Position numbers and translations under genes: made by a program | Shown here: piece by piece, positions 1 to 64,000 of the stretch | Numbering within the stretch: the stretch's first letter is position 1 | How the letters are laid out: every line of letters begins with the position of its first letter | Notes under the pieces: generated by a model | What the model saw: only the letters and a program-made list of their open reading frames with translations | The model's database searches: none | Told to the model about the DNA's origin: nothing | Source of the DNA: Limnephilus marmoratus | Taxonomy: Eukaryota > Arthropoda > Insecta > Trichoptera > Limnephilidae | NCBI GenBank assembly: GCA_917880885.1 | Contig: OU862927.1 | Span: 38,715,571-38,779,570, forward strand | Direction: 5' to 3' | Length of the DNA: 64,000 nt

Positions 1-567
1 TACTCGCATGGGGTCAAAGCATTTTCGGATTAAAAAATGAAGCACTTGGCGCGGCCTGATTCCCCCAGCGCCCTCGCTAGCTCCATAACTCGCGTCTAAG
101 TTTGAATTTTAGTAGCGACGGTAGCGACCAAGTCACGGGAGTGGAAGGACGCGTCGCTGCTCTCTTGAGCGGTGACCCCGTGCGAGTAATTACGTTGTTT
201 TACAAAGTACCAACAAAATGCAAAAATTTTTCATGATTTGTGTACAATGATCACTCTGAAATATACTGTCAACAGTGCAATAAGAGTGATTCGGAGAGTT
301 CCTAAAAATATGAGTTTTAACTATGATCTCATAATACCTAAGTACAAATTGTTAATTATTGATAACTATTTTAACTGTTTTTGTATAATTAGTTAGTAAT
401 TCATGTTATTACTTATAGACATTACAGAATAAACAAAGGACTTTAATAATAAAACAGTTTCATTTACTAATATATTTCAATATATATTAAAAACTATTCA
501 TACTTTTTGGGGTCATCTGTGACCCCATGCGAGCAGTTATGTAATATTCTTTGTGCGAGTAATTAAG
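1..567. mobile_element. DNA-element remnant with inverted GACCCC ends
   Basis: Bases 2-16 (ACTCGCATGGGGTCA) are matched in inverse orientation at 520-534 (TGACCCCATGCGAGC), and a third related copy lies at 172-189. The interval between is AT-rich and has no convincing coding capacity. The arrangement fits a non-autonomous terminal-inverted-repeat element whose left end is at or beyond the window edge; the superfamily is not determined. Confidence 0.4.
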
Positions 568-978
568 GGTTAATTACCCTTACAATAGGTATCTGTAATT
601 ATTACTATTAATAACAACCTTTTATTAATAATTTGTATTGAATGACGGTAGTTCAAACTTGTGAGTAATAAAATAATGATTGAAATGAGAGTAATTAAGT
701 TCAACTACCAACCTATTAATCAACAACTCATGTTTTTAATTAGATTTATACATATATGTAGATACACAGATACGTGTAAAACCATATCCAATTGGTAATT
801 GGTCTTAGACAATGACGTAATAAATTAGTATGACAAACCTGCATTATGACTTTACACGCATTTTTTGATTGGCTACATTGAGGTGCAAACGATCGCATTA
901 TGACCTAACCTAACCTCACCTAAAATGCAAGGTTCAGATGGGAAAACAATAAAGAAAAGAAACGTTGTTGGGTTTCGA
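568..978. other. AT-rich unassigned stretch with short TTAGG-like tract
   Basis: No gene is visible. Positions 904-923 hold an imperfect CCTAA run (CCTAACCTAACCTCACCTAA), the insect telomere unit in interstitial form. Otherwise it is unremarkable AT-rich sequence. Confidence 0.5.
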
Positions 979-979
979 G

Positions 980-1366
980 GTTTTTTTTACATTAGCTCCA
1001 CACAGGAGGCCTTTAGGAAAAAAAATCCCTCAGGGCCTATGTCATCTTTGGGGAAGCTGTGTGGGGAGTATTTTTAGGAAAAGGAAGGAGAGGATGTTCA
1101 GGGAAGGAAAAAGTTATGAGGAGTGGATAGGAATCTGGGGGTCAATGTGTCCAGGTGGGATGAACGTATGAATCCATCCCTCCACTGCGGTACAAGGGTC
1201 GAGAGAGTCCGGATGGAGAGGTCAAAAGGTCTCTTTGAACCAATGTCTCCCGATCCAGCCCGCCTCGCATTAGTGGGCAAACGCAACCACCATCGAGACA
1301 TAGACAAACTCACCCCACAAACACCCCTTTTAAGACACTAAACATAGCGAACCACTTGGGGTTACC
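980..1366 (-). mobile_element. S1 SINE copy (minus)
   Basis: This copy belongs to the ~470-base family that recurs throughout the window. In the minus orientation it begins with a poly-T/TACATTAGCTCCACACAGGA block, which is the reverse complement of the family 3' tail, and ends near GCGAACCACTTGGGG. The short reading frames here (about 70 codons on both strands) are accidental. The hairpin arms of the tail are partly lost. Confidence 0.8.
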
Positions 1367-1579
1367 TATTATATTTTATTTGTACTGTTTATATGTTTAT
1401 CATACATAGATGTGTGGAGGTCGAACAAGGACACCTATCTGCAGTCTCACGGCAATCCGATTGGTCCCCCATACGCCAATGGGAATCAAGCCTTATCTCA
1501 AGTCACTCGCTGCAACAAAGATTATCGAGATCATTTCTTGTAAATCGTACTTGTTCGCTCTCCACTCTCATGTACAATT

Positions 1580-3283
1580 ATCATGTATATAAAAATCTCG
1601 TGTCATGGTGTTTTTGGTCCACTCCTCCGAAATGGCTTGACCGATTTTTATGAAATTTTTTTATGTATATTTGGTAGGTATGAGAATAGCATTTAAAGTA
1701 TATTTCATATCGCTAGGTGATTAGGGTGTCCGTACCCAGATTTTTTTTTTTTGACAATTTTTTTTTTAATTTAGCCATAAAAAATACCTATAACCCCAAA
1801 TTTTAACACTCCTACCCCCACCCTCCCATTTTTTAATCGCGATTTTAGTATTTTTGTATGAACAAATTTAACCGTCTTTCGTATTTCAAACAGAACGAAA
1901 TTATTTATGTTGTTGAATGACAGATGGCGCTACGTCCACCTCGCCTAACTTTCATCCACACATGCGCAAGACATTCACAAGAAGCGTCGCGTCATTTTGA
2001 TATTTCAATCCATTAGGCATCATGTTCTCGCGTTGGCAAACCATCGAGCTTGTTTGTGTTGACTAAAGACGGACTGACAAAAAATATCGTACACTCAATT
2101 GCTCTTCGAAATTCATATTTATTTTCATTATTTCACTTTCCTACTTCAGTTGGTGTTTTTTTGTTTTTATTGGCGGTCATCGTATACAGCGCTCCATTCC
2201 TCTTTCTGTCGTAGATCCCATCGCCAGACACTTACAGGGGTTGGGCGGGGCTAGTTTAACCAAGGGGCTTGTTGGGCCACGCCAATATCTTCGGAGCCGA
2301 AAGACTAACAAAGTATGTTGAACATGTTCTGGCAAGCTTGAAGTGTAGGGACCGCACCACCAAGCATTTAGTTGGCGAATGGCGTCCGTAGCGTGTGCGC
2401 GGGGATTTTGTGTGATTTTTGCTCCAAAAGTAAAAAAAGACGATCGACTGCTTTTTTGAAAATAGATACTAAGGAAAAAGGTACCAAGTCAAGGTAAGTC
2501 AATTTGAAATTGATGTTTACTTAACTGTATCTTATCAATTGAAAAATTGAAATACATTTAGTGGTATAAGAGTTATCCGATGAAATTTGTAATAAAACAT
2601 GGGTGGGGCTATTTGAACCATTTGGTTCAACTTGCCCCATTCAGATTCCTTACTGTAATTTTATACGTAATTTCCAGGAGAAGAGTGCGTTCGTTGTCAC
2701 GCCAGTCTAAAGTGGGCACACCAAAAGTGCACATCTGGCACTATTCCAATGTATATCTGCGTCAATTGTGACAGCGATATCGATTAAATAATTCTTAGAA
2801 AATTTACCTGTTTTATTAGACTCGTTTTTTAGATAAAATAATCATTCTATCACCTAATTCTGTATTCTTTCATTATTTCAATAAATTTGGTTTAATTATT
2901 TACATAATTTGTTTTATTAAACCATGAGTGTAAATATATGAAACATCTATTGTCCAACAAGCCCCGTGGGTGGTTCAACTAGCCCCACCTATGAGGCAAG
3001 TTTAACCATTTTTCCTTCTGCGTGAAAAATTAAATATCTTGCCTAAAGTCAATGTATCATACCATTTCGTGAATATCATTATAAAGTCAGATAATGAAAC
3101 TATCTTAATAAATTGAAAAAAAACAAAAATATCTATAAGAGTTTCGAGTCTGGGTCAAATTAGCAAAATCATGTTCAACTAGCCCCGCCCTACCCTACAT
3201 TAGTTATTTTTTATTTAACAACCAAAATATTCAGTAGAAATAATTTAAATGGCAGAACAACGTTTGTCGGGTCAGCTAGTTTA
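1580..3283 (+). mobile_element. Dispersed family ending GGGTCAGCTAGT, interrupted
   Basis: The left part (1580-1740, AAAAATCTCGTGTCATGGTG) and the right end (3250-3282, ending CGGGTCAGCTAGTT) match, in order, the compact 200-base copy at 43874-44073. About 1.5 kb of other sequence is inserted between them, including the TIR element at 2233-3200. Such CTAG-ended families in Lepidoptera are usually Helitron-like or microsatellite-associated elements; that assignment is inferred. Confidence 0.55.
2233..3200. mobile_element. TIR element with GGGCGGGGCTAGTT ends
   Basis: The left end carries GGGCGGGGCTAGTT and the right end its exact complement AACTAGCCCCGCCC. Internal copies of the same word pair (GGTTCAACTAGCCCC, GGGGCTATTTGAACC) occur at about 2603-2636 and 2955-3000, so the element contains sub-terminal repeats and internal palindromes. 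No transposase was found. Flanking duplications are not clear. Confidence 0.5.
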
Positions 3284-3289
3284 AATATA

Positions 3290-3780
3290 AAATTATGGTG
3301 CGTTATGTTCGTTTGTAATTTGTTAAATAAACCTATAAGTATTGTAACTGCGGTCTATTTATTTGATTTACCACACATCAATCACACGTAAACATAATCA
3401 ACTCCACCATGAATTTGTTGATTTTCCAAAAAAAATAAATACAAAATATCTATTAATATTGCATTATTAGGTTAGTACATACCAGGTAAAGTATTAGAAA
3501 ATGACGTAATAACAAAACGGGAACGTTTTAAACATCAACGGCAATTTAATATCGATGTTAATTAACGTTGCCGGGCAATGCACCGCGCACTTAGATGTCC
3601 CAATCGGTTGGTCTCGCTTGGTCCCACTTCTCTGAATGTCATGCGTCTCTGACTTGCTAACTATTCATTAATATACTTGACTTATTATTAACTAAATTAG
3701 TAACTGCATGATCATAACTGGCTTATGATGATCTAAGACATTGGCTCCCAACCCTATCTGACTCTTTGGTTTATATACGT
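3290..3780. other. Unassigned AT-rich stretch
   Basis: I see no gene, repeat of the families described here, or RNA gene in this interval. Confidence 0.4.
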
Positions 3781-3785
3781 AATAT

Positions 3786-3850
3786 TTGGAAGGCGGAAAT
3801 GGGTACCGCCGCCCCGGGAGCGTGTTTCCAAAACCTATACCTAGTGAGGC
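3786..3850 (+). mobile_element. S1 SINE 5'-end fragment
   Basis: Only the first ~35-60 bases of the S1 consensus are present (GGGTACCGCCGCCCCGGGA at 3800-3818). The sequence after it (GTGTTTCCAAAACC) recurs inverted just before the next S1 copy at about 4400-4428, suggesting a rearrangement between two neighbouring copies. Confidence 0.55.
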
Positions 3851-3879
3851 AGGTTACGAGAAACCTAAATTTATAATTA

Positions 3880-4060
3880 TAAATCTCTATCCTTTAAGTA
3901 CCTACTGTATATATGTATTTTGTTTTTTGTTATTAACTTTTGTACTTATGCAACTTTTAAACTGTACTTTTACTGTACTTATAATGTACTTTTTTGTTTT
4001 TGTAGTTATAAATCTTAAATTTTTTGTTCAATAAAGATATATTATTATTATTATACCAAT
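3880..4060 (+). mobile_element. 3'-UTR-like tail with AATAAA and (ATT)n
   Basis: T-rich sequence ends with TTCAATAAAGATAT followed by an ATT trinucleotide run at 4040-4055. A polyadenylation signal followed by a short simple repeat is the usual 3' end of a truncated non-LTR retrotransposon. No protein part remains. Confidence 0.35.
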
Positions 4061-4092
4061 TCAGTCGCGGTAGCGACAATTTACAATTTAAA

Positions 4093-4375
4093 TATACCTC
4101 TATATTGGTTATTTTTTATCACATTGCAAAAACAAAAATTGTTCTAAAATCTAGATGAAATAATCTTTCCGATGTGTATATTAGAAATGAATAATTTTAT
4201 TTCTAAGTATTTAAATTTTAATATTATTCCCATATATTGTAAATACACCTCGACGTTGATAATTTTTTATCACTTTGCAAAAACAAAAATTGTTCTAAAA
4301 TGTAGATAAAATAATCTTTCCAATGTGTAGATTAGAAATTAATAATTTTATTTCTAAATATTTAAATTTTGGCAT
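4093..4375. repeat. Two-unit tandem duplication, ~145 bases each
   Basis: The block containing ATCACATTGCAAAAACAAAA at about 4120 recurs as ATCACTTTGCAAAAACAAAA near 4269, and the following bases stay aligned through ATTTCTAAGTATTTAAATTT and ATTTCTAAATATTTAAATTT. The two units are direct and diverged by scattered substitutions. Confidence 0.75.
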
Positions 4376-4414
4376 TGAAAATGTAAAACGACTGAACCGG
4401 TTTTGGAAATACGC

Positions 4415-4699
4415 GCCCCGGGAACCTTTATTGGATAACTAACACCTCTGCCATAGATCACCCCAAGTGGTTCGCTACGTTTGGTGATTTAGCAGGGGAG
4501 CTCGGGTTCATGGGGTGAGGTTTGTCTAGGTCTTGGAGGTGGATGACCAGGACACACTGAACCCCACATTCCTACCCACCCCTAAAACCCTATTCCTTCC
4601 AAGAACTCTCCTCTCCTTCCTTTCCATACAGTATCCGTAAAGATGACCTGAGGGAAATTATTTTCCTCATGGCCTCCTGTGTGGAGCTCATGTAAAAAA
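4415..4699 (+). mobile_element. S1 SINE copy (plus)
   Basis: It starts at CGCCCCGGGAACC and runs through the typical CACCCCAAGTGGTTCGCTAC block to GTGTGGAGCTCATGTAAAAA. The middle of the element (the Cys/Arg-like GC-rich part) is deleted. The 3' hairpin is preserved as CCTGAGGGAAATTATTTTCC. Confidence 0.8.
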
Positions 4700-5332
4700 A
4701 ATCATAAAGGTGAACATTTGAATTATTTTGTGGTAATTTTATAGATTTTAATATAAAGGGTGGTGTTTTTTCTTTCCAATGCCATTTAGATTATACTTCT
4801 CTATGAGATAGTAAGGGAGATAAAACGATTTTTATAAGACCCGTGTGAGGTAGGACAAATAAGGCCTCTTGTGAATAAACGCGTTGAGGGTATTTTTGAA
4901 GTTGATTTTATATTTATTATAATTTTTGGGGACCAACCGTTGAACGAAACATGGGGGCGAAGAAGAAATGGGTAAGAGGTAGGTTGGAATTAGGTATCTG
5001 GCTATTCAGAACTGATCACAACGATTGTAAGTTAAAACAATAGGATAACAAATCAAGGGATTTCAGCACATTCTTCCTTCCATGGTATATTGTTATCAGT
5101 TTTGTTATTGTTTAAATTGAATATAATCTCGTATTGTTTATCGACTCATATAACTTTCGATTTCCTTCAGTATTGTTATTAATATTATATTGTACTTTTA
5201 AAACAATTAAAGCAGTGGGAATATAAGACAATAACAAAATATTATTACTGTTATCTGATCTGAAAAACTACATTTGCGAAATGTTTTGTGAAAATATACT
5301 CTACCGTTTTAAAGCATTGAATATATAGAATG
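4700..5332. other. Unassigned AT-rich stretch
   Basis: Nothing gene-like is seen. The right edge, just before the TTAA at 5333, probably belongs to the outer tip of the MITE continued at 5800. Confidence 0.4.
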
Positions 5333-5799
5333 TTAAGGCTCTGCAACCGGGCCCGAAAAGAAGAAGATGGAGAGATACGAAATTACGAATGTTAGAGGAG
5401 AGCGCTAATTACGAAATTACGAATGTTAGAGGAGAGAGCGTCGCTTTTGTCGCTTTACAGCGACAAAATCGATGCGAAAATTGCGAAAATATTTAATTAA
5501 CCACGACTCGTTTAAAATAGAGCAAAAATCTCGCAAATACAGCATTTAAAGAAACACTGTGATTTTTTTTATATATATAACTTGTAAAATAACTGAAACA
5601 AACGTGTTAATGATAATTTTTGGAGCATACTTTGCGATTTTTTTCTATCGGGGGAATTTTATATAATTTGCGTTTCGGCGCGGGCAAAGTCTAGATATTA
5701 TCTTCAAGAATAACATATATTTTTTAAGAGCTTTAAAACTTATCGCGTATAAGGGAAATATGTAATAAATCGGTAAATATCCGGGTTGCGGGCCCTTAA
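5333..5799. mobile_element. TTAA-flanked piggyBac-like MITE, copy 1
   Basis: TTAA occurs at 5333-5336 and at 5796-5799. Inside it the left end reads GGCTCTGCAACCGGG and the right end, reverse-complemented, GGGCCCGCAACCCGG, so the termini are imperfect inverted repeats. TTAA duplication is the hallmark of piggyBac insertion. The 459-base body has no coding capacity. A second copy lies at 61660-62445. Confidence 0.65.
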
Positions 5800-6110
5800 G
5801 AGACGTACTTAACTTACTTTAACCAGTGATTCCTGACATTATTTGGAGAAAAACTATAAACGGAATTTTGGTTCCCGATGACATTTTTTATGTTTTTTTT
5901 TCTATAAAAATATAAAAAAATAGTAAGCGTAGGAAATTTGGGGGAAGGGTAAGTGGTTGGGCGGTTACTCGGCTGAGTGACCAGGGACGACAAACAGAAG
6001 ATTTTTTTTTGTTTGATTTTGAAAAAAAAACAATTTAAAAAAAAAGTCACCAATCAAAAAATGTCAAGAATAACTGGTGAAAATAAGTCAATTACGTCCC
6101 CTAACATCCA
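5796..6110. mobile_element. M1 MITE, copy 1 (long inverted repeats)
   Basis: The left arm (GACGTACTTAACTTACTTTAA, within 5802-5822) and right arm (ATAAGTCAATTACGTCCCCT, about 6083-6102) are inverted relatives, as in the better preserved copies at 43571 and 51232. The centre carries the conserved CGGTTACTCGGCTGAGTGACC-type word. The left tip is interrupted at TTAA by the piggyBac-like MITE. Confidence 0.65.
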
Positions 6111-6267
6111 GCGTAGTAGTTTATTTAGGATACAATTAAATTAAATCAGTAGCTGTAGATTGTAGGTACCTACTACCCGGTTTGGCAAGGGTTCAAATAA
6201 AAAAATTTCTAACCGATCAAAAAGAAAATGTAGATGTAATAATGTTTAATGTACTTTGTAAAGATTA

Positions 6268-6625
6268 TTTTTTTTTATTAGCTTCGAACAGTGTGTCATG
6301 TTTGGGGATGCTGTGTAGAGGGTTTTTTGGGGATAAGGAAGAAGAGGGGAATGACGGGTATGTAGGAATCTGTGGGTTAATAATTAATAATTAATCCATC
6401 TCTCCCGCTGCGGTGCAAAGAGATGGGTCGAGAGAGTCCGGCTGGAGAGGTCGAAGGTTAGGTCGCCCTCAACCAGTCTCTCCCGATCCGGCCCACCACG
6501 AAGTAGGTGGGCAAACGCATTCGCCGACAAAACTTAGGCAAACCTAATGGTTAGTCACCAAACGTGGAGAACTACTTGAGCTGACCTATGATAAGGGGTG
6601 TTGGTATTCTATAACCTGTCCCCGG
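6268..6625 (-). mobile_element. S1 SINE copy (minus)
   Basis: The copy runs from a poly-T/ATTAGCTTCGA remnant of the tail, through GGGGATGCTGTGTAGAGGG, to the family 5' end near CCCCGGGATGG at 6620. The tail hairpin is deleted, leaving the element shorter than the consensus. Confidence 0.7.
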
Positions 6626-6925
6626 GATGGCCTCTCAAATTGAGATTGAATTGAATCGTTTAGCTCTTGAAAAGCTCTTGAAATGACATTGAGACGTGAA
6701 AATAGAACAGAAATTTTTCACCCGAAATTTCATGGCGCCAGAATTCACAATTCGAAATCTTATTACACTTGGCGACGCATTAACTTCGCCATCAAAAGAA
6801 GATACGAGAAACATCTCCTAATATTCGCGCGGCGCTGGCAAACTACTCACCCACCTATCTACCTACGACGGCAGGATGGACTTTGGCCGCCTGCCGCGCC
6901 GATAAATGATAATATCGCCACCGCC

Positions 6926-7075
6926 TAGAAAGGTCTAGAGTGTACAAGCCGCCTGAATATTCGGCACCGCGTATGTTCCAGTACCTTCCAGTGTGCACAT
7001 TGCCGGTGAATGGAACATTACTCCACCGGTCGCGCAGGTATATATAAAGCGACTAAACTCGGCGCTAGCTCAGTC
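6926..7075 (+). promoter_or_regulatory. Strong core promoter with heat-shock-element-like motifs
   Basis: A TATA box (TATATATAAAG, 7039-7049) lies about 31 bases upstream of an initiator-like CTCAGTC whose A is at 7072, the usual insect spacing. Just upstream are GAATATTC (6955-6962), TTCCAGTACCTTCCAG (6976-6991), AGAAAGGTCTAGAG (6926-6939) and GAATGGAACATT (about 7008), all resembling alternating GAA/TTC heat-shock-factor sites. This could be the promoter of a decayed heat-shock gene or of a retroelement LTR; the sequence alone does not decide. Confidence 0.5.
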
Positions 7076-7440
7076 AGTCTCACACAAACAGTCGGTCAAC
7101 AGCTCGTCATGTAACAGCACACGAGAGCCCGGTGCATCTCCGCTCTCTCCAGGGCAGCTTCCTCGAGGTCCATCACCACGTCTCAGCTCTAAGGCCCACC
7201 ATGTCTACAGCTCACTCAGAACAGCTCCATCCCGCGACTTACAAGGCTTGCGTCACCTTCAGTCCAGGGATCAGCTCACCGCTCAACGCTATAGAAAGCA
7301 GTGTTTTCCGCTTTACAGTGAAAATGTCAAAGAAAATTTTGATTATTTGACACCTTACTTTAACTGGCCGATTACCAGTTTAAATGCAATGAGATTAGCT
7401 TGAAAATAAAAATAACAAACGGATGTTTCTTTTCTGTGGA
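7072..7440 (+). other. Putative transcribed region downstream of the TATA promoter
   Basis: After the initiator there is a GC-richer leader, a minimal ATG-TAA at about 7109, and a frame from ATG at 7201 to TGA at 7350 (about 49 residues, starting MSTAHSEQLHPATYK and ending KMSKKILII). It matches no family I recognise. AATAAA occurs at about 7405. It may be a 5' leader, a degraded gene or an LTR R/U5 region. Confidence 0.3.
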
Positions 7441-7780
7441 GTTTTTCTTAAAAACGATGTTCAAAAAAGTTTATCGCATCATTAACAAAATAAGAAGTTT
7501 TGGTTGACGTTTTTTCGGACACCCGACGCGACTGACAGAATTCTGACACTTTTCTTTCTTTAATTAAGATCTTCAAACAAATCTTTAATTAAAACTTGTT
7601 TAAATCAATATTATTTTAATCTGTATCAATGTTTAAAGTAGTTTTTCTTTCTGGCTTCGTCCGAAAATTGGAATAATGTAGGATATTTATAGATTTTTCA
7701 TTTTTTATTGGTATAACTCATATTATAATAACTTTTGAAGTATATATAATATATACCCATCAATATAATATATCATTGAA
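7441..7780. other. Unassigned AT-rich stretch
   Basis: No coding or structural signal is recognised here. Confidence 0.4.
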
Positions 7781-7781
7781 C

Positions 7782-8168
7782 AAGAAGACTAATAAATCTA
7801 AACGAATATATGAAAAGCAATAAGACACAGAAAGATAAAAAGGTAACAGTCGCAACTGGAACTCGAACTCGGGATCTCTCGTCTTATGTTATCCCTTTTT
7901 TTAAATATAGCAGTCTAAAATATTGGAAAAATTAGTCGATGATGACATCGCTATTTCTAAATTTGAAATATGAGGTCGACAAAAATCATTTTAAAATAAG
8001 AGGCCCTTATGGCCGATTTGGTTAAAACTCTTGTCCAGGTAAAACAAGAAATCCTTGATTCGAATCCCAGTTGTGACCTCTTCCTTTTTAGTTTTTTTTT
8101 TTTTTTTTCTTGTTCTTTTTCGGATTTTCGTTTGATTTATTAGTATTGTCTTCTTCTTCAATTACATG
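7782..8168. mobile_element. Inverted pair of tRNA-headed SINEs
   Basis: The left part (7782-7900) reads in the minus direction with a B-box-like GAGTTCGAGTTCC. The right part (7998-8168) reads plus, with A-box-like TATGGCCGATTTGG and B-box-like GATTCGAATCCC. The outer ends (GAAGACTAATAAATCTAAAC and its near complement in TTTGATTTATTAGTATTGTC) are also inverted. This is the same fold-back layout as at 10690 and 18770. Confidence 0.6.
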
Positions 8169-8169
8169 C

Positions 8170-8405
8170 TCATATTTAACTTAGAAATTCCGGACAGAAT
8201 ATAAATATTTCAGATCTGTGTACCACACCGGAGAAATGCAAAACTAAGACAATAATATTTAGTACAATAATTTTTTGTTGCATCAGTAAATGCTCAAGAC
8301 ATTGAAAGTATTCAATAGACTGATAAAACCTGAGTATATAAATATATTTATTTTTAATGATAATATTTATGTAGATATAATTTTCTAATCTTAATACACT
8401 CGTTT
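8170..8405. other. Unassigned AT-rich stretch
   Basis: No feature recognised. Confidence 0.4.
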
Positions 8406-8410
8406 TGCGT

Positions 8411-8825
8411 TACTTGTATATCAAAATGAATATTTCTTTGTTTGTCCCTTACGCGTTCCTAGAACATTCAACCGATTGCGATGAAACGTTGGTGAGTTGT
8501 TCTGCGCACGCCCGCCATGGTTTCTAAACACAGTGGTGAGTTCTGGCGTTATGAAATTATTTCCTACAACATTCATCCGATTGCGATGAATCTTACGTGA
8601 GTTGTTTTACTCGCTCGCTAAGGTTTCCACATATACTGATGTGAGCTTTGGCATTATGAAATATGAATAAAAAATTTGCAGTATGTGGCACGCGAGCTGT
8701 TTGAAAACTGGATGTTCCGGAACTGGATGTATGAAGGGGAACGGGACGAATGAGAAAGGACGCGCAGGAAAAAAACATTTTTTTTTATAAGTGGCATTGC
8801 AATGCATGTCGGGAACACGCTAGTT
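8411..8825 (+). mobile_element. Dispersed non-autonomous repeat (N1), copy
   Basis: It shares words with copies at 9297, 29511, 34045, 46195 and 59412: a head with ACCGATTGCGATGAA, the GCATTATGAAAT word, GGCACGCGAGCTGTTTGAAAA, a G-rich middle, and a 3' end GTGGCATTGCAATGCATG...GCTAGT. The family looks like the microsatellite-associated or Helitron-like repeats of Lepidoptera. The proline-rich frames on the opposite strand are by-products of the G-rich tract. Confidence 0.6.
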
Positions 8826-9296
8826 AATTTATAAACACGGTTGAATTTGGCGGCAACCTCTGGTCTGGAGCTCCAAATATCTGAAAAATATTTTCGACTC
8901 TGTGCATAATTGGGCGGTCCATTTGATACATTCTCCCGTCTTAACGTATCTACGGTTTGCAATCTTTAGAGAACAGGCGTCCGGGGAAGATGTTCTGAAG
9001 AACGAGCGTCATTGATCCCTTCGGCACCGTTGCATGGTCGGGAAGTACGCCAAACGCGTGCCCAACATATGTACACGGTTGGCATTTGCCACATGAGAAC
9101 GCTTCTTCGACCCGTTCTTGTGTTCAACAGCTGGGCTGTGGAACAATTTGCCGGCTTCTGTGTTTCCTCTTTCCTACAACATGAGTCTCTTCAAGACCAA
9201 TGTTCACTCCTTCCTCTCCTCAAACAGACCCGCAGATGACACAGGCCCTGAGAGAAATAATTTTCCTCAGAACCTCGTGTGTTTATTAATGTGAAC
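8826..9296 (+). mobile_element. LINE-A 3' fragment (RT C-terminal region plus tail)
   Basis: Although frameshifted, translation gives remnants of the C-terminal region found intact at 19794-20167 (SLIPSAP...RQTRAQH.YTV.ICHMRT). The 3' end carries a worn version of the shared hairpin tail (CCTGAGAGAAATAATTTTCC) near 9250. It is inserted next to two N1 repeats. Confidence 0.75.
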
Positions 9297-9540
9297 AAAA
9301 AAGAGCGGTCTGCTTGAAAACTGAATGCACCGGGACTGAATGTATGGAACGCGGAACGGGGAAACGGGAGAGGGGAGAGGGAAGGCGGGGAAGGTGGATG
9401 CGAAACGCGTGAGAGAAAGGAGACACGGGGGAAGGAGAGGCGGAAAAGGAACTGTATACATAGGAAAGGACACGCAGAAAGAAACAATTTTTTATTAAGT
9501 GGTATAGCAACGCATACCGTGAACTCGCTGGTTAATTTAT
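9297..9540 (+). mobile_element. Dispersed repeat N1, 5'-truncated copy
   Basis: It begins at GAGCGGTCTGCTTGAAAAC and ends with GTGGTATAGCAACGCATACC and a degraded GCTGGTTAAT. The middle is G/A-rich with repeated GGGGA words. Confidence 0.55.
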
Positions 9541-9642
9541 AAACAAGATAAACGATACTAACATCAGTAGAAACCTTTATGCAAAACACTCAAGTTGAGC
9601 GACCAGAACTAAATGCCTTTCAATGTCACGCCTGTTGCAATA

Positions 9643-10500
9643 GGCCACTTGCATGGACTTCATAACGACTTGGAAAAAATCGTGTGGATAGAGTTTTTTA
9701 CCAAGATTACGAAAATGTTAGTAAAAAGTTATAGAAATGTACAGTTTTTTTTATTTTTAAATAAATAAATCCATTATTTGGGCTCGTGACGTCACTACAT
9801 GAAAATGTCCCGTCGCCGAAAATGTTCCTATTAATTTTATAAAATTCCACACTGATTTATTTTTTTATATGGCATCACTTTGATTTCAGGCGAATTTTTG
9901 AATTCGTTCACTAGATTTATTGTTTGTTCTCTGCGAACTTATCATTTGGTTTGATTTTTTGACAGATGTTCTGAAGAGAACCCCGTACAATTAATGGCTA
10001 CGGGGTTCTCTTCAGAACGTGAAGAGGATGTCGGTACATGTTTTAGAGGTATAATGATTATGGTGCTGATTTTAACAAAATAATATTTTATAATATTCTT
10101 ATTACTATTACAATTTACAAGTTCAAGTATATTACATTGAATTTAGTAATATAGACGCTGTACATTATAATGATTTATGATCAATAAGATGGATCAAGGA
10201 AAAAAATATTTATGAGATGTAATATTTTTGGTATGCCTCGTTATTCTCCTGTGCCATTCGTGTGGAAAACGTTCTTTTTTTTAAAAATGATTTTCGGCTA
10301 TGTAATTATCGTTTTTTTACACCTATAAAATTATGTCCCGTCTTTCCGGTTTATAAAAAATGGTCTGATTTTTCGTATTGAAATTTTCAAAAAATCCCCA
10401 GAGTTTCAAAAATACGATTAAAAAAAAAAAAAAATACTGAATGTCTTAGAATATTTGCCTAAACCGGAAAAAAATTTAAAAAAATGTGATGCAAGTGGCC
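9643..10500. mobile_element. 858-base TA-flanked MITE, copy 1
   Basis: The element has terminal inverted repeats GGCCACTTGCAT / ATGCAAGTGGCC and TA on both sides (9641-9642, 10501-10502), as in Tc1/mariner-type insertions. It has no transposase. A near-identical copy of exactly the same length lies at 52691-53548. A perfect 20-base-pair hairpin sits in its centre (9968-10018). Confidence 0.85.
9968..10018. repeat. Perfect 20-bp hairpin inside the MITE
   Basis: Left arm 9968-9987 (GTTCTGAAGAGAACCCCGTA) and right arm 9999-10018 are exact reverse complements separated by an 11-base loop. The same hairpin, one pair longer, is kept at 53016-53066. Confidence 0.95.
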
Positions 10501-10502
10501 TA

Positions 10503-10690
10503 TTGCCCTTCAGACACTTCCTGTGAAATCCAAAGATTACATTTTGACATATTGGTGAAATCCGTTGTGGAGTCGTGGTATCCATCTAAATGTCAGGAAA
10601 TATATTTTAAAAGGTTTAACAACGGATTTTCTCCAAAGGTTGGGTTAGAGTGACATGTTTATGTCCTTTGGCACATCCTTGTAATAAATT
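10503..10690. other. Unassigned stretch
   Basis: Nothing recognised between the MITE and the SINE. Confidence 0.35.
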
Positions 10691-10698
10691 ATTTTCAT

Positions 10699-10850
10699 TA
10701 AATGAAGACAATATTAGCGAAACTCAATCGAAATCTGGAGACAGAAAAATCAAAAAAGATATTGGCTCCGCTGGGACTCGAACCCAGAACCCTTTTCTTA
10801 CATATTTCTCCAGATTTCGATTGAGTTTCGCTAATATTGTCTTCATTTAA
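10699..10850 (-). mobile_element. Fold-back tRNA SINE (minus)
   Basis: The 3' half of a tRNA-like head (in minus: AGGGTTCTGGGTTCGAGTCC, then CAGCGGAGCCA) lies between inverted arms: 10699-10736 (starting GAAGACAATATTAGCG) and 10810-10848 (ending TAATATTGTCTTC). The arms are exact complements over about 38 bases. The head is the same sequence as the cloverleaf at 11589-11661. Confidence 0.7.
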
Positions 10851-11002
10851 TTAAATATTATAATTTGAGATTTTACTCATAAAGTTTAAAAAAATTAATA
10901 ATAAATATTCATATTTTTGAATGTAGCTATTACTTTGTGGTTATCCATTATAGAATAATGAAATAATTTTACTTTGTATAAACCACTTATTTGATGTGCA
11001 AA

Positions 11003-11040
11003 TCCGACGGGTTTCGGAACAAACGTTCCTTCGTCAGGGA
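11003..11040 (-). ncRNA. Hammerhead-ribozyme-like core, mutated stem III
   Basis: Read on the minus strand it has CTGACGA, a GGAAC/GTTCC stem II with a GTTT loop, then GAAAC. The palindrome that should follow as ACCGGT reads ACCCGT, so stem III is disrupted. Stem I is short (TCC/GGA). It is probably inactive. Confidence 0.5.
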
Positions 11041-11271
11041 AAGATTCGTTTAGATAACTTAGAAGCCTTGGAAATTAAAAAATCCCTTAAAAATAATGAA
11101 TCTATTATCAACAAACAAAAAATATTGTCATATAGCCCAATCATGGATTTGTTCCCCTACCCACCCACTCTACACTAATACCTACCTACCCAATCTTCAT
11201 TATTATCTAGCAACAGCTCCACCCCTACCATAATAAAACATTGTTCGAAACTGTCAAATTAGTATAAGCTT

Positions 11272-11309
11272 TCCCTGACGAAGGAACGTTTGTTCCGAAA
11301 CCGGTCGGA
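11272..11309 (+). ncRNA. Hammerhead-ribozyme-like motif
   Basis: CTGACGA (11275-11281), stem II GGAAC/GTTCC with a GTTT loop (11283-11296), GAAA (11297-11300), the palindrome ACCGGT (11300-11305), cleavage-site-like GTC (11304-11306), and a short stem I TCC/GGA (11272-11274 with 11307-11309). These are the conserved hammerhead blocks in order. Stem III has no loop, as in dimer-forming hammerheads described from Penelope-like retroelements. One extra base separates the first core block from stem II, a departure from the canonical form. Confidence 0.6.
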
Positions 11310-11588
11310 TTTGCACATCAAATAAGTGGTTTATACAAAGTAAAATTATTTCATTATTCAATAAATATTCATCCTAGACTTGCAGAAAAAGTCAATAGAT
11401 GTCGCGTATTACAAATAAAATGGATAAAAAATTTATCCAGACACTATCTAGATTGCATTTAGTTCGAGTTGAATCTTGTAATCATATATAAAGATAGCAG
11501 CCAATAATATGTGCGTTAAGTAAATGAAGATAATGTTGGTAGTTCTTAGTCGAAGTATGATACAGTTAAAAGTGACCGAATTAATATG

Positions 11589-11661
11589 GGTTCCGTAGCT
11601 TAATCGGTAGAGCTGTTTCCATGTAAGAAAAGGGTTCTGGGTTCGAGTCCCAGCGGAGCCA
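11589..11661 (+). tRNA. tRNA-like cloverleaf (SINE head or tRNA pseudogene)
   Basis: The acceptor stem GGTTCCG/CGGAGCC pairs fully with one G-U. The D arm is GCTT...GAGC, the T arm CTGGG-TTCGAGT-CCCAG is perfect, and the discriminator is A. The anticodon stem GTTTC/GAAAA has a mismatch at its base, and the loop CATGTAA has A rather than U at position 33; by position the anticodon is TGT (Thr). Because it continues into the same tail as the fold-back SINE at 10699, I read it as a SINE head rather than a functional tRNA. Confidence 0.55.
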
Positions 11662-11790
11662 ATATCTTTTCTGATTTTTCTGTCTCCAGATTTCGATTGA
11701 GTTTCGCTAATATTGTCTTCATTTAATTAAATATTATAATTTGAGATTTTACTCATAAAGTTTAAAAAAATTAATAATAAAATTATTTTC
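11589..11790 (+). mobile_element. tRNA-headed SINE (plus), well preserved
   Basis: After the cloverleaf comes a tail with CTGTCTCCAGATTTCGATTG and TTTCGCTAATATTGTCTTCA, identical to the arm at 10810-10848, then an AT-rich end that duplicates 10850-10900 almost exactly. The shared downstream sequence shows that these two loci include a local duplication. Confidence 0.65.
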
Positions 11791-12097
11791 AGTTTTATAC
11801 GTCCTTGCTGGATTTAGAGTGGCTTGGAAATTGAAAATATCTGAACTTTTAATTTTTTACTAGAATACCGCATTAGAGTGCAAACCGCCCGGAGCCATGG
11901 CATTTCCAATTGGGGTATGTTGCGTGGCGGAAGGGAGAGGAGAATTGATGGAGATGGGAAGAAGAAGGTCGAGAAGAACCTGGTTAATAGTATGGACATT
12001 ATATTTCGCTTACCAATCGCAATAATCATCTCCGTAGGTCGCGGATTTATTAAATAAGAACACTGGTTTATAATTGATTCTTTTATTTCGTAAATAA
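11791..12097. other. Unassigned stretch
   Basis: No gene or repeat identified; the open frames are short and overlap on both strands. Confidence 0.35.
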
Positions 12098-13345
12098 CTA
12101 GCTGACCCGGCCACGCGTTGCTGTGGCTAATAAAACACAACGTCATCTACTGAATGGTTATCCAACCTTTATAACCACCGCCGTCTTTGGGTTTATCTCG
12201 AAGAAACAGACAGATGCCGCGGAGGACTTTTATTTATAATACGTAGAGATGGTTTGAAAGATTGTAATAATGTTCATGAAATGCTTGAGATAACTAACGT
12301 ATTTAAATTAATAAGGATTAATACTGTTTCCGTCTAAATAACTTTTTAATTACCGCAATGTACGTGACCATTTTTTTAGAAGCTAGAATGGGTATGGTAA
12401 GTTATCCGTAAAAGATAGATATATGCCTTCGCGGACTTTTTTGTAGATCTATAAAAGAGGAATATCCAACCATGCATTGTTTTGTTATATCCCAAATGTA
12501 TTAGGCAGCGTTTTCGACGAAAGCTACCAGGCGGCTCGATTTTTTCCGACACTTCTAACAATTATCGTGATGTTTCAACCAATTTACACAAATCCTTGAC
12601 AAATTACATTTTTTTTTTATTATAGTGACTATATAAAACCATTTTACATACAAAATATATAGGTGAAATTAAGAATAAAATATTGTATTTCTTAGTCCTC
12701 CTCACTAGGGGGTCCTGTGCCGAGGCGGACTAAAGTTATTTAAATATAGTTCATTTGTCTTCTATGTCGTTTTTAGCGTCTTCGCTAGGGTTTTCTAATT
12801 GACCTCTTTAAGCCATATTTTTATTCTTGATTTGTATTCAATTGGATTTTTTATTAGTTTTATGTCTTGGAGAAGTATGTTATGAAGTTTTGTTGCAAAG
12901 TATATATAGTTTCTTTGTCCAAATGTGGTTTTATAACTTGGAATAATTTTTATATCATTTTTATTCGATCTAGTGTTATGCATACACGGTCTAGTAGAGG
13001 ATTCATTATTTTTGAAGAGCTTCAATAATATATTTTTGGCATATATTTGCTGTACATTTGGTACGTCAAAGTTATTGAAAATTTCAATTGAAGGAGTTCT
13101 AATTGGTACTTTCAATATGGTCTTTATGATTCCTTTTTGAATCGTATTCAGGTTGTGTAGGTACGTATGTGTAGCAGATTCCCATCCTATGATTCCATAT
13201 TCAGTTCGAGAATGATATACCTAAACCTTCCTCACTATTGGTGAAAACCGCATGAAAATCCGTTCAGTAGTTTTCGAGTTTATCGCGAACAGACAGACCG
13301 ACAGACGGCGCGGGGGACTTTAATTTATAATATGTAGAGATAGAG
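12098..13345 (+). mobile_element. CTAGCTGACCCGG-family repeat (G1) split by a LINE
   Basis: It opens with CTAGCTGACCCGGCCACGCG at 12098 and closes with ACTTTAATTTATAATATGTA at about 13318. The intact relative at 46921-47255 and the partial one at 46680-46860 show the uninterrupted order: ACAAATTACAT then ACCTAAACCTTCCTCA. Here those two words are separated by a ~600-base LINE. Confidence 0.7.
12608..13218 (-). mobile_element. 5'-truncated LINE, RT C-terminal domain
   Basis: On the minus strand the frame encodes YGIIGWESATHTYLHNLNTI (partly in another frame) and then a 106-residue stretch starting MKVPIRTPSIEIFNNFDVPN and ending RIKIWLKEVN, typical of the region after the reverse-transcriptase fingers/palm in Jockey/CR1-like LINEs. 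The poly-T run at 12608 is the complement of its poly-A tail. The insertion split the G1 repeat around it. Confidence 0.75.
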
Positions 13346-13381
13346 ATAGAGATAGAGATAGAGATGTAGAGATAGAGATAC
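13330..13381. repeat. (TAGAGA)n microsatellite
   Basis: About eight hexamer units of AGAGAT/TAGAGA with small interruptions directly follow the terminal GTAGAGAT of the G1 repeat, suggesting expansion of the element's own 3' end. Confidence 0.85.
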
Positions 13382-13564
13382 AGAAGGAATCTACAAAACT
13401 GTTGGTAGCGACTTAGGTAGCCGGAAACAGAATAATATCGAAACTTGCTTTTTGGCAGCATTACGCTTTTGATCCTCTGCGCATTCATCTTGCGCAGAGT
13501 TGCCAGTGTAGCAAATGTTAACCGTTTTGAAAAATACAGATTCGTAGTTCCTACAATATTTATA

Positions 13565-13692
13565 ATTTAGGGGGCGGGTTGGGTATCACCGAATTGATTG
13601 TGGTTCGATAAGTTTGCTGACTTACCAGGGGTAACGGGCACAAGTTGCTGGCGGGCCAGATCGGGAGTGGGGGCGATTTGGGGAGACCAAAG
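13565..13692 (+). mobile_element. S1 SINE fragment, diverged
   Basis: Words of the S1 5' half are present in order (GGGGGCGGGTTGGGTATCACC, GTGGTTCG, GACTTACCAGGGGTAA, GGCGGGCCAGATCGGGAG). The first ~60 bases carry a deletion and the element ends abruptly at the LINE tail at 13693. Confidence 0.6.
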
Positions 13693-15297
13693 ATATTTAT
13701 TTATTTATTTATTTCAACGCCATACAATGGCTATTACAATCCGGTGATACATAGTGGTACATAGGAGGATAATTTCAATGATAATATATACATTAAACAA
13801 AGTACATATGTATGATAACAACTAGTATTTAGTTATAGGATACAAATATGTTTTACAACAAGAAAAAAATAGTATGAGCTCGTACAAAATACACATTTTT
13901 ATGCAGAATAAACATAAGTAAATTAAGGTGAATTCTTAGAAAAATTCTCAACATCAAGTATAATATACCTACTTTACTTTTATTTGTACATATTGTTGGC
14001 TAAAATGGAGTACATAACTTAGTAATGATATTATTGTTACCTTCAGTTGAAATTACTGAAGTTTGAAATGATTACAGGTACTGCTAATTAGTTCTGCTTA
14101 TCAGGGCTGCCAGTTAGAGAATCAATAATAAATCTTTGGTTTAAAAATAATAATTTTGAAAAAAGTTATACATTATTAGCTATCAGTGAGCTATCACTTA
14201 ACTATCTGATAGTAAATATAAATAAAACAAGCCGTTTGGAATCTATATTAGAGTATGATATAGACGCCGTGCAGACGAACACTATTTAACATTAATTATT
14301 GTCATTGAGGTATGATATTATAGCCTTCTTATAACTATATTCGGTGCAGTTGAACACATCTACTACTTCTGAGAAAGCATTTCCAATTGCATGCAATCTA
14401 GGTATAAGCGAGTATCTAAATGACTCAGTCCTGATATTTTTGTTGCAATTAAAAAGAATTTTGGATCGAGTAGTTCTAGTAGGTATGTGGAAGGTAATTA
14501 GGTTTAATAAATCAGGACTGTCTATAATACCATTAACAATTTTAAAAATAAATGTCAAGTCGGAAATAAGTCTTCTATCTGAAAGTTTGAGTAAGTTTAA
14601 TTCTTTCATCAAGTGATTGTAATTTATTGATTCTATTGGTAGACCAAGTTTAGAGTTAATGAATCTTAAGAATTTATGCTGAATTTTTTCTATGGAATCG
14701 GAGTGGATTTTGAAGTGAGGGGACCAAATAGAAGAATTATATTCAACTTGACTACGAACTAGAGAGGAATATAGGATTTTTAATGTTGAAATATTTTTTA
14801 AGTCTTTGCCATTTCGAAGAATGAAACCAAGCATTTTTAATCCTTTATTGGTTACTGTAGTTATATGTGGAATAAAGTTAAATTTGGTATCGAAAATAAT
14901 GCCAAGATCATTAATCTCACTGACAGAGGTGAGGGAAACATTATTAATTTTATATTGATAGTTAAGGGGTTGATTTGTTCTGAAAAACCTTATTATCTGG
15001 CATTTACTTATATTCAGATAAAGTTTATTAGTTTTACACCAGTCTTGTAGTTTAATTAAATTTGATTGAATGTGAATACAGTCATTTATTGTTTTTATAA
15101 GTTTAAATAGTTTTAAGTCATCGGCGAAAAGCAACACTTCAACATTATTATCAAAAACAGTGATGATGTCATTTATAAAAAGTAGGAACAGTATTGGGCC
15201 TAAATGTGACCCTTGAGGTACACCGCTAGTAGCCATGAATTTGTGTGATAGGTAAGAGATATTGAAATATAAGTAGATGTGCTATCTGCGGTTTTTA
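13693..15297 (-). mobile_element. 5'-truncated LINE with RT domain
   Basis: The element runs on the minus strand from about 15297 to a (TAAA)n-type tail at 13693-13713. Just before the tail is a small stem-loop (AGCCATTGTATGGC on the minus strand). The 5' part, with endonuclease and the first RT motifs, is missing. The remaining RT frame is annotated separately. Confidence 0.9.
14292..15236 (-). CDS. Reverse transcriptase fragment of a Jockey/CR1-type LINE
   Basis: This 314-residue open frame encodes the second half of a non-LTR reverse transcriptase, the enzyme that copies the element's RNA at a nicked chromosomal target. Visible motifs are GVPQGSHLGPILFLLFINDI (residues 5-24), the catalytic FADD box (residues 37-40), and the downstream LEVGxxxD-like and thumb regions (NDLGIIFDTKFNFIPHI, then SLVRSQVEYNSSIWSPH). 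Reading continues upstream without a stop to about 15297 (ADSTSTYFNISYLSHKF), so the true start is lost and the methionine used is internal. It is unusually intact for this window but lacks the endonuclease and RT motifs 0-3, so it cannot act alone. Clade assignment is an inference. Confidence 0.9.
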   Translation of the reverse strand: MATSGVPQGSHLGPILFLLFINDIITVFDNNVEVLLFADDLKLFKLIKTINDCIHIQSNLIKLQDWCKTNKLYLNISKCQIIRFFRTNQPLNYQYKINNVSLTSVSEINDLGIIFDTKFNFIPHITTVTNKGLKMLGFILRNGKDLKNISTLKILYSSLVRSQVEYNSSIWSPHFKIHSDSIEKIQHKFLRFINSKLGLPIESINYNHLMKELNLLKLSDRRLISDLTFIFKIVNGIIDSPDLLNLITFHIPTRTTRSKILFNCNKNIRTESFRYSLIPRLHAIGNAFSEVVDVFNCTEYSYKKAIISYLNDNN

Positions 15298-15299
15298 CT

Positions 15300-15560
15300 A
15301 GGTGGGGCTGCGCTTCCGGGTGTCGCCGATATTGTTTACCAATTAATAAATAAACTAAATGAACGAATAATTAACGAATAAACCAAACGAACGTTAAACT
15401 AAATGAACGAATTCTTTCCGTATTCAAACTATATTGTTAACCAATACTAATGCACATTTTCAAAAAATCAACTAAATGAACAAATTATTTTCGTATGCAA
15501 ACTCCTCTAATTAGAGCGTAGTCCGCCGACAGTTACGCGGACACCATAGCATATCTCTTT
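15300..15560. repeat. Degenerate AAACTAAATGAACGAAT repeats
   Basis: The word ACTAAATGAACGAA or close variants appears at about 15354, 15396 and 15472, mixed with AACGAATAA words. This is short-period decayed tandem repetition without coding content. Confidence 0.45.
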
Positions 15561-15574
15561 TGTATTTGAATGTC

Positions 15575-15812
15575 TTTGGGGGAGACCCTTTGACTTCTCC
15601 AGATGGTCTTTCTTGATCCATGGATTCTTACGTCCATAACTCCTTGTCACACTGACCCCTAGATTCCTGTCGTCATTCCTTTTTCCTTCCCAGAACTTGT
15701 TCTCCCATCTTTCCTTAAAAATACTCTACACACAGCATCTCCAAAGATGACATATCCCCTTAGGGAAATTATTTTCCTCAAAGCCTCCTGTGTGGGGTTA
15801 ATGTAAAACAAA
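15575..15812 (+). mobile_element. S1 SINE, 5'-truncated (plus)
   Basis: It starts in the GGGGGAGACCCTTTGAC block and runs to the end of the family (GCCTCCTGTGTGGGGTTAATGT followed by A-rich). The tail hairpin CCCTTAGGGAAATTATTTTCC is partly mutated. Confidence 0.8.
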
Positions 15813-15904
15813 ATCTAGTCACTAAACACAACTGAAGCCATTTCAAACAACTATATATTGAGAGTATCTCTCATTTTGGGACGTGTCGCAAATATGATAT
15901 GTAT

Positions 15905-16110
15905 TTTTTTAACCCCGACTGTTTGACGTGTGTGTGTGTCTGTGTGTCTGTCTGTGGCATCGTAGTTCCTAAACGAATGGACCGATTATGATGCGGTTTT
16001 TTTGTCTGAAAGCTGACGTGATCTAGATGTAACTTAGCTACAATTCATGAAAGGTCATGCGTTTCAAGGTCATCAGATCTTTTTTTGTGTCGGGGGGTTA
16101 CTTAAAATTC
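15905..16110 (+). mobile_element. Dispersed repeat (AAACGAATGGACCGATT family)
   Basis: It contains CTGTGGCATCGTAGTTCCTA, AAACGAATGGACCGATTATG, GAAAGCTGACGTGATC and TTTTTTGTGTCGGGGGGTTAC. The same words recur in the same order at 45480-45690. A short TGTGTGTC tract precedes it. Non-coding. Confidence 0.65.
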
Positions 16111-16164
16111 TGAAAATTTTATTAACGATTCATTTATGTAACATCACTAATTAACTAAACAAAT

Positions 16165-16250
16165 TTACTTGCGTACGATTTGAACCCACGACCTCCAGAT
16201 TGCTAGTCGAGAGCCTTGCCTTAACCCTCGACCACGGAGGTCGTCAATAA
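16165..16250 (-). mobile_element. tRNA-derived SINE T1 (minus)
   Basis: On the minus strand there is GACCTCCGTGGTCGAGG (A-box-like), then CTCTCGACTAGCAATCTGG, then the B-box-like GTGGGTTCAAATCG and an AAATTTGTTTAGTTAATTAG tail. Related copies occur at 17212, 36415, 44690 and 51640. Confidence 0.65.
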
Positions 16251-16794
16251 AAATTCTTCTTTTCCCATTGAGATGCAAATCTAATTGATATAATGATTAT
16301 TTCCTTGTAACTTCAATTGAATTGCTCCGAAATAACATGAGAAACGGTGAGAAAGCGTTTTTTGTCGGCGTTTTCAGACATAACATTATATGAAGATACT
16401 AAGACACATGTGAGATCACATTTTCCACAAGTCTAACAATATGTGTACATACATATACGGTTATTACACGCATGCATTATAATACGTACTACAGAAATAG
16501 ATCAGTCTGTAAAACTACTTTCCTGCAATCATGGGAAATCCAATCATATCGGTATGTAAAATTCAAAGCAGGTAATGCAATGATATTATGACATAAATTG
16601 TGATTTTTTTCAGATAAATTGAAATACCGGTAGAGGTTCAAAAAGTTATATAAAAAAGTTCGCACGCATATTGATTGTGCTGGGTAATCATACGCATGTC
16701 GTGGTATAGGTGTATGCACTGTGCTTTCAATCTGCTTTTGGGTACATAATGTCCTACCCGGATGCTTTAAATGCTTTTTCACATTGACTACCCA
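16251..16794. other. Unassigned stretch
   Basis: No feature recognised; the minus-strand frame of about 100 codons has no family resemblance. Confidence 0.35.
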
Positions 16795-16795
16795 C

Positions 16796-16872
16796 ACTAG
16801 GCCACGAGGAAAATAATTTCCCTCATGGCCTTCTCGCTTTCGAGATGCTGTGTGGAGAGTCTTTTTGTAAGT
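16796..16872 (-). mobile_element. S1/LINE-A tail fragment (minus)
   Basis: Only the hairpin region (GAGGAAAATAATTTCCCTC) and the adjacent GATGCTGTGTGGAGAGTCT remain. Confidence 0.6.
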
Positions 16873-17149
16873 TTTTTCTCTTCAATCTTGTTGCATACGT
16901 GTACAAGCAGATTATTAAAGTAAGTTTTTACGACTTATTCATTTTATTTTAAATATCCCCTTAGAAAAATCGAACTTAAATACATTTAAAATACATGTAC
17001 TTGAGGATCAGCTAAGCTTAAACGATCTGTGTTTCTTTTATACAATTACAAATTCGGTGCTCGACTATTGCAAACTTCTGAGTGTAGCCAATTTAAGATT
17101 ACCTACTCGACTCAATCAGCATAAGGTTTCAATGTCATCATTGTCATTC

Positions 17150-17300
17150 ATGAACCCGGGCATCCCTGCTAAGCCAACAAATGTAGCGAACCACTTGGGA
17201 TGTGTCAGAAAATTTACCTTCACACGCCGGGATTTGAACCCGTTGCCTCTGGATTCGTTGTTAGGGATCTTTACAGCATGATCACGGAGGTCGTCAGTTA
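17150..17300 (-). mobile_element. S1 fragment joined to a T1 tRNA SINE (minus)
   Basis: Bases 17150-17205 match the S1 5' region in minus (CCCGGGCATCCCTGCTAAGC, GCGAACCACTTGGGATG). They are followed by a T1 SINE with the minus-strand B-box AACGGGTTCAAATCCC and the GACCTCCGTGATC end near 17292. Confidence 0.6.
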
Positions 17301-17740
17301 CAATATTTATCCGGTTTTAATGGTGAAAGCCTTATATCTTATTATATTGTATATTCTTATTATACATATCAATCTTACATGCATTGATTTTCCAAAACCT
17401 TATCCCATCCATAAGAACACAGTGGAGAAAATGAACAATTATTTGAATCGAGGTATTATGGATAACAATAAATACAACAAACAAAACAGAAAATTTATTA
17501 CCATAAATTTATGGCATCTGTGCATGCTCTGATTAATTCTAAGTTCTTGTGGGCAACAGCAGTTTTTCTTTAGATGCTGTTTTTCAAATGCAGCGTTACC
17601 AATTATTATCACAAAGGAAAATTTGCTTTAGAATATTGATTCTGTTCTACATAATAGGTAATATCACGCAGTGTCCCTAAAAGGCACGCTGAAGGTAGAT
17701 ATTACAGAGCGCTTAGTATCACCGTCCTGGTAGCGTCCTC
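17301..17740. other. Unassigned stretch
   Basis: No gene or known repeat identified. Confidence 0.35.
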
Positions 17741-17744
17741 ATTA

Positions 17745-18010
17745 TTTAGGAGGCGGTTTTGGTTACCGTCGGCCCGGGAACCAATCATTAGATAACCAAC
17801 ACATAAGCCATTGTTATGGCTGGGTTCATGAGGTAAGTTTGTTCAGGTCTTGGTGGCCGATGCGTCTGCCCACCAGTGACGTGGCGGGCTGAATTGGGAG
17901 AGGCTGGCTGAGGGAGATCCTTTGATCTCTCCAGCAGAACTCTCTCAACCCATCGCTTTACACAACGGTAGGAGGGTTGAATTCATACGTCCGTCACTCC
18001 TCGATTTACT
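17745..18010 (+). mobile_element. S1 SINE, 3'-truncated (plus)
   Basis: It begins AGGAGGCGGTTTTGGTTACC and proceeds through GCCCGGGAACCAATCATTAG and the GATGCGTCTGCCCACC block, then stops at about CCGTCACTCC before the hairpin tail. A second S1 copy follows in the same orientation 40 bases on. Confidence 0.75.
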
Positions 18011-18044
18011 GGCTCTTGAATTATTTTCCATCCCTCATCGCATT

Positions 18045-18460
18045 TCAATTTGGGAGGCGGGTATGAGTACGTCGCCCCGGGAACCATTTATTGGATAATC
18101 AACACCTCTGCCTAGGTCACCCCAAGTTGTTCGCTACTTTGGTGACTTAGCAGGGGTTCCTGGGTTCATGGGGTGAGGTTTGTCCGGGTCTTGGCGGCAG
18201 ATGCGTCTGTCCACCTGCTGCGTGGCGGGCCGGATTGAGAGAGACTAGTTGAAGGAAGTCTTTTGACTTCTCCAGCCAGACTCTCTTATCGCCTTCGGAT
18301 GGTTTCATACGTTTGTCATTGTCACTCCTTGAGATGACTTTTGTGTGGAAAAAACCTTTTTCCTTCCCATAACTTCCTTGCCTTCCTTTCCTTAAAAAGA
18401 TCCTCCACAAAGCATGCCCAATGATGACGAAGGCCATGTGTGGAATTAGTTTTTAAAAAC
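18045..18460 (+). mobile_element. S1 SINE, near full length (plus)
   Basis: It has the full 5' end (CAATTTGGGAGGCGGGTATG), the GTTCATGGGGTGAGGTTTG block and the GATCCTCCACAAAGCATG block. The tail hairpin itself is deleted, leaving AGGCCATGTGTGGAATTAG. Confidence 0.8.
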
Positions 18461-18764
18461 ATTCCCCTTCAATCTGTGGAATCCTTTTTTATCCACTTTT
18501 TTTGCCAATAAGTCCCAGTATTTACCAATCTATGGCATCAATCACTTTAAATTACGAGTACCTACAACCCATATTCTTCTGCAAACTATTCCAATCGCGA
18601 AACTAAAGAGGTAAACGTCATATTTTAATTACTAGTAATTTTTCTGAACAGACCTCGACCTCGGGTCCAAAAACGTATGTTTCTAATTTTATCTTATTTT
18701 AAATCAAAACCAAAATTTTCTGTAGTCAAAAGTTTAAAATCATTTAAAAAGAAAATAACACTGA

Positions 18765-18915
18765 TAATAATCTAAACGACAATATGAAAGTTTGTGTCGG
18801 TAAGCGGAGAGCCTCTGGGTTCGAGTGCCAGTTGCGACCGTTATCTATTTATTATTCTGTGTCTTGTTTCTTTCATATTTTCGTTTAGATTATTAGCGTT
18901 TCCTTCTTCTTCAAT
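18765..18915 (+). mobile_element. Fold-back tRNA-like SINE
   Basis: A B-box-like TGGGTTCGAGTGCC at about 18818 sits between inverted arms: GATAATAATCTAAACGACAA on the left and TTTCGTTTAGATTATTAGCG on the right. The left arm is truncated, so most of the tRNA-like 5' half is missing. Confidence 0.55.
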
Positions 18916-19515
18916 GACACAGTTAAAGTTATGCATGCAACATTTAGATTCGTAATGGTGGTCTTTCAAAAGTATCTCTACATGTGCATGATATCAGCAT
19001 TGATATTTGGTATAGGTTATGGTCAAAAGATTGCTTATTTCTTGTCCATTATTTCTTTGTTGTGTGAAACTAAACAATAAGTCTCTTCTGATATCTACAA
19101 GAATCATTTAAAATTCGTTTCCCATCGTTCATCATCGATCTAGCCAAAGATATTGGAATGGATCTAGCCTTCTAATATAAACCTACATTTCATCTCCTTA
19201 AATTCGAAAGGACCCATGACATTCAGCCTCCAAGCCAGATCCGTGACTGTTTGAGTAATTATTTTGATATTTACTTAACTTAGCTCTTAGACTTAAGTAA
19301 TTAATAATGTTGCAAACTACTCTTACCTCGTAATCTGTGAAATCTACACTTGGCTAGAGTGACAAACAACTGAGGAAATTGCCTAATCAAAAATTATAGT
19401 TAAATGTAGATTGTCATAACTTGCGCATGGGAAATTTTTTTTTTTTTTACTAAAAGAAAGTCGACAGTAAAATGAATATAGAAAATAATATTGTGCAGGT
19501 AGTTTATTACTGTAT
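18916..19515. other. Unassigned AT-rich stretch
   Basis: No gene or repeat recognised. Confidence 0.35.
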
Positions 19516-19644
19516 AGAGTGTATAGGGTGTAACATCACATTCCTGATCGATTTTACAAGTGACTCCTGAGCATATTTGGAGTTACAAATAATGTAAATG
19601 TCATTTTGCTGCCGATGATATTTTTTAATTTTGGAAAAGATGGA

Positions 19645-19735
19645 AGACTTATCCAGGTGAGGAATCGAACACGTGACGCCTAGTTGGTACCCAAACGCGA
19701 TGCCAACTCAGCCACTGACCGGTCAAAATACCGGT
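19645..19735 (-). mobile_element. tRNA-derived SINE (minus)
   Basis: On the minus strand GGTCAGTGGCTGAGTTGGC (A-box) is followed by CGTCACGTGTTCGATTCC (B-box) at the normal spacing. It is a different tRNA-like head from T1. Confidence 0.55.
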
Positions 19736-19741
19736 TAAAAA

Positions 19742-20352
19742 CAAGAAAATGCCTCCCAAAAACTGGGCGTACTGTACAGGGCCCGCAGATACTTTAATAG
19801 TACACAACTGCTAACCTTGCACAAATCACAAGTACGCCCCAAGGTTGAATTTGGGAGCCATCTCTGGTCTGGAGCTCCAAAATACCTGAAAAATACCCTC
19901 GACTCTGTGCAGAAACGGGCGGTCCGTTTGATAGATTCTCCCATTTTAACAGACGGATTGCAATCTTTAGAGCAGAGGCGTCGGGTGGGAATGCTATCCT
20001 TGTTCTACCGGTATTACAATGGAAGATGCTCCGAGGAACTAGCATCATTGATCCCTTCGGCACCGGTGCATAATCGGGAAACACGCCAAACGCGTGCCCA
20101 ACATTTGTACACGGTTGACATTTGTCACATGAGAACGGGTCGTTTCTTCGACTCGTTCTTGTGTTGAACAGCTCGGCTGTGGAATGATTTGCCGGCCTCT
20201 GTGTTTCCTCCTTCCTACAACATGGGTCTCTTCAAGACCAATGTTCATTCCTTCCTCTCCTCAAAAAGACCCTCCACACAGCATCCCAGATGACATAGGC
20301 CCTGAGGGAAATTATTTTCCACAGGGCCTCCTGTGTGGAGTTAATGTAAAAA
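19742..20352 (+). mobile_element. LINE-A, 5'-truncated (RT C-terminus and 3' tail)
   Basis: The frame from 19817 reads MHKSQVRPKVEFGSHLWSGA and continues through YLKNTLDSVQKRAVRLIDSP, RRVGMLSLFYRYYNGRCSEE and RQTRAQHLYTVDICHMRTG, the C-terminal zone of insect Jockey/CR1-group reverse transcriptases. A frameshift near 20165 leads on to the typical LFKTNVHSFLSSKRP ending. It then runs into the 3' tail (20270-20352) with the CCTGAGGGAAATTATTTTCC stem-loop and poly-A. Confidence 0.88.
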
Positions 20353-20542
20353 AAAAATGTTTTTTTCGATCGCACATCTCAACTGTCCGGTATAAGCAAG
20401 CGAGTCACGTGATAAACACTCCGTCTCTTCGTCGTTCCAGCAGCACTGTAACACAAGAAACAGCGCCAGATACCGTCGTGACGTGTAGGAGTTTGATCAG
20501 TGGCAACGTGTGATCGAAAAAAAAATGTTTTTAAAAGAACTC

Positions 20543-21000
20543 AATTTGGGAGGTGGGTATGGGTACCGCCGCCCCGGGAACCATTTATTGGATAACCAAC
20601 ACCCGTGTCACAGGTCACCCCAAGTGGTTCGCTACGTTTGGTGACTTAGCAGTGGTGCCCGGGTTCATGGGGTGAGGTTTTTCCGGGTCTTGGCGGCGGA
20701 TGCGTCTGCCCACCAGCTGCATGGCAGGTCGGGAGAGAAAGGTTGATGGAGTCCCTTTGACCTCTCCAGCCGTACTCTCTCGGAACATCGCCTTGCACCG
20801 CATTGGGAGAGATGGATTCGTCCGTCAATCCTGGACACACTGACCCTTAGACCTCCTACCCACCCTTCCTTTTTCTTCCCAGAACTTATTCTCCTTGCCT
20901 ATCTTAAAAAAAAACCTTCACACAACATCCCCAAAGATGACATAGGCCCTGAGGGGAATATTTTACTCGGGGCCTCCTGTGTGGAGCTAATGTAAAAAAA
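20543..21000 (+). mobile_element. S1 SINE, full length (reference copy)
   Basis: This ~458-base copy starts CTCAATTTGGGAGGTGGGTA and ends with a poly-A at 21000, flanked by a short repeat of AAAGAAC. Its last ~105 bases (20896-21000) correspond to the LINE-A 3' end at 20245-20352, including CTCCACACAGCATCCC-like and GTGTGGAGYTAATGT words. The 5' part contains GGGTTCATGGGGTG and TGGTGACTTAGCAG, a weak resemblance to tRNA B and A boxes in the wrong order, so the origin of the head is unknown. Confidence 0.85.
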
Positions 21001-21115
21001 AAGAACAAAAATATCATCGAACAGCAAAGTGACAGCTACTTTATGTTTTCCAAATGTACTCAGGAAACGCTTGTTAAAATCCTTCGGGTACGTGCTGTTA
21101 CACCCTGTATAATTT

Positions 21116-21650
21116 GTTCAAAATATCCTGTATGTCTTTGTCCAAAGCTTGTGTTTATCATCGAAGTTTTTCTGTTTTTTTTGTGCGCCTGTCTAACTGG
21201 AAAATATCGGTGTACAACTGATATATGGAAAATTATAATAATAAAAATAAATGAATCCCTAAATCAAAGTATTTTATGACGCTGTTGAAAATGTGGAAAT
21301 GTAAGAAGTAGGTCTGACGAAATTTTGGATGTATCAAACACTTCAAATATGGTCACTAAACACTGTTAAAATTATTTCAAACACCGTCAACTTGTCCACT
21401 TCGACAGGTGGTTTTCTTACCAATGCAATCTTACTGAGAGTAGGTATCTACCATCTGTTCTTCATCTACCACGTGTCATTTTCCCCACGGTATAATTAAT
21501 CAAAACCACAATTTCTCGATAACGTCTGAAATTATTACAAATCCACGACTGTCTACAGTTCCGGCTCTCGCAAATCAATTAAATTTGTGTGATAATTTAT
21601 AGAAATCAATGTTGTGATTTTATGCTAACACGAGCATAAAAAACGATTTT
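21116..21650. other. Unassigned AT-rich stretch
   Basis: No gene or repeat recognised. Confidence 0.35.
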
Positions 21651-21654
21651 TCCA

Positions 21655-21808
21655 TCTTTTTTTTTTTTTTTTACATTAACACCACACAGGAGGCCCTGAG
21701 GAAAATAATTTCCCTCAGGGCCTATGTCATCTTTGTAGATGCTGTGTGGAGGGTCTCTTTGAGGAAAGGAAGGAGTGAACATGGGTCTTGAAGAGAAGAA
21801 AATCTGAG
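21655..21808 (-). mobile_element. LINE-A 3' end (minus)
   Basis: It reads from a poly-T, ACACAGGAGGCCCTGAGG and the hairpin into GAGTGAACATGGGTCTTGAA, the complement of the LINE-A C-terminal coding end. It therefore belongs to the LINE rather than to S1. Confidence 0.75.
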
Positions 21809-21809
21809 A

Positions 21810-22400
21810 AGAAAACATCGTGTTCTAAGTATCAGAGCGATTTATTCAATTATGTCGTTTATATCAATTTTTATTTAATAAAATCAAGTTAAATCAATTT
21901 ACCATTTTCTCGTCAAGCAAGGAAATTTTAGCTTTATTCGGGCAGAAGAGACATGCCCAAAACACGTTTCTTTCGTTAAATGATCATTATTTATTCACCA
22001 TTTAAAGATTTGAAATATTTTGAGACCAATTCTTCGATTATCCCATTGTACGAATGTTTCGACAACTTGTTATTTTAGAAAAATGCATATTTATCAGTTT
22101 TTTACTCTCATAATACTTCTATAATATCCTATAATTCGTTGACAAAAATTCAGAAGATTTAAGTTTATTTTAGGGTTTTTTTCACCGAATTAGAACAATT
22201 CATCAAATATCAAAGTTAACACTCAAGTTCTGTTCTTTTTTTGTACCTATGTGGCAACAGCTTTTCATAACTTAAAGAAAAACAGAACTTGAATAGAACT
22301 TTCACAGAACTTGAAAAATAACTTGAAAAAATAATTTCAAAAATCGTTCAAATTCCGTCAACAACTGGGCCTTAGTATTCTTGGCTGATGAACGTTTTAA
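21810..22400. other. Unassigned AT-rich stretch
   Basis: It contains short repeats of the words ACAGAACTTGAA and TCAAGTTCTGTTC around 22225-22325 (a small inverted pair), otherwise nothing. Confidence 0.35.
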
Positions 22401-22403
22401 TGT

Positions 22404-22758
22404 TTTTTTACATTAACTCCACACAGGAGGTCCCGAGGAAAACAATTTCCCAGGGCCTATGTCGTCTTAAGGGAAGCTATGTATATTTTAAAGGAAATGA
22501 AGGAGAGGAATTTCTGGGGAGGAAAAAGTTAAGAGGACCAGCTGGAGAGGTAAATAGGTCTCCCTAAGTCAATCTCTCTCGATCTGGCTCGCTTAGAAAT
22601 AGGCAGACGCATCCGCCGCCAAGACCAGGAAAAATCTCGACCCATGAACCAGGGCACCCCTATTAAGTCACCTAACGTAGCGAGCCACTTAGTGTGACAA
22701 AGGTGTTGGTTATCCAATGAACGGTTCCCGGGGAGGCAGTCCCCTTATTCACCACCCA
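22404..22758 (-). mobile_element. S1 SINE (minus)
   Basis: It runs from TTTACATTAACTCCACACAG through the hairpin (GAGGAAAACAATTTCCC) to GGTTCCCGGGGAGGCAG near the 5' end. An internal deletion of about 60 bases follows GAGGAAAAAG. Confidence 0.8.
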
Positions 22759-22759
22759 A

Positions 22760-23690
22760 AATAACTAATAAGTAACATTTTACCAATTTTTCTGTAGGTA
22801 GGTACACAATTAGTATAATACGAGTATATCCCTTCAAAAAGCGATACCTATGTAATGCTTTTCAGAATAATTATTCTAAGCACGATAACCGCCATCTGGT
22901 TAAGATATCAACAAATCACACGTCACAAAATAGTTTACCTCCATTTCAAAAATATCAGTATTAAGTACCTACTCGTATATTACAGAAAAAGCGTGAACGC
23001 AACAACGATATAAAAATTACTAGATTGGCGTAAGAGATACAAAAATAACTCACACTGAAAAATTTGGTTGGTACCTTAATCAGTATGCATTCAGCCGACT
23101 TTTAACATTCTGATTTTTAGAAGATATTTGTCAAACCATTAAAATTAATGATGATTCGGTGCATTTTTTAAATCATTAAACTATTATTTATTGTTGTCAC
23201 GTTTAATTTGTTAAACTACATTTTATTTATATTTTTTTCTCTTAATATTTAACAGTATTATTGTTCAATTTGTAAAACACAGTTTATTTTTAAACAAGTT
23301 CAGCTATGTAATTATTATTTTGTTTTATTTTATTTATTAGCGTTATAAACAGTCTTTGTAAATTCATACATGACATTGTTAAGAATATGTAAGTCATTGA
23401 CCAATAATATAACGACAAATTTAAATTTAGAACCATAATACAAAAATACACAACAATACCTACACGATATAAACAATTCCAATAAAGTGCATCTTCTTAC
23501 ATAAATCTACAAAAAGTGGTTAGTGAAATTTTTCGAAGGTTTACGTTTAAATTTTAATAGATATCAATAATATCTTTCAGGAAATGATTTTATTTAAATC
23601 CGAACTGCTAAAAGTAAAAGAGGAAATGTGTTAAACTAAAAAAAGAGTAATGAATAAATCAATGAAATATTATTTTTAATGAATGCTGTG
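22760..23690. other. Unassigned AT-rich stretch
   Basis: It may include the non-coding 3' end of the LINE that follows on the minus strand, but no tail is clear. No gene seen. Confidence 0.35.
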
Positions 23691-23699
23691 AATTTATAA

Positions 23700-24115
23700 A
23701 GGTTAGTGTTAAACACATTGATATTTAGGCATAATCTATTGAATGTGCTTCAGCCTCTTCTTATAAATACATTTTCAAGGTAACTTGTATTGCTTTTAGG
23801 GATATAAAATGTGTCCGGAGATCGAGTAAGTCTTAATGGGCATCTGAAATTAATATTTTGTAGTAAGTATGGGCTATCAATGAATTTATGAATAATCTTA
23901 TGGAGCATTAAAAGGTTTCTGATATCTCGGCGTTGATCAACAGATTTAAGGTTTATGGGGACATAGTTTTGATCGTAGTTATAATGCATTACAGCTGTTT
24001 TGCCTTCTGAAGGCATTATCAAACTGTAGTGAAGCCACTTCAGACAAAAATAAACCAAGAAAAGAAAAGAAAGCCAATTCAACAATTTTCTTAGTTATTT
24101 TTAATGTTCTGTGAA
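23700..24115 (-). mobile_element. LINE fragment, RT C-terminal region
   Basis: The minus strand encodes VDQRRDIRNLLMLHKIIHKF, then IDSPYLLQNINFRCPLRLTR and SNTSYLENVFIRRG, followed out of frame by FNRLCLNINVFN. This is the conserved C-terminal part of a LINE reverse transcriptase (compare ISDLTFIFKIVNGIIDSPDL at 14292-15236). It belongs to a different subfamily. Confidence 0.75.
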
Positions 24116-24469
24116 AGTTCTGTTATTACGAGTATATATCAGTTATTTGAAGCAACTGGCTCATAACTACATAATAACAGAACTTGTATGAACATAAAAA
24201 ATGTTCGTACGAAAAAAATGGAGGGTACCACCTGCTGATTTTATGTCACTTAACATAAAAGCTAATTATTAAATCCAGATCACGTTACGAAATAAGCCTT
24301 GATCTTATAATATCCTCTAAAGTTCAGCAGGCCTTTATGTTCTGTGGTTTTATTCAATCATTGCGAAAGATTCCCATCATCTTTCAGGAATCTCCTTCAC
24401 CATTTCGGTTCATCATCACGCGATTACAAAATCAAGCGCGTTTGTATTCATTATTGAAAATTATGATCT

Positions 24470-25450
24470 CTCGTCATCACAGCTCAATCTGGTCAAGATG
24501 TGATAACTTTTTTTAGTTTTCCGATTATTATGGTTGAAGGCTTGCATCACGAATATGATTAAGTGCTTTAAAATTCAGATTATCTTTTAAACAGCGCTAT
24601 TTATCAAATATCATCACGAAGCTGTTTTTCATGGTGGGATTCGGTCTTCTCCACAACTATTCTTCATGTCTTAACTGACAGTGATCTCTCGCAATTTTCC
24701 TCCAGTCATACGTCCTTTTCTTCATGCTCCAGTCTGAGTGTTCACATTGCTTATTGTCCTTAAGTTGGTTCTTCATTGCTGAAGATCGTGACCCCTACTC
24801 CAACTTCCATGGTGGACAAGGCTCCTCCACTCATCGTGGTTCTTGTTCAACCTTCTTAAGATTTTATGACAACTTGTTTTAGTTTTCCAATTATTATGGT
24901 TGCAGTCTTGCATCATGAATATGTTTAAGAATCTACCTTAAAAAGGTTGATAATTATAATTATCTTTAAGACAGTGCTTATAATCAATTATCATTCACAT
25001 GTTCATCATATCACTGAGCTGTGTTTCTCATGGTGGGAATCGGTTTCCTCCATAAATATTGTTCACTGACTGTGTTCCCTCGCAATTTGCCTCCAGTCCT
25101 CCATTTTTCCTTCCTGCTAGTCTGAGTGTCCACATTGCTTATTCTTCTTATGTTGGTTCTTCATTGCTGAGGGTCGTGTTCCCTACTCCAACTTCCATAG
25201 TGGACGAGGCTCCTACACTCCTCCCCGTTCTAGCTCAATCTACTTAAGAAATTATGACAACTTTTTTTGTTTTCCGAATATTATAGTTGAAGATTTGCAT
25301 CATGAATAAGTTTAAGTGCTTTAAAAAGCTAGATCAACTTTATAACAGCGCTCAATTATCATCACAGGGCTGTTTTTTCATGGTTTTCCTTCCTTCCTTG
25401 GTTTTCCTAGCTTCCTCAACAAACACTCTTCACTGAATGGTCTCTCGCAA
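24470..25450. repeat. Tandem repeat, ~365-390 bases, 2.5 units
   Basis: The landmark TTTTCCRATTATTATRGTTG occurs at about 24517, 24882 and 25269. CTCCAACTTCCATGGTGGAC at about 24800 recurs as CTCCAACTTCCATAGTGGAC at about 25186, and TTCATTGCTGAAGATCGTG recurs as TTCATTGCTGAGGGTCGTG. The third unit is broken off by an S1 insertion at about 25485. No protein is encoded. Confidence 0.8.
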
Positions 25451-25484
25451 TTTGCCCCAGTTCTCCGTCTTTTCTGTCGTGTTT

Positions 25485-25815
25485 GAAATGGGTAGAAATC
25501 TTGGAGTCAATTTGTCCAGGAGTGAGTGAGCGACGTGTGAATCCATCCCTCCCATTACGGTGTAAGGCGATGGATCAAGAGAGTGCTGCTGTAGGTCTCC
25601 CTCAACCAGTCTCTCCCGATTCGGCCCGCCAAGCAGTAGGTGGGCCAATTCATTTGCCGCTAAGACTTAGACAAATCTCACCCTACGCACCCGGGCACCC
25701 CTGCTATCAAGTCACCAACTTAGCGAACCACTTGGGGTGCCCTATGACAGGGATTTTGATTATCCAATAAATGGTTCCCGGGGCGGAGGTACCCATACCC
25801 GCATCCCAAATTAAA
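25485..25815 (-). mobile_element. S1 SINE, tail missing (minus)
   Basis: It begins GAAATGGGTAGAAATCTTGG, inside the family, and continues to GGTTCCCGGGGCGGAGGTAC and CATCCCAAATTAAA at the 5' end. The hairpin tail is lost. Confidence 0.75.
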
Positions 25816-25822
25816 ATATTTG

Positions 25823-26014
25823 GTAACAATTATTATAAGCAATAATTGTCAGCCTGAAACACTCATTTACATTGAAAAATCTTCCGAGAAAAGATACTTG
25901 CCGCCAACGGGACTTGAACCCGTGTCCTTCTGATTTCCGGTCAGGTGCTCTCACCACTGAGCCAAATAATTCAATATATACTAGTGTTTCATTCAACAAT
26001 TACTGTTTATTATA
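25823..26014 (-). mobile_element. tRNA SINE T2, left arm of an inverted pair
   Basis: On the minus strand: TTTGGCTCAGTGGTGAGAGC (A-box) and CGGGTTCAAGTCCCGTTGG (B-box), then AGTATCTTTTCTCGGAAG. It is an almost exact reverse complement of 26187-26382. The 5' acceptor bases do not pair with the 3' side, so this is a SINE and not a tRNA gene. Confidence 0.85.
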
Positions 26015-26186
26015 TTTGTCTAAACGTTAGTTTATAAATTAAAAAATAATAATTAATATTTGGCAAGTTTAAGTATTTCCCCAATAAATAAAGACATAAT
26101 TTGTCTCGACGCCACCTAGCGAGGGATTTAACACTAACAATGTCTCTCTCGCAAAAATAAAGTTGGTTGTTTTCCGGTGGAAAAAA
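26015..26186. other. Spacer of the inverted SINE pair
   Basis: About 170 bases contain TGTCTAAACGTTAGTTTATA (26018 on), repeated directly after the right arm at about 26403. The word CGACGCCACCTAGCGAGGG is also present. No gene. Confidence 0.5.
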
Positions 26187-26382
26187 TATAATAAGCAGTA
26201 ATTGTTGAATGAAACACTAGTATATATTGAATTATTTGGCTCAGTGGTGAGAGCACCTGACCGGAAATCAGAAGGACACGGGTTCAAGTCCCGTTGGCGG
26301 CAAGTATCTTTTCTCGGAAGATTTTTCAATGTAAATGAGTGTTTCAGGCTGACAATTATTGCTTATAATAATTGTTACCCTT
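26187..26382 (+). mobile_element. tRNA SINE T2, right arm of an inverted pair
   Basis: The same SINE in plus orientation, A-box at about 26236 and B-box at about 26279. Together with the left arm it would give a near-perfect stem of about 190 base pairs in any read-through transcript. Confidence 0.85.
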
Positions 26383-26739
26383 TGTGCTATGCATAAAAAT
26401 CTTGTCTAAACGTTAGTTTATAAATTAAAAAAAATAATAAAATATTTGGTATTTACATGCTTCAGTAGCGTAGAAGTCAATGTTGATGGTTATATTTGAA
26501 GAACATTTATAAGAATGACTTTTTTTAAAAAATCAAATATCTTATTATTATTTTTATAATTTTTTTTATTATTATTATTTTATTGATAAACCAGCAAAAT
26601 TGTACACTGATTTTAAATCACGAGAAAATAGCGAAACTTCAGTTTAACATCCGTGAAATCGCAATTACGGCAAATTGCGTTATTTTCAATCTAATGAAAT
26701 GTGTTTTATCTGCGAACAAGAGAAATGTTTTATCCATTA

Positions 26740-27650
26740 CTAGCTGACCCGGCGAACTTCGTACCGCCTCAGAATCAATAACTGTTGTGTTAATTTATTA
26801 GCTGAATTAAATTCAGTTTTTTTATTAAGTTAAAAATTACACAATGAAATAATTATCGATCCGCAACTGTCTGTGTTTTGTATCAAAGGTGATATTGTGT
26901 ACGAATTTATATTTTTGTGATTTTCTTACTTTTCCACTTTCTTAGGGTCCATCTATAAATTACGTCACACGTATTTCATGATTTTTTTTTTACCACCCCC
27001 CCCCCCCCCCCCCCTGTCCCACGTCCCTGTCACACATCGTCACATAGAGACCCCTCCCCCCTAGTGTGTCATCTAAAAATAATCAAAAGAGTAGTTCAAT
27101 TTTTTTTACATTAGACGTCACAGAGCTGACCACCTCATACCCCATACTCCTAGTCACACTACCTACTCCCCCCCCCCCCCCCTTAATGTGTGACGTAATT
27201 TATGGATGGCCCCTTTACATGTGAGGGAAATTTATTATAATTATTGTATTTTTCTTTTGGAAGGCTGAAGACACACGTTAACCGTTTTTCTCATTTTCGA
27301 CTGTTAACATTTAGTGTGTAAGAGAGAGACGCAGCATTAAAGAAGAAAAGCGCAACAATCAGCGCATTGACATTTGACGTTTTTGAATTTTTGGAATTCA
27401 CGCAAATATCAACTAACGCAACATTGCTACAGCTCTTTCAAAAGATGAAAATTCGTTCCATACAAAATGTATGAGGAAATGAATTTTCTTCATAACTTTC
27501 TTTTGCGTGAATTTTTGCGATGTTTTAATAGTTATTCTGTTATCCGGGGCGGAGACAAATCCAACAAATCAAAGATCATCAAAATCGGTCCAGCCGATCT
27601 CGAGTTATAAATGGTGTAACTAACCCGACTTTGTTTTATATATTAATACT
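26740..27650 (+). mobile_element. G1-like repeat (CTAGCTGACCCGGCGAACTT), copy A with nested MITE
   Basis: It opens CTAGCTGACCCGGCGAACTT and ends near ACTTTGTTTTATATATTAAT at 27646, next to copy B which opens with the same word. CGGTCCAGCCGATCTCGAG near 27587 and GAAAATTCGTTCCATACAAA near 27446 are family words shared with copy B. Confidence 0.6.
26945..27218. mobile_element. MITE with ATAAATTACGTCACAC ends
   Basis: Left end GGGTCCATCTATAAATTACG, right end complement GGGGCCATCCATAAATTACG. Two long poly-C runs (about 26996-27014 and 27170-27182) lie inside. The element is nested in the G1-like repeat. Such TIRs are common in insect genomes; superfamily not assigned. Confidence 0.65.
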
Positions 27651-27652
27651 AG

Positions 27653-28115
27653 CTGATCCGGCGAACTTCGTACCGCCTCAGAATCAAAAACTGTTGTCAA
27701 CTTATTAGCTGAATTGATCTAAATTGTTTCTCCCTGCGTATCCTTTCCCCTCTCGCGTTCCCTCTCCCTCTCCCCACTCCACTTCTCCCCTTCCCCCATC
27801 GCGCTAACCCCCCTTCCTGAGTTCCTTTCCCCCCTCCCCCCTCCCCCCTTCCCCGGTTCACAGTTCAATATTATACCCCTTACAATATTGCTGCAGTTCT
27901 TTCAAAATAGGAGAATTCGTTCCATACAAAATGTATGGGGAAAATAATTTTCTTCGGAGTGGAACACCCTTTACTTTTAGGGGTATGAAAAATAGATGTT
28001 GGTCGATTCTCAGACCTACCAGATAAGCACACAAAATTTCATCAAAATTGGTCCAGCCGTTTCGGAGGAGTATGGTAACAAACACCGTGACACGAGAATT
28101 TTATATATTAGATTA
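27653..28115 (+). mobile_element. G1-like repeat, copy B
   Basis: It opens CTAGCTGATCCGGCGAACTT and carries the pyrimidine-rich CCCTCTCCC block (about 27745-27855), AATTGGTCCAGCCGTTTCGG and TTTTATATATTAGATTA at its end. It is arranged directly after copy A. Confidence 0.6.
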
Positions 28116-28371
28116 TAAGTATATAAAGCAACAAATCAAGGTGATTTGTTTAGAATTTACGGCACAAGTACCATTTGCATGTACATAGTACAATGTAGAA
28201 AGAAGAAAGAAAAGAAAAAAAAAATTTTACCTCATTTTTGTCTTCTATTTCAACTTCAGAATTTATAATATTCTCTTCAACTATGTTTTTTTTTACCTTG
28301 TAGTATTTAATCATTAAAGAAGATTAGTATTAAACTTCGACCAACAGATCAATGGTATTAAATTATTAATG

Positions 28372-28421
28372 TAAAAGCCCCGAAAAAGGGCGTAAATAAA
28401 TAAATAAATAAAAAAATTATT
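28372..28421 (+). mobile_element. LINE 3' terminus with stem-loop and (TAAA)n
   Basis: GTAAAAGCCCCGAAAAAGGGCG forms a small hairpin (GCCC...GGGC) and is followed by AAATAAATAAATAAATAAA. This is the same arrangement as the LINE ends at 37336 (plus) and 13693 (minus). No coding part remains. Confidence 0.65.
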
Positions 28422-28429
28422 TTTCAAAA

Positions 28430-29440
28430 TTTATAGAATAGTTACTTTTTATTACTTTTATTGTTTACAAGCTTTTTCCCGCGGCTTCGCTCGCATGGTA
28501 TTAGGGGGGTTCCCACTCCGCCTGTTGGTCGTTGGCAGATTTGTTAAATATTCAAATGAAATGTTATGTTTAACAGTATTTCGTGACGAAAATACTTCAC
28601 TTTGTCTATTTATTTATGGTCTTACAAACTAATATATTTTAAATTTTTTAAAACTTATTTTGGTCAGACTGTATTAAAAAATTACAAATAATAAAAACTA
28701 ATTACAAAAGTACTTAATTGTAAAAAAATTACCATCACGCATTTGAGCATTTTTATTGCCAACATGAATATATAGCAAATTTTGAATGAAATAAAATCGA
28801 TTTTGAGTTATTAGTTAAAAATGCTGGTACGGAGAATAATTAACCTTTCTCATCGGAACCGCCCTGTACAGTTACAAAGGTAGTTAAAAGAATTCTCGGC
28901 CGTCGGTTAATGGGCCGTAACAGTATTCGATAGTTCAATATTGAGCATGAGATCGCAGTCTGGTACCATAAGTATCATCGTGTCTGTTGATCTGTTTCTT
29001 CTTGACCTGTGAATCTCGAACCTAGAAAGTCACATTGCAGACTCTACCTTAAGTTCATGCTAACATATTTAAATAGGAGAAAGTTTTGAATCCTATAAAC
29101 TATAAACTACCTACCACTTAACGTAATGGGAGTACCCGCCTATAAGGCGATAGACACGCTTAAAGGCAATACATGTTATTTACGCATTAATTGGCAGAGA
29201 ATTCACATGGCACTATCATCTTTCATTCGTTTAGTTTTCAGATAGAAATTTATGAATTTATTTGTTTGTCCATAAAACCAATTACACGAAAGGGCTTTTA
29301 CATACATTATCATCAACCATGGGGTAAATTTAACTAATACAAATATGCAGAACCCATCAGAGATACAGAAGAATAATATTAGGTTAGAAGAATAAGATTA
29401 AATTGGCGTTTTGTATGGGAGGAACATAAAGTCAATTTTT
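28430..29440. other. Unassigned AT-rich stretch
   Basis: It includes a short CGCGGCTTCGCTCGCATGGT motif near 28482, typical of degraded CTAG-type repeats, but nothing gene-like. Confidence 0.35.
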
Positions 29441-29444
29441 TTAA

Positions 29445-29517
29445 TCTATCTATCTTCTATCTATCTATCTATCTATCTTCTATCTATCTATCTATCTATC
29501 TTCTATCTTCTTCTTCT
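29445..29517. repeat. (CTAT)n/(CTTCTAT)n microsatellite
   Basis: Tetranucleotide CTAT runs are interrupted by CTT, leading directly into the 5' end of an N1 repeat. The 7-base unit CTTCTAT is the same unit that is massively expanded at 59870-60463 next to another N1 copy. Confidence 0.9.
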
Positions 29518-30183
29518 ATATAAATAAAAATGAATCGCCAAAATGTATGTACGCGCATAACTTCCGAACGACTGCACCAAATTAAATAATTCTTTTTTTG
29601 TTGTGTTCGTTATTGTCAGCACAAGGTTTGTGTTTAACTACTGGTGAGCTCTGGCATTATGAAATTTGCATAAAAATTAATCGCTGAAATGTATGTACTC
29701 GCATAACTTCCGAACGACTGCGCCAAATTGGATAATTCTTTTTTTGTGTTCGTTATTGTCAGGACAAGGTTTGTATTAAACTACTGGTGAGCTCTGGCAT
29801 TACGAAATTTGTATTAAAAAATGCAATAGGTGGCACTCAAGCTGTTTGAAAAACTGAATGTACCGGGACTGAATGTAGGAAGGGGAGAGGGGAGGTGGGA
29901 GGGGGGAGGGGGAGAGGGGAGGGGAACTCGAGTAGGGGGTTTGCGGGAGAGGGGAACCAGGGAGGGGAACTTGGTAGGTGGGAGTTGAACTCGGGAGGGG
30001 GGTCCGTGGGACGGGGGAAGGGGGGTATTGGAGTGGGGAGAGGGAATGTGGAGGAGGCGGAGTGGGAACGCGAGAGGGGAAGGAGACGCGGGAGGCGGAA
30101 GGGGTACGGACGAATGGAAAAGGACACCCAGGGAGAAATAATTACTAAATGGCATAGCAACGCATGCCGGGTACCAGCTAGTA
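29518..30183 (+). mobile_element. Dispersed repeat N1, long copy
   Basis: It has an internal duplication: ATGTATGTACGCGCATAACTTCC at about 29543 recurs at about 29687 as ATGTATGTACTCGCATAACT. Then come GGCACTCAAGCTGTTTGAAA, a ~200-base G-rich tract (29880-30090) and the end GGGTACCAGCTAGT at 30170-30183. Confidence 0.7.
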
Positions 30184-30905
30184 TAATATATTTATGTAAT
30201 CAAAGTATTTACCATTGCTATCTATGCACTTTTGCCATCTCATGGGTAGTGGTAGTTCATCGATCCCTTTACTAAAAAAACCATTTGGATGGGAATGAAT
30301 AAAATCTTTGAAGGCGGTTTGGACTGTCCCATCGGAGTTGAATTTTTTTCCCTTGCAAGAAGTTATCCAAATTTCGAAAAAAATTGTAATCTGTTGGGGC
30401 AAGTTCCGGAGAGTACGGTGGATGTCTTAGACATTCCAATTGAAGCTCCTCTAATTTAATAACCGTATGTTGTGCAGTGTGTTGTCTAGCGTTCTAAGGC
30501 GCGTTTGTTGATTTGCTTCACTCAATTCGTGAGGTATCCACCTTTCAAGCTTTTTCACCTTCCCAATTTGCTTCAAGTGGATTAAAACAGTTTTATCACT
30601 AACACCGCAGCCTGCAGCTAACTCGGACGTGGTTTGAGATGGATCCGCTTCCACAATAGCCTTCAATTCTTCATTATCAACTTTGGTCTCCGGCCGTCCA
30701 CGGGGCTTGTCCTGCAGGTCGAAATTTCCAGAACGAAAACGTTGGAACCAAAAACGCACTGTGTTTTCTTTTGCGGCACCGTCGCCATACACATCATTAA
30801 TTCTGCAGCACTGGCGCCACGGTGGAACTCGTACTCGTAAATAACGCGATATTTCAAGTTTTCCATTTTGTAAACTAAGTGACGAAAAGAAAAAAAACAA
30901 TTAAG
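30184..30905 (-). mobile_element. Mariner element, catalytic core deleted
   Basis: On the minus strand, a frameshifted N-terminus (MENLKYRVIYEYEFHRG), the paired helix-turn-helix region (RFWFQRFRSGNFDLQDKPRG; TTSELAAGCGVSDKTVLIHL) and the linker WIPHELSEANQQTRLRTLDN are followed directly, via a frameshift, by the C-terminus (GKKFNSDGTVQTAFKDFIHS; RWQKCIDSNGKYFD). The central D,D34D catalytic region is missing. The DNA-binding part was retained while the cut-and-paste activity was lost, so any product would bind ends only. Confidence 0.85.
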
Positions 30906-31074
30906 GAAAAAACAAATGAGTTATAATTTTCGAAACACAAATACATGAGTAAATAGCTGTATAAATTTGAATTTGGAATTCCTAACCAAAGAGAAGATAT
31001 TTGAGATCAAAGTTGCCAGTACGGCAAAACACCAATTTCATATGTAAGGACCTAATATTATGTTTACATTCTAT
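30906..31074. other. Unassigned stretch
   Basis: No feature identified. Confidence 0.3.
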
Positions 31075-31420
31075 TATTTTCTCTAGTTGTAACCATATTC
31101 CGTGTAGTTGAACACATCTACTATTTCTGCGAAAGTATTGTCAACTGCATGCAATCTGGGCACAAATTAATCAGTCCTGATATTGTGGTTAAAACTAATA
31201 ATAACTTTTAATCGAGTAGTTCTAGTTGATATACGGAAGGCAAATAGGCTAACTAAATCAGGGCTGTCCACTGACCATTAACAATTCACCCAATACCTAC
31301 ATTTATTCAATTTGGGATCCTCAATTTGCACATCGAAAATAATATTTTTAAACACTTAATAATATTTTTTTGGGCAAATTCTACTTTCCTGCTTTCTCCA
31401 GTTTCTTAGCTCTGAAGTTT
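31075..31420 (-). mobile_element. Degraded LINE copy (same subfamily as 13693-15297)
   Basis: Bases such as GTTGAACACATCTACTATTT, GCATGCAATCTGGGCAC and AATCGAGTAGTTCTAGTTG align with 14351-14540 of the better copy. It carries several deletions, so no reading frame survives. Confidence 0.75.
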
Positions 31421-31509
31421 TTCTAGTTGAAACCATAAGACGTTCGTTTTCTACATTTATTCCCATGAATTAAACCATGCTCCATGATTTCGTTAGATGG
31501 CATAATACA

Positions 31510-31925
31510 ACATACTTCCACAAACCAAGCTTTAAAATGCTGTTACAGGCATAAAAACGCATTATGATACAATATACTTCCACAAACCAAACTTTAAAAT
31601 GCTGTTACAGGCATAAAAACGCATTATACAATATACTTCCACAAACCAAACTTTAAAATGCTGTTACAGGCATAAAAACGCATTATACAACATACTTCCA
31701 CAAACCAAACTTTAAAATGCTGTTACAGGCATAAAAACGCATTATACAATATACTTCCACGTCTTCCACAAACCAAACTTTAAAATGCTGTTACAGGCAT
31801 AAAAACGCATTATACAATATACTTCCACAAACCAAACTTTAAAATGCTGTTACAGGCATAAAAACGCATTATACAATATACTTCCACAAACCAAACTTTA
31901 AAATGCTGTTTCAGGCATAAAAAGG
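31510..31925. repeat. 59-base tandem repeat, seven units
   Basis: The landmark ACTTCCACAAACCAAACTTT (or one-base variants) starts at about 31514, 31576, 31635, 31694, 31753, 31821 and 31880, giving spacings of 62, 59, 59, 59, 68 and 59. One unit has a 9-base insertion duplicating GTCTTCCAC. Units are highly similar, implying recent amplification. No coding content. Confidence 0.95.
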
Positions 31926-32019
31926 CGTTCAGCATCGTAATCCCAATCTTAAAAAATGCATATTAATATGCCCAACATTATTCCATCAATAACTCAATGT
32001 TGATAGTTTTGTTGGATAC

Positions 32020-32222
32020 GACGACTCCAGATACTAATATCTACAGCCTGTATGTCGGACGAATATCTACAGCTCATATGTTGGACTAATATCTATGAAC
32101 TTCAGAGTTCGGACGAATATCTACAGAGCTAAGGTCGGACGAGGACGAATATCTACGACGGTCCCAGTGCTGACTAATATCTACGGAGCGTAGGTCGGAC
32201 TAATATCTACAGAGGGCAGCTG
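32020..32222 (+). repeat. Degenerate ~31-base GGACGAATATCTACAG array
   Basis: The word GAATATCTAC or TAATATCTAC, usually after GTCGGAC, occurs about eight times with variable spacers. An inverted set of the same words lies at 32645-32800. Confidence 0.8.
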
Positions 32223-32399
32223 AGCAAGAGGTTGTACGGAAAAGCATAAATTACTTCAATTACGTAATTACGTTTAAAGTACGTACATGATGTTTTTGCA
32301 TAATATTACGTATTTTGCTGTTTACGAGAAAAATAATTTATTGAACAAACATGGAGGTCATAATACAGAGATATTTATTTATTTCGAATTACACTGCAC

Positions 32400-32580
32400 C
32401 GTAACCTAACCTAACCTAACTGGCATAGAAATGGTCATGGTAACAGACTAAATAATTTAGAAGCACTCGAAATAAAGAAAGCTGTTAAAACAAAAACCCA
32501 AATCCTTAATAATCAGCTAAATGTGTCAAATAGTCCGATATTAGGGATTTTACATGCATACATAAATTAAGTTTTTTAAA
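32400..32580 (+). mobile_element. PLE-like protein scrap after a TTAGG tract
   Basis: CCTAACCTAACCTAAC at 32404-32419 is followed by a frame containing RLNNLEALEIKKAVKTKTQI, similar to RLDNLEALEIKKSLKNNESI at about 11050. The surrounding 32230-32640 is flanked by the two inverted GAATATCTAC arrays. Family assignment is inferred. Confidence 0.45.
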
Positions 32581-32644
32581 CTGCATACGCAATATTACGT
32601 TATTCCAATATGCTATATATAATTGCAAATCCAACCTCCGCCAG

Positions 32645-32800
32645 TGCTGAAGATATTCGTCCACACTTTGGTTCTCATAGATATTAGTCAGCAGTTTGAG
32701 CTATAGATATTCGTCCTCACTTTGGTTCTCATAGATATTATTCCGATTAGTTCAGTTTTGGAAATCCTGTAGATATTAGTAGACCCCTCCGATACAACAA
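32645..32800 (-). repeat. Inverted GAATATCTAC array
   Basis: GATATTCGTCCACACTTTGG, GATATTAGTCAGCAGTTTG and GATATTCGTCCTCACTTTGG repeat the words of the 32020-32222 array in reverse complement. Two of the units share the flank ACTTTGGTTCTCATAGATATT. Confidence 0.75.
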
Positions 32801-32809
32801 TATTCCAGG

Positions 32810-33815
32810 CAAGGGCTCAATTAGGTAAGTACCTACCAATAAATATTGTGAGTAGCTAAAACACTGAGATTTATTTATTTCACAGTACTAGAATATGTAA
32901 TTACTTCAAGTGCAGATCAAATTATGATAAAAACATGGTTTTTTTGTGAAATTCCTTTTACTCGAAACATCTTCATGAAAAAAGAAAATCAATAATTTTA
33001 TTTAAATATATCATTGTGTAAAAATCTTTACCTACCATTTATTCTCTTTGTCGTTTGTTCTGCTTTCATCTTTTCTTTGTCGCTTTATTCATCTCTGCAA
33101 TTCACATAGAAATTTACTAGCGGTAACAAAACGTCTCTCAAAGCCTATTGTTGAAATCGAAACCTATGAAACGAGAGAACAATCAACACAAAAACTACAA
33201 AAATCATCTTGGTTGAATGGCATCACACAAATAACTTTGACATCTCGTGCATTCAAATGAATGACAAAGTTATGCAGGTTTGCACTTAAATTATGCATAG
33301 AATAGTGCACGTTTTGTGCTGTTTAATGTGACTCCGGAAGTTCACATTGAATTGCAATGCATTTCCAAACGATGCACACGATGCAATGCTTCAATTCTGA
33401 ACTGTTAGAAAATAGAAACTTTATACATAGGAGTACTTACTTAGTCGTGAATTCGTTGATTTAACACATCGGTAGTTATTTCATGTTACGGGTGTAGTAC
33501 GTAATTATGCTTTTCCTTGTAGATAATTAAAAAATGCGTTGCAATGTTTTTATTTCACATTCATTCATTTTTTTTATTTAGATATTTATGTGACAGTTTT
33601 GTTACTGTCGCGAGGAACGACTATATAACCTTTTTTAAGCAAAATTTTATTTTGAATTTGCGGACAAAATAGTAATCAAACTGAATAAATTTAATTACTT
33701 CAAGACAATCTATACAAATTAAGCTAATTTTAAAATTTAATAATATTTTTTAAATCTTTAGCAAATGCTTACTAGGTAACCTGCCCACGATTTTTATTTT
33801 TTTATTTTGTTTGTT
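32810..33815. other. Unassigned AT-rich stretch
   Basis: No gene or recognised repeat. Confidence 0.35.
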
Positions 33816-33821
33816 TTTGAA

Positions 33822-34043
33822 ATAAACTTCTTTACACACGCTTGACTTGGGGAGTAAGCTGGTGAATGCGTGACGAGAGCGTTACGAAAAGCGAGGCGAA
33901 TGGTAGTTGAGAGGGAGATATAAGTTAGTGAAGATAGGAAAAGAGAGAGTTACGTTTAGCACATTTTCTTTCTCTCTTCCTATCATATAGATGGAGCTAA
34001 AGAAGTTTTACGTCAGTCGTGTGGTCTAAAGCACACTTTTTTT
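33822..34043 (+). repeat. Dispersed repeat R1, copy 1
   Basis: Words CGCTTGACTTGGGGAGTAAG, CTGGTGAATGCGTGACGAGA and GAGAGGGAGATATAAGTTAG are shared with 50779-50960, and both end with TGTGGTCTAAAGCACAC or a close variant. Nature unknown; the first 16 bases resemble a polyadenylation-signal context (GAAATAAACTTC). Confidence 0.7.
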
Positions 34044-34291
34044 TTACAAAATTACAAAATACTAGCGAGTACCCGGCATGCGTTGCAATTCCACTCAAAG
34101 AAATAAAATGTTTCTCCCTGCATGTCCTTTCCCATGCTTCCCCGTTCTCGCCCCCATTCCCCTCCTGCACCCCATTCCCCTTCCCGCGTTCCCCTTCCAC
34201 CTTCCCCGCCATCCCACCCCTTTCCTTCGTTCCCCTCCATTCTTCGGAATTCCCCCCCCCCCCCTCCTTACCACTAAACTAAATAAAATGC

Positions 34292-34460
34292 GTTTTAAGC
34301 TTTTTTTCACGGCCAAAAGCATTTTCGGTTTTTGTTTCATTAGATGTGACACATCTACCGGATCTGCCCTGATGATGGACACTGCAACGATGTCCGAAAC
34401 GTTGGCTAAAGAAGGAGGTAGCGCAACACGGCATAACACCCCAAAAACAAATAACGAAAA
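34292..34460 (+). mobile_element. PLE-like element P2, 169 bases, with 12-base duplication
   Basis: TAAATAAAATGC occurs at 34280-34291 and exactly again at 34461-34472. The body starts near CACGGCCAAAAGCATTTTCG and ends CCCCAAAAACAAATAACG, and contains the best preserved P2 hammerhead-like motif. The other two copies (42817-43020, 60492-60731) share both ends. No protein is encoded. Confidence 0.8.
34366..34406 (+). ncRNA. Hammerhead-ribozyme-like motif (P2)
   Basis: CTGATGA (34369-34375), stem II GGACA/TGTCC (34377-34381 with 34391-34395), GAAA (34396-34399), palindrome ACGT, a GTT triplet ending at 34403 at the cleavage position, and stem I GCC/GGC (34366-34368 with 34404-34406). All core bases are present. 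One extra T separates the first core block from stem II, and GTT is a weaker site than GTC. Confidence 0.6.
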
Positions 34461-34640
34461 TAAATAAAATGCACTCATTTTTCAAACAACTCGCGCGCTA
34501 CTTACTGCAAAATTCGCTTACAAATTTCATAAAGCCAGAGTTCACCAGTATATATAAACCTTCGCGAGCGTTAAGTTTCATCGCGATCGAATGAATAGAA
34601 TAGGAATTAAATTCATAACGCCAGAGCTCACTATTATATG

Positions 34641-35480
34641 TATATAGACACCATCATGAATACTACCGTCTCGGCCTGAGTACGCTTCATTCCGTATCGG
34701 GATCCCGGAATCAAAATTCTCCACATTTATGGATCCAAACTTATGGCCAAACCATATTTCGTTCAACGAGTGTTTTTTTCCCAGATCAAACCATACCAAC
34801 AAACCATAGCCCTTCACGCCCAAGAAAGAAATGGAAAGTAACATCTACTCTATCCGTTTACTATCAGAACGTTTGACTGAATTCAATGAGTTTGTAAGGT
34901 TTTTGGCGCTACATCCTCACTGTGAAAATGGTACTATTACAATGAATTAGATTAAATATTTGTAATGTTGTAAATTTTTTTTAACACAAATAAATAAAAT
35001 CAAATCACCAAATTTTCATCACAATTGGATGAATGGTCTGGGAGCGCGTAAGGAACAAAGCTAAATTAAAATGAAGTCTTAACGATTTCAAAATGGCTCC
35101 GATGGTATTAACCGCTTTCGTCGTGTTGCAAAATAAAGTTTTATTTAACCTTTAGAGTCAATTAATGGTAAAAACATCAACGAATTACTAAAAATAGATT
35201 GGAATCGGATGTGCAAACATCGTGCATTGATTCATTTGCTTCTCGATTCGAATGTAAAGATTGCTTCTCGACAATTAAATTCGTTGAATGTTCGATAGTT
35301 TCATTGAGATATTCGATAGGCATTGGCCCGTATTTTACAATACAGTCGACTTACTACGAAAACGTGCTATATCCAATTGTCCGTGTATTCTAAATCATTT
35401 AAAACTCTCGAACGGTGGGGTCATGAAATTTGATCAGATTTTTTTTTGTCTGAATGTTAGCAGAAATGTTGTTTTGAAAC
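34641..35480. other. Unassigned stretch
   Basis: No coding family or repeat of this window recognised. Confidence 0.35.
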
Positions 35481-35484
35481 AGTT

Positions 35485-35868
35485 CTTCTTCTTCTTCGTG
35501 TACCTTATCTGGTCCCCCGATGTTGGCGATCACTCTGGTAAATGCATCTCTATCTTGCGCTGCCCGGAATAGCTCCTCCACACTTCTAATACCGGTCCAC
35601 TCTTGTACATTTTGCAGTCAAGACATGTGTATCCTACTAGACCTTCGGAGACCCTCTATCTTACCTTTTAATATTAATTGGAGCAAGTGATATTTCCCCC
35701 CTCGAAGTATATGACCCGGATATTTTATAATTATAATTTTCCTGACTTTTACTAATGTGATTACTTCTCTATCTGCTCTATCCCGCCTGAGAATTTCTGT
35801 GCTGGTGATCATGTCGGTCCATGGGGAATTCTCAGGTGAAGCCACATTTTGATTCCTAAGCACATTTG
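35485..35868 (-). mobile_element. RTE-like LINE C-terminal fragment
   Basis: Two minus-strand frames joined by a frameshift encode ILRRDRADREVITLVKVRKI, then PGHILRGGKYHLLQLILKGK and IEGLRRSSRIHMS, then WTGIRSVEELFRAAQDRDAF and TRVIANIGGPD. This is the C-terminal zone of RTE-type endonuclease-reverse transcriptases of insects. A (GAA)n tail on the minus strand (35486-35498) ends it. Confidence 0.8.
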
Positions 35869-35879
35869 GTGTAAAAAAC

Positions 35880-36175
35880 GTAGGTTGTCATTTTGCTGTC
35901 CGATGGCATTATTTTTCAATCAAACACGATAAAAATATTTTTTCCATCACACGTCGCAACTGAGTATTCTGTCATTCCGTCTCGATCCAGCTGCATGGTA
36001 ACACACGAAACAGCGTGCGTATCACGTGATCCCGTCGCGAAATACAGGAGTATGACCAGAGATGTGTGATTGAAAAATATTGTTTGTATTTATATTTAAT
36101 AGAAACAGTACATCAGTTGACAGCAAAATGACATCCACTTTTTTTCTCCAAATACGCTCGGGAATGTGTTACACC
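35880..36175. mobile_element. M2 MITE, uninterrupted copy
   Basis: Left part GTCATTTTGCTGTCCGATGG, middle TCACGTGATCCCGTCGCGA, right part CAGCAAAATGACATCCAC and GGAATGTGTTACACCC. Left and right parts are inverted relatives. This copy gives the order of the pieces scattered at 19520-21115. Confidence 0.6.
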
Positions 36176-36414
36176 CTTATTTTAGCTCACAAGTTTAGTT
36201 TTATATGGCGTCTTGAAAAGGCACAAATTTTTCTTGGTTTTGATATTCTGGGAAAACGCAAGTATTTTCAAATTGCACCGCCTTGATATAAATTGTTAAA
36301 AGGCCATTTATATTATTTTGCCATCACACATTTTTCTCATTGTTCAATAAAAAATAAAAATGTTTATTGAAACACGGGCAGTCGGTAATTAGTTAGTTAC
36401 GACTAATTGCTTGT
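36176..36414. other. Unassigned stretch
   Basis: Nothing recognised. Confidence 0.3.
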
Positions 36415-36510
36415 AGGAGGTCTCCGTGGTCGAGGAGTGAGGCACTCAACTGGTAATCCGAAGGTGGCGGTTTCAAATCCCGACGTGCAAAAATAAATTT
36501 TATTTGATTA
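36415..36510 (+). mobile_element. tRNA-derived SINE T1 (plus)
   Basis: GGTCTCCGTGGTCGAGGAGTG (A-box region), CAACTGGTAATCCGAAGG (anticodon-arm-like) and GGCGGTTTCAAATCCCGAC (B-box), then an AAATAAATTTTATTTGATTA tail. Opposite orientation to the copies at 16165 and 17212. Confidence 0.7.
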
Positions 36511-36539
36511 ATTATCTTATTTTATAATTAAATCATCAA

Positions 36540-37380
36540 AAATAATGTATAGTTTATTTGCGGCACGTTCCAGAGTGCAAGTATAGCCCTGGTGTAAGAT
36601 ATTCTCAATATAGCCCTGGTGTAAGACCACCATTCAGAATTGAAACGTTGCTTGAAATGACTTTAGCCTTTAGCCGTGTTTGGTGATCAGATCTCAATAG
36701 CCAGATACTTTTCCACCTTCCTCCACCCCATCTACTTCCCCTTCCCACTACCTTCAACCTCGCAACATACCCCAAATAGGAATGCTATACTCTTACTGGT
36801 ATAATACTCCTACTCGAGAAACAAGGCAAAACATATTATTCTGCAACAATAATTCTGTAACCAACTACCACACACATGCATCAATTTCACGATTACACAC
36901 ACTAGGGAACAAATTCACCTCAAATATCGATGTATTTAATACAAGTTTACCTTTATTCAAGAAATATCTGAACAATATTTTTATGTAGAATATTTTGATA
37001 TCTAAGGAGCATCACCTAGGAACTATTGCATGTATTTGTGTATTTCTATAAATCTACAATGTAAAAACCTATTATCGTTTTCTTTTTATGTATCTTGCAT
37101 TTTGTCATGTATTTTTCATCACATTTAATTAGTCACCTGTAAATTTTGTAATTACTAACATACCTACAAGTTTATTTTTATGCCATTTATAACTTAGAAA
37201 CATTCTCTTTTATTGTAATGCACTATCTTTCCTTAAATTTATCTGTATACTTACCTTTTATATGATTTTTACTAGTTATATTCTTATAGTTTATCTTTTT
37301 TATTTAAAAACTGTCTCTGTATTATAAACTTGTCATGTAAAAGCCCATCAGGGCGTTGAAAATTAATAAATAAATTAATA
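36540..37380 (+). mobile_element. LINE 3' fragment with stem-loop tail
   Basis: The frame at 36782-36988 encodes PTRETRQNILFCNNNSVTNY and HASISRLHTLGNKFTSNIDV, the same C-terminal end as at 14292-15236 (PTRTTRSKILFNCNKNIRTE; LIPRLHAIGNAFSEVVDVFN). The 3' end at 37336-37380 has AAAGCCCATCAGGGCG followed by a TAAATAAAT tail. A short duplicated word TATAGCCCTGGTGTAAGA sits at 36582 and 36610. Confidence 0.85.
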
Positions 37381-37984
37381 ATACTGAGACTCGTTTTTAT
37401 CGAAGAATTCCGACAGCTGAAGTGAATGCACTAACCCTTTTTTTATTTCCATAAGAGTGCATTCATTCGATAGATATAAATTCAATATTTTACGGATAGA
37501 TACTCGAAGAACTGTGTTTTTTTTAGATTTTCTTACCGCCTAACCAATATGCAACTGATTGTCAGTAAAAGGCGGTTTTCCTCTAGGCCGACTATATGCA
37601 AATGTTTACGTTAAGAGAAACGGAAATAAAAACAATAATAAATTCATAATCGGCGATAAATTAACATGTCGCAAGTATAACATAAATCAATGTTGCATTT
37701 CTGACAGTCCCACTAAAATAAACACTAACGGAATGAATTTTTATAGAAAATTGTGCAGAATTTCTTGGTCAATGCAAGTATTTTCATTTCACAATGTTGT
37801 TGTGGATCCGATACTTTGGTGTTTCATTCTCAAAACAAGTCCAAGTCACCTTCCTATGAAGAATAACGGGGATTCAAAGCCAAGCTAAGCCATTTCGATT
37901 CGTCGAGCTTCTCCCTTAATCCAATTTTGTGATTCGTGAAAGAATTACCTAATTTATTTGTTTTTAAATACTAAAATACACAAT
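37381..37984. other. Unassigned stretch
   Basis: No recognised gene; a plus-strand frame of about 109 codons shows no family signal. Confidence 0.35.
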
Positions 37985-38858
37985 CTGGGAATTTATATCT
38001 GAAAAATAATATCGTCCAAATGTAAACCCTCACGTTCTCGGCATTCATTTAATCGAAGAGTAAAATTTCTTATGACGGCTCGCCAGGTAGGCTTCGTGAT
38101 GGCTGCCATTTTGTGATGAATATTTTCTTTTAATTTCATCAGGGAAGTCGGATTTTTGGCGTACACTTTAGATTCGAGATAACCCCACAGGAAAAAGTCC
38201 ATAGGGGTTAGGTCAGGACCACGAGGAGGCCAATTTATGTCACCTCTCCTGGAGATCAATTTGCCAGGGAAAATTTCACGAACTCATGGCAGAGACGTAT
38301 TGGACGTATGCAATGTTGCTCCGTCTTGCTGGAACCATGTTCTTTGGTTATAGCCAGTAAGTTTGTAGAGGTGAAGCATTAGGTCTTTGTGCAAAATTCT
38401 TTGTAACGATGATCTATGCACATTTAAAGCACTTGCGCGCTTCCGAATCGAAAAGTTTGAGTCGTCGCAAAAAGATTGATAAACACTCTCTACGTTTTCT
38501 ACCGTTCTCGGAGACCTTGGTCGCCCGGATTTTGATTTTGCCAGCGTTGTACCGATCTCTTCAAACTTTTTGATCCATTTTCGAATGAAAGGAATGCTTG
38601 GCGCATCTTTGAATTGACGAAAATCTCAAATATTGCAGAATCTTCTACGCGCTACAGTCGCCGAATCACCAATCATTTTTGTAAAACTCACGCACGCACA
38701 ACGCGCGGTCGCTCCCGAGAAATGCTTCATAGCGACTAAATTCCCAAGAGCAAGACTACTGATTGACATACCTCCCGCGCCCCTCGGAAAAGTTGCGTTC
38801 ACACAGAAAGCAAAACAAATATCAACTTTCTTTTGGGACACCCTGTATATAAAACTTA
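37985..38858 (-). mobile_element. Second mariner-type element, catalytic middle deleted
   Basis: On the minus strand a TIR-like CAGGGTGTCCCAAAAG (about 38833-38852) is followed, in several frames, by the N-terminal DNA-binding domain (IPFIRKWIKKFEEIGTTLAK, KSGRPRSPRTVENVES, ASALNVHRSSLQRILHKDL), then directly by TWFQQDGATLHTSNTS and the C-terminal catalytic end (INWPPRGPDLTPMDFFLWGY; LNECREREGLHLDDIIFQI). The segment bearing the first catalytic aspartate is deleted and there are stops, so it is inactive. It differs from the element at 30184. Confidence 0.82.
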
Positions 38859-38881
38859 TATTAACTCAATTTATTTTTGAC

Positions 38882-38920
38882 CGTAACCGGTTTCAGCCTA
38901 TTAAAGCCATCTTCAGACTC
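38882..38920 (-). ncRNA. Degenerate hammerhead-like motif
   Basis: On the minus strand: CTGAAGA (38910-38916), a five-pair stem II GGCTT/AGGCT containing two G-U pairs with a TAAT loop, GAAAC, and the palindrome ACCGGT followed by T (GTT triplet). Stem I is weak. The order of blocks matches the P1 motif; activity is doubtful. Confidence 0.4.
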
Positions 38921-38924
38921 GTAC

Positions 38925-39228
38925 AAATGTTTATATACATAACATATGGGAGGAGGAAGGGGGGTAGTCTACAAGGATTTTATTCAATTTATATGTTTTT
39001 TCATATTTGTTGCCATGTCGTCTTTGGCGATTGAATTTCTAGTTATTATGTTTTATATATATAAACTGGAGAGTAAGAAACATTTGCACTAGTCTGAATA
39101 TCAAACCGGTTTTATTATATTATTGAAGTGAAACTTATTTAGCACCGTTTTGATTTGAAACTGGATAAAACGAAAAATATTGACATTAAAAAGAAACAAA
39201 CACATACATCTACAGGATCATCATACAA
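38925..39228. other. Unassigned stretch
   Basis: It contains AATATCAAACCGGTTTTATT near 39098 but no gene. Confidence 0.3.
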
Positions 39229-39229
39229 T

Positions 39230-39525
39230 TTGGGAGGCGGGAATGGGTACCGCCGCCCCGGGAACCTTTGTTGGATAACCAAAACCTCTGCCATAGGTCA
39301 CCCCAAGTGGTTTGCTACGTTTGGTGATTTAGCAGAGGTGTCTGGGTTTGCCTAGGTCTTGGAGGTGGATGACCAGGACACACTGAATCCCAGATTCCAA
39401 CCCACCCCTTAACCTTCCCAGAACTCTCCCTTCATTCCTTTCCCTAAAAAAACCTCCACACAACATCCCCAAAGATGACATAGGCCTTTTCCTCAGGGCC
39501 TCCTGTGTGGAGCTCATTAAAAAAA
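39230..39525 (+). mobile_element. S1 SINE (plus), internally deleted
   Basis: It starts CAATTTGGGAGGCGGGAATG and ends GGGCCTCCTGTGTGGAGCTC. It shares with the 4415 copy the same internal deletion (CTTGGAGGTGGATGACCAGG), so the two form a subfamily distinct from the full-length form. Confidence 0.85.
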
Positions 39526-39682
39526 ATTGCTTGCAAGAGAATGAGATAGTATAATCGATCTCCTCTTTGTGCGGTGCTTCGTAGTCTCCCCTCTGTTGTC
39601 TATTTTAGTTTTCTGAAGGTTTCACTTCTACCGCGTGTGAATTACGCTCCGATTTTTAATTGTTTTTATTTTTTGTTTGTAG

Positions 39683-39826
39683 ATGTCGTGTGAGTGCCCC
39701 ATGACCCAGCCGGGCCCCACACTGGCGGCCACATGCGGCGGAGGGACCTTCATGCTGTTCATGGGACTGCTGGAGGTGTTCCTGAGGAGTCAGTGCGACC
39801 TGGAGGACCCCTGCAACAGACCAGAG
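39683..39826 (+). CDS. Host gene exon, product not recognised
   Basis: A pyrimidine-rich TTTTTTGTTTGTAG acceptor precedes an ATG at 39683, and the segment runs 144 bases (48 codons, phase 0 at both sides) without a stop to a consensus donor GAG|GTGAGT at 39826/39827. The other two frames contain stops. It is markedly GC-rich against an AT-rich background, as real exons are here. The product starts MSCECPMTQPGPTLAATCGG, has a short hydrophobic run (TFMLFMGLLEVFL, residues 23-35) and six cysteines (3, 5, 18, 38, 43 and one near 39-43 by eye), and ends DLEDPCNRPE. The ATG directly after the acceptor could be the start codon or just an internal methionine. A membrane-proximal or secreted protein is possible; I cannot name the family. 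Flanking exons are not in view. Confidence 0.7.
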
Positions 39827-41640
39827 GTGAGTCAAGTCAACATTACAACGGGTGTCTAGTCAGAACCTTATGACATGTGACCCTAGCGGGGCATTTGGGT
39901 TGTTCTTGAACTCGATGACTGTTAATTTTCTCCTTCGAATACAATATCTCGAATCATTGCTGCGTCGTAAGTCATGACTCATGACATAATATTATGACAT
40001 CTATTTATCAGATTATATGCATTTGCGTAATAGCTACTCCATGCAGTCAATATGACGCATAAAACTCATTTCCAACTATCAAATTAAAAAAGTGATTAAG
40101 TCACAAAATTTATTTATGGGAAATCAACTAGATTTTTTTTAAATTTAATTTAATAATGTTATTAATAATTTTTGCAAGTGTTTTAGTATTTATTTTTGTT
40201 ACAGCTGTTTCTGCTTACAAGGCCAGTTTCAAACTGTGGTTAAACCACTTTGAGACGACTTATTTATACGATTTTAAATGTCAATTTTTGAAGTTGTCAA
40301 AATTGAACCGTGGATGTATTTGAAAATATTTAAAAAAAAAATTTATGCATCTAGGGAAAATTTGTTGAAATTCAGTAGAAAAGCGATTGCAAGTTTTCAA
40401 ATAGAGCTGAAATTCGGCAAAAAGCGCTTTAGTGGCTAAGGCTTTGCCTTTTTAGTAAAGTACCTTGATAGTTGATTTTTGCCCCTTTGTATTGTTATGA
40501 CCCTCTTTGCTGGCTTCAAAACCAACACCCTCTCCGGGGCCAAGGGGGCCCTAACATGTCCCAGGCCAGCTCACAGCAGAGACAAGAGGCAAGTCGCACG
40601 GGCAGGGCAAGGGGCAAGTCGCACGAATGCTTCAGAATTCTCTCTCTTCCACGGGCGTCTGGGGAAGTACACTCTAGGAAGTACTTCTGCCGAGGCAGAT
40701 TAACAACAGGATTGAATTAAATAGATTCATGTATTGCAAATTCAAAACACAGTACATAGGTCATTACAGTACAATTCAATACAAGAAATGCATACTACAC
40801 AAACCTAGCTAACGTGTTTATACCTCATGAACTCTGAAAACGAAACTCTCTGAGTGATGGCTTTTCGCGGGAGTTTACAGTCTATCGTTAAAGGACACAA
40901 TCAAAAGAGGAAACAATTGTACAGCTTACATGATGTTCGGGGATCTTCGTCTTCCGGCTTCAGCAGGGGCACCTCCCGAGTTTAGGACAGAACCGAAGTT
41001 TACACAGGCATGGCGAAATACCAGCGCTAAACCCGTAGGCTATTCAATTAACATCGCAGGTGCATTTGCGTTCAATTTGGTCGGCAAAAGCCGGCCGCGA
41101 ACTGTGATTCGACCCGACGGGTCGTAACGTGCGCCCGGGGCGGCTTGCAATTCTCAACTGTGGGCGGACGCGGTGGTGCGCGGGAGTGCAGAGGGGAGAG
41201 GAAGTAGGAAGCAGGGAAACAGGGGGGAGCGGGGTGTTGTTGAAACTGCCGCGGAGATTTTAGGGACTCGAATTCTCTGTCGTTTAGGGCGTACCATAAC
41301 AGTATGTACAACAGCAATTTTTAGAACGTGTGCAAAAATCAACTTATGACATGGGATTCTATTTTTCTATCCAAATAAAAACCATTTTTGAGTGCCAACG
41401 TAATATATGTAAGTCATAAAATTTCGTTCATTAAAAATTCATTGGATTAATGAAAACTAATTTCTACTAACTAACAAACACTCATTACAAAGAAACTTAC
41501 TGCCAATCAGAACTTTCTTTTCTCCCCTAATCTCTCCTATAAATCAAATCGGTTTGAGAGCTCTAAAATTTCAAGATAACCCTTCAGGCTGATTGGTTTT
41601 GCTTTCGAAACAACTCACATAGGTCTCATAGAAGTCGTCT
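39827..41640. other. Probable intron with a GC-rich island
   Basis: If the exon is real this is intron. Bases 40500-40700 and 40930-41260 are GC-rich (CCCGGGGCGGCTTGCAATTC; GGGGAGAGGAAGTAGG) and contrast with neighbours. GTTATGACCC (40494) and GGGTCGTAAC (41120) are near inverse of each other, as at LTR or TIR ends, but nothing else supports an element. Confidence 0.35.
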
Positions 41641-41646
41641 CTCTTA

Positions 41647-42233
41647 AGCCCCGTATTCATGGTAAACATTAGTTTAGCAACATTTGATAAACATTGTTGA
41701 TGAGCGGAGAGAATGTTGCTGGAAACTTGGTTGAAATAAATACAGGTTGTCCACACACCAATCTGCGTTAAAATGTTGCCCGAGGAAGTAGTGTTGTTGT
41801 GTTCTCTGTATCTGATGAATAGGATTTCAATTAAAAAAAGAGAAAAAGATGGTGGATTCGAAACTATCTTCTGCAAAGAGAAAATTTGATGAGTGACCTC
41901 AGAATGACAGATGGATCACTTATTAACTTTACGAGAATGTCGAAAAGTGATTTCGAACATCTTCTGGAAATGATTGGTCCGTCAATAGCCAAAAGGGAAA
42001 CAAATATTCTATTAATTGCATTATTTTATCATTGCTCCACACTACTGCCATGTTTATAAACTGTTGCAAACACGTTCACACACGTCAACATTTGTTGCTA
42101 AACTGATGTTTACGCTCACCGGACGAGAGCTTGTCAACATGCCTTTATCAAGCCAGCAACATGTTGACAGCAACCCCGCAACACGTTGATTCAACTGTGT
42201 TGCTTAACTAATGTTTACCATGAATACGGGGCT
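41647..42233 (+). mobile_element. PIF/Harbinger element, internally deleted
   Basis: A TTA flanks both ends (41644-41646 and 42234-42236), the 3-base duplication of this superfamily. The terminal inverted repeats begin AGCCCCGTATTCATGG and stay matched for 35 bases with one mismatch. The centre encodes LRMTDGSLINFTRMSKSDFE followed by HLLEMIGPSIAKRETN (about 41895-41999), the N-terminal motif of Harbinger nucleases (HARBI1-like). The DDE catalytic part is deleted. Confidence 0.9.
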
Positions 42234-42266
42234 TTACTTTCATGGTGATAAACCTGTTCCAAAGGG

Positions 42267-42563
42267 TGTTAGAAGGTGTAGTGTATGTGTATATAGGATA
42301 ATATAGGTATATTCCCACACCGCGCCCGCTCGGAAAGGTTCGGGTTTCCGGAGATTGACGAGCGGGCACAGTAAATTGGAACAGCTGGCGTATTCGGCCG
42401 GGCTCAGATCTACTCAGGAAGCCTTAGTAAACAGTCGCTACCATTTTGACATACATACAATATTACTTGCGATCATTGTAATTCAATAAATAACACACAA
42501 ACGAACTTACGTTGTATTCATTACTATTGTGGGCTAGTGAGCCACAGTTTAAAGAACATAACA
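42267..42563 (+). mobile_element. Possible solo LTR
   Basis: The segment starts TGTTA and ends TAACA, with a TATATAGG box near the left (42291) and AATAAA at 42485. It is GC-rich in the middle. I could not find matching 4-6 base duplications outside the ends (AAGGG left, GAAAG right), so the boundaries or the nature may be wrong. Confidence 0.3.
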
Positions 42564-42816
42564 GAAAGAAAAAACACTATACTTTATATTCAAATCTAAA
42601 ATTTAACCACAAAATAATTAAAATGTATACCTTTCCGAAACCAAAGTCTCAGATCGCAATTTGAAAAAAATATGAAACTTTGGGAATTTTCATTAATTAT
42701 TTTAACGATAACGTTTATAATATTATACTGATAAGATGTGTGTTTACGTGAAATGTGATACCGGTGTTTTTTTTTCGTTATTACAAATTTTAGTTAAAAA
42801 AAACGTAAGCCGAGCT

Positions 42817-43020
42817 GATTTTAGATTTTCACGGCCAAAAGTATTTTTGTTATTTGTTTTTGGGGTGTTATGCCGTGTTGCGCTACCTCCTCCTTTAGCC
42901 AACGTTTCGGACAGCGTTACAGTGTCCATCATCACACACATCTGCCCTGTAACGCTGTCCGAAACGTTGGCTAAGGTAGCGCAACTCGACATAACACCCC
43001 AAAAACAAATAACAAAAAAA
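42817..43020 (+). mobile_element. PLE-like element P2, fold-back copy
   Basis: GTAAGCCGAGCT stands at 42805-42816 and exactly again at 43021-43032. The ~80-base arms (TTTGGGGTGTTATGCCGTGT left; CACCCCAAAAACAAATAAC right) are inverted copies of the element's 3' part. Remnants of the ribozyme motif face each other in the centre: the left one has TGATGA preceded by G instead of C, the right one has lost GATGATGGACA. Confidence 0.8.
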
Positions 43021-43099
43021 GTAAGCCGAGCTATTTTAAAAACTGTCGTAGGTTTTCAATGAAATACACATACTTTTTAAAAAATTGTGTATTTCAAAA

Positions 43100-43570
43100 A
43101 GTATGTGTATTTAAAATTATTAAATTTGAAAGGGTATTACATCGCCTTTCAAAACCAGTTTTTAGTTTTAAGATGCGATCAGTAATGTTCCATTTATTTG
43201 AATTTTATTGCAAAGCGGACATATTTTGACCTTCCGACAATATAGGCCCGAGAGGACTGTGGGTTCATATAAGATGTCATTTTAGTTACGCTTTTTGTTC
43301 ATAAACAAAGAACAAATTTTCGATTAAAAGCCAAAAACCGATTACAAAAATAGCCGGTTCCTTAGAAAAATTATATCGGGCAATGTCAGAAATTAGGTCG
43401 GGATTTTTTTTTTAATTTTTTTCATATTATTATTTATAGTTTGGAAAATTTCCACGTTGGAAAATCTATATTTTTCTGAAAAAAGTCGAAAAATGTTTGC
43501 TCGGAAAATTGGAAAATTTTCAGAAAAACGTTTATGTTCTTGATTCTATTATGTGATTTTTTTTATCTAT
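43100..43570. other. Unassigned stretch with GGAAAATTTT words
   Basis: The words GGAAAATTTCC, GGAAAATTGGAAAATTTTC recur here and again at 44075-44240, suggesting one older element split by the two insertions between. Confidence 0.35.
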
Positions 43571-43872
43571 ATCAGTGATTCCTGACATTATCTGGAGTAA
43601 AAGATGTAATTGAAATTTTAGTCTCCGATGACTTTTTGGATGACTTTTTTTTTCAATTTTTTTTTCTTCAAAATCAAACTAAAAAAATTTCTTCCGCATG
43701 TCATCACTAGTCACTCAGCCGAGTAATCGACCAACCCCTAAACCTGCCTCCAACTATTCAAAAACACATCAAAAATGTCACCGGAGACCAAAATTTCATT
43801 TACATTTTTTACTCCAAATAATGTCAGGAATCACTGATTAAAGTAAGTCAAGTACGTCCCTTAACACCCTGT
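43571..43872. mobile_element. M1 MITE, copy 2
   Basis: Left arm CAGTGATTCCTGACATTATC, right arm ATAATGTCAGGAATCACTGA and TACGTCCCTTAACACCCTGT. The first ~25 bases of the left tip are missing. The centre has CACTCAGCCGAGTAATCGAC. Confidence 0.75.
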
Positions 43873-43873
43873 A

Positions 43874-44073
43874 TATATGTAAAAAAAATCTCGTGTCACG
43901 GTGTTGATGGTCGCACTCCTCCGAAACGGCTCAACCGATTTTTATGATTTTCTTTTATATATATTTTGTAGGTATGAGAATACGTCGAAAAGTATATTTC
44001 ATACTTGTAGGTGATTAGGGTGTCCCTATAAATAATCTATATGGCAGAACAATGTTTTCCGGGTCAGCTAGTG
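43874..44073 (+). mobile_element. Dispersed CTAG-ended repeat, compact copy
   Basis: AAATCTCGTGTCACGGTGTT to CCGGGTCAGCTAGT; the uninterrupted form of the element split at 1580-3283. Confidence 0.6.
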
Positions 44074-44685
44074 AAGGAAAATATTTTCCGGTATTTTTCT
44101 AATTTTCCGGGTATATTGGAAATTGTGAAATGAATTGCTTGAAAAATGGGTCGGAAAATCGTATAAAAGTTTATGAAATTAAGAAATTCCATGCTTTTTT
44201 TTGTTTTCTTTCTGACATTTTCTCATCGGAAATGCTGTTCGGAAACTTCAACGGTTGTTTTTGAAAATAACAGAGGGTTCTACTTCCTTTTATAACAATT
44301 CTAACTGTACAGTCATTATGATAATAACACTATCAGATACAAATCTCTCATTAATAAGAGGAATCTGTTGTATTTCTGCTCGAATGTACCAATAACATCG
44401 CTAATAATTTTACCCAACCGTGGTAGTGAAATTGGAGAGGATTGTTGCAATGTCGACACTAATATTACTCACAATTTTCAACGCTTTCGCAAAAGATTAT
44501 ATGCATTTTGTATTGATTTCGATCTGTCTGCGTCTAAAGGCGATGAACAAAACAAGTTTTACGATCTCCATGGAAGAGTGGCAAACTCCTTGGCCCGGGA
44601 ATTAAAATGAATTTATTTCATTTAACCTGCATTCGCAATCCAAACTTTGGTTGTAATAGTTGAAGAGGCATGTTGACCATGTCTG
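44074..44685. other. Unassigned stretch
   Basis: No gene recognised; short frames at 44368-44610 have no family signal. Confidence 0.35.
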
Positions 44686-44689
44686 AATA

Positions 44690-44790
44690 GCATATTTCTT
44701 TCTCATCTGAAATATGAATTTCGGCCGGTTACGAATAGGCAAATAACGGGTTCAAATTCCGGCGGGCAGAATTAGATTTTATTTCATTTA
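44690..44790 (+). mobile_element. Degraded T1 tRNA SINE (plus)
   Basis: B-box-like CGGGTTCAAATTCCGGCGGG at 44746-44766 is followed by AGATTTTATTTCATTTATT. The A-box half is barely recognisable. Confidence 0.45.
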
Positions 44791-44879
44791 TTTGTGTTTT
44801 CACAATTTTTACACATTCAAACTTGGGTCGATTCACAACATACATTCCTTCAACTAGAACGACTTCTAGATAAAGAAAT

Positions 44880-45370
44880 ATGAAATATTTCAAAACATTA
44901 AAAAAAATCGATATCGAAAAACTTAATATATCGTATCGAAATATCGAAAAACTTGCCCCAATTAAAATACCCACAAAATTTGGTAAAATCTATTACTGGC
45001 AACACTGACTGTTGACCACTATAACTCGAAGCCGAAACTGGCTAAAAGGAAGCAAACTATCAAAGTTACTATTTTTAAGTTCAACAGCTGGTACAAAATA
45101 CTAGAATATATTTTTTTAAATAAATCTATAAAACAAAACACATTTTATACATCTATCCAAATTTTGTGATTATTCACATAGGTAAATATAAAAAATATAT
45201 ATACATACATAATCGATAAACTTTTGATATAACTAAAACTACATTGGTTTTCTATAAGCTTTTAAAAAATAAGGAATATCTAAGGTCTGGCAGATCTAAT
45301 AAGGTCTGGTAGGCCGATATATCGACTTAATTCGATATATTATATAGTTATCGATATTTTTAAAAACCTT
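44880..45370. repeat. TATCGATA-rich segments
   Basis: Repeated TCGATATCGAAAAACTT and CGATATATCGACTTAATTCG words occur at 44908-44950 and 45316-45358, the latter ending TTGCATCCCTACC. They could be the two ends of an old element with palindromic tips. Confidence 0.4.
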
Positions 45371-45479
45371 GCATCCCTACCCAGAAGTTTCCTAAATTTT
45401 TCGAATCCTGAGTTTTCAGTTGACTTCACTTGACCCAAATTTATTCTTATTTATTCTTCTACAACGTAATTGGACGGTT

Positions 45480-45690
45480 GATTTTATATTTTTAAACCTC
45501 TGTCTATGTCTGTGTTTCTGTGTGTATGTTTGTCTGTGGCATCGTACCTCCTAAACGAATGGACCAATTGTGCCGTTTTTTTGTTTGAAAGCTGACGTGA
45601 TCGAGATGGTTATCAGCTACAATTCATGAAAATCTGTTCAGGTGTTTCAAGGCCATTAGCTCTTTTTTGTGTCGGGGGTTACTTAAAATT
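45480..45690 (+). mobile_element. Dispersed repeat, second copy of the 15905 family
   Basis: CTGTGGCATCGTACCTCCTA, AAACGAATGGACCAATTG, GAAAGCTGACGTGATCGAG and TTTTTTGTGTCGGGGGTTAC in the same order. Confidence 0.65.
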
Positions 45691-46194
45691 TTTGTTAACC
45701 CCTGTCTCTGTCTAGAGGCAAATTATAGAACGTTAAAAAATATCACAGTCCAACCTTGGATACAAATAACTAATTAATTGACAGCAAATCAGAAATGTTC
45801 ACATTATAAACAATGTTATAAACACTCAACTTCAGGTGTTGTTATCGTAAAACTGTTAGAAATACGTGATAATATAATTACAATCCGGCAGCTGTTTCTG
45901 CACAGGACCACAATTATCATTTGCAGCTGTGACTAACATACTGAATATACAATCCCCAGAAGTGTGTATGTAGTTTATATATTATATACTATCTGAAGTC
46001 CCCGGCGATGCCCGGGCTTTACGCAGAGTTTTCTAAATCCAATGTAGACGGTGACCTTCCTCTTGTTTTAAATATGTGCAAAATTTAATCAACCTCGGCA
46101 TAAAACTGTAGATTTGCATACAAATCAAATTCACGCAGCCCGCTTACTAGCCCGCTCGACAGACATTCCCCTTTATCCTATTTCCTATTTAATA

Positions 46195-46675
46195 TTATAA
46201 AGCCGAAAGTTTGTGTGGATGTATGTTTGTTACTCTTTCATGCAAAAAATACTGAATGGACTTTAAAAATTCTTTCACTATAGAAAGCTACATTATTTGC
46301 GAGTAATATAGGCTGTATGCATTGGTAAGTTCTGGCGTTATGAAATTATTTATTATATCTACATTTATTGTCCAGACGAAAAGCAAAGAGTTGCTTGGAA
46401 ACAATCAATAATAATTTGACGTGCGCTGTCATTCTATTATTTGTTTAGGTTACTATGGAGATCCCTTTCATAGTTAAAATTATACTAATCTATACTAATA
46501 TGTTTGATTGTTATGCTTTAATAGGTGGCACGCGAGCTGTTTGAAAAATGAATGTAACCGGTATGGTGGGGGAGGGGGAATGGGGGAGTGGAGTGGGGAT
46601 AGGGAAGGTGGAGGAGGCGGAGTGGGAACCCTCAATAATATTATGCGAGCAAGTCGGGGGAAAAAGCTAGTATAT
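46195..46675 (+). mobile_element. Dispersed repeat N1, copy
   Basis: GGTGGCACGCGAGCTGTTTG at 46525, a GGGGGAGGGGGAATGGGGGA tract and CGGGGGAAAAAGCTAGT at its end. The poly-proline frames on the minus strand are artefacts of this tract. Confidence 0.6.
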
Positions 46676-46920
46676 ATATTAAATATTTCAACCAATTTAC
46701 ACAAAACCTTGACAAATTACATACCTAAACCTTCCTCATGCATCACTCAATCTAATGGTGAAAACCGCATGTCCGTTTGCGTGCAAATCCGTTTAGTAGT
46801 TTTTGAGTTTATCGCGAACAGACAGATGGATAGACGCGGCGGAGGACTGTAGAAGAGGGTCTCTGTCGTCGTTCATGTCTAATGCAAAAACGGTTACGGA
46901 TATAGCCGATGGTATATAGG
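46676..46920 (+). mobile_element. G1 repeat, 3' part
   Basis: AATTTACACAAAACCTTGAC, ACATACCTAAACCTTCCTCA and TTATCGCGAACAGACAGATG. This uninterrupted stretch supplies the pre-insertion state of the site at 12608-13218. Confidence 0.65.
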
Positions 46921-46923
46921 ATA

Positions 46924-47256
46924 CTAGCTGACCCGGCCATTCGTTGTTAAGGCTAACGAAACACAACGCCATCTACTAACAATGCCATTACCCATCCTAT
47001 TACTAACGCCATCTGTTAATTTGCATACAAATCAAATCTATCCAGCCCGCTTCCTTTATATGTATGTTATATGTATATTTCAACCAATTTACACAAAACC
47101 TTCACAAATTATGTACCTTAACCTTCCTCATAAGTCACTATATCTATTGGTGAAAACCGTATGAAAATCCATTCAGTAATTTTTGAGTTTATCGCGAACA
47201 GACAGACGGACAGACGCGGTGGTCGACTTTAATTTATAATATGTAGAGATTACGGG
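46924..47256 (+). mobile_element. G1 repeat, nearly complete
   Basis: It opens CTAGCTGACCCGGCCATTCG and closes TTTAATTTATAATATGTAGA. The family's TTATCGCGAACAGACAGACG is present. Confidence 0.7.
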
Positions 47257-47277
47257 TTTGACGCGTCCCATCTTTTA

Positions 47278-47997
47278 TTGGTTGTCAAGTCTTCTCAAGT
47301 CTTATCAAGCATTTTATGGTCCCTCTCAAAAAAAGGCGGGGCCACTCCGATTTCATATTTTTCAAGGACTAGTGGATATTATACATTTGAAACTGTCAAC
47401 GAGTTTGTATATCTCGGTACTATGGTGACAAATGACAACAATGTATCCAGCGAAATCAAAAGAAGAATAGTAGCTGCAAATCGATACTACTTTGGGCTAC
47501 AGAAGCATATGAAATCTCGCCACCTTACCAGAAAAACTAAAGTCCTGCTTTACAAGACCCTTATACGACCTGTTCTTATGTATGGTTCGGAATGCTGGAC
47601 AATCAGTAAGGGTGATGAAGGAGCCCTAGAAAGTTTTGAAAGGAAGGTGCTGCGAAGGATTTACGGCCCAGTCTGTGATAATGGAGAATGGCGTATCAGA
47701 TACAACCAGGAGCTATACGATCTTTACGAGGACCCTAATATCTCCAAGGAAATCAAAACTGGAAGACTCAGGTGGGCTGGACATATCCAGAGAATGAGCG
47801 AAGGAGATATTCCAAAGCGAATTATGGATGGTGCACCTGGGGGTCGGAGAAGAGTTGGAAGACCAAAGCTTCGATGGCTGGATGGAGTGGTGAAGGATGC
47901 AAGCACCATCGGCATCCGAAACTGGCGCAACGCAGCACAACACCGACAGTCATGGAGGCAGGCTCTGCTGGAGGCCAAGACCCGACCTGGGTTGTAG
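47278..47997 (+). CDS. RT C-terminal domain of an RTE-like LINE
   Basis: The 239-residue frame is fused at its start to about 33 codons of unrelated flank; the retroelement part begins around residue 34 (YTFETVNEFVYLGTMVTNDN). It then carries KRRIVAANRYYFGLQKHMKS, RPVLMYGSECWTISKGDEGA, LESFERKVLRRIYGPVCDNG, GRLRWAGHIQRMSEGDIPKR and RRRVGRPKLRWLDGVVKDAS, ending RQALLEAKTRPGL. In insects this C-terminal region (often mis-annotated as craniofacial development protein 2-like) follows the catalytic RT domain and is thought to contact nucleic acid. The catalytic FADD box lies upstream and is absent, so it is non-functional. The reading frame is otherwise open, indicating a fairly recent insertion. 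Confidence 0.88.
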   Translation: MVVKSSQVLSSILWSLSKKGGATPISYFSRTSGYYTFETVNEFVYLGTMVTNDNNVSSEIKRRIVAANRYYFGLQKHMKSRHLTRKTKVLLYKTLIRPVLMYGSECWTISKGDEGALESFERKVLRRIYGPVCDNGEWRIRYNQELYDLYEDPNISKEIKTGRLRWAGHIQRMSEGDIPKRIMDGAPGGRRRVGRPKLRWLDGVVKDASTIGIRNWRNAAQHRQSWRQALLEAKTRPGL

Positions 47998-48020
47998 AGC
48001 CACAGATGATGATGATGATG
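47378..48020 (+). mobile_element. RTE-like LINE, 5'-truncated, with target duplication
   Basis: AGTGGAT lies at 47371-47377 and again at 48021-48027, directly after the (GAT)n tail. A 7-base duplication, a trinucleotide tail and loss of the 5' part are all normal for RTE-clade insertion. Confidence 0.85.
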
Positions 48021-48029
48021 AGTGGATCG

Positions 48030-49200
48030 CTTTAATCCGAACACTCGGAAACGCCCCCAATACACTTCCATCTGTTAAATTTATCTTGCCAGCAGTGGAC
48101 TGGCACCTGCTATCTATGTATTGGCGTTACATTTTGATTGTTCTATTTCACCTACATTCATACATACTTTCGCCATGGTGCCACAGCGCATGCGTTGTGA
48201 AATAAAACCATTCTTATTTTTTTTATTTCGTGACTCCGGTCAAGGGCAGGTGCCACAGAAACTTGATTTTATCTCACTAGTCACAATATCAAGTTGAATA
48301 AGAAATTAATTTATTTATTTTGTAATCGTTTATACTGGGTAGGTACCTATTATAGATCAGCTTACTTCTGAATGGAGCTATAAAATCGATTCCGACTAAA
48401 AATACAATGATTGAACACTTTCAAATAATTAAAATAAAATGGTTATGTGGTTATGCGTCGTATTCAGGTGTGTTCTCTCCAGATAGTCTGCAGTCAGGGT
48501 GTAAGTTGAGCTGCCTTGTAGTCTTCCTTCTGTTCCACACCAAGGAACCGTACAGTGACATGAGAGAGTTAAAGGTTTGAGGTAATCCTTTGTTAGTTAA
48601 AACACTTGTGTTTGTACAGGATATTTGATTCTTTATTATTCTGGTGAATAATTTACAGAGAAAGATTCTGGACTGAACACTTGACTGGCGACAATAATCA
48701 GTGTAAGTCTAACAGAAGCGAAAGACGAATTGAGTTTAAGAGAAATCAAGTAGAATCAGGAGAAAGAATGACAAGCGAAATCAAAACACTCCATTTTATA
48801 AACATTGAAAGGTAAGGATGATGCGACCACAGACAAAATAGAGCATAGACATAGAAATGAAGGTGATGTTTGAATAAAAGGTGGCATAGACAGGAAAGTT
48901 TAAAGTAAGAGGCTCTACACATCGAGATTAGATAAATGAGAATTAAAAGTGTTCAGTGCTAAATGAAGTTAAATATAAAATAGGATATTACAACACACAA
49001 CATCCAACAACTATTATCGTGAAAAACAGATATTTCTAAAGGCGTTATTATCGTCGGACGGTTTCCATCACATGTTTATATTTTTCTCGTACAGTAAATC
49101 AAAACCAAAATCTTTATTAGGTAAATTACCCATCTACTTTAAATATAATTTGTTCAAAAAAATGTCACTATCTTAATAAAAATTTTTCAAACATTCTGCT
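48030..49200. other. Unassigned stretch
   Basis: No coding family or repeat recognised. Confidence 0.35.
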
Positions 49201-49204
49201 GCCA

Positions 49205-49335
49205 GATATTTTTTACTCCACCCAGGGGGTCATGAGGAAGATAATTTCCCTCAGGGTCCATGTCGTCTGTGGGGATGCTAAGTGGAGGGTATTTTTGTGG
49301 AAATGAGCTGATGATGCGGTGCTGATTTCTCACTT
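49205..49335 (-). mobile_element. LINE-A/S1 tail fragment (minus)
   Basis: TTTTACTCCACCCAGGGGGT, the hairpin GAGGAAGATAATTTCCCTC and GGGGATGCTAAGTGGAGGG. Too short to decide between LINE-A and S1. Confidence 0.6.
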
Positions 49336-49399
49336 CTGAAGATCTCCAGTCTCTCATATCTAGGATGAACGAAGTATGTATGAAGAATGAGTTCATGAT

Positions 49400-50085
49400 G
49401 AATGTAAGTCTAAAGTCATGGTGTTTGAAAGAGAGAGTACGAAAACAGTATGCAATATAGTTGTGAATGTTGAATACTTGGAGCAAGTGGAGATATTGAA
49501 AGACAGAGATATTGAAAGAAGGGTGAATGCCGGTAACTCCATTAATGGTGGACTGAATGTCGTTGGCGCTAATAAAAAACTATCAAAAGAAGCGAAGCTA
49601 GCAGTCCACAACGGAATCCTGGTGTATGGCAGTGAGGCATGGAACTGGCAGAGGAAGGATGAAAGTAAACTGAATGCTGTTGAAATGAGATCCCTTAGAC
49701 TATGTGTGGTAAAGTAATGTATGATCGTGTGAGAAACGTGGATATCCGCAAAGAATGTAAGGCTGATGTAAGCATAATGAGTAAGATTAAGAAAGGGACC
49801 CTCAGATGGTTTGGGCATGTAGAGCGAATGGATGAAGAAAGTAGTGTAAGAATAATATACGCCGTGAATGTGAATGGTAGAAGAGGACGGGGACGCCCGA
49901 GGAAGACATGGCACGATCAAGTGAGTCAGATACTTGAGTTGGGCCATGTCAAAAATCAGAATAATAGAGGAGAATGTATGACACGATGTATGAATGTGAG
50001 TGAGGCAAAGTGTGTGTGCCAAGACCGAGTTGTTTGGCGGTCCGTCCTCTCGTGATGGTTAGTTAGTTAGTTAGTTAATTAGTAA
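49400..50085 (+). mobile_element. Second RTE-like LINE fragment, frameshifted
   Basis: Two overlapping frames give DIERRVNAGNSINGGLNVVG, KLSKEAKLAVHNGILVYGSE, AWNWQRKDESKLNAVEMRSL, then after a shift near 49700 TLRWFGHVERMDEESSVRII, NGRRGRGRPRKTWHDQVSQI and VSEAKCVCQDRVVWRS. It is the same zone as 47378-48020 but from a different subfamily. A (GTTA)n tail at 50058-50083 ends it. Confidence 0.85.
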
Positions 50086-50099
50086 ACCTGGGTCTTGAA

Positions 50100-50612
50100 G
50101 AGTTTCAACTCAATTCAATTTATTTTATTCTTTCGAAAACTTTACAACATTTTACATTTGTGTGTTTTTAAAATACATTTGTAACAGTATTACATTGAAC
50201 ATAAATGGTAGGCATACAAACCATACAAGCATTAAAAGAGCTTGCCTTTTAAAGGCAGCTTCACTAACGCTAAATATGTCGATATCCGAATTAATTCTGT
50301 TCAACACCAAGATTCTCCCGACCGGCATCGGCATGACCATTGGGAAGTTATTCCTGCAGGCCGGAAGATAGAACAGCCTATGCTGTCGATGGCGAAGATA
50401 ACCATCGGAAACATAAAAATGAATGCTCTCCATGATAGCTGAGTTTTCAAACCATCCGCAAATCAATCTGAAGAAATGCGTAACAAGGTGTACGTGTACA
50501 TCCCTTCTGACTCGTAGATGATTCATTCCGAACATACCCAAAAGAAAGTCGGTAGTTTAGAGCCACGGGTAATAGCTAAGAGTAACATAAGAGTTGTAGA
50601 AATGGCCCGTTA
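50100..50612 (-). other. Unassigned, possibly LINE-related
   Basis: A minus-strand frame of 129 codons (MGMFGMNHLRVRRDVHVHLV...) is open but I recognise no motif. Its location just 5' on the minus strand of other LINE pieces suggests a retroelement origin. Confidence 0.3.
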
Positions 50613-50775
50613 TCATGTGACATATGTCAACTTCTGCGTTTGATTCTTTATTCCCGACTGTACACTGGTGCCGCAGGAATCAATGACGCTGGCCATTCGG
50701 AGCATTTTCCATTGAAATGCCGATAGAACTAAGGACAGAATTCCCACTCGACGCCTGTGCAAGTCATAAGCCATT
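50613..50775 (-). mobile_element. LINE-A related fragment (minus)
   Basis: Frames give DLHRRRVGILSLVLSAFQWK and a shifted SVIDSCGTSVQSGIKNQ, which track LINE-A RRRVGMLSLFYRYYNGRCSE and SLIPSAPVHNRE at 19794-20167. Confidence 0.6.
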
Positions 50776-50778
50776 TTT

Positions 50779-50962
50779 TGAAATAAAACTTCTTTACGCA
50801 CGCTTGACTTGGGGAGTAAGCTGGTGAATGCGTGACGAGAGCGTTATGAAAAGTGTGATCGGGCGAGGCGAACGGTCGGGCGAGCGAACGGAAATTGAGA
50901 GGGAGATATAAGTTAGTGAAGTTTTACTTCAATCGTATGGTCTAAAAGCACACTCGTTTTTT
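50779..50962 (+). repeat. Dispersed repeat R1, copy 2
   Basis: CGCTTGACTTGGGGAGTAAG, then GAGCGTTATGAAAAGTGTGA, GGTCGGGCGAGCGAACGG and GAGAGGGAGATATAAGTTAG. It keeps a segment (GTGATCGGGCGAGGCGAACG) that is deleted in copy 1 but lacks copy 1's AGGAAAAGAGAGAGTTACG part. Confidence 0.7.
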
Positions 50963-51231
50963 TATGTCAATACCTTACAGGTTCCACTGCTCCCGTCTGG
51001 AGACAGTGAAACTATGGCATCCCCAATTAGGATATGTTGTGAGGCTGAAGGTAAGTTGGGAGGGGAAGGAGAGAAGGAAGAGGAAAGTGGTGAAGTACCT
51101 AATCAAATCTGGTCACCAAACACAGCTAAAGCCATTTAAAGCAACGTATCAATTCTGATACTGAGAGTATCTTCCACTCTGGAACCTACATTCTGATACT
51201 GAGAGTATCTTCCACTCTGGTATACCTACAT

Positions 51232-51598
51232 GGTGTTAAGGGACGTACTTGACTTACTTTAACCAGTGATTCCTGACATTATTTGGAGTGAAAAATGTTA
51301 ATGAAATTTTGGTCTCCGGTGACATTTTTCATGTTTTTATTTTATTTTTAACAAAAACATAAAAAATGGTAGGTGTTGGACAGTTGGAGGCGGGGTGGGG
51401 GTTGGTCGGTTACTCGGCTGAGTGACCAGTGACGACATGCGGAAAAAAAAATTTGTTTGATTTTGAAGAAAAAAAAATGAAAAAAAGTCATCAAAAAAAG
51501 TCACCGGAGACCAACATTTCATTTACATTTTTTGCTCCAAATAATGTCAGGAATCACTGATTAAAGTAAGTCGAGTACGTCCCTTAACAGCCTGTATA
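51232..51598. mobile_element. M1 MITE, copy 3, both arms
   Basis: Left arm TGTTAAGGGACGTACTTGAC onward, right arm ending AGTCGAGTACGTCCCTTAACA. The arms are inverted over about 95 bases. The centre holds GGTTACTCGGCTGAGTGACC. This copy defines the family. Confidence 0.85.
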
Positions 51599-51639
51599 TT
51601 ATTTTTAAGTGAATTAATTTAAACAACACAAATCAATCA

Positions 51640-51725
51640 AATAAAATTTATCTGCGCAAATCGCGATTAGGACCCGGATCGCTAGTCGAGAGCGTTGCCC
51701 CTCGACCATGGATGCCATCACATTT
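51640..51725 (-). mobile_element. T1 tRNA SINE (minus), degraded
   Basis: On the minus strand CCATGGTCGAGGGGCAACGC, CTCTCGACTAGCGATCCGG and the mutated B-box GTCCTAATCGCGATTTGCG. Tail AAATTTTATTTGATTG. Confidence 0.6.
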
Positions 51726-51729
51726 GTTA

Positions 51730-52145
51730 AGATAGAATCTATCAAACTATTTGTATTTTATATACAGATAATAATCACCATAGATCACATAGCCCCACGC
51801 AGGAAAACTAATTTTGTATTAATATTATAATTTTACATTTGCCAAAATTAATGGACCAACAATAGAACACAGTTCATTGAAACGTTCTAATCTCCTTACA
51901 TCATAATTCCCACAACTTTTTTCATCGCTCTTTGAATTCTTAAAAGCGTAACTAATCATATTTGTTCTTCTGGTATAGACTCCTTTTGAAGTTTAGCCGA
52001 GTCATCCGTCTGTCATTATGAAGCAATATTTAAAATAAAATCGATTTTTGTTTTATACGTCGTTACCCACATGATATACATATATATATATACCTATATA
52101 TAGACTAATAGGGGTCGATAAACTTTGAAATTTATGTCGATACCT
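51730..52145. other. Unassigned AT-rich stretch
   Basis: Contains a TATATATATA microsatellite at about 52080-52098; no gene. Confidence 0.35.
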
Positions 52146-52147
52146 AT

Positions 52148-53750
52148 GAGGGTTGTCCAAGAATTCAATTCCGTTCCAATTTTAAAAATGGAGAAAAAAA
52201 ATTATTTACAAAAAATTCGTTTGACATTTTAGGGACATATCCCCATTATTTTTTGACAAAGTCCCGTTACGATCGATGCACTTGGTGAGCCGTGGCACAA
52301 GATCCTTTATTAACTTATCTTAGAACTCCGCCGCCAAAAATGCTATCACCTCTCCCTCCGGTCGGTCTCCAAAGGTTTTTCGGCCAAATGTTGCCATCAG
52401 GTGAAGTAAAAGATGCAATTCATGTCAGTGATTATATTTTTGTTTCCAGGGTTAGGTAGTGAACCTGTGTATCAACCCAAAAAAACTTCACCTTGGCTGG
52501 AAAAAAGGTTTCGAAGAAATCCGAGCGCTTTCCATACGATTTTGCTCTTCAGCATTTTGGGAACCCAATGAGTACGCAATTTACATACGCCATTTTTCCT
52601 TCAAAATCATTTGTGTGGTAGATTTACCGACGTCTGGGATCAAAATTGCAAGCTTACGAACTTCAACACGCCTTTTAGTTGAGAAAGATAGGCCACTTGC
52701 ATGGACTTCATAACGACTTGGAAAAAATCGTGTGGATAGAGTTTTTTACTAAGATTACGAAAATGTTAGTAAAAATTTTTAGAAATGTACAGTTTTTTTT
52801 ATTTTTAAATAAATAAATCTATTATTTGGGCTCGTGACGTCACTACATGAAAATGTCCCGTCGCCGAAAATGTTCCTATTAATTTTATAAAATTCCACAC
52901 TGATTTATTTTTTTATATGGCATCACTTTGATTTCAGGCGAATTTTTGAATTCGTTCACTAGATTTATTGTTTGTTCTCTGCGAACTTATCATTTGGTTT
53001 GATTTTTTGACAGATGTTCTGAAGAGAACCCCGTACAATTAATGGGTACGGGGTTCTCTTCAGAACGTGAAGAGGATGTCGGTACATGTTTTAGCGGTAT
53101 AATGATTATGGTGCTGATTTTAACAAAATAAAATTTTATAATATTCTTATTATTATTACAATTTACAAGTTCAAGTATATTACATTGAATTTAGTAATAT
53201 AGACGCTGTACATTATAATGATTTATGATCAATAAGATGGATCAAGGAAAAAAATATTTATGAGATGTAATATTTTTGGTATGCCTCGTTTTTCTCCTGT
53301 GCCATTCGTGTGGAAAACGTTATTTTTTTTTTAAATTATTTTCGGCTATGTAATTATCGTTTTTTCACACCTATAAAATTATGTCCCGTCTTTCCGGTTT
53401 ATAAAAAATGGTGTGATTTTTCGGATTGAAATTTTCAAAAAATCCCCAGGGTTTCAAAAATACGATTAAAAAAAAAAAAAAATACAGAATGTCTTAGAAT
53501 ATTTGCCTAAACCGGAAAAAAATTTAAAAAAATGTGATGCAAGTGGCCTATTGAGCGCACCTCGCAGGCGCGGCGGGATCCGACAGCGGAGCGTCCATCT
53601 CAAATGGACGCAAAGATCGCGCTGAAGCAGCTACCAAGCCGAATCACCACTCGTTTTATAAGGGAAAGTCTGAGCTACATGCTAGTGCCGCCATATTTTG
53701 AAAAATAATGTCCGCGTCGCTGAAAGGTCTTTAATTCTTGGACAACCCTC
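52148..53750 (-). mobile_element. Third mariner element, interrupted by the 858-base MITE
   Basis: The ends GAGGGTTGTCCAAGAATT (52148 on) and its complement AATTCTTGGACAACCCTC (about 53732-53749) are inverted repeats flanked by TA. Minus-strand frames give DKLIKDLVPRLTKCIDRNGT (C-terminus) and KSTTQMILKEKWRM, then RTHWVPKML (N-terminal helix-turn-helix region). Most of the catalytic domain is deleted. The MITE at 52691-53548 sits between the N-terminal region and the 5' end. Confidence 0.8.
52691..53548. mobile_element. 858-base TA-flanked MITE, copy 2
   Basis: Same length, TIRs and internal hairpin as 9643-10500, with scattered single-base differences only. TA at 52689-52690 and 53549-53550. 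Inserted in the dead mariner. Confidence 0.9.
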
Positions 53751-53759
53751 GTAAATTAA

Positions 53760-54910
53760 ATAAATAAGGTTTTTTGTGTGGATTGGTGTAGTCGGTTCGT
53801 AAATTATATTTTCGTGATTTGATATAATAATATAGTTATGCCGATTGCTAAAAGGATCCGGATATTATAACAGGATGTATTAGAATGAAGAGATTTATTA
53901 TTCAAACAGATTAACTTTTATTGAACACCCAAAGATTCAACGCGATGTTTTCAGAAACGTTGGAAACACGGTGTTTACTAGGTTACAAACAAAATTAATA
54001 AAATATATTATAAACTAAATTAACAAACTATTTTTTAAATAATTATCATCCCTTCTATCAAGCCTTATCTAAAATTGCCTCCACTTCATTCAACATCTCA
54101 TCTCTTCTAAGTCTGAACTCGACTCGAATTTTTCAGATAATTTTGACATTTGAACATTTAAATAAAGTTAACCTACACCTTCCCTCTTTCCATAATTTGA
54201 TTTGACGGAACACCCTTGAAGGGTAAAAGCCAGAAACATTTGAAAAAAGAAGACAAAGGGAAGAGGAATATTAGGATAAGGATAGTAGATGCTATCAATA
54301 CATTCTATGCTCAAGAATTAATTTGTGATTTGATTCGATATTTCTAAAGGTTATTGTTGTCGATATTATTATTAAATCGTGTATTATACTGCTATTGGAA
54401 TTGTGAATTTTAAGGTTATTTCTGCATGTCGGCAAATGAACAACTTAACCCTCCATGATATTTATTGGTATTTATGGCCGCTTGCCACAAGTCCATCATA
54501 ATTATATATGCAGTGCATGGCATAATAATATAATATGTAACGTTGAAGTTAAATCTCAAAAGAAAAGGGTTTTATGTTCACCTTGAAATAATAGCACGCT
54601 TATTCTGAGAATATGGCAACACTTACCCAATGGAAATCATAAAAGGAATAATTGATTAGCACCTGGTAACACCTACCTACAATTAAGTTCAAGATAATAT
54701 ATGAACTGCCGATGTAGTGTTTTTCGAAGGTAAGTCAAATCTCGTCCATTCAGCATATTTCCAAGGGTACAGGTCAACTTGAAAATTGAAAAATACTATC
54801 GAAACTCGCTATAACTCTATGTGATGAAAAAACCAAATACCCAAATCTGGAAAAACAACATTTTCCAAAAAATCCCAATAAGCGGTCTGAAACCTAAGCC
54901 TAACTATCAA
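53760..54910. other. Unassigned stretch
   Basis: AT-rich; no gene or known repeat found. Confidence 0.35.
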
Positions 54911-54914
54911 TTAT

Positions 54915-55230
54915 CGTAACAAACTGATTGCAATCTTTGGAGCAGATGGGATTTCCTTCCTTGTTTTACCGGGAAGATTCGTCAACTAACGTCATTGGAA
55001 CGGTTCATAGTCGTGAAACATGCCAAACGTGCACCCAACGTTTGTACACGGTTGTTTCGAGGGATCAGATCTTTTCTATGACTCGTTCTTGAGTTAAATA
55101 GCTCGTCTGTAGAACGATTTGCCAGCATTTGTGTTTCATCAATTCTACAATACGTGTCTCCTCAAAGATTACATAAGCCCTGAGTGAATTTATTTTCCCC
55201 AGTACTCCTACGTGGAGTTAATGTAAAACA
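54915..55230 (+). mobile_element. LINE-A 3' fragment, degraded
   Basis: ACTGATTGCAATCTTTGGAG, CAACGTTTGTACACGGTTG and GATTTGCCAGCATTTGTG track the LINE-A coding end, and CCTGAGTGAATTTATTTTCC with GTGGAGTTAATGTAAAAC is the tail. No frame survives. Confidence 0.75.
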
Positions 55231-55234
55231 ACTA

Positions 55235-55535
55235 TTAAATCAAACTAAAAAAAAAACAACACATACAACAACAAAAAACAACACACACAACGACAAAAAA
55301 ACAACACACATGACAAAAAAAAAACAACACATAGGTACAACACCAAAAAATAAAGCACACAAGAAAAAAAACAACACATACAATAACAAAAAACAAAACA
55401 CACAACAACACATACAAAAACAAAAACCAAAACACACAACAACAAAAAAACAAAAAACAAAACAAGACCGAGAAGCAGAATGCATAAACCACAGCAAAAT
55501 AAACAAGCGAAAAACGCAACCACCAAACAACTCAA
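55235..55535. repeat. Cryptic AC/A-rich simple repeat
   Basis: Irregular AACAACACACAACAAAAAA words over about 230 bases directly after the LINE-A tail. The Lys/Thr-rich and Phe/Val/Cys-rich frames on the two strands are consequences of composition. Confidence 0.85.
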
Positions 55536-55639
55536 AAACCCTTTTGCCCGATAAACGGACAACCTGCCAATAAATTAACTTAGTAATAAAAAACTTTTTT
55601 ATAAATAATAAATACGATTTTTTTTCTTACCTTATAAAC

Positions 55640-57171
55640 CAGGGTTTCCCAACTTTTATTTCGCCGAGCCTCCCCGAACCAAAAAAAATATTTTCAAGCC
55701 CCCCTTCAGTGGCGTAGCTAGCGTGGGCATGGGGGGCGGGTTTAGAGAATTTCATTTCAGAAATAGGATTTTTCGTCAATAAAAAGACCGTCAGGCACAA
55801 AATTCGGGACGTTCCGAATATAAACAAAACCGTTTTCAATTTTTTGCGACAATATCCATCGTAATTTTTAACAACCGGGTGTCACCTCCCGTCGGGTGTA
55901 GAGTCACCCCCCCCCCCCCCCCCCGTCGGGTGGCACCCGGGGCGGTCCGCCCCCCCCTCTCAGTTATCAAAAGTTTCAACAAAAATAGGAAACACATTTT
56001 TTTATATTAACTAAATTATTTATTTGAATTTCAAAGACGAGTAGGTACAATACAGATACAATATATTTATTTATTATGGATCTTTAATAGAACAGTAGGT
56101 ACACTTCCAAACAATAATTACTTTTACATTTACATTTCTTAGTGGTCTTTTAATCATACATATTATTCTATTATTATTTTTTTATTTATTTAACTTCTAT
56201 TTTTAAACGACTTCAAAAAGGAGGAGGTTCTCAATTCGACTGTATTTTTTTTTTTTTTTATGTTTGTTACCTCAGAACTTTTGACTGGGTTAACCGATAT
56301 TGATGATTCTTTTTTTATTTGAAAGCTGGTGCTTTCCGTGTGGTCCCATTTTAATTTGGTCCAGTTCTGACAATGACATCCATGAGAAAACCATATAAGT
56401 CTTAAATTTGCATTAAGTATGTGCGCGACAAATGGACGAATAACTCAATATCACGCCAACCGATTGCGATGATTCTTTTTTTATTGGAAACGATGTCCTT
56501 CAAGGGTAATTTGATGAGAGTTTGGTTAGGTTTTGATTATCGGATCCATGACAAATTAACGAAACTCGGCTGAATCTCTTAATTTGACCCTACCGTCGTT
56601 ATGGTCAAATTATGTCTGTCTCATATGAGCAGCACGTTTAGTGGGTTTACCCATATTCAGACAAATTAGTTAGTGTACTTCAGATTCACTAAAAATCAAA
56701 AAATAGTCGCTTGTGCGACACAAGCACATCTCACCTATAACTATGTATATAGTTACAAACCTACCTTGACTGACACCGACTCCAAAAATAACAATCGTAC
56801 CTACATTTTGATGATTAGAAAAAGTAAGTTGATTATGAAGTTGTAGAAGAATACGAAATTATTTTTTACTTTTTAGTGCATTTTTTGAAGTCATTTTTTT
56901 GTTTTGTTAAAATTTTTGTTTATTCTAATTAGATAATGTCTAACAACTGTCAAAGTAATTTTAAAACAAATAAATAAAAACTTATAAAGAACTGTTGAGA
57001 TACTTGAGCTTGCATGCACTGTACCAGATGGTCGATTATGGTACTCGTATTTGCTAGAGCTTTGCTTTGAATATATTTTTTTTTTGGAAATGCAAACGTA
57101 CCTATTACGCCCCTTCTGACATTTCTCTACGCCCTCTTAGGGGGGCGTTCCCCCCCGGTTGGGAAGTCCTG
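55640..57171. mobile_element. hAT-type element with perfect 8-base duplication
   Basis: TTATAAAC occurs at 55632-55639 and at 57172-57179. The ends CAGGGTTTCCCAAC and (complement) CAGGACTTCCCAACC are inverted repeats, typical of hAT. The 1532-base body has no transposase. It contains another element start (CAGTGGCGTAGCTAGCGTGG, 55708), a poly-C tract (55907-55924) and a common dispersed repeat (CCGATATTGATGATTC region, about 56300). Confidence 0.9.
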
Positions 57172-57337
57172 TTATAAACTATAATATACTAAACTACTCC
57201 CCAATTTAAAAATGAGAAACCATTTCTCTATTGAGCTGGGCAGTTTAGTTAAAAAAATAATCATAAGAAACAGATTGTCATTAACATTGAATAATTTGAA
57301 TTTCTAAATGTTTTCGTTTATATTAGCTCCGCACAGG

Positions 57338-58453
57338 TAGGGTTGCCATCTCTTAAATTTGGCAACTAGGACAAGACGCGTTAAAACCCCGGATTTTAGG
57401 GCCCAGAACCCGGACATGTCAACAGGTTTTTTTAAACATAGTCAGTGTAATAAAAAACAGTTGAAAATGTCATAAATCACCTTTTTATTTTTTTTTTCAA
57501 ATTAAATTTAGTCATCTTTTATCATCATTATAAATGTGCTTAACAAAACAGAATCTTATTACAGTTTGTTACAAATTGTTTTAATAATCAGTAAGAGTTT
57601 TTTTATTCTTAAAATAAAACACAAATTATTAATATACTCTGTTATGAAAACAAAACATTATTAAAATATTAAGCCTAACAAAATTCAATTAAATTTTTAA
57701 ACAAAAAGTACTGAGACCATTTTAGTATTCAGTCTTACAATTTTTGAGGTAACTTTTTTACTCAATAATAATTATATTTTTAAATTTTTATTAGCAGCTA
57801 TTTAAACAACAAAATATCTCTTAACGTAATAATATGAACTTAATTTAGTCTTCTTAAATTTTAAGCAACAAAACTGAACCTTTTTAAAGTTTAGACTTAC
57901 TGTAATGTAAGTTACATTATTTTTTTTTTAAGCATAAAATAATAAAAAACTATACTCATTTATATCACCTTAAAGTTTTAATCAACAGCCTTATTGTAAA
58001 TTTCTTTTACTTAATAAAAACAATCATAACTTTAACTACAAAAATGAAAAGAAATTATTGCACTCATAAGTACATTATTTGATTATCTCAGCCTCTCGCC
58101 TTTTTTACTTTTCAGTTTTTTTTGTTTTTATCACTCTTTCCGATAGCTTTTAGAATATCTTCCCTTTTTAAACGGAATTTGTAAAAAATTCAGCTGTATT
58201 CTTGGAAATCGAATTTAATTTTAATTAAAGATAAATGAAACAATGTTACTTTGTTTGAACCACTATTTGTTTAAAGCTGACCGGTTTCAGAACGACCGTT
58301 CCTTCCTCAGGGCAAACGTATACGTTTGACTTTAAATTTTAAGACTTTAAATTTTTTTAAACCCGGACATCAAATGAAACCCCGCCCGGACGCTCCCCGG
58401 ACGCCCTCTAAACTAGGACAAATCCGGGGAAACCCGGACGGATGGCAACCCTA
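57338..58453. mobile_element. hAT-type element inside S1, 8-base duplication
   Basis: CGCACAGG stands at 57330-57337 and 58454-58461. Ends TAGGGTTGCCATC / GATGGCAACCCTA are perfect inverted repeats; subterminal GGATTTTAGGG and CGGGGAAACCCGGAC words also repeat. The 1116 bases are AT-rich with no transposase, and include a P1 hammerhead-like segment. Confidence 0.92.
58277..58313 (-). ncRNA. Hammerhead-like motif inside the hAT element
   Basis: On the minus strand: CTGAGGA (58304-58310), stem II GGAAC/GTTCT with loop GGTC, GAAAC, palindrome ACCGGT (58280-58285) and GTC. Downstream bases (AACAAATAGTGGTTCAAACA) align with those after the motif at 11272, so it is a diverged P1 copy. Stem I is poorly paired. 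Confidence 0.5.
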
Positions 58454-58834
58454 CGCACAGGAGGCCCTGAGGGGCTATGTCATCTTTGGAGATGCAGTGT
58501 GGGGGTCTTTTTAGAAAAACAAATCCGGGAAGGAAAAAGGTATGAGCGATGGATGGTAATCTGGGTGCCAGTGTGTGCAGGAGTGATGTACGTACGAATC
58601 TATCCCTCCCACTACGGTGCAAGGCGATGTTCCTGCTGGAGAGGTCAAAAGGTTTCCCTCAACCGGTCCATCCCGAAACGACCTACCACACAGTGGGTGG
58701 GCAGACTCATCCACCGCCAAGACCTGGACAATCCCCACCTCATTAACCCGGGTACCCCTGCTAAATCACCAGGCGTAGCGAACTACTTGGGGTGCTATGG
58801 CATTGGTTCCTGGAGCAGCCGTAATTAAACTTAA

Positions 58835-59305
58835 ATTTACAACAATATATGTATAAATATTAATAAAGAAAACACAGGAAACAAATAACTCCTGCAATTG
58901 TCACACTGTTTTTTTTTTGTTAAAAATTCAATCTGAACCAAACTTCAATAAATAGCAAAAGATTATTCAAGCGAGGTAAAAATAATCGTAAACGCCAACA
59001 AAAAGTTCGCCTAATAACCCGTAACAAAGCCATTCTCAGCTCTGTAAATATTCTCATTATTATAATATTTTGTTCAAGGTTTTATACAATAATTTAAACA
59101 CACAGAATGATTTACAAGTCGGGTGCCTGACAAAGCGATTAATAATCGCTGCGATTAACCTTACGTTTTCCATGGTTCAAGTAATAACCTCATACACTTT
59201 TGTGCAAAATAATCAAGGGGAATAAAAGGTAATATGACCATTTAAAAACCTGTATAAACGTTTCATTTGTGAAGAAAAATTTGTTAAGAGCTTTTTCCTA
59301 CGTAC
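58835..59305. other. Unassigned AT-rich stretch
   Basis: No gene or repeat recognised. Confidence 0.35.
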
Positions 59306-59307
59306 CT

Positions 59308-59398
59308 AAATATCCCCTACAATATATCCCCGACAAAATAACCTTCGGACAAAACATCCTCCAACAAAATATCTACTATAATCTAACCTAACGTTAGC
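59308..59398 (+). repeat. ACAAAATATC-type short repeats with CCTAAC
   Basis: AATATCCCCTACAATATATC, CCCCGACAAAATAACC, CAACAAAATATCTAC then ATCTAACCTAACG. An inverted counterpart (GATATTTTGTCGGGGATATTG) stands at 60917-60937. Confidence 0.5.
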
Positions 59399-59411
59399 CA
59401 AACTTATTTAA

Positions 59412-59869
59412 CACTAGCTGGTACCCGGCATGCGTTGCTATGCCATTTAATAAAGAAATTATTTCCCCCATTCGTGTCCTTTCCCATTCGTCCCGTTCCC
59501 CTTCCGCCTCCTCTTCCTTTCCCGCGTCCCCTTCCCCTCTCGCGTTCCCACTTCGCCTTCCCTCTCCCCACCCCCCTCGCCCGCTTCGTCCCGCGAACCC
59601 CCCTCCCGAGTTCCCCTCACTCCTTACGAGTTCCCATCCCCTCTCCCGCGTTCCATACATTCAGTCCCAGTACATTCAGTTTTATAACATCTCGCGTGCC
59701 ACCTATTGCAATTTTTTATACAAATTTCATTACGCCAGAGCTCCCCGTTGATTTATACGAACCCTGTACTGACAATAATGAACACAACAAAAAAAGAATT
59801 AACCATTTTGGTGCAGTCGTTCGGAAGTTATGCGCGTACATACATTTCGGCGATTCATTTTTATTTATA
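59412..59869 (-). mobile_element. Dispersed repeat N1 (minus)
   Basis: CTAGCTGGTACCCGGCATGC at its start, a long pyrimidine-rich middle, then GCGCGTACATACATTTCGGC just before the microsatellite. Order is exactly the reverse of 29518-30183. Confidence 0.7.
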
Positions 59870-60463
59870 TAGAAGATAGAAGATAGAAGATAGAAGATAG
59901 AAGATAGAAGATAGAAGATAGAAGATAGAAGATAGAAGATAGAAGATAGAAGATAGAAGATAGAAGATAGAAGATAGAAGATAGAAGATAGAAGATAGAA
60001 GATAGAAGATAGAAGATAGAAGATAGAAGATAGAAGATAGAAGATAGAAGATAGAAGATAGAAGATAGAAGATAGAAGATAGAAGATAGAAGATAGAAGA
60101 TAGAAGATAGAAGATAGAAGATAGAAGATAGAAGATAGAAGATAGAAGATAGAAGATAGAAGATAGAAGATAGAAGATAGAAGATAGAAGATAGAAGATA
60201 GAAGATAGAAGATAGAAGATAGAAGATAGAAGATAGAAGATAGAAGATAGAAGATAGAAGATAGAAGATAGAAGATAGAAGATAGAAGATAGAACATAGA
60301 ACATAGAAGATAGAAGATAGAACATAGAAGATAGAAGATAGAAGATAGAAGATAGAAGATAGAAGATAGAAGATAGAAGATAGAAGATAGAAGATAGAAG
60401 ATAGAAGATAGAAGATAGAAGATAGAAGATAGAAGATAGAAGATAGAAGATAGATAGATAGAT
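59870..60463. repeat. Heptanucleotide microsatellite (AGAAGAT)n, ~84 units
   Basis: About 590 bases of AGAAGAT with only a few variants (AGAACAT near 60293-60320), ending in TAGATAGATAGAT. Because 7 x 3 = 21, each minus-strand frame reads the heptapeptide FYLLSSI repeatedly, producing ~200-codon frames with no biological meaning. Confidence 0.97.
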
Positions 60464-60491
60464 TTTACTATTTTTGAACAATAATTTATTG

Positions 60492-60731
60492 GATACGTTT
60501 TAAGATTTTCACGGCCAAAAGTATTTTCGTTTTTTTGTTTTTGGGGTGTTATGCCGTGTTGCGCTACCTCCGCCTTTAGCTAACGATTCGGACAGCGTTG
60601 CAGTGTCCATCATTAGGGCAGATCCGGCAGATCCGGTAGATATGATGATAATCACTGCAACGCTGTCCGAATCGTTAGCTAAAGATGGAGGTTGCTCAAC
60701 ACGGCATAACACCCCAAAAACAAATAACGAA
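60492..60731 (+). mobile_element. PLE-like element P2, fold-back copy 2
   Basis: AATAATTTATTG at 60480-60491 and 60732-60743 is an exact 12-base duplication. Arms GGGGTGTTATGCCGTGTTGC and GCAACACGGCATAACACCCC-like are inverted over about 80 bases. The ribozyme cores facing the centre are mutated (CTAATGA for CTGATGA; GAAT for GAAA). Confidence 0.8.
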
Positions 60732-60864
60732 AATAATTTATTGTCTTTACAGGTCGTCTGTATTATTTTTGTTCCATTTTACTATTTTTGAACAATAATT
60801 TAATGTCTCTATAGGTTATCTTTATTATTTTTGTCCCATTAGGTTATTAGGGATATCTGTATTA

Positions 60865-60915
60865 TTATTGTTAGGTTAGGTTAGGTTGGGTTGGGTTAGT
60901 TTAGGTTAGGTTTTA
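60865..60915 (+). repeat. TTAGG-type tract
   Basis: GTTAGGTTAGGTTAGGTTGG followed by GTTGGGTTAGTTTAGGTTAGG. Interstitial telomere-like repeat of about eight units with point changes. Confidence 0.8.
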
Positions 60916-60919
60916 GTTG

Positions 60920-61325
60920 ATATTTTGTCGGGGATATTGTGTAGCGGATTTTGGGTCAAAAGTCGTGAAACCGTTTCGGACATGGCGTTTGAACAAGCTG
61001 TTTCGGCAAACCCGCATAAAAAGAGCGAACTGAGATTCTCGGGGGCCGCGGTCGTTTTCAGAACAGCGTGGTTTCGTGTGAATACCTCCATACAACTCGA
61101 AAACCAGGCTGGTGTCGCGAAACTGCGACTCCACTGTTAATTGGCGGTAAATGCTACAGAGCAAAGCCTATGCAGCCCTCGAAGGACCAGTCCCGAAACT
61201 ACGTCAAAACGCTAAGTTATACGGGACGATTAAATAGCATACACCCGCAAAATCTGATGGATAGTCAGTCGATAGTTCAAATCTGTGCTTTTGGAAAATT
61301 AGATAAGCACAGATTGGAATAAGGA
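60920..61325. other. Unassigned GC-moderate stretch
   Basis: Several overlapping short frames on both strands (60913-61164) but no recognised motif. Base composition is less AT-rich than neighbours, so a decayed gene or element is possible. Confidence 0.3.
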
Positions 61326-61333
61326 AAATTAAT

Positions 61334-61507
61334 AGGACTCACCGTTGCAAATGGGGCCTCGCTGATCTCCAGTTTTGGTGTACACTTCTCTCTGTTTAAA
61401 ATTCGCAATATTCTTATAACAAGAGGTTACGATACATGCCCTGTCTGAGATGTTATTTTTTTCTGAGCAGGAAAGCACACTGTCACCTCTCCAAAGTTGA
61501 GTACTTT
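61334..61507 (-). CDS. Possible host exon, weak
   Basis: On the minus strand a plausible acceptor (TTGTTGCAAG, about 61508-61517) is followed by an open frame reading STQLWRGDSVLSCSEKNNIS, DRACIVTSCYKNIANFKQRE and VYTKTGDQRGPICN, ending at a donor-like AACG|GTGAGT near 61343/61342. It is about 55 codons, rich in cysteine (four) with extracellular-domain flavour. No family recognised and no upstream or downstream partner visible, so this may be chance. Confidence 0.3.
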
Positions 61508-61639
61508 CTTGCAACAATTTTTATGGTGACATTTTGGAAGGAAAGATTAGGTAGGTGGGATAAATTCAGGATTTTGACATATCTACCCACCAAGTCTGCG
61601 AATGCAATACCCAATCAATCTCATATAAAATCGCGCGAA

Positions 61640-62445
61640 CACGGGCGTTTTAAAGCTAAGCATTCAAAAAGAAGAGGATAGTTTGTTATGAATGTTAGAG
61701 AGAGAGTGCGCTAATATTAAAAAAGGGTTATAATTAGGCGAAAATTGTGAAAATATTTAATAAAGCACGACTCGTTCAAAATAGAGCAAAACTCTCTAGG
61801 TTTTTAAAGAAACAACTTGATTTTTTTAATACCCATAATATGTTAAATAACTGAATAAAAAGTGTTTTTATTTAATTTTCGGAGCTTACTTTAAGTTAGC
61901 CTCTCAAAAACTGGGCGTACCGTACAGGGCCCGCAGATACTGCAGATAGTACTCAACTGCTAACCCTGTACAGATCACAAGTGCGCCCCACGGTTGAATT
62001 TGGCAGTCATCTCTGGTGTGGAGCTCCAAAATACCTGAAAGATACCCTCAACTCTGTGCAGAAACAAACGATCCGTTTGATAGATTCTCCCATCTTAATA
62101 GACGGATTCCAATCTTTAGAGCACAGGCGTCGGGCGGGAATGCTATCCTTGTTCTACCGATATTTCAATGGAAGATGCTCCGAGGAACTAGCGTCACTGA
62201 TTCCTTCGGCACCGGTACATAGTCGGAAAACACACTAAACGCGTGCCGAACATATGTACACGGTTGACATTTGTCACATGAGAACGGGTCGCTTCTTCCA
62301 GCCTCTGCACAGCATCTCAGATGACATAGGCCCTGAGGGAAATTATTTTCCTCAGGGCCTCCTGTGTGGAGTTAATGTAAAAAAAATCTTTGCGATTTTT
62401 TTCTATCGTGGGAACTTCGTACAATTGCCGTTTCAAAATAGATAT
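61640..62445. mobile_element. TTAA-type MITE, copy 2, split by LINE-A
   Basis: GAATGTTAGAGAGAGAG, GAAAATATTTAATAAAGCAC and GACTCGTTCAAAATAGAGC align with 5390-5530 of copy 1, up to TTTTCGGAGCTTACTTT at 61893. After the LINE the match resumes with CTTTGCGATTTTTTTCTATC. The outer tips are not clear. Confidence 0.65.
61894..62387 (+). mobile_element. LINE-A fragment inserted in the MITE
   Basis: It encodes (61981-62238) TVEFGSHLWCGAPKYLKDTL, NSVQKQTIRLIDSPILIDGF and RRRAGMLSLFYRYFNGRCSE, then a deletion of the last coding part and the tail with the CCTGAGGGAAATTATTTTCC stem-loop and poly-A. At least CTTT is duplicated at the junctions. Confidence 0.88.
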
Positions 62446-62591
62446 CAAATATAGAAAAAAATATAATTTGAATTTTAAAAAAACTTGAATTTTTATGAGA
62501 TTTTTTAAAATTAAGCATATTTTCAATGGTTTTCAACCGCAGTCGATTTTCGTTCGATCTTACTAAATTGTTGGACTTATTAACTTGTCAT

Positions 62592-63526
62592 TAAGGGTTG
62601 ACCGAAACCTCAGTCCCGATCTCGGCATTGTCGTCTACAAATTTTACCGAGAACTCTGTCACGGTTCTCGGCGAAAAATCGCCGAGTTTCTGGGCCATAA
62701 CCGAGACCGTTGTAAGTAGGTACGGTATAGGATAATGGGATTCAAATCCACATTCGTCACTTGGTGTCAGTGCGTGAGAGAGCTGTCGATTGTGATTGGT
62801 CGGCTGGCAGCGAAGCGGTTTTATTACGGTTTTACTGCCGTTCGTTCATTTCACTACTTTTGTAAACAAACAATTGTAGTTAAAGGAAGTTTGATTGAAT
62901 TTTGTTCGTAGTAGAAAAAAAGAAATTATTTTATTTGTTGTTGTGATTAATTATAATTACTAGCCAGAATAACTACATAAACTAGTTATGAATACACAAA
63001 TCAACTAATCGATGTGTTTTGATGAATGTGACAATTGATACAGACGCCCAGTGGGCCGCCCCAGATACAGTTGGGCGAGGCAACTCCAGAAACTGTGTGA
63101 GGAGAGGATGGGGCTACCATGGACAGAGGCCGAACAATCAGCACAAGATAGGGACGTATGGAGGAGCCTTGTCGATGCAATGGGTCCCCGACCCGAATTG
63201 GATAAGGGGAAGAAGATGATGATGATGATGATGTGACAATTGATTCACGGATAGGGTGTGTTATTTCGATTTAATGTGTTTACTAAGTAGGTAGGTAAAA
63301 TGTTTTATTGTTGCAGATGAAAACTAAGTATGCCTAAAGTAAATCCTATTTGGGAATATTTGAAAAAAAAAAAATTTTACAACCTTCAAAGGCAACGTGT
63401 AAGTTGTGTAAAAAAACGGTATTATTAGGTAGTCCCTAGGTAAGTTTTTTCTCGATTTATCTATTCTCGGTCTCGGCCGAGATTTTAATTTATTCTCGTT
63501 CTCGGTTCTGTCTCGGTCGACCCTTG
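62592..63526. mobile_element. hAT-type element with nested RTE LINE
   Basis: CTTGTCAT (62584-62591) and CTTGACAT (63527-63534) form an 8-base duplication with one change. Ends TAAGGGTTGACCGA and (complement) CAAGGGTCGACCGA are inverted repeats, with subterminal TCTCGG words (GATCTCGGCATTG; TCTCGGTCTCGGCCGAGA). No transposase is left. Confidence 0.75.
63040..63230 (+). mobile_element. RTE-like LINE, extreme 5' truncation, with duplication
   Basis: ATGTGACAATTGAT lies at 63026-63039 and again at 63231-63244, right after a (GAT)n tail. The body encodes GRPRYSWARQLQKLCEERMG, LPWTEAEQSAQDRDVWRSLV and DAMGPRPELDKGKK, the very C-terminus of an RTE-like protein. Nested in the hAT element. Confidence 0.85.
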
Positions 63527-63534
63527 CTTGACAT

Positions 63535-64000
63535 GAGAGATTGATGGGTGGTTGATTTTTTTTCTTTTTGGCGAATCAGCGAATCTCGTGACTGTAGGTA
63601 GGCACTGCTTTTGAGCCTTTATGGGCTGCACGCGATCTACCAGTCAACCCCGGTTTACCAGTTTATCTACCAGTCTAACCCCATTTAAACTCTTGCCTCA
63701 TGTCTCTCTACAATAAACTCAAGTTCAATATCAACAAGATATTAATTGTTAAAAAAATGTAACAAATGGCTGCTGACTCATTTCCCGGGTGCTTTCCGTG
63801 ACTGTTTTTTTTTCTCTATAATTTTCGTAACCAATATTCTAATCATGTGTAAAGTAATAATATGTTTGCATTTGTTCATAAGACCTTGAATTCAGGAATA
63901 GTTACTGTGTATGAACGATATTATAGCAATATGTTAAAACAGGTAGAGAATTATAGTTTGTGTTGATAAAAGCACAATAGTCGAATTAACCTTGGTAAAA
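63535..64000. other. Unassigned stretch at the window end
   Basis: No gene or repeat recognised. Confidence 0.35.

Follow-up and report, generated by a model that had tools for sequence, protein, structure and literature searches.

Three short repeats in a 64,000-nucleotide stretch of Limnephilus marmoratus DNA (the window) contain blocks resembling a hammerhead ribozyme and lie between direct repeats, which raises the question of whether they form an element class of their own. The earlier note on this DNA had proposed that they make up a distinct class of non-autonomous elements whose duplications have a fixed length. In that form the proposal is unsupported, since the duplication length varies, the copies carry coding sequence of Penelope-like elements (PLEs), and the features in question are already known from PLEs. 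The repeat, P2, is a head-to-head pair of PLE pseudo-LTRs (pLTRs) and not a separate ribozyme class, an identity that we hold to be almost certain.

Layout of the repeats and their relation to PLEs

The three P2 copies delimited previously (34292-34460, 42817-43020 and 60492-60731) were recovered with exact 12-mers on either side, as was a second family, F2 (10913-11359), between exact 13-mers. The features of the window are as follows:

10900..10912, unstranded: F2, target duplication on the left, AATAAATATTCAT; repeated on the right at 11360-11372
10913..11046, minus strand: left inverted pLTR and tail of F2; core CTGACGA...GAAA at 11012-11037, minus strand
11047..11178, plus strand: centre of F2, C-terminus of a PLE GIY-YIG protein (RLDNLEALEIKKSLKNNESIINKQKILSYSPIMDLFPYPPTLH, stop)
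11240..11359, plus strand: right pLTR of F2, 5' limit approximate
11272-11309, plus strand: complete hammerhead of the F2 right pLTR; predicted cut between 11306 and 11307
34280..34291, unstranded: P2 copy A, target duplication on the left, TAAATAAAATGC; repeated on the right at 34461-34472
34292..34349, minus strand: left arm of copy A, tail and pLTR remnant
34350..34460, plus strand: right arm of copy A, a tail-less pLTR that holds the 5'UTR, the hammerhead and the start of the PLE frame (ATG at 34375)
34366..34406, plus strand: hammerhead of copy A, core intact; predicted cut between 34403 and 34404
34461..34472, unstranded: right target duplication of copy A
42805..42816, unstranded: P2 copy B, target duplication on the left, GTAAGCCGAGCT; repeated on the right at 43021-43032
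42817..43020, unstranded: P2 copy B, left arm on the minus strand, right arm on the plus strand
58224..58323, minus strand: F3, part of a pLTR akin to F2 (about 78-79%), with the core CTGAGGA...GAAA at 58285-58310
60480..60491, unstranded: P2 copy C, target duplication on the left, AATAATTTATTG; repeated on the right at 60732-60743
60492..60731, unstranded: P2 copy C, left arm on the minus strand, right arm on the plus strand

The tie to Penelope-like elements and their hammerheads suggested previously was right and can be tightened: the P2 arms and the F2 ends are pLTRs. The statement that no protein is encoded did not hold, because complete P2 arms contain the beginning of a reading frame for a PLE protein. 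Read outward, such an arm consists of a 5'UTR, a hammerhead core enclosing the start codon and the first 30-40 PLE codons. F2 is a 5'-truncated PLE copy flanked by inverted pLTRs. The reading frame of its centre runs on, in locus L061, into a GIY-YIG domain scoring over the cut-off, and a full tail at one side with a short end at the other is visible in six of the eight F2 loci L059-L066. Searches with the F2 C-terminus returned no candidate in a protein database and 34 pattern matches in viral contigs, none of them confirmed; by sequence, F2 had a single PDB match (E = 0.38). For P2, a 29-mer had no match in viral contigs, and the sequence had none in the PDB.

L097, a PLE elsewhere in the 1.63-Gb genome, has an 854-aa stop-to-stop frame starting with MMDTVTLSETLAKGGGSATRHNTPKGNNHKIFGRENLKSY, whose beginning is 85% identical to the P2 head peptide over 40 aa; its DNA is 93.6% identical to a P2 arm over 94 bp (E-value 5.8e-21 in a two-sequence database). 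Further along, this frame shares 46-47% identity with an RVT_1 protein, and its GIY-YIG match reaches 20.2 bits, below the 22.6 cut-off. A pLTR joined to a frame for telomerase-like RT and GIY-YIG endonuclease, as expected of a PLE, is found through F2 with L061 and through L097, the latter being a relative of P2 and not a P2 copy; no complete PLE with the commonest P2 pLTR type was found. For the frame head, eight copies compared with L097 gave pN of 0.097-0.107 and pS of 0.145-0.225 in a stretch too short to decide constraint. Taken jointly, it is very probable that the P2 copies are short insertions of pLTRs placed head to head, produced by the enzymes of a GIY-YIG PLE, and that F2 is a 5'-truncated PLE.

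The hammerhead motif

A core had been reported in each P2 copy. It is intact in one arm (34369), and the other four of the five arms in the window are degraded. In copy B the left arm, which has a tail, reads GTGATGA in place of CTGATGA, with GAAAC, and the right arm is without the CTGATGA block; in copy C the tailed left arm has CTAATGA and GAATC, and the core of the right arm is broken (a damaged block plus GAATC). Among the P2 arms examined, 48 of 83 have an intact motif; stem III is a palindrome of 4-6 bases. A full descriptor (3-bp stem I, CTGANGA, stem II, GAA, palindromic stem III, H) matches the window only twice, with cores at 11275 and 34369 on the plus strand, and has no match in 60 first-order Markov windows. 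Taken alone, the looser CTGANGA...GAAA is no rarity: its nine matches compare with 4.3 expected and were reached in 5 of 100 shuffles. The motif of the F2 left pLTR has an imperfect stem III (ACCCGT). Strict and relaxed searches found no hammerhead in the PLE loci L078, L083 and L084, where the fetched stretch may lack the pLTR.

At gathering level, no Rfam hammerhead family matched anywhere in the window, and none did at 34200-34560 and 10900-11380 up to E = 10. Two outcomes that the earlier note had named as refuting it were thus observed, rejection of the motif by the Rfam covariance models and varying duplication length; the comparison across PLE families still supports the motif. Stems I and II covary among the PLE families of the genome, with 97.8% of cells paired and seven of ten pairs changed on both sides. 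In this alignment, whose rows were trimmed by hand to the structure, the covariation score was 0.794; shuffling gave 0.277 and reached the observed value in 0 of 500 runs, and sliding gave no more than 0.162; the number of further pair types (14 versus 12.3 shuffled, 104 of 500) lends covariation no support. Judged from sequence, the motif appears to be a hammerhead with a conserved core and compensatory stem changes, and its self-cleavage is a prediction.

A hammerhead overlapping the start codon has already been described for PLEs (PMC11167929, in the excerpted text). The Poseidon-type PLE of Anolis carolinensis, PAc, likewise combines a GIY-YIG and RT protein with a hammerhead in the pLTR, in which C3 and G8 precede the start codon; its cut lies 26 bases into the frame, compared with 29 from the second ATG here. 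PAc also has a tail between two internal reverse-transcription starts, and partial tandems (same excerpts). The P2 form differs in being a short inverted pLTR pair without a body.

Animal retrozymes, as portrayed in excerpts of PMC7229834, are also short, non-autonomous, equipped with type I hammerheads and suggested to be moved by PLEs, so that P2 might be one of them, spreading through circular RNA. The size, the hammerhead, the duplications longer than 4 bp and the probable PLE dependence fit that account. However, retrozymes are tandem repeats with canonical hammerheads, and no PLE coding sequence is reported for them in those excerpts, whereas the arms of P2 are inverted, contain PLE coding sequence and have a hammerhead with a minimal stem III; neither tandem repeats nor a canonical type I hammerhead was found in P2. 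We consider a retrozyme origin very improbable.

Target duplications and the one-sided tail

Duplication length was measured as the longest exact flank match in 42 P2 copies, three from the window and 39 fetched from the genome, the latter a biased sample because they are the best matches to copy A. The match was 12 bases in 11 copies, 13 in six, 14 in five, 15 in four, 11 in three, 10 in two, 18 in one and at most nine in ten, these last being no better than chance could give. Hence the constant 12-base duplication reported earlier gives way to a variable one with a mode of 12 (11/42) and 31 of 42 copies in the range 10-15. A match of at least 10 bases occurs in 32 of 42 copies versus 15 of 1720 mismatched left/right flank pairs. 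Duplications of 12 bases persist in hammerhead-less P2 pairs (L086 and the second pair of L023).

A tail of 30-40 bp is present on one of the two inverted pLTRs in 39 of the 42 pairs, on none in three and on both in none. Inverted pLTRs, one-sided tails and target duplications have already been described for PLEs in the excerpted parts of PMC3846280. There, the Penelope families of Adineta vaga have inverted pLTRs with a 31-bp tail on one, palindromes at the junction, solo pLTRs, and a frame whose first codons lie in the pLTR, as seen here. Their duplications measure 8-10 bp, compared with a mode of 12 in P2; their copy numbers are low, and hammerheads go unmentioned in those excerpts.

Long inverted repeats, short non-autonomous copies and exact duplications would also suit a DNA transposon of foldback or MITE type, moved by a transposase with a 12-base duplication and resembling a hammerhead by chance. 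Against this stand the unequal ends, with the tail on one side (39/42), the unfixed duplication length, the PLE frame head in the arms and the covariation of the hammerhead stems across PLE families, which leave such an origin extremely improbable. Both the foldback and the chance readings were rejected, and neither symmetric terminal repeats nor a fixed duplication length was found.

Insertion and the origin of the inverted arm

Directly observed are the anatomy, the link to the PLE frame, the target duplications, the tail on one side and the covariation of the hammerhead stems. To account for them we favour, with some confidence, insertion by PLE cuts and two internal priming sites. The PLE endonuclease would cut both target strands about 12 bases apart, and each cut end would serve as primer for reverse transcription of the element RNA, starting 30-40 codons into the frame at either the tail end or the CGAAAA end. 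Since each cDNA would reach the 5' end of the RNA, only the 5'UTR, the hammerhead and the frame head would be copied, and self-complementary stretches would be the places where the two cDNAs become joined, head to head. If the hammerhead acts at all, it would do so in the RNA, and the inserted DNA would not need it. According to excerpts of PMC11167929, both strands are cut and extended, two internal start sites bound the tail, and hammerhead mutants still insert in vitro. However, the in vitro starts of PAc are alike on both strands, while P2 has its tail on one arm only, so that the one-tail rule is left unexplained by that work. The rule suggests either different start sites on the two target strands or a second arm made differently, and both readings are testable. 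The P2 repeats are mostly ordinary PLE ends, yet they document the insertion of such elements cleanly: where a genome has many short and undisturbed insertions, the two start sites, the stagger and the junction can be read off for every event.

Further support for this scheme comes from 259 exact head-to-head junctions at one arm 5' end. In place of two cDNAs, a single one could fold back at its 5' palindrome or at the stem II hairpin and copy itself, which we regard as possible but doubtful. A palindromic junction, GGTAGATGTG-N-CACATCTACC, has 19 matches among the copies examined, and 106 exact junctions lie at stem II; among the 50 listed, 48 have a filler of nine bases, as long as loop II. 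Self-priming has been proposed before, and snap-back of a single cDNA on an antisense template is the route preferred there (PMC3846280, excerpts). Plain copy-back, however, predicts equal outer ends, at odds with a tail on exactly one arm, and amplification of a small number of copies may account for the 106 junctions.

Tentatively, P2 could also be a self-amplifying non-autonomous Penelope family with stem II doubling as a DNA hairpin that joins cDNAs head to head. A cassette of about 130 bases would then hold the 5'UTR, the hammerhead and both reverse-transcription start sites, any outward transcript could re-mobilise it, and the hairpin would cover both two joined cDNAs and one snapped back. 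The family would perhaps number ten thousand copies or more. The densities found (three copies in the 64-kb window, two in the 144.8 kb of loci L059-L086) extrapolate to about 39,000 copies, but the sampled stretches are not representative; a search with the head peptide gave 59,904 first-look candidates, of which 150 were scored.

Finally, some short pairs might be cDNAs of hammerhead-cleaved RNA, both arms starting at the predicted cut, although we consider this rather unlikely. In L086 and the second L023 pair, which have exact 12-base duplications, the arms begin at most two bases from the cut, the single arm of L080 begins exactly there, and 36 exact places were counted genome-wide. Ten of these cluster on C29, leaving 26, and a control window 7 bases downstream of the cut gives 18, so that a cleavage footprint is not established. 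In addition, many fillers permit arm starts at -1 or -2 from the cut, and the 106 places in the stem II window exceed those at the cut site.

Paired arms and target duplications

P2 and F2 form a new family of a kind already known. Solo pseudo-LTRs (pLTRs) are mentioned in the accessible text of PMC3846280, along with inverted pLTR pairs of which one member may carry a 31-bp tail, duplications 8-10 bp long and junction palindromes; beyond that paper, as far as its texts could be consulted, the open-licence literature gave no non-autonomous or solo-pLTR family of Penelope-like elements (PLEs), subscription papers being mostly outside this scope. The features of the window concerned are:

34292-34460, arms in both orientations: P2 copy A, a short paired-arm element
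42817-43020, arms in both orientations: P2 copy B
60492-60731, arms in both orientations: P2 copy C
10913-11359: F2, the second element
58224-58323: F3, a pLTR fragment related to F2

The three P2 copies with 12-base duplications reported in the earlier note, and the second element with a 13-base one, were confirmed in coordinates and duplications alike. P2 consists of two arms back to back, each reading outward, and blastn found both arm orientations at all three window sites. A complete arm runs from ACACATCTACCGGATCTGCC into CTGATGATGG, the core, within which start codons lie, then through GGACA...TGTCC and GAAACGTTGGCT to codons for MMDTATLSETLAK(E/G)GGSATRHNTPKTNNEN. One arm has its outer end near CGAAAA, and the other continues for about 30 bases (near TACTTTTGGCCGTGAAAATCTTAAAACNTAT) and then stops; in copy A the left arm is reduced to this tail and a remnant. 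Among 41 tail matches at the loci examined, the tails stop at AAAACNTATC, give or take a few bases, and the sequence beyond differs between copies, as judged by eye, except at L020/L034, L056/L086 and L093/L094, pairs of comparison loci with common sequence past the tail, in which one place or surrounding is repeated.

Duplication length was measured in 42 P2 copies of the source assembly (1.63 Gb, 67 contigs), which is taken as that of a eukaryote, namely the three of the window and 39 further places, among them L020 and L034 with flanks in common; the sample leans to the copy A type because the 39 places are the best matches to that copy. The longest exact flank match was 12 bases in 11 copies, 13 in six, 14 in five, 15 in four, 11 in three, 10 in two, 18 in one and at most 9 in ten, while the left flank of one copy matched the right flank of another over at least 10 bases in 15 of 1720 control comparisons. 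A stricter script, which included further loci and left out copies whose ends its patterns missed, gave 31 copies with at least 8 bases, of which 9 had 12 bases, once more the commonest length. The P2 duplications are real and their mode is 12, but their length is not constant.

The hammerhead motif

Sequence comparisons show that the hammerhead motif is real and common to several PLE families. A hammerhead descriptor matched the window at two places, against no match in any of 60 Markov windows, and it also matched 24 of the 28 loci L059-L086, which were chosen by F2 or GIY-YIG and include, as L059, the F2 copy of the window itself. The Rfam covariance models, proposed as a check, recognised no hammerhead in the window; according to the accessible part of PMC6155905, PLE hammerheads are usually minimal versions without helix III. 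The descriptor match in L077 is probably due to chance, and the likely motif of this locus fails the descriptor because a G occupies a position that needs A, C or U. The strict descriptor had no match in L078, L083, L084 and L085, and a relaxed search of these four gave a good candidate in L085 only.

Covariation was assessed in nine sequences hand-cut to stems and core (P2, F2, F3, L067, L074, L082, L085, L054 and L077). Paired cells amounted to 97.8%, the two unpaired ones being in stem I of F3 and stem II of L054. Seven of ten pairs had changed on both sides, a value reached by 8 of 500 shuffles, and the covariation score of 0.794 compares with 0.277 after shuffling (0/500) and no more than 0.162 after sliding; in number of pair types the alignment did not exceed the shuffles (104/500). 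In P2, the core residues which we take to be C3 and G8 are upstream of the ATG at 34375; the frame opened by this codon is predicted to be cut 29 bases in. The corresponding distance is 26 bases in PAc, the Poseidon-type PLE of Anolis carolinensis, according to the accessible text of PMC11167929. The complete motif is present in 48 of the 83 P2 arms of the loci examined and in one of five in the window; most of the window copies have lost it.

Relation to Penelope-like elements and proposed insertion

The centre of F2 encodes RLDNLEALEIKKSLKNNESIINKQKILSYSPIMDLFPYPPTLH. Genomic F2 matches start only at the part coding for it, and go on from there, in 38 of 40 scored places, and in L061 the F2 frame extends upstream into SGIYKLKCNDCPSFYIGKT, which is GIY-YIG by Pfam (27 bits; cut-off 22.6). 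PLEs linked to P2 were searched for with the PLE fragment of L082 (RVT_1, 3.4e-12), and the 111 candidates scored, out of 7993, gave two PLE groups, of 72-100% and 46-47% identity. In the latter, an 854-aa stop-to-stop frame begins in L097 with MMDTVTLSETLAKGGGSATRHNTPKGNNHKIFGRENLKSYLTNLYGEE; over 40 aa this beginning shares 85% identity with the head of P2. The DNA of L097 is 93.6% identical to the P2 arm over 94 bp and 79.5% identical in the tail, and its GIY-YIG match (20.2 bits) is below the cut-off. Upstream of this frame is the C-terminus of another unit (GVYKLSCSGCDKVYVGQTERTISKRISEHF), which makes the arrangement a partial tandem of the sort known from PLEs. Among 150 scored P2-head matches (of 59,904 candidates), with open frames of 44-137 aa, no copy combined a complete frame with the commonest P2 pLTR type. 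In L080, a P2 arm with tail (2058-2210) begins exactly after the predicted hammerhead cut and abuts the body of a PLE of another family, perhaps as a chimaeric insertion; at L082 one PLE seems to be nested in another, an L067-family element within a member of the L082 group, and each has its own hammerhead type.

The tail was on the right in 23 of the 42 P2 copies, on the left in 16, absent in three and on both sides in none. Of the eight F2 loci L059-L066, six show a full tail together with a short end, and in L064 and L065 the short end alone is visible. The accessible text of PMC11167929 reports that a purified PLE protein cut the target on both strands and extended each of them, that reverse transcription begins at two adjacent internal sites, the tail being the stretch between them, and that the start site did not differ between strands. 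We infer the step order, the strand rule and the joining as follows: a PLE protein would cut the two strands of the target at positions about 12 bases from each other, cDNA synthesis would be primed by each 3' end at either of two sites inside a PLE RNA, each cDNA would extend to the RNA 5' end, and the two cDNAs would become joined head to head. A single-unit transcript would yield a pLTR pair only, longer copies requiring tandem transcripts.

Genome-wide, exact patterns located head-to-head junctions at the 5' end of the arm (259), in stem II of the hammerhead (106), at the predicted cut (36) and, as a control, just downstream of the cut (18); these counts are only roughly comparable because the patterns demand exact letters and the stretches are unequally conserved. 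The first class suggests that many arms have one 5' end in common, taken as the RNA 5' end. In the main rival to two joined cDNAs, the second arm would be made by snap-back of one cDNA, and the stem II junctions fit either of these two processes at the hairpin of that stem, which in P2 has a loop of 9 bases; among the places listed, 48 of 50 have a 9-base filler, and the stem II junctions could also derive from one amplified copy. As a lead, the junctions at the predicted cut may be a footprint of hammerhead cleavage: in L086 and the second pair of L023 the arms begin at most 2 bases from that cut, with exact 12-base duplications. However, the excess over the control is small, the more so when ten places on contig C29 are removed (26 remaining). 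These ten P2 junctions, of equal length, lie within 1.8 Mb (18.15-19.97 Mb of this contig of assembly G000), a pattern that would fit amplification of one copy together with the sequence around it.

Neighbouring repeats

An array of about 85 copies of the 7-base unit ATAGAAG (59869-60462, 99% matches) stops 18 bases short of the left duplication of P2 copy C. At 10693-11731, two 111-nt inverted repeats with 98% complementarity enclose or adjoin F2 and a tRNA-Thr gene (11589-11661). Two 196-nt arms at 25822-26379 are 99% complementary, each with an Rfam tRNA-like match absent from the ARAGORN output, and are perhaps inverted copies of a tRNA-derived SINE. Other mobile-element remnants (14295-15281, 30454-30900 and 38287-38625) comprise a reverse transcriptase of LINE type (RVT_1), an HTH_48 match of Mos1 type and weak matches to helix-turn-helix domains that do not reach the cut-offs. 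A dispersed repeat around CCTGAGGGAAATTATTTTCCTCAGGGCCTCCTGTGTGGAGTTAATGT has six copies in one orientation, starting at 4617, 9217, 15728, 20271, 20917 and 62302, and relatives in the opposite orientation.
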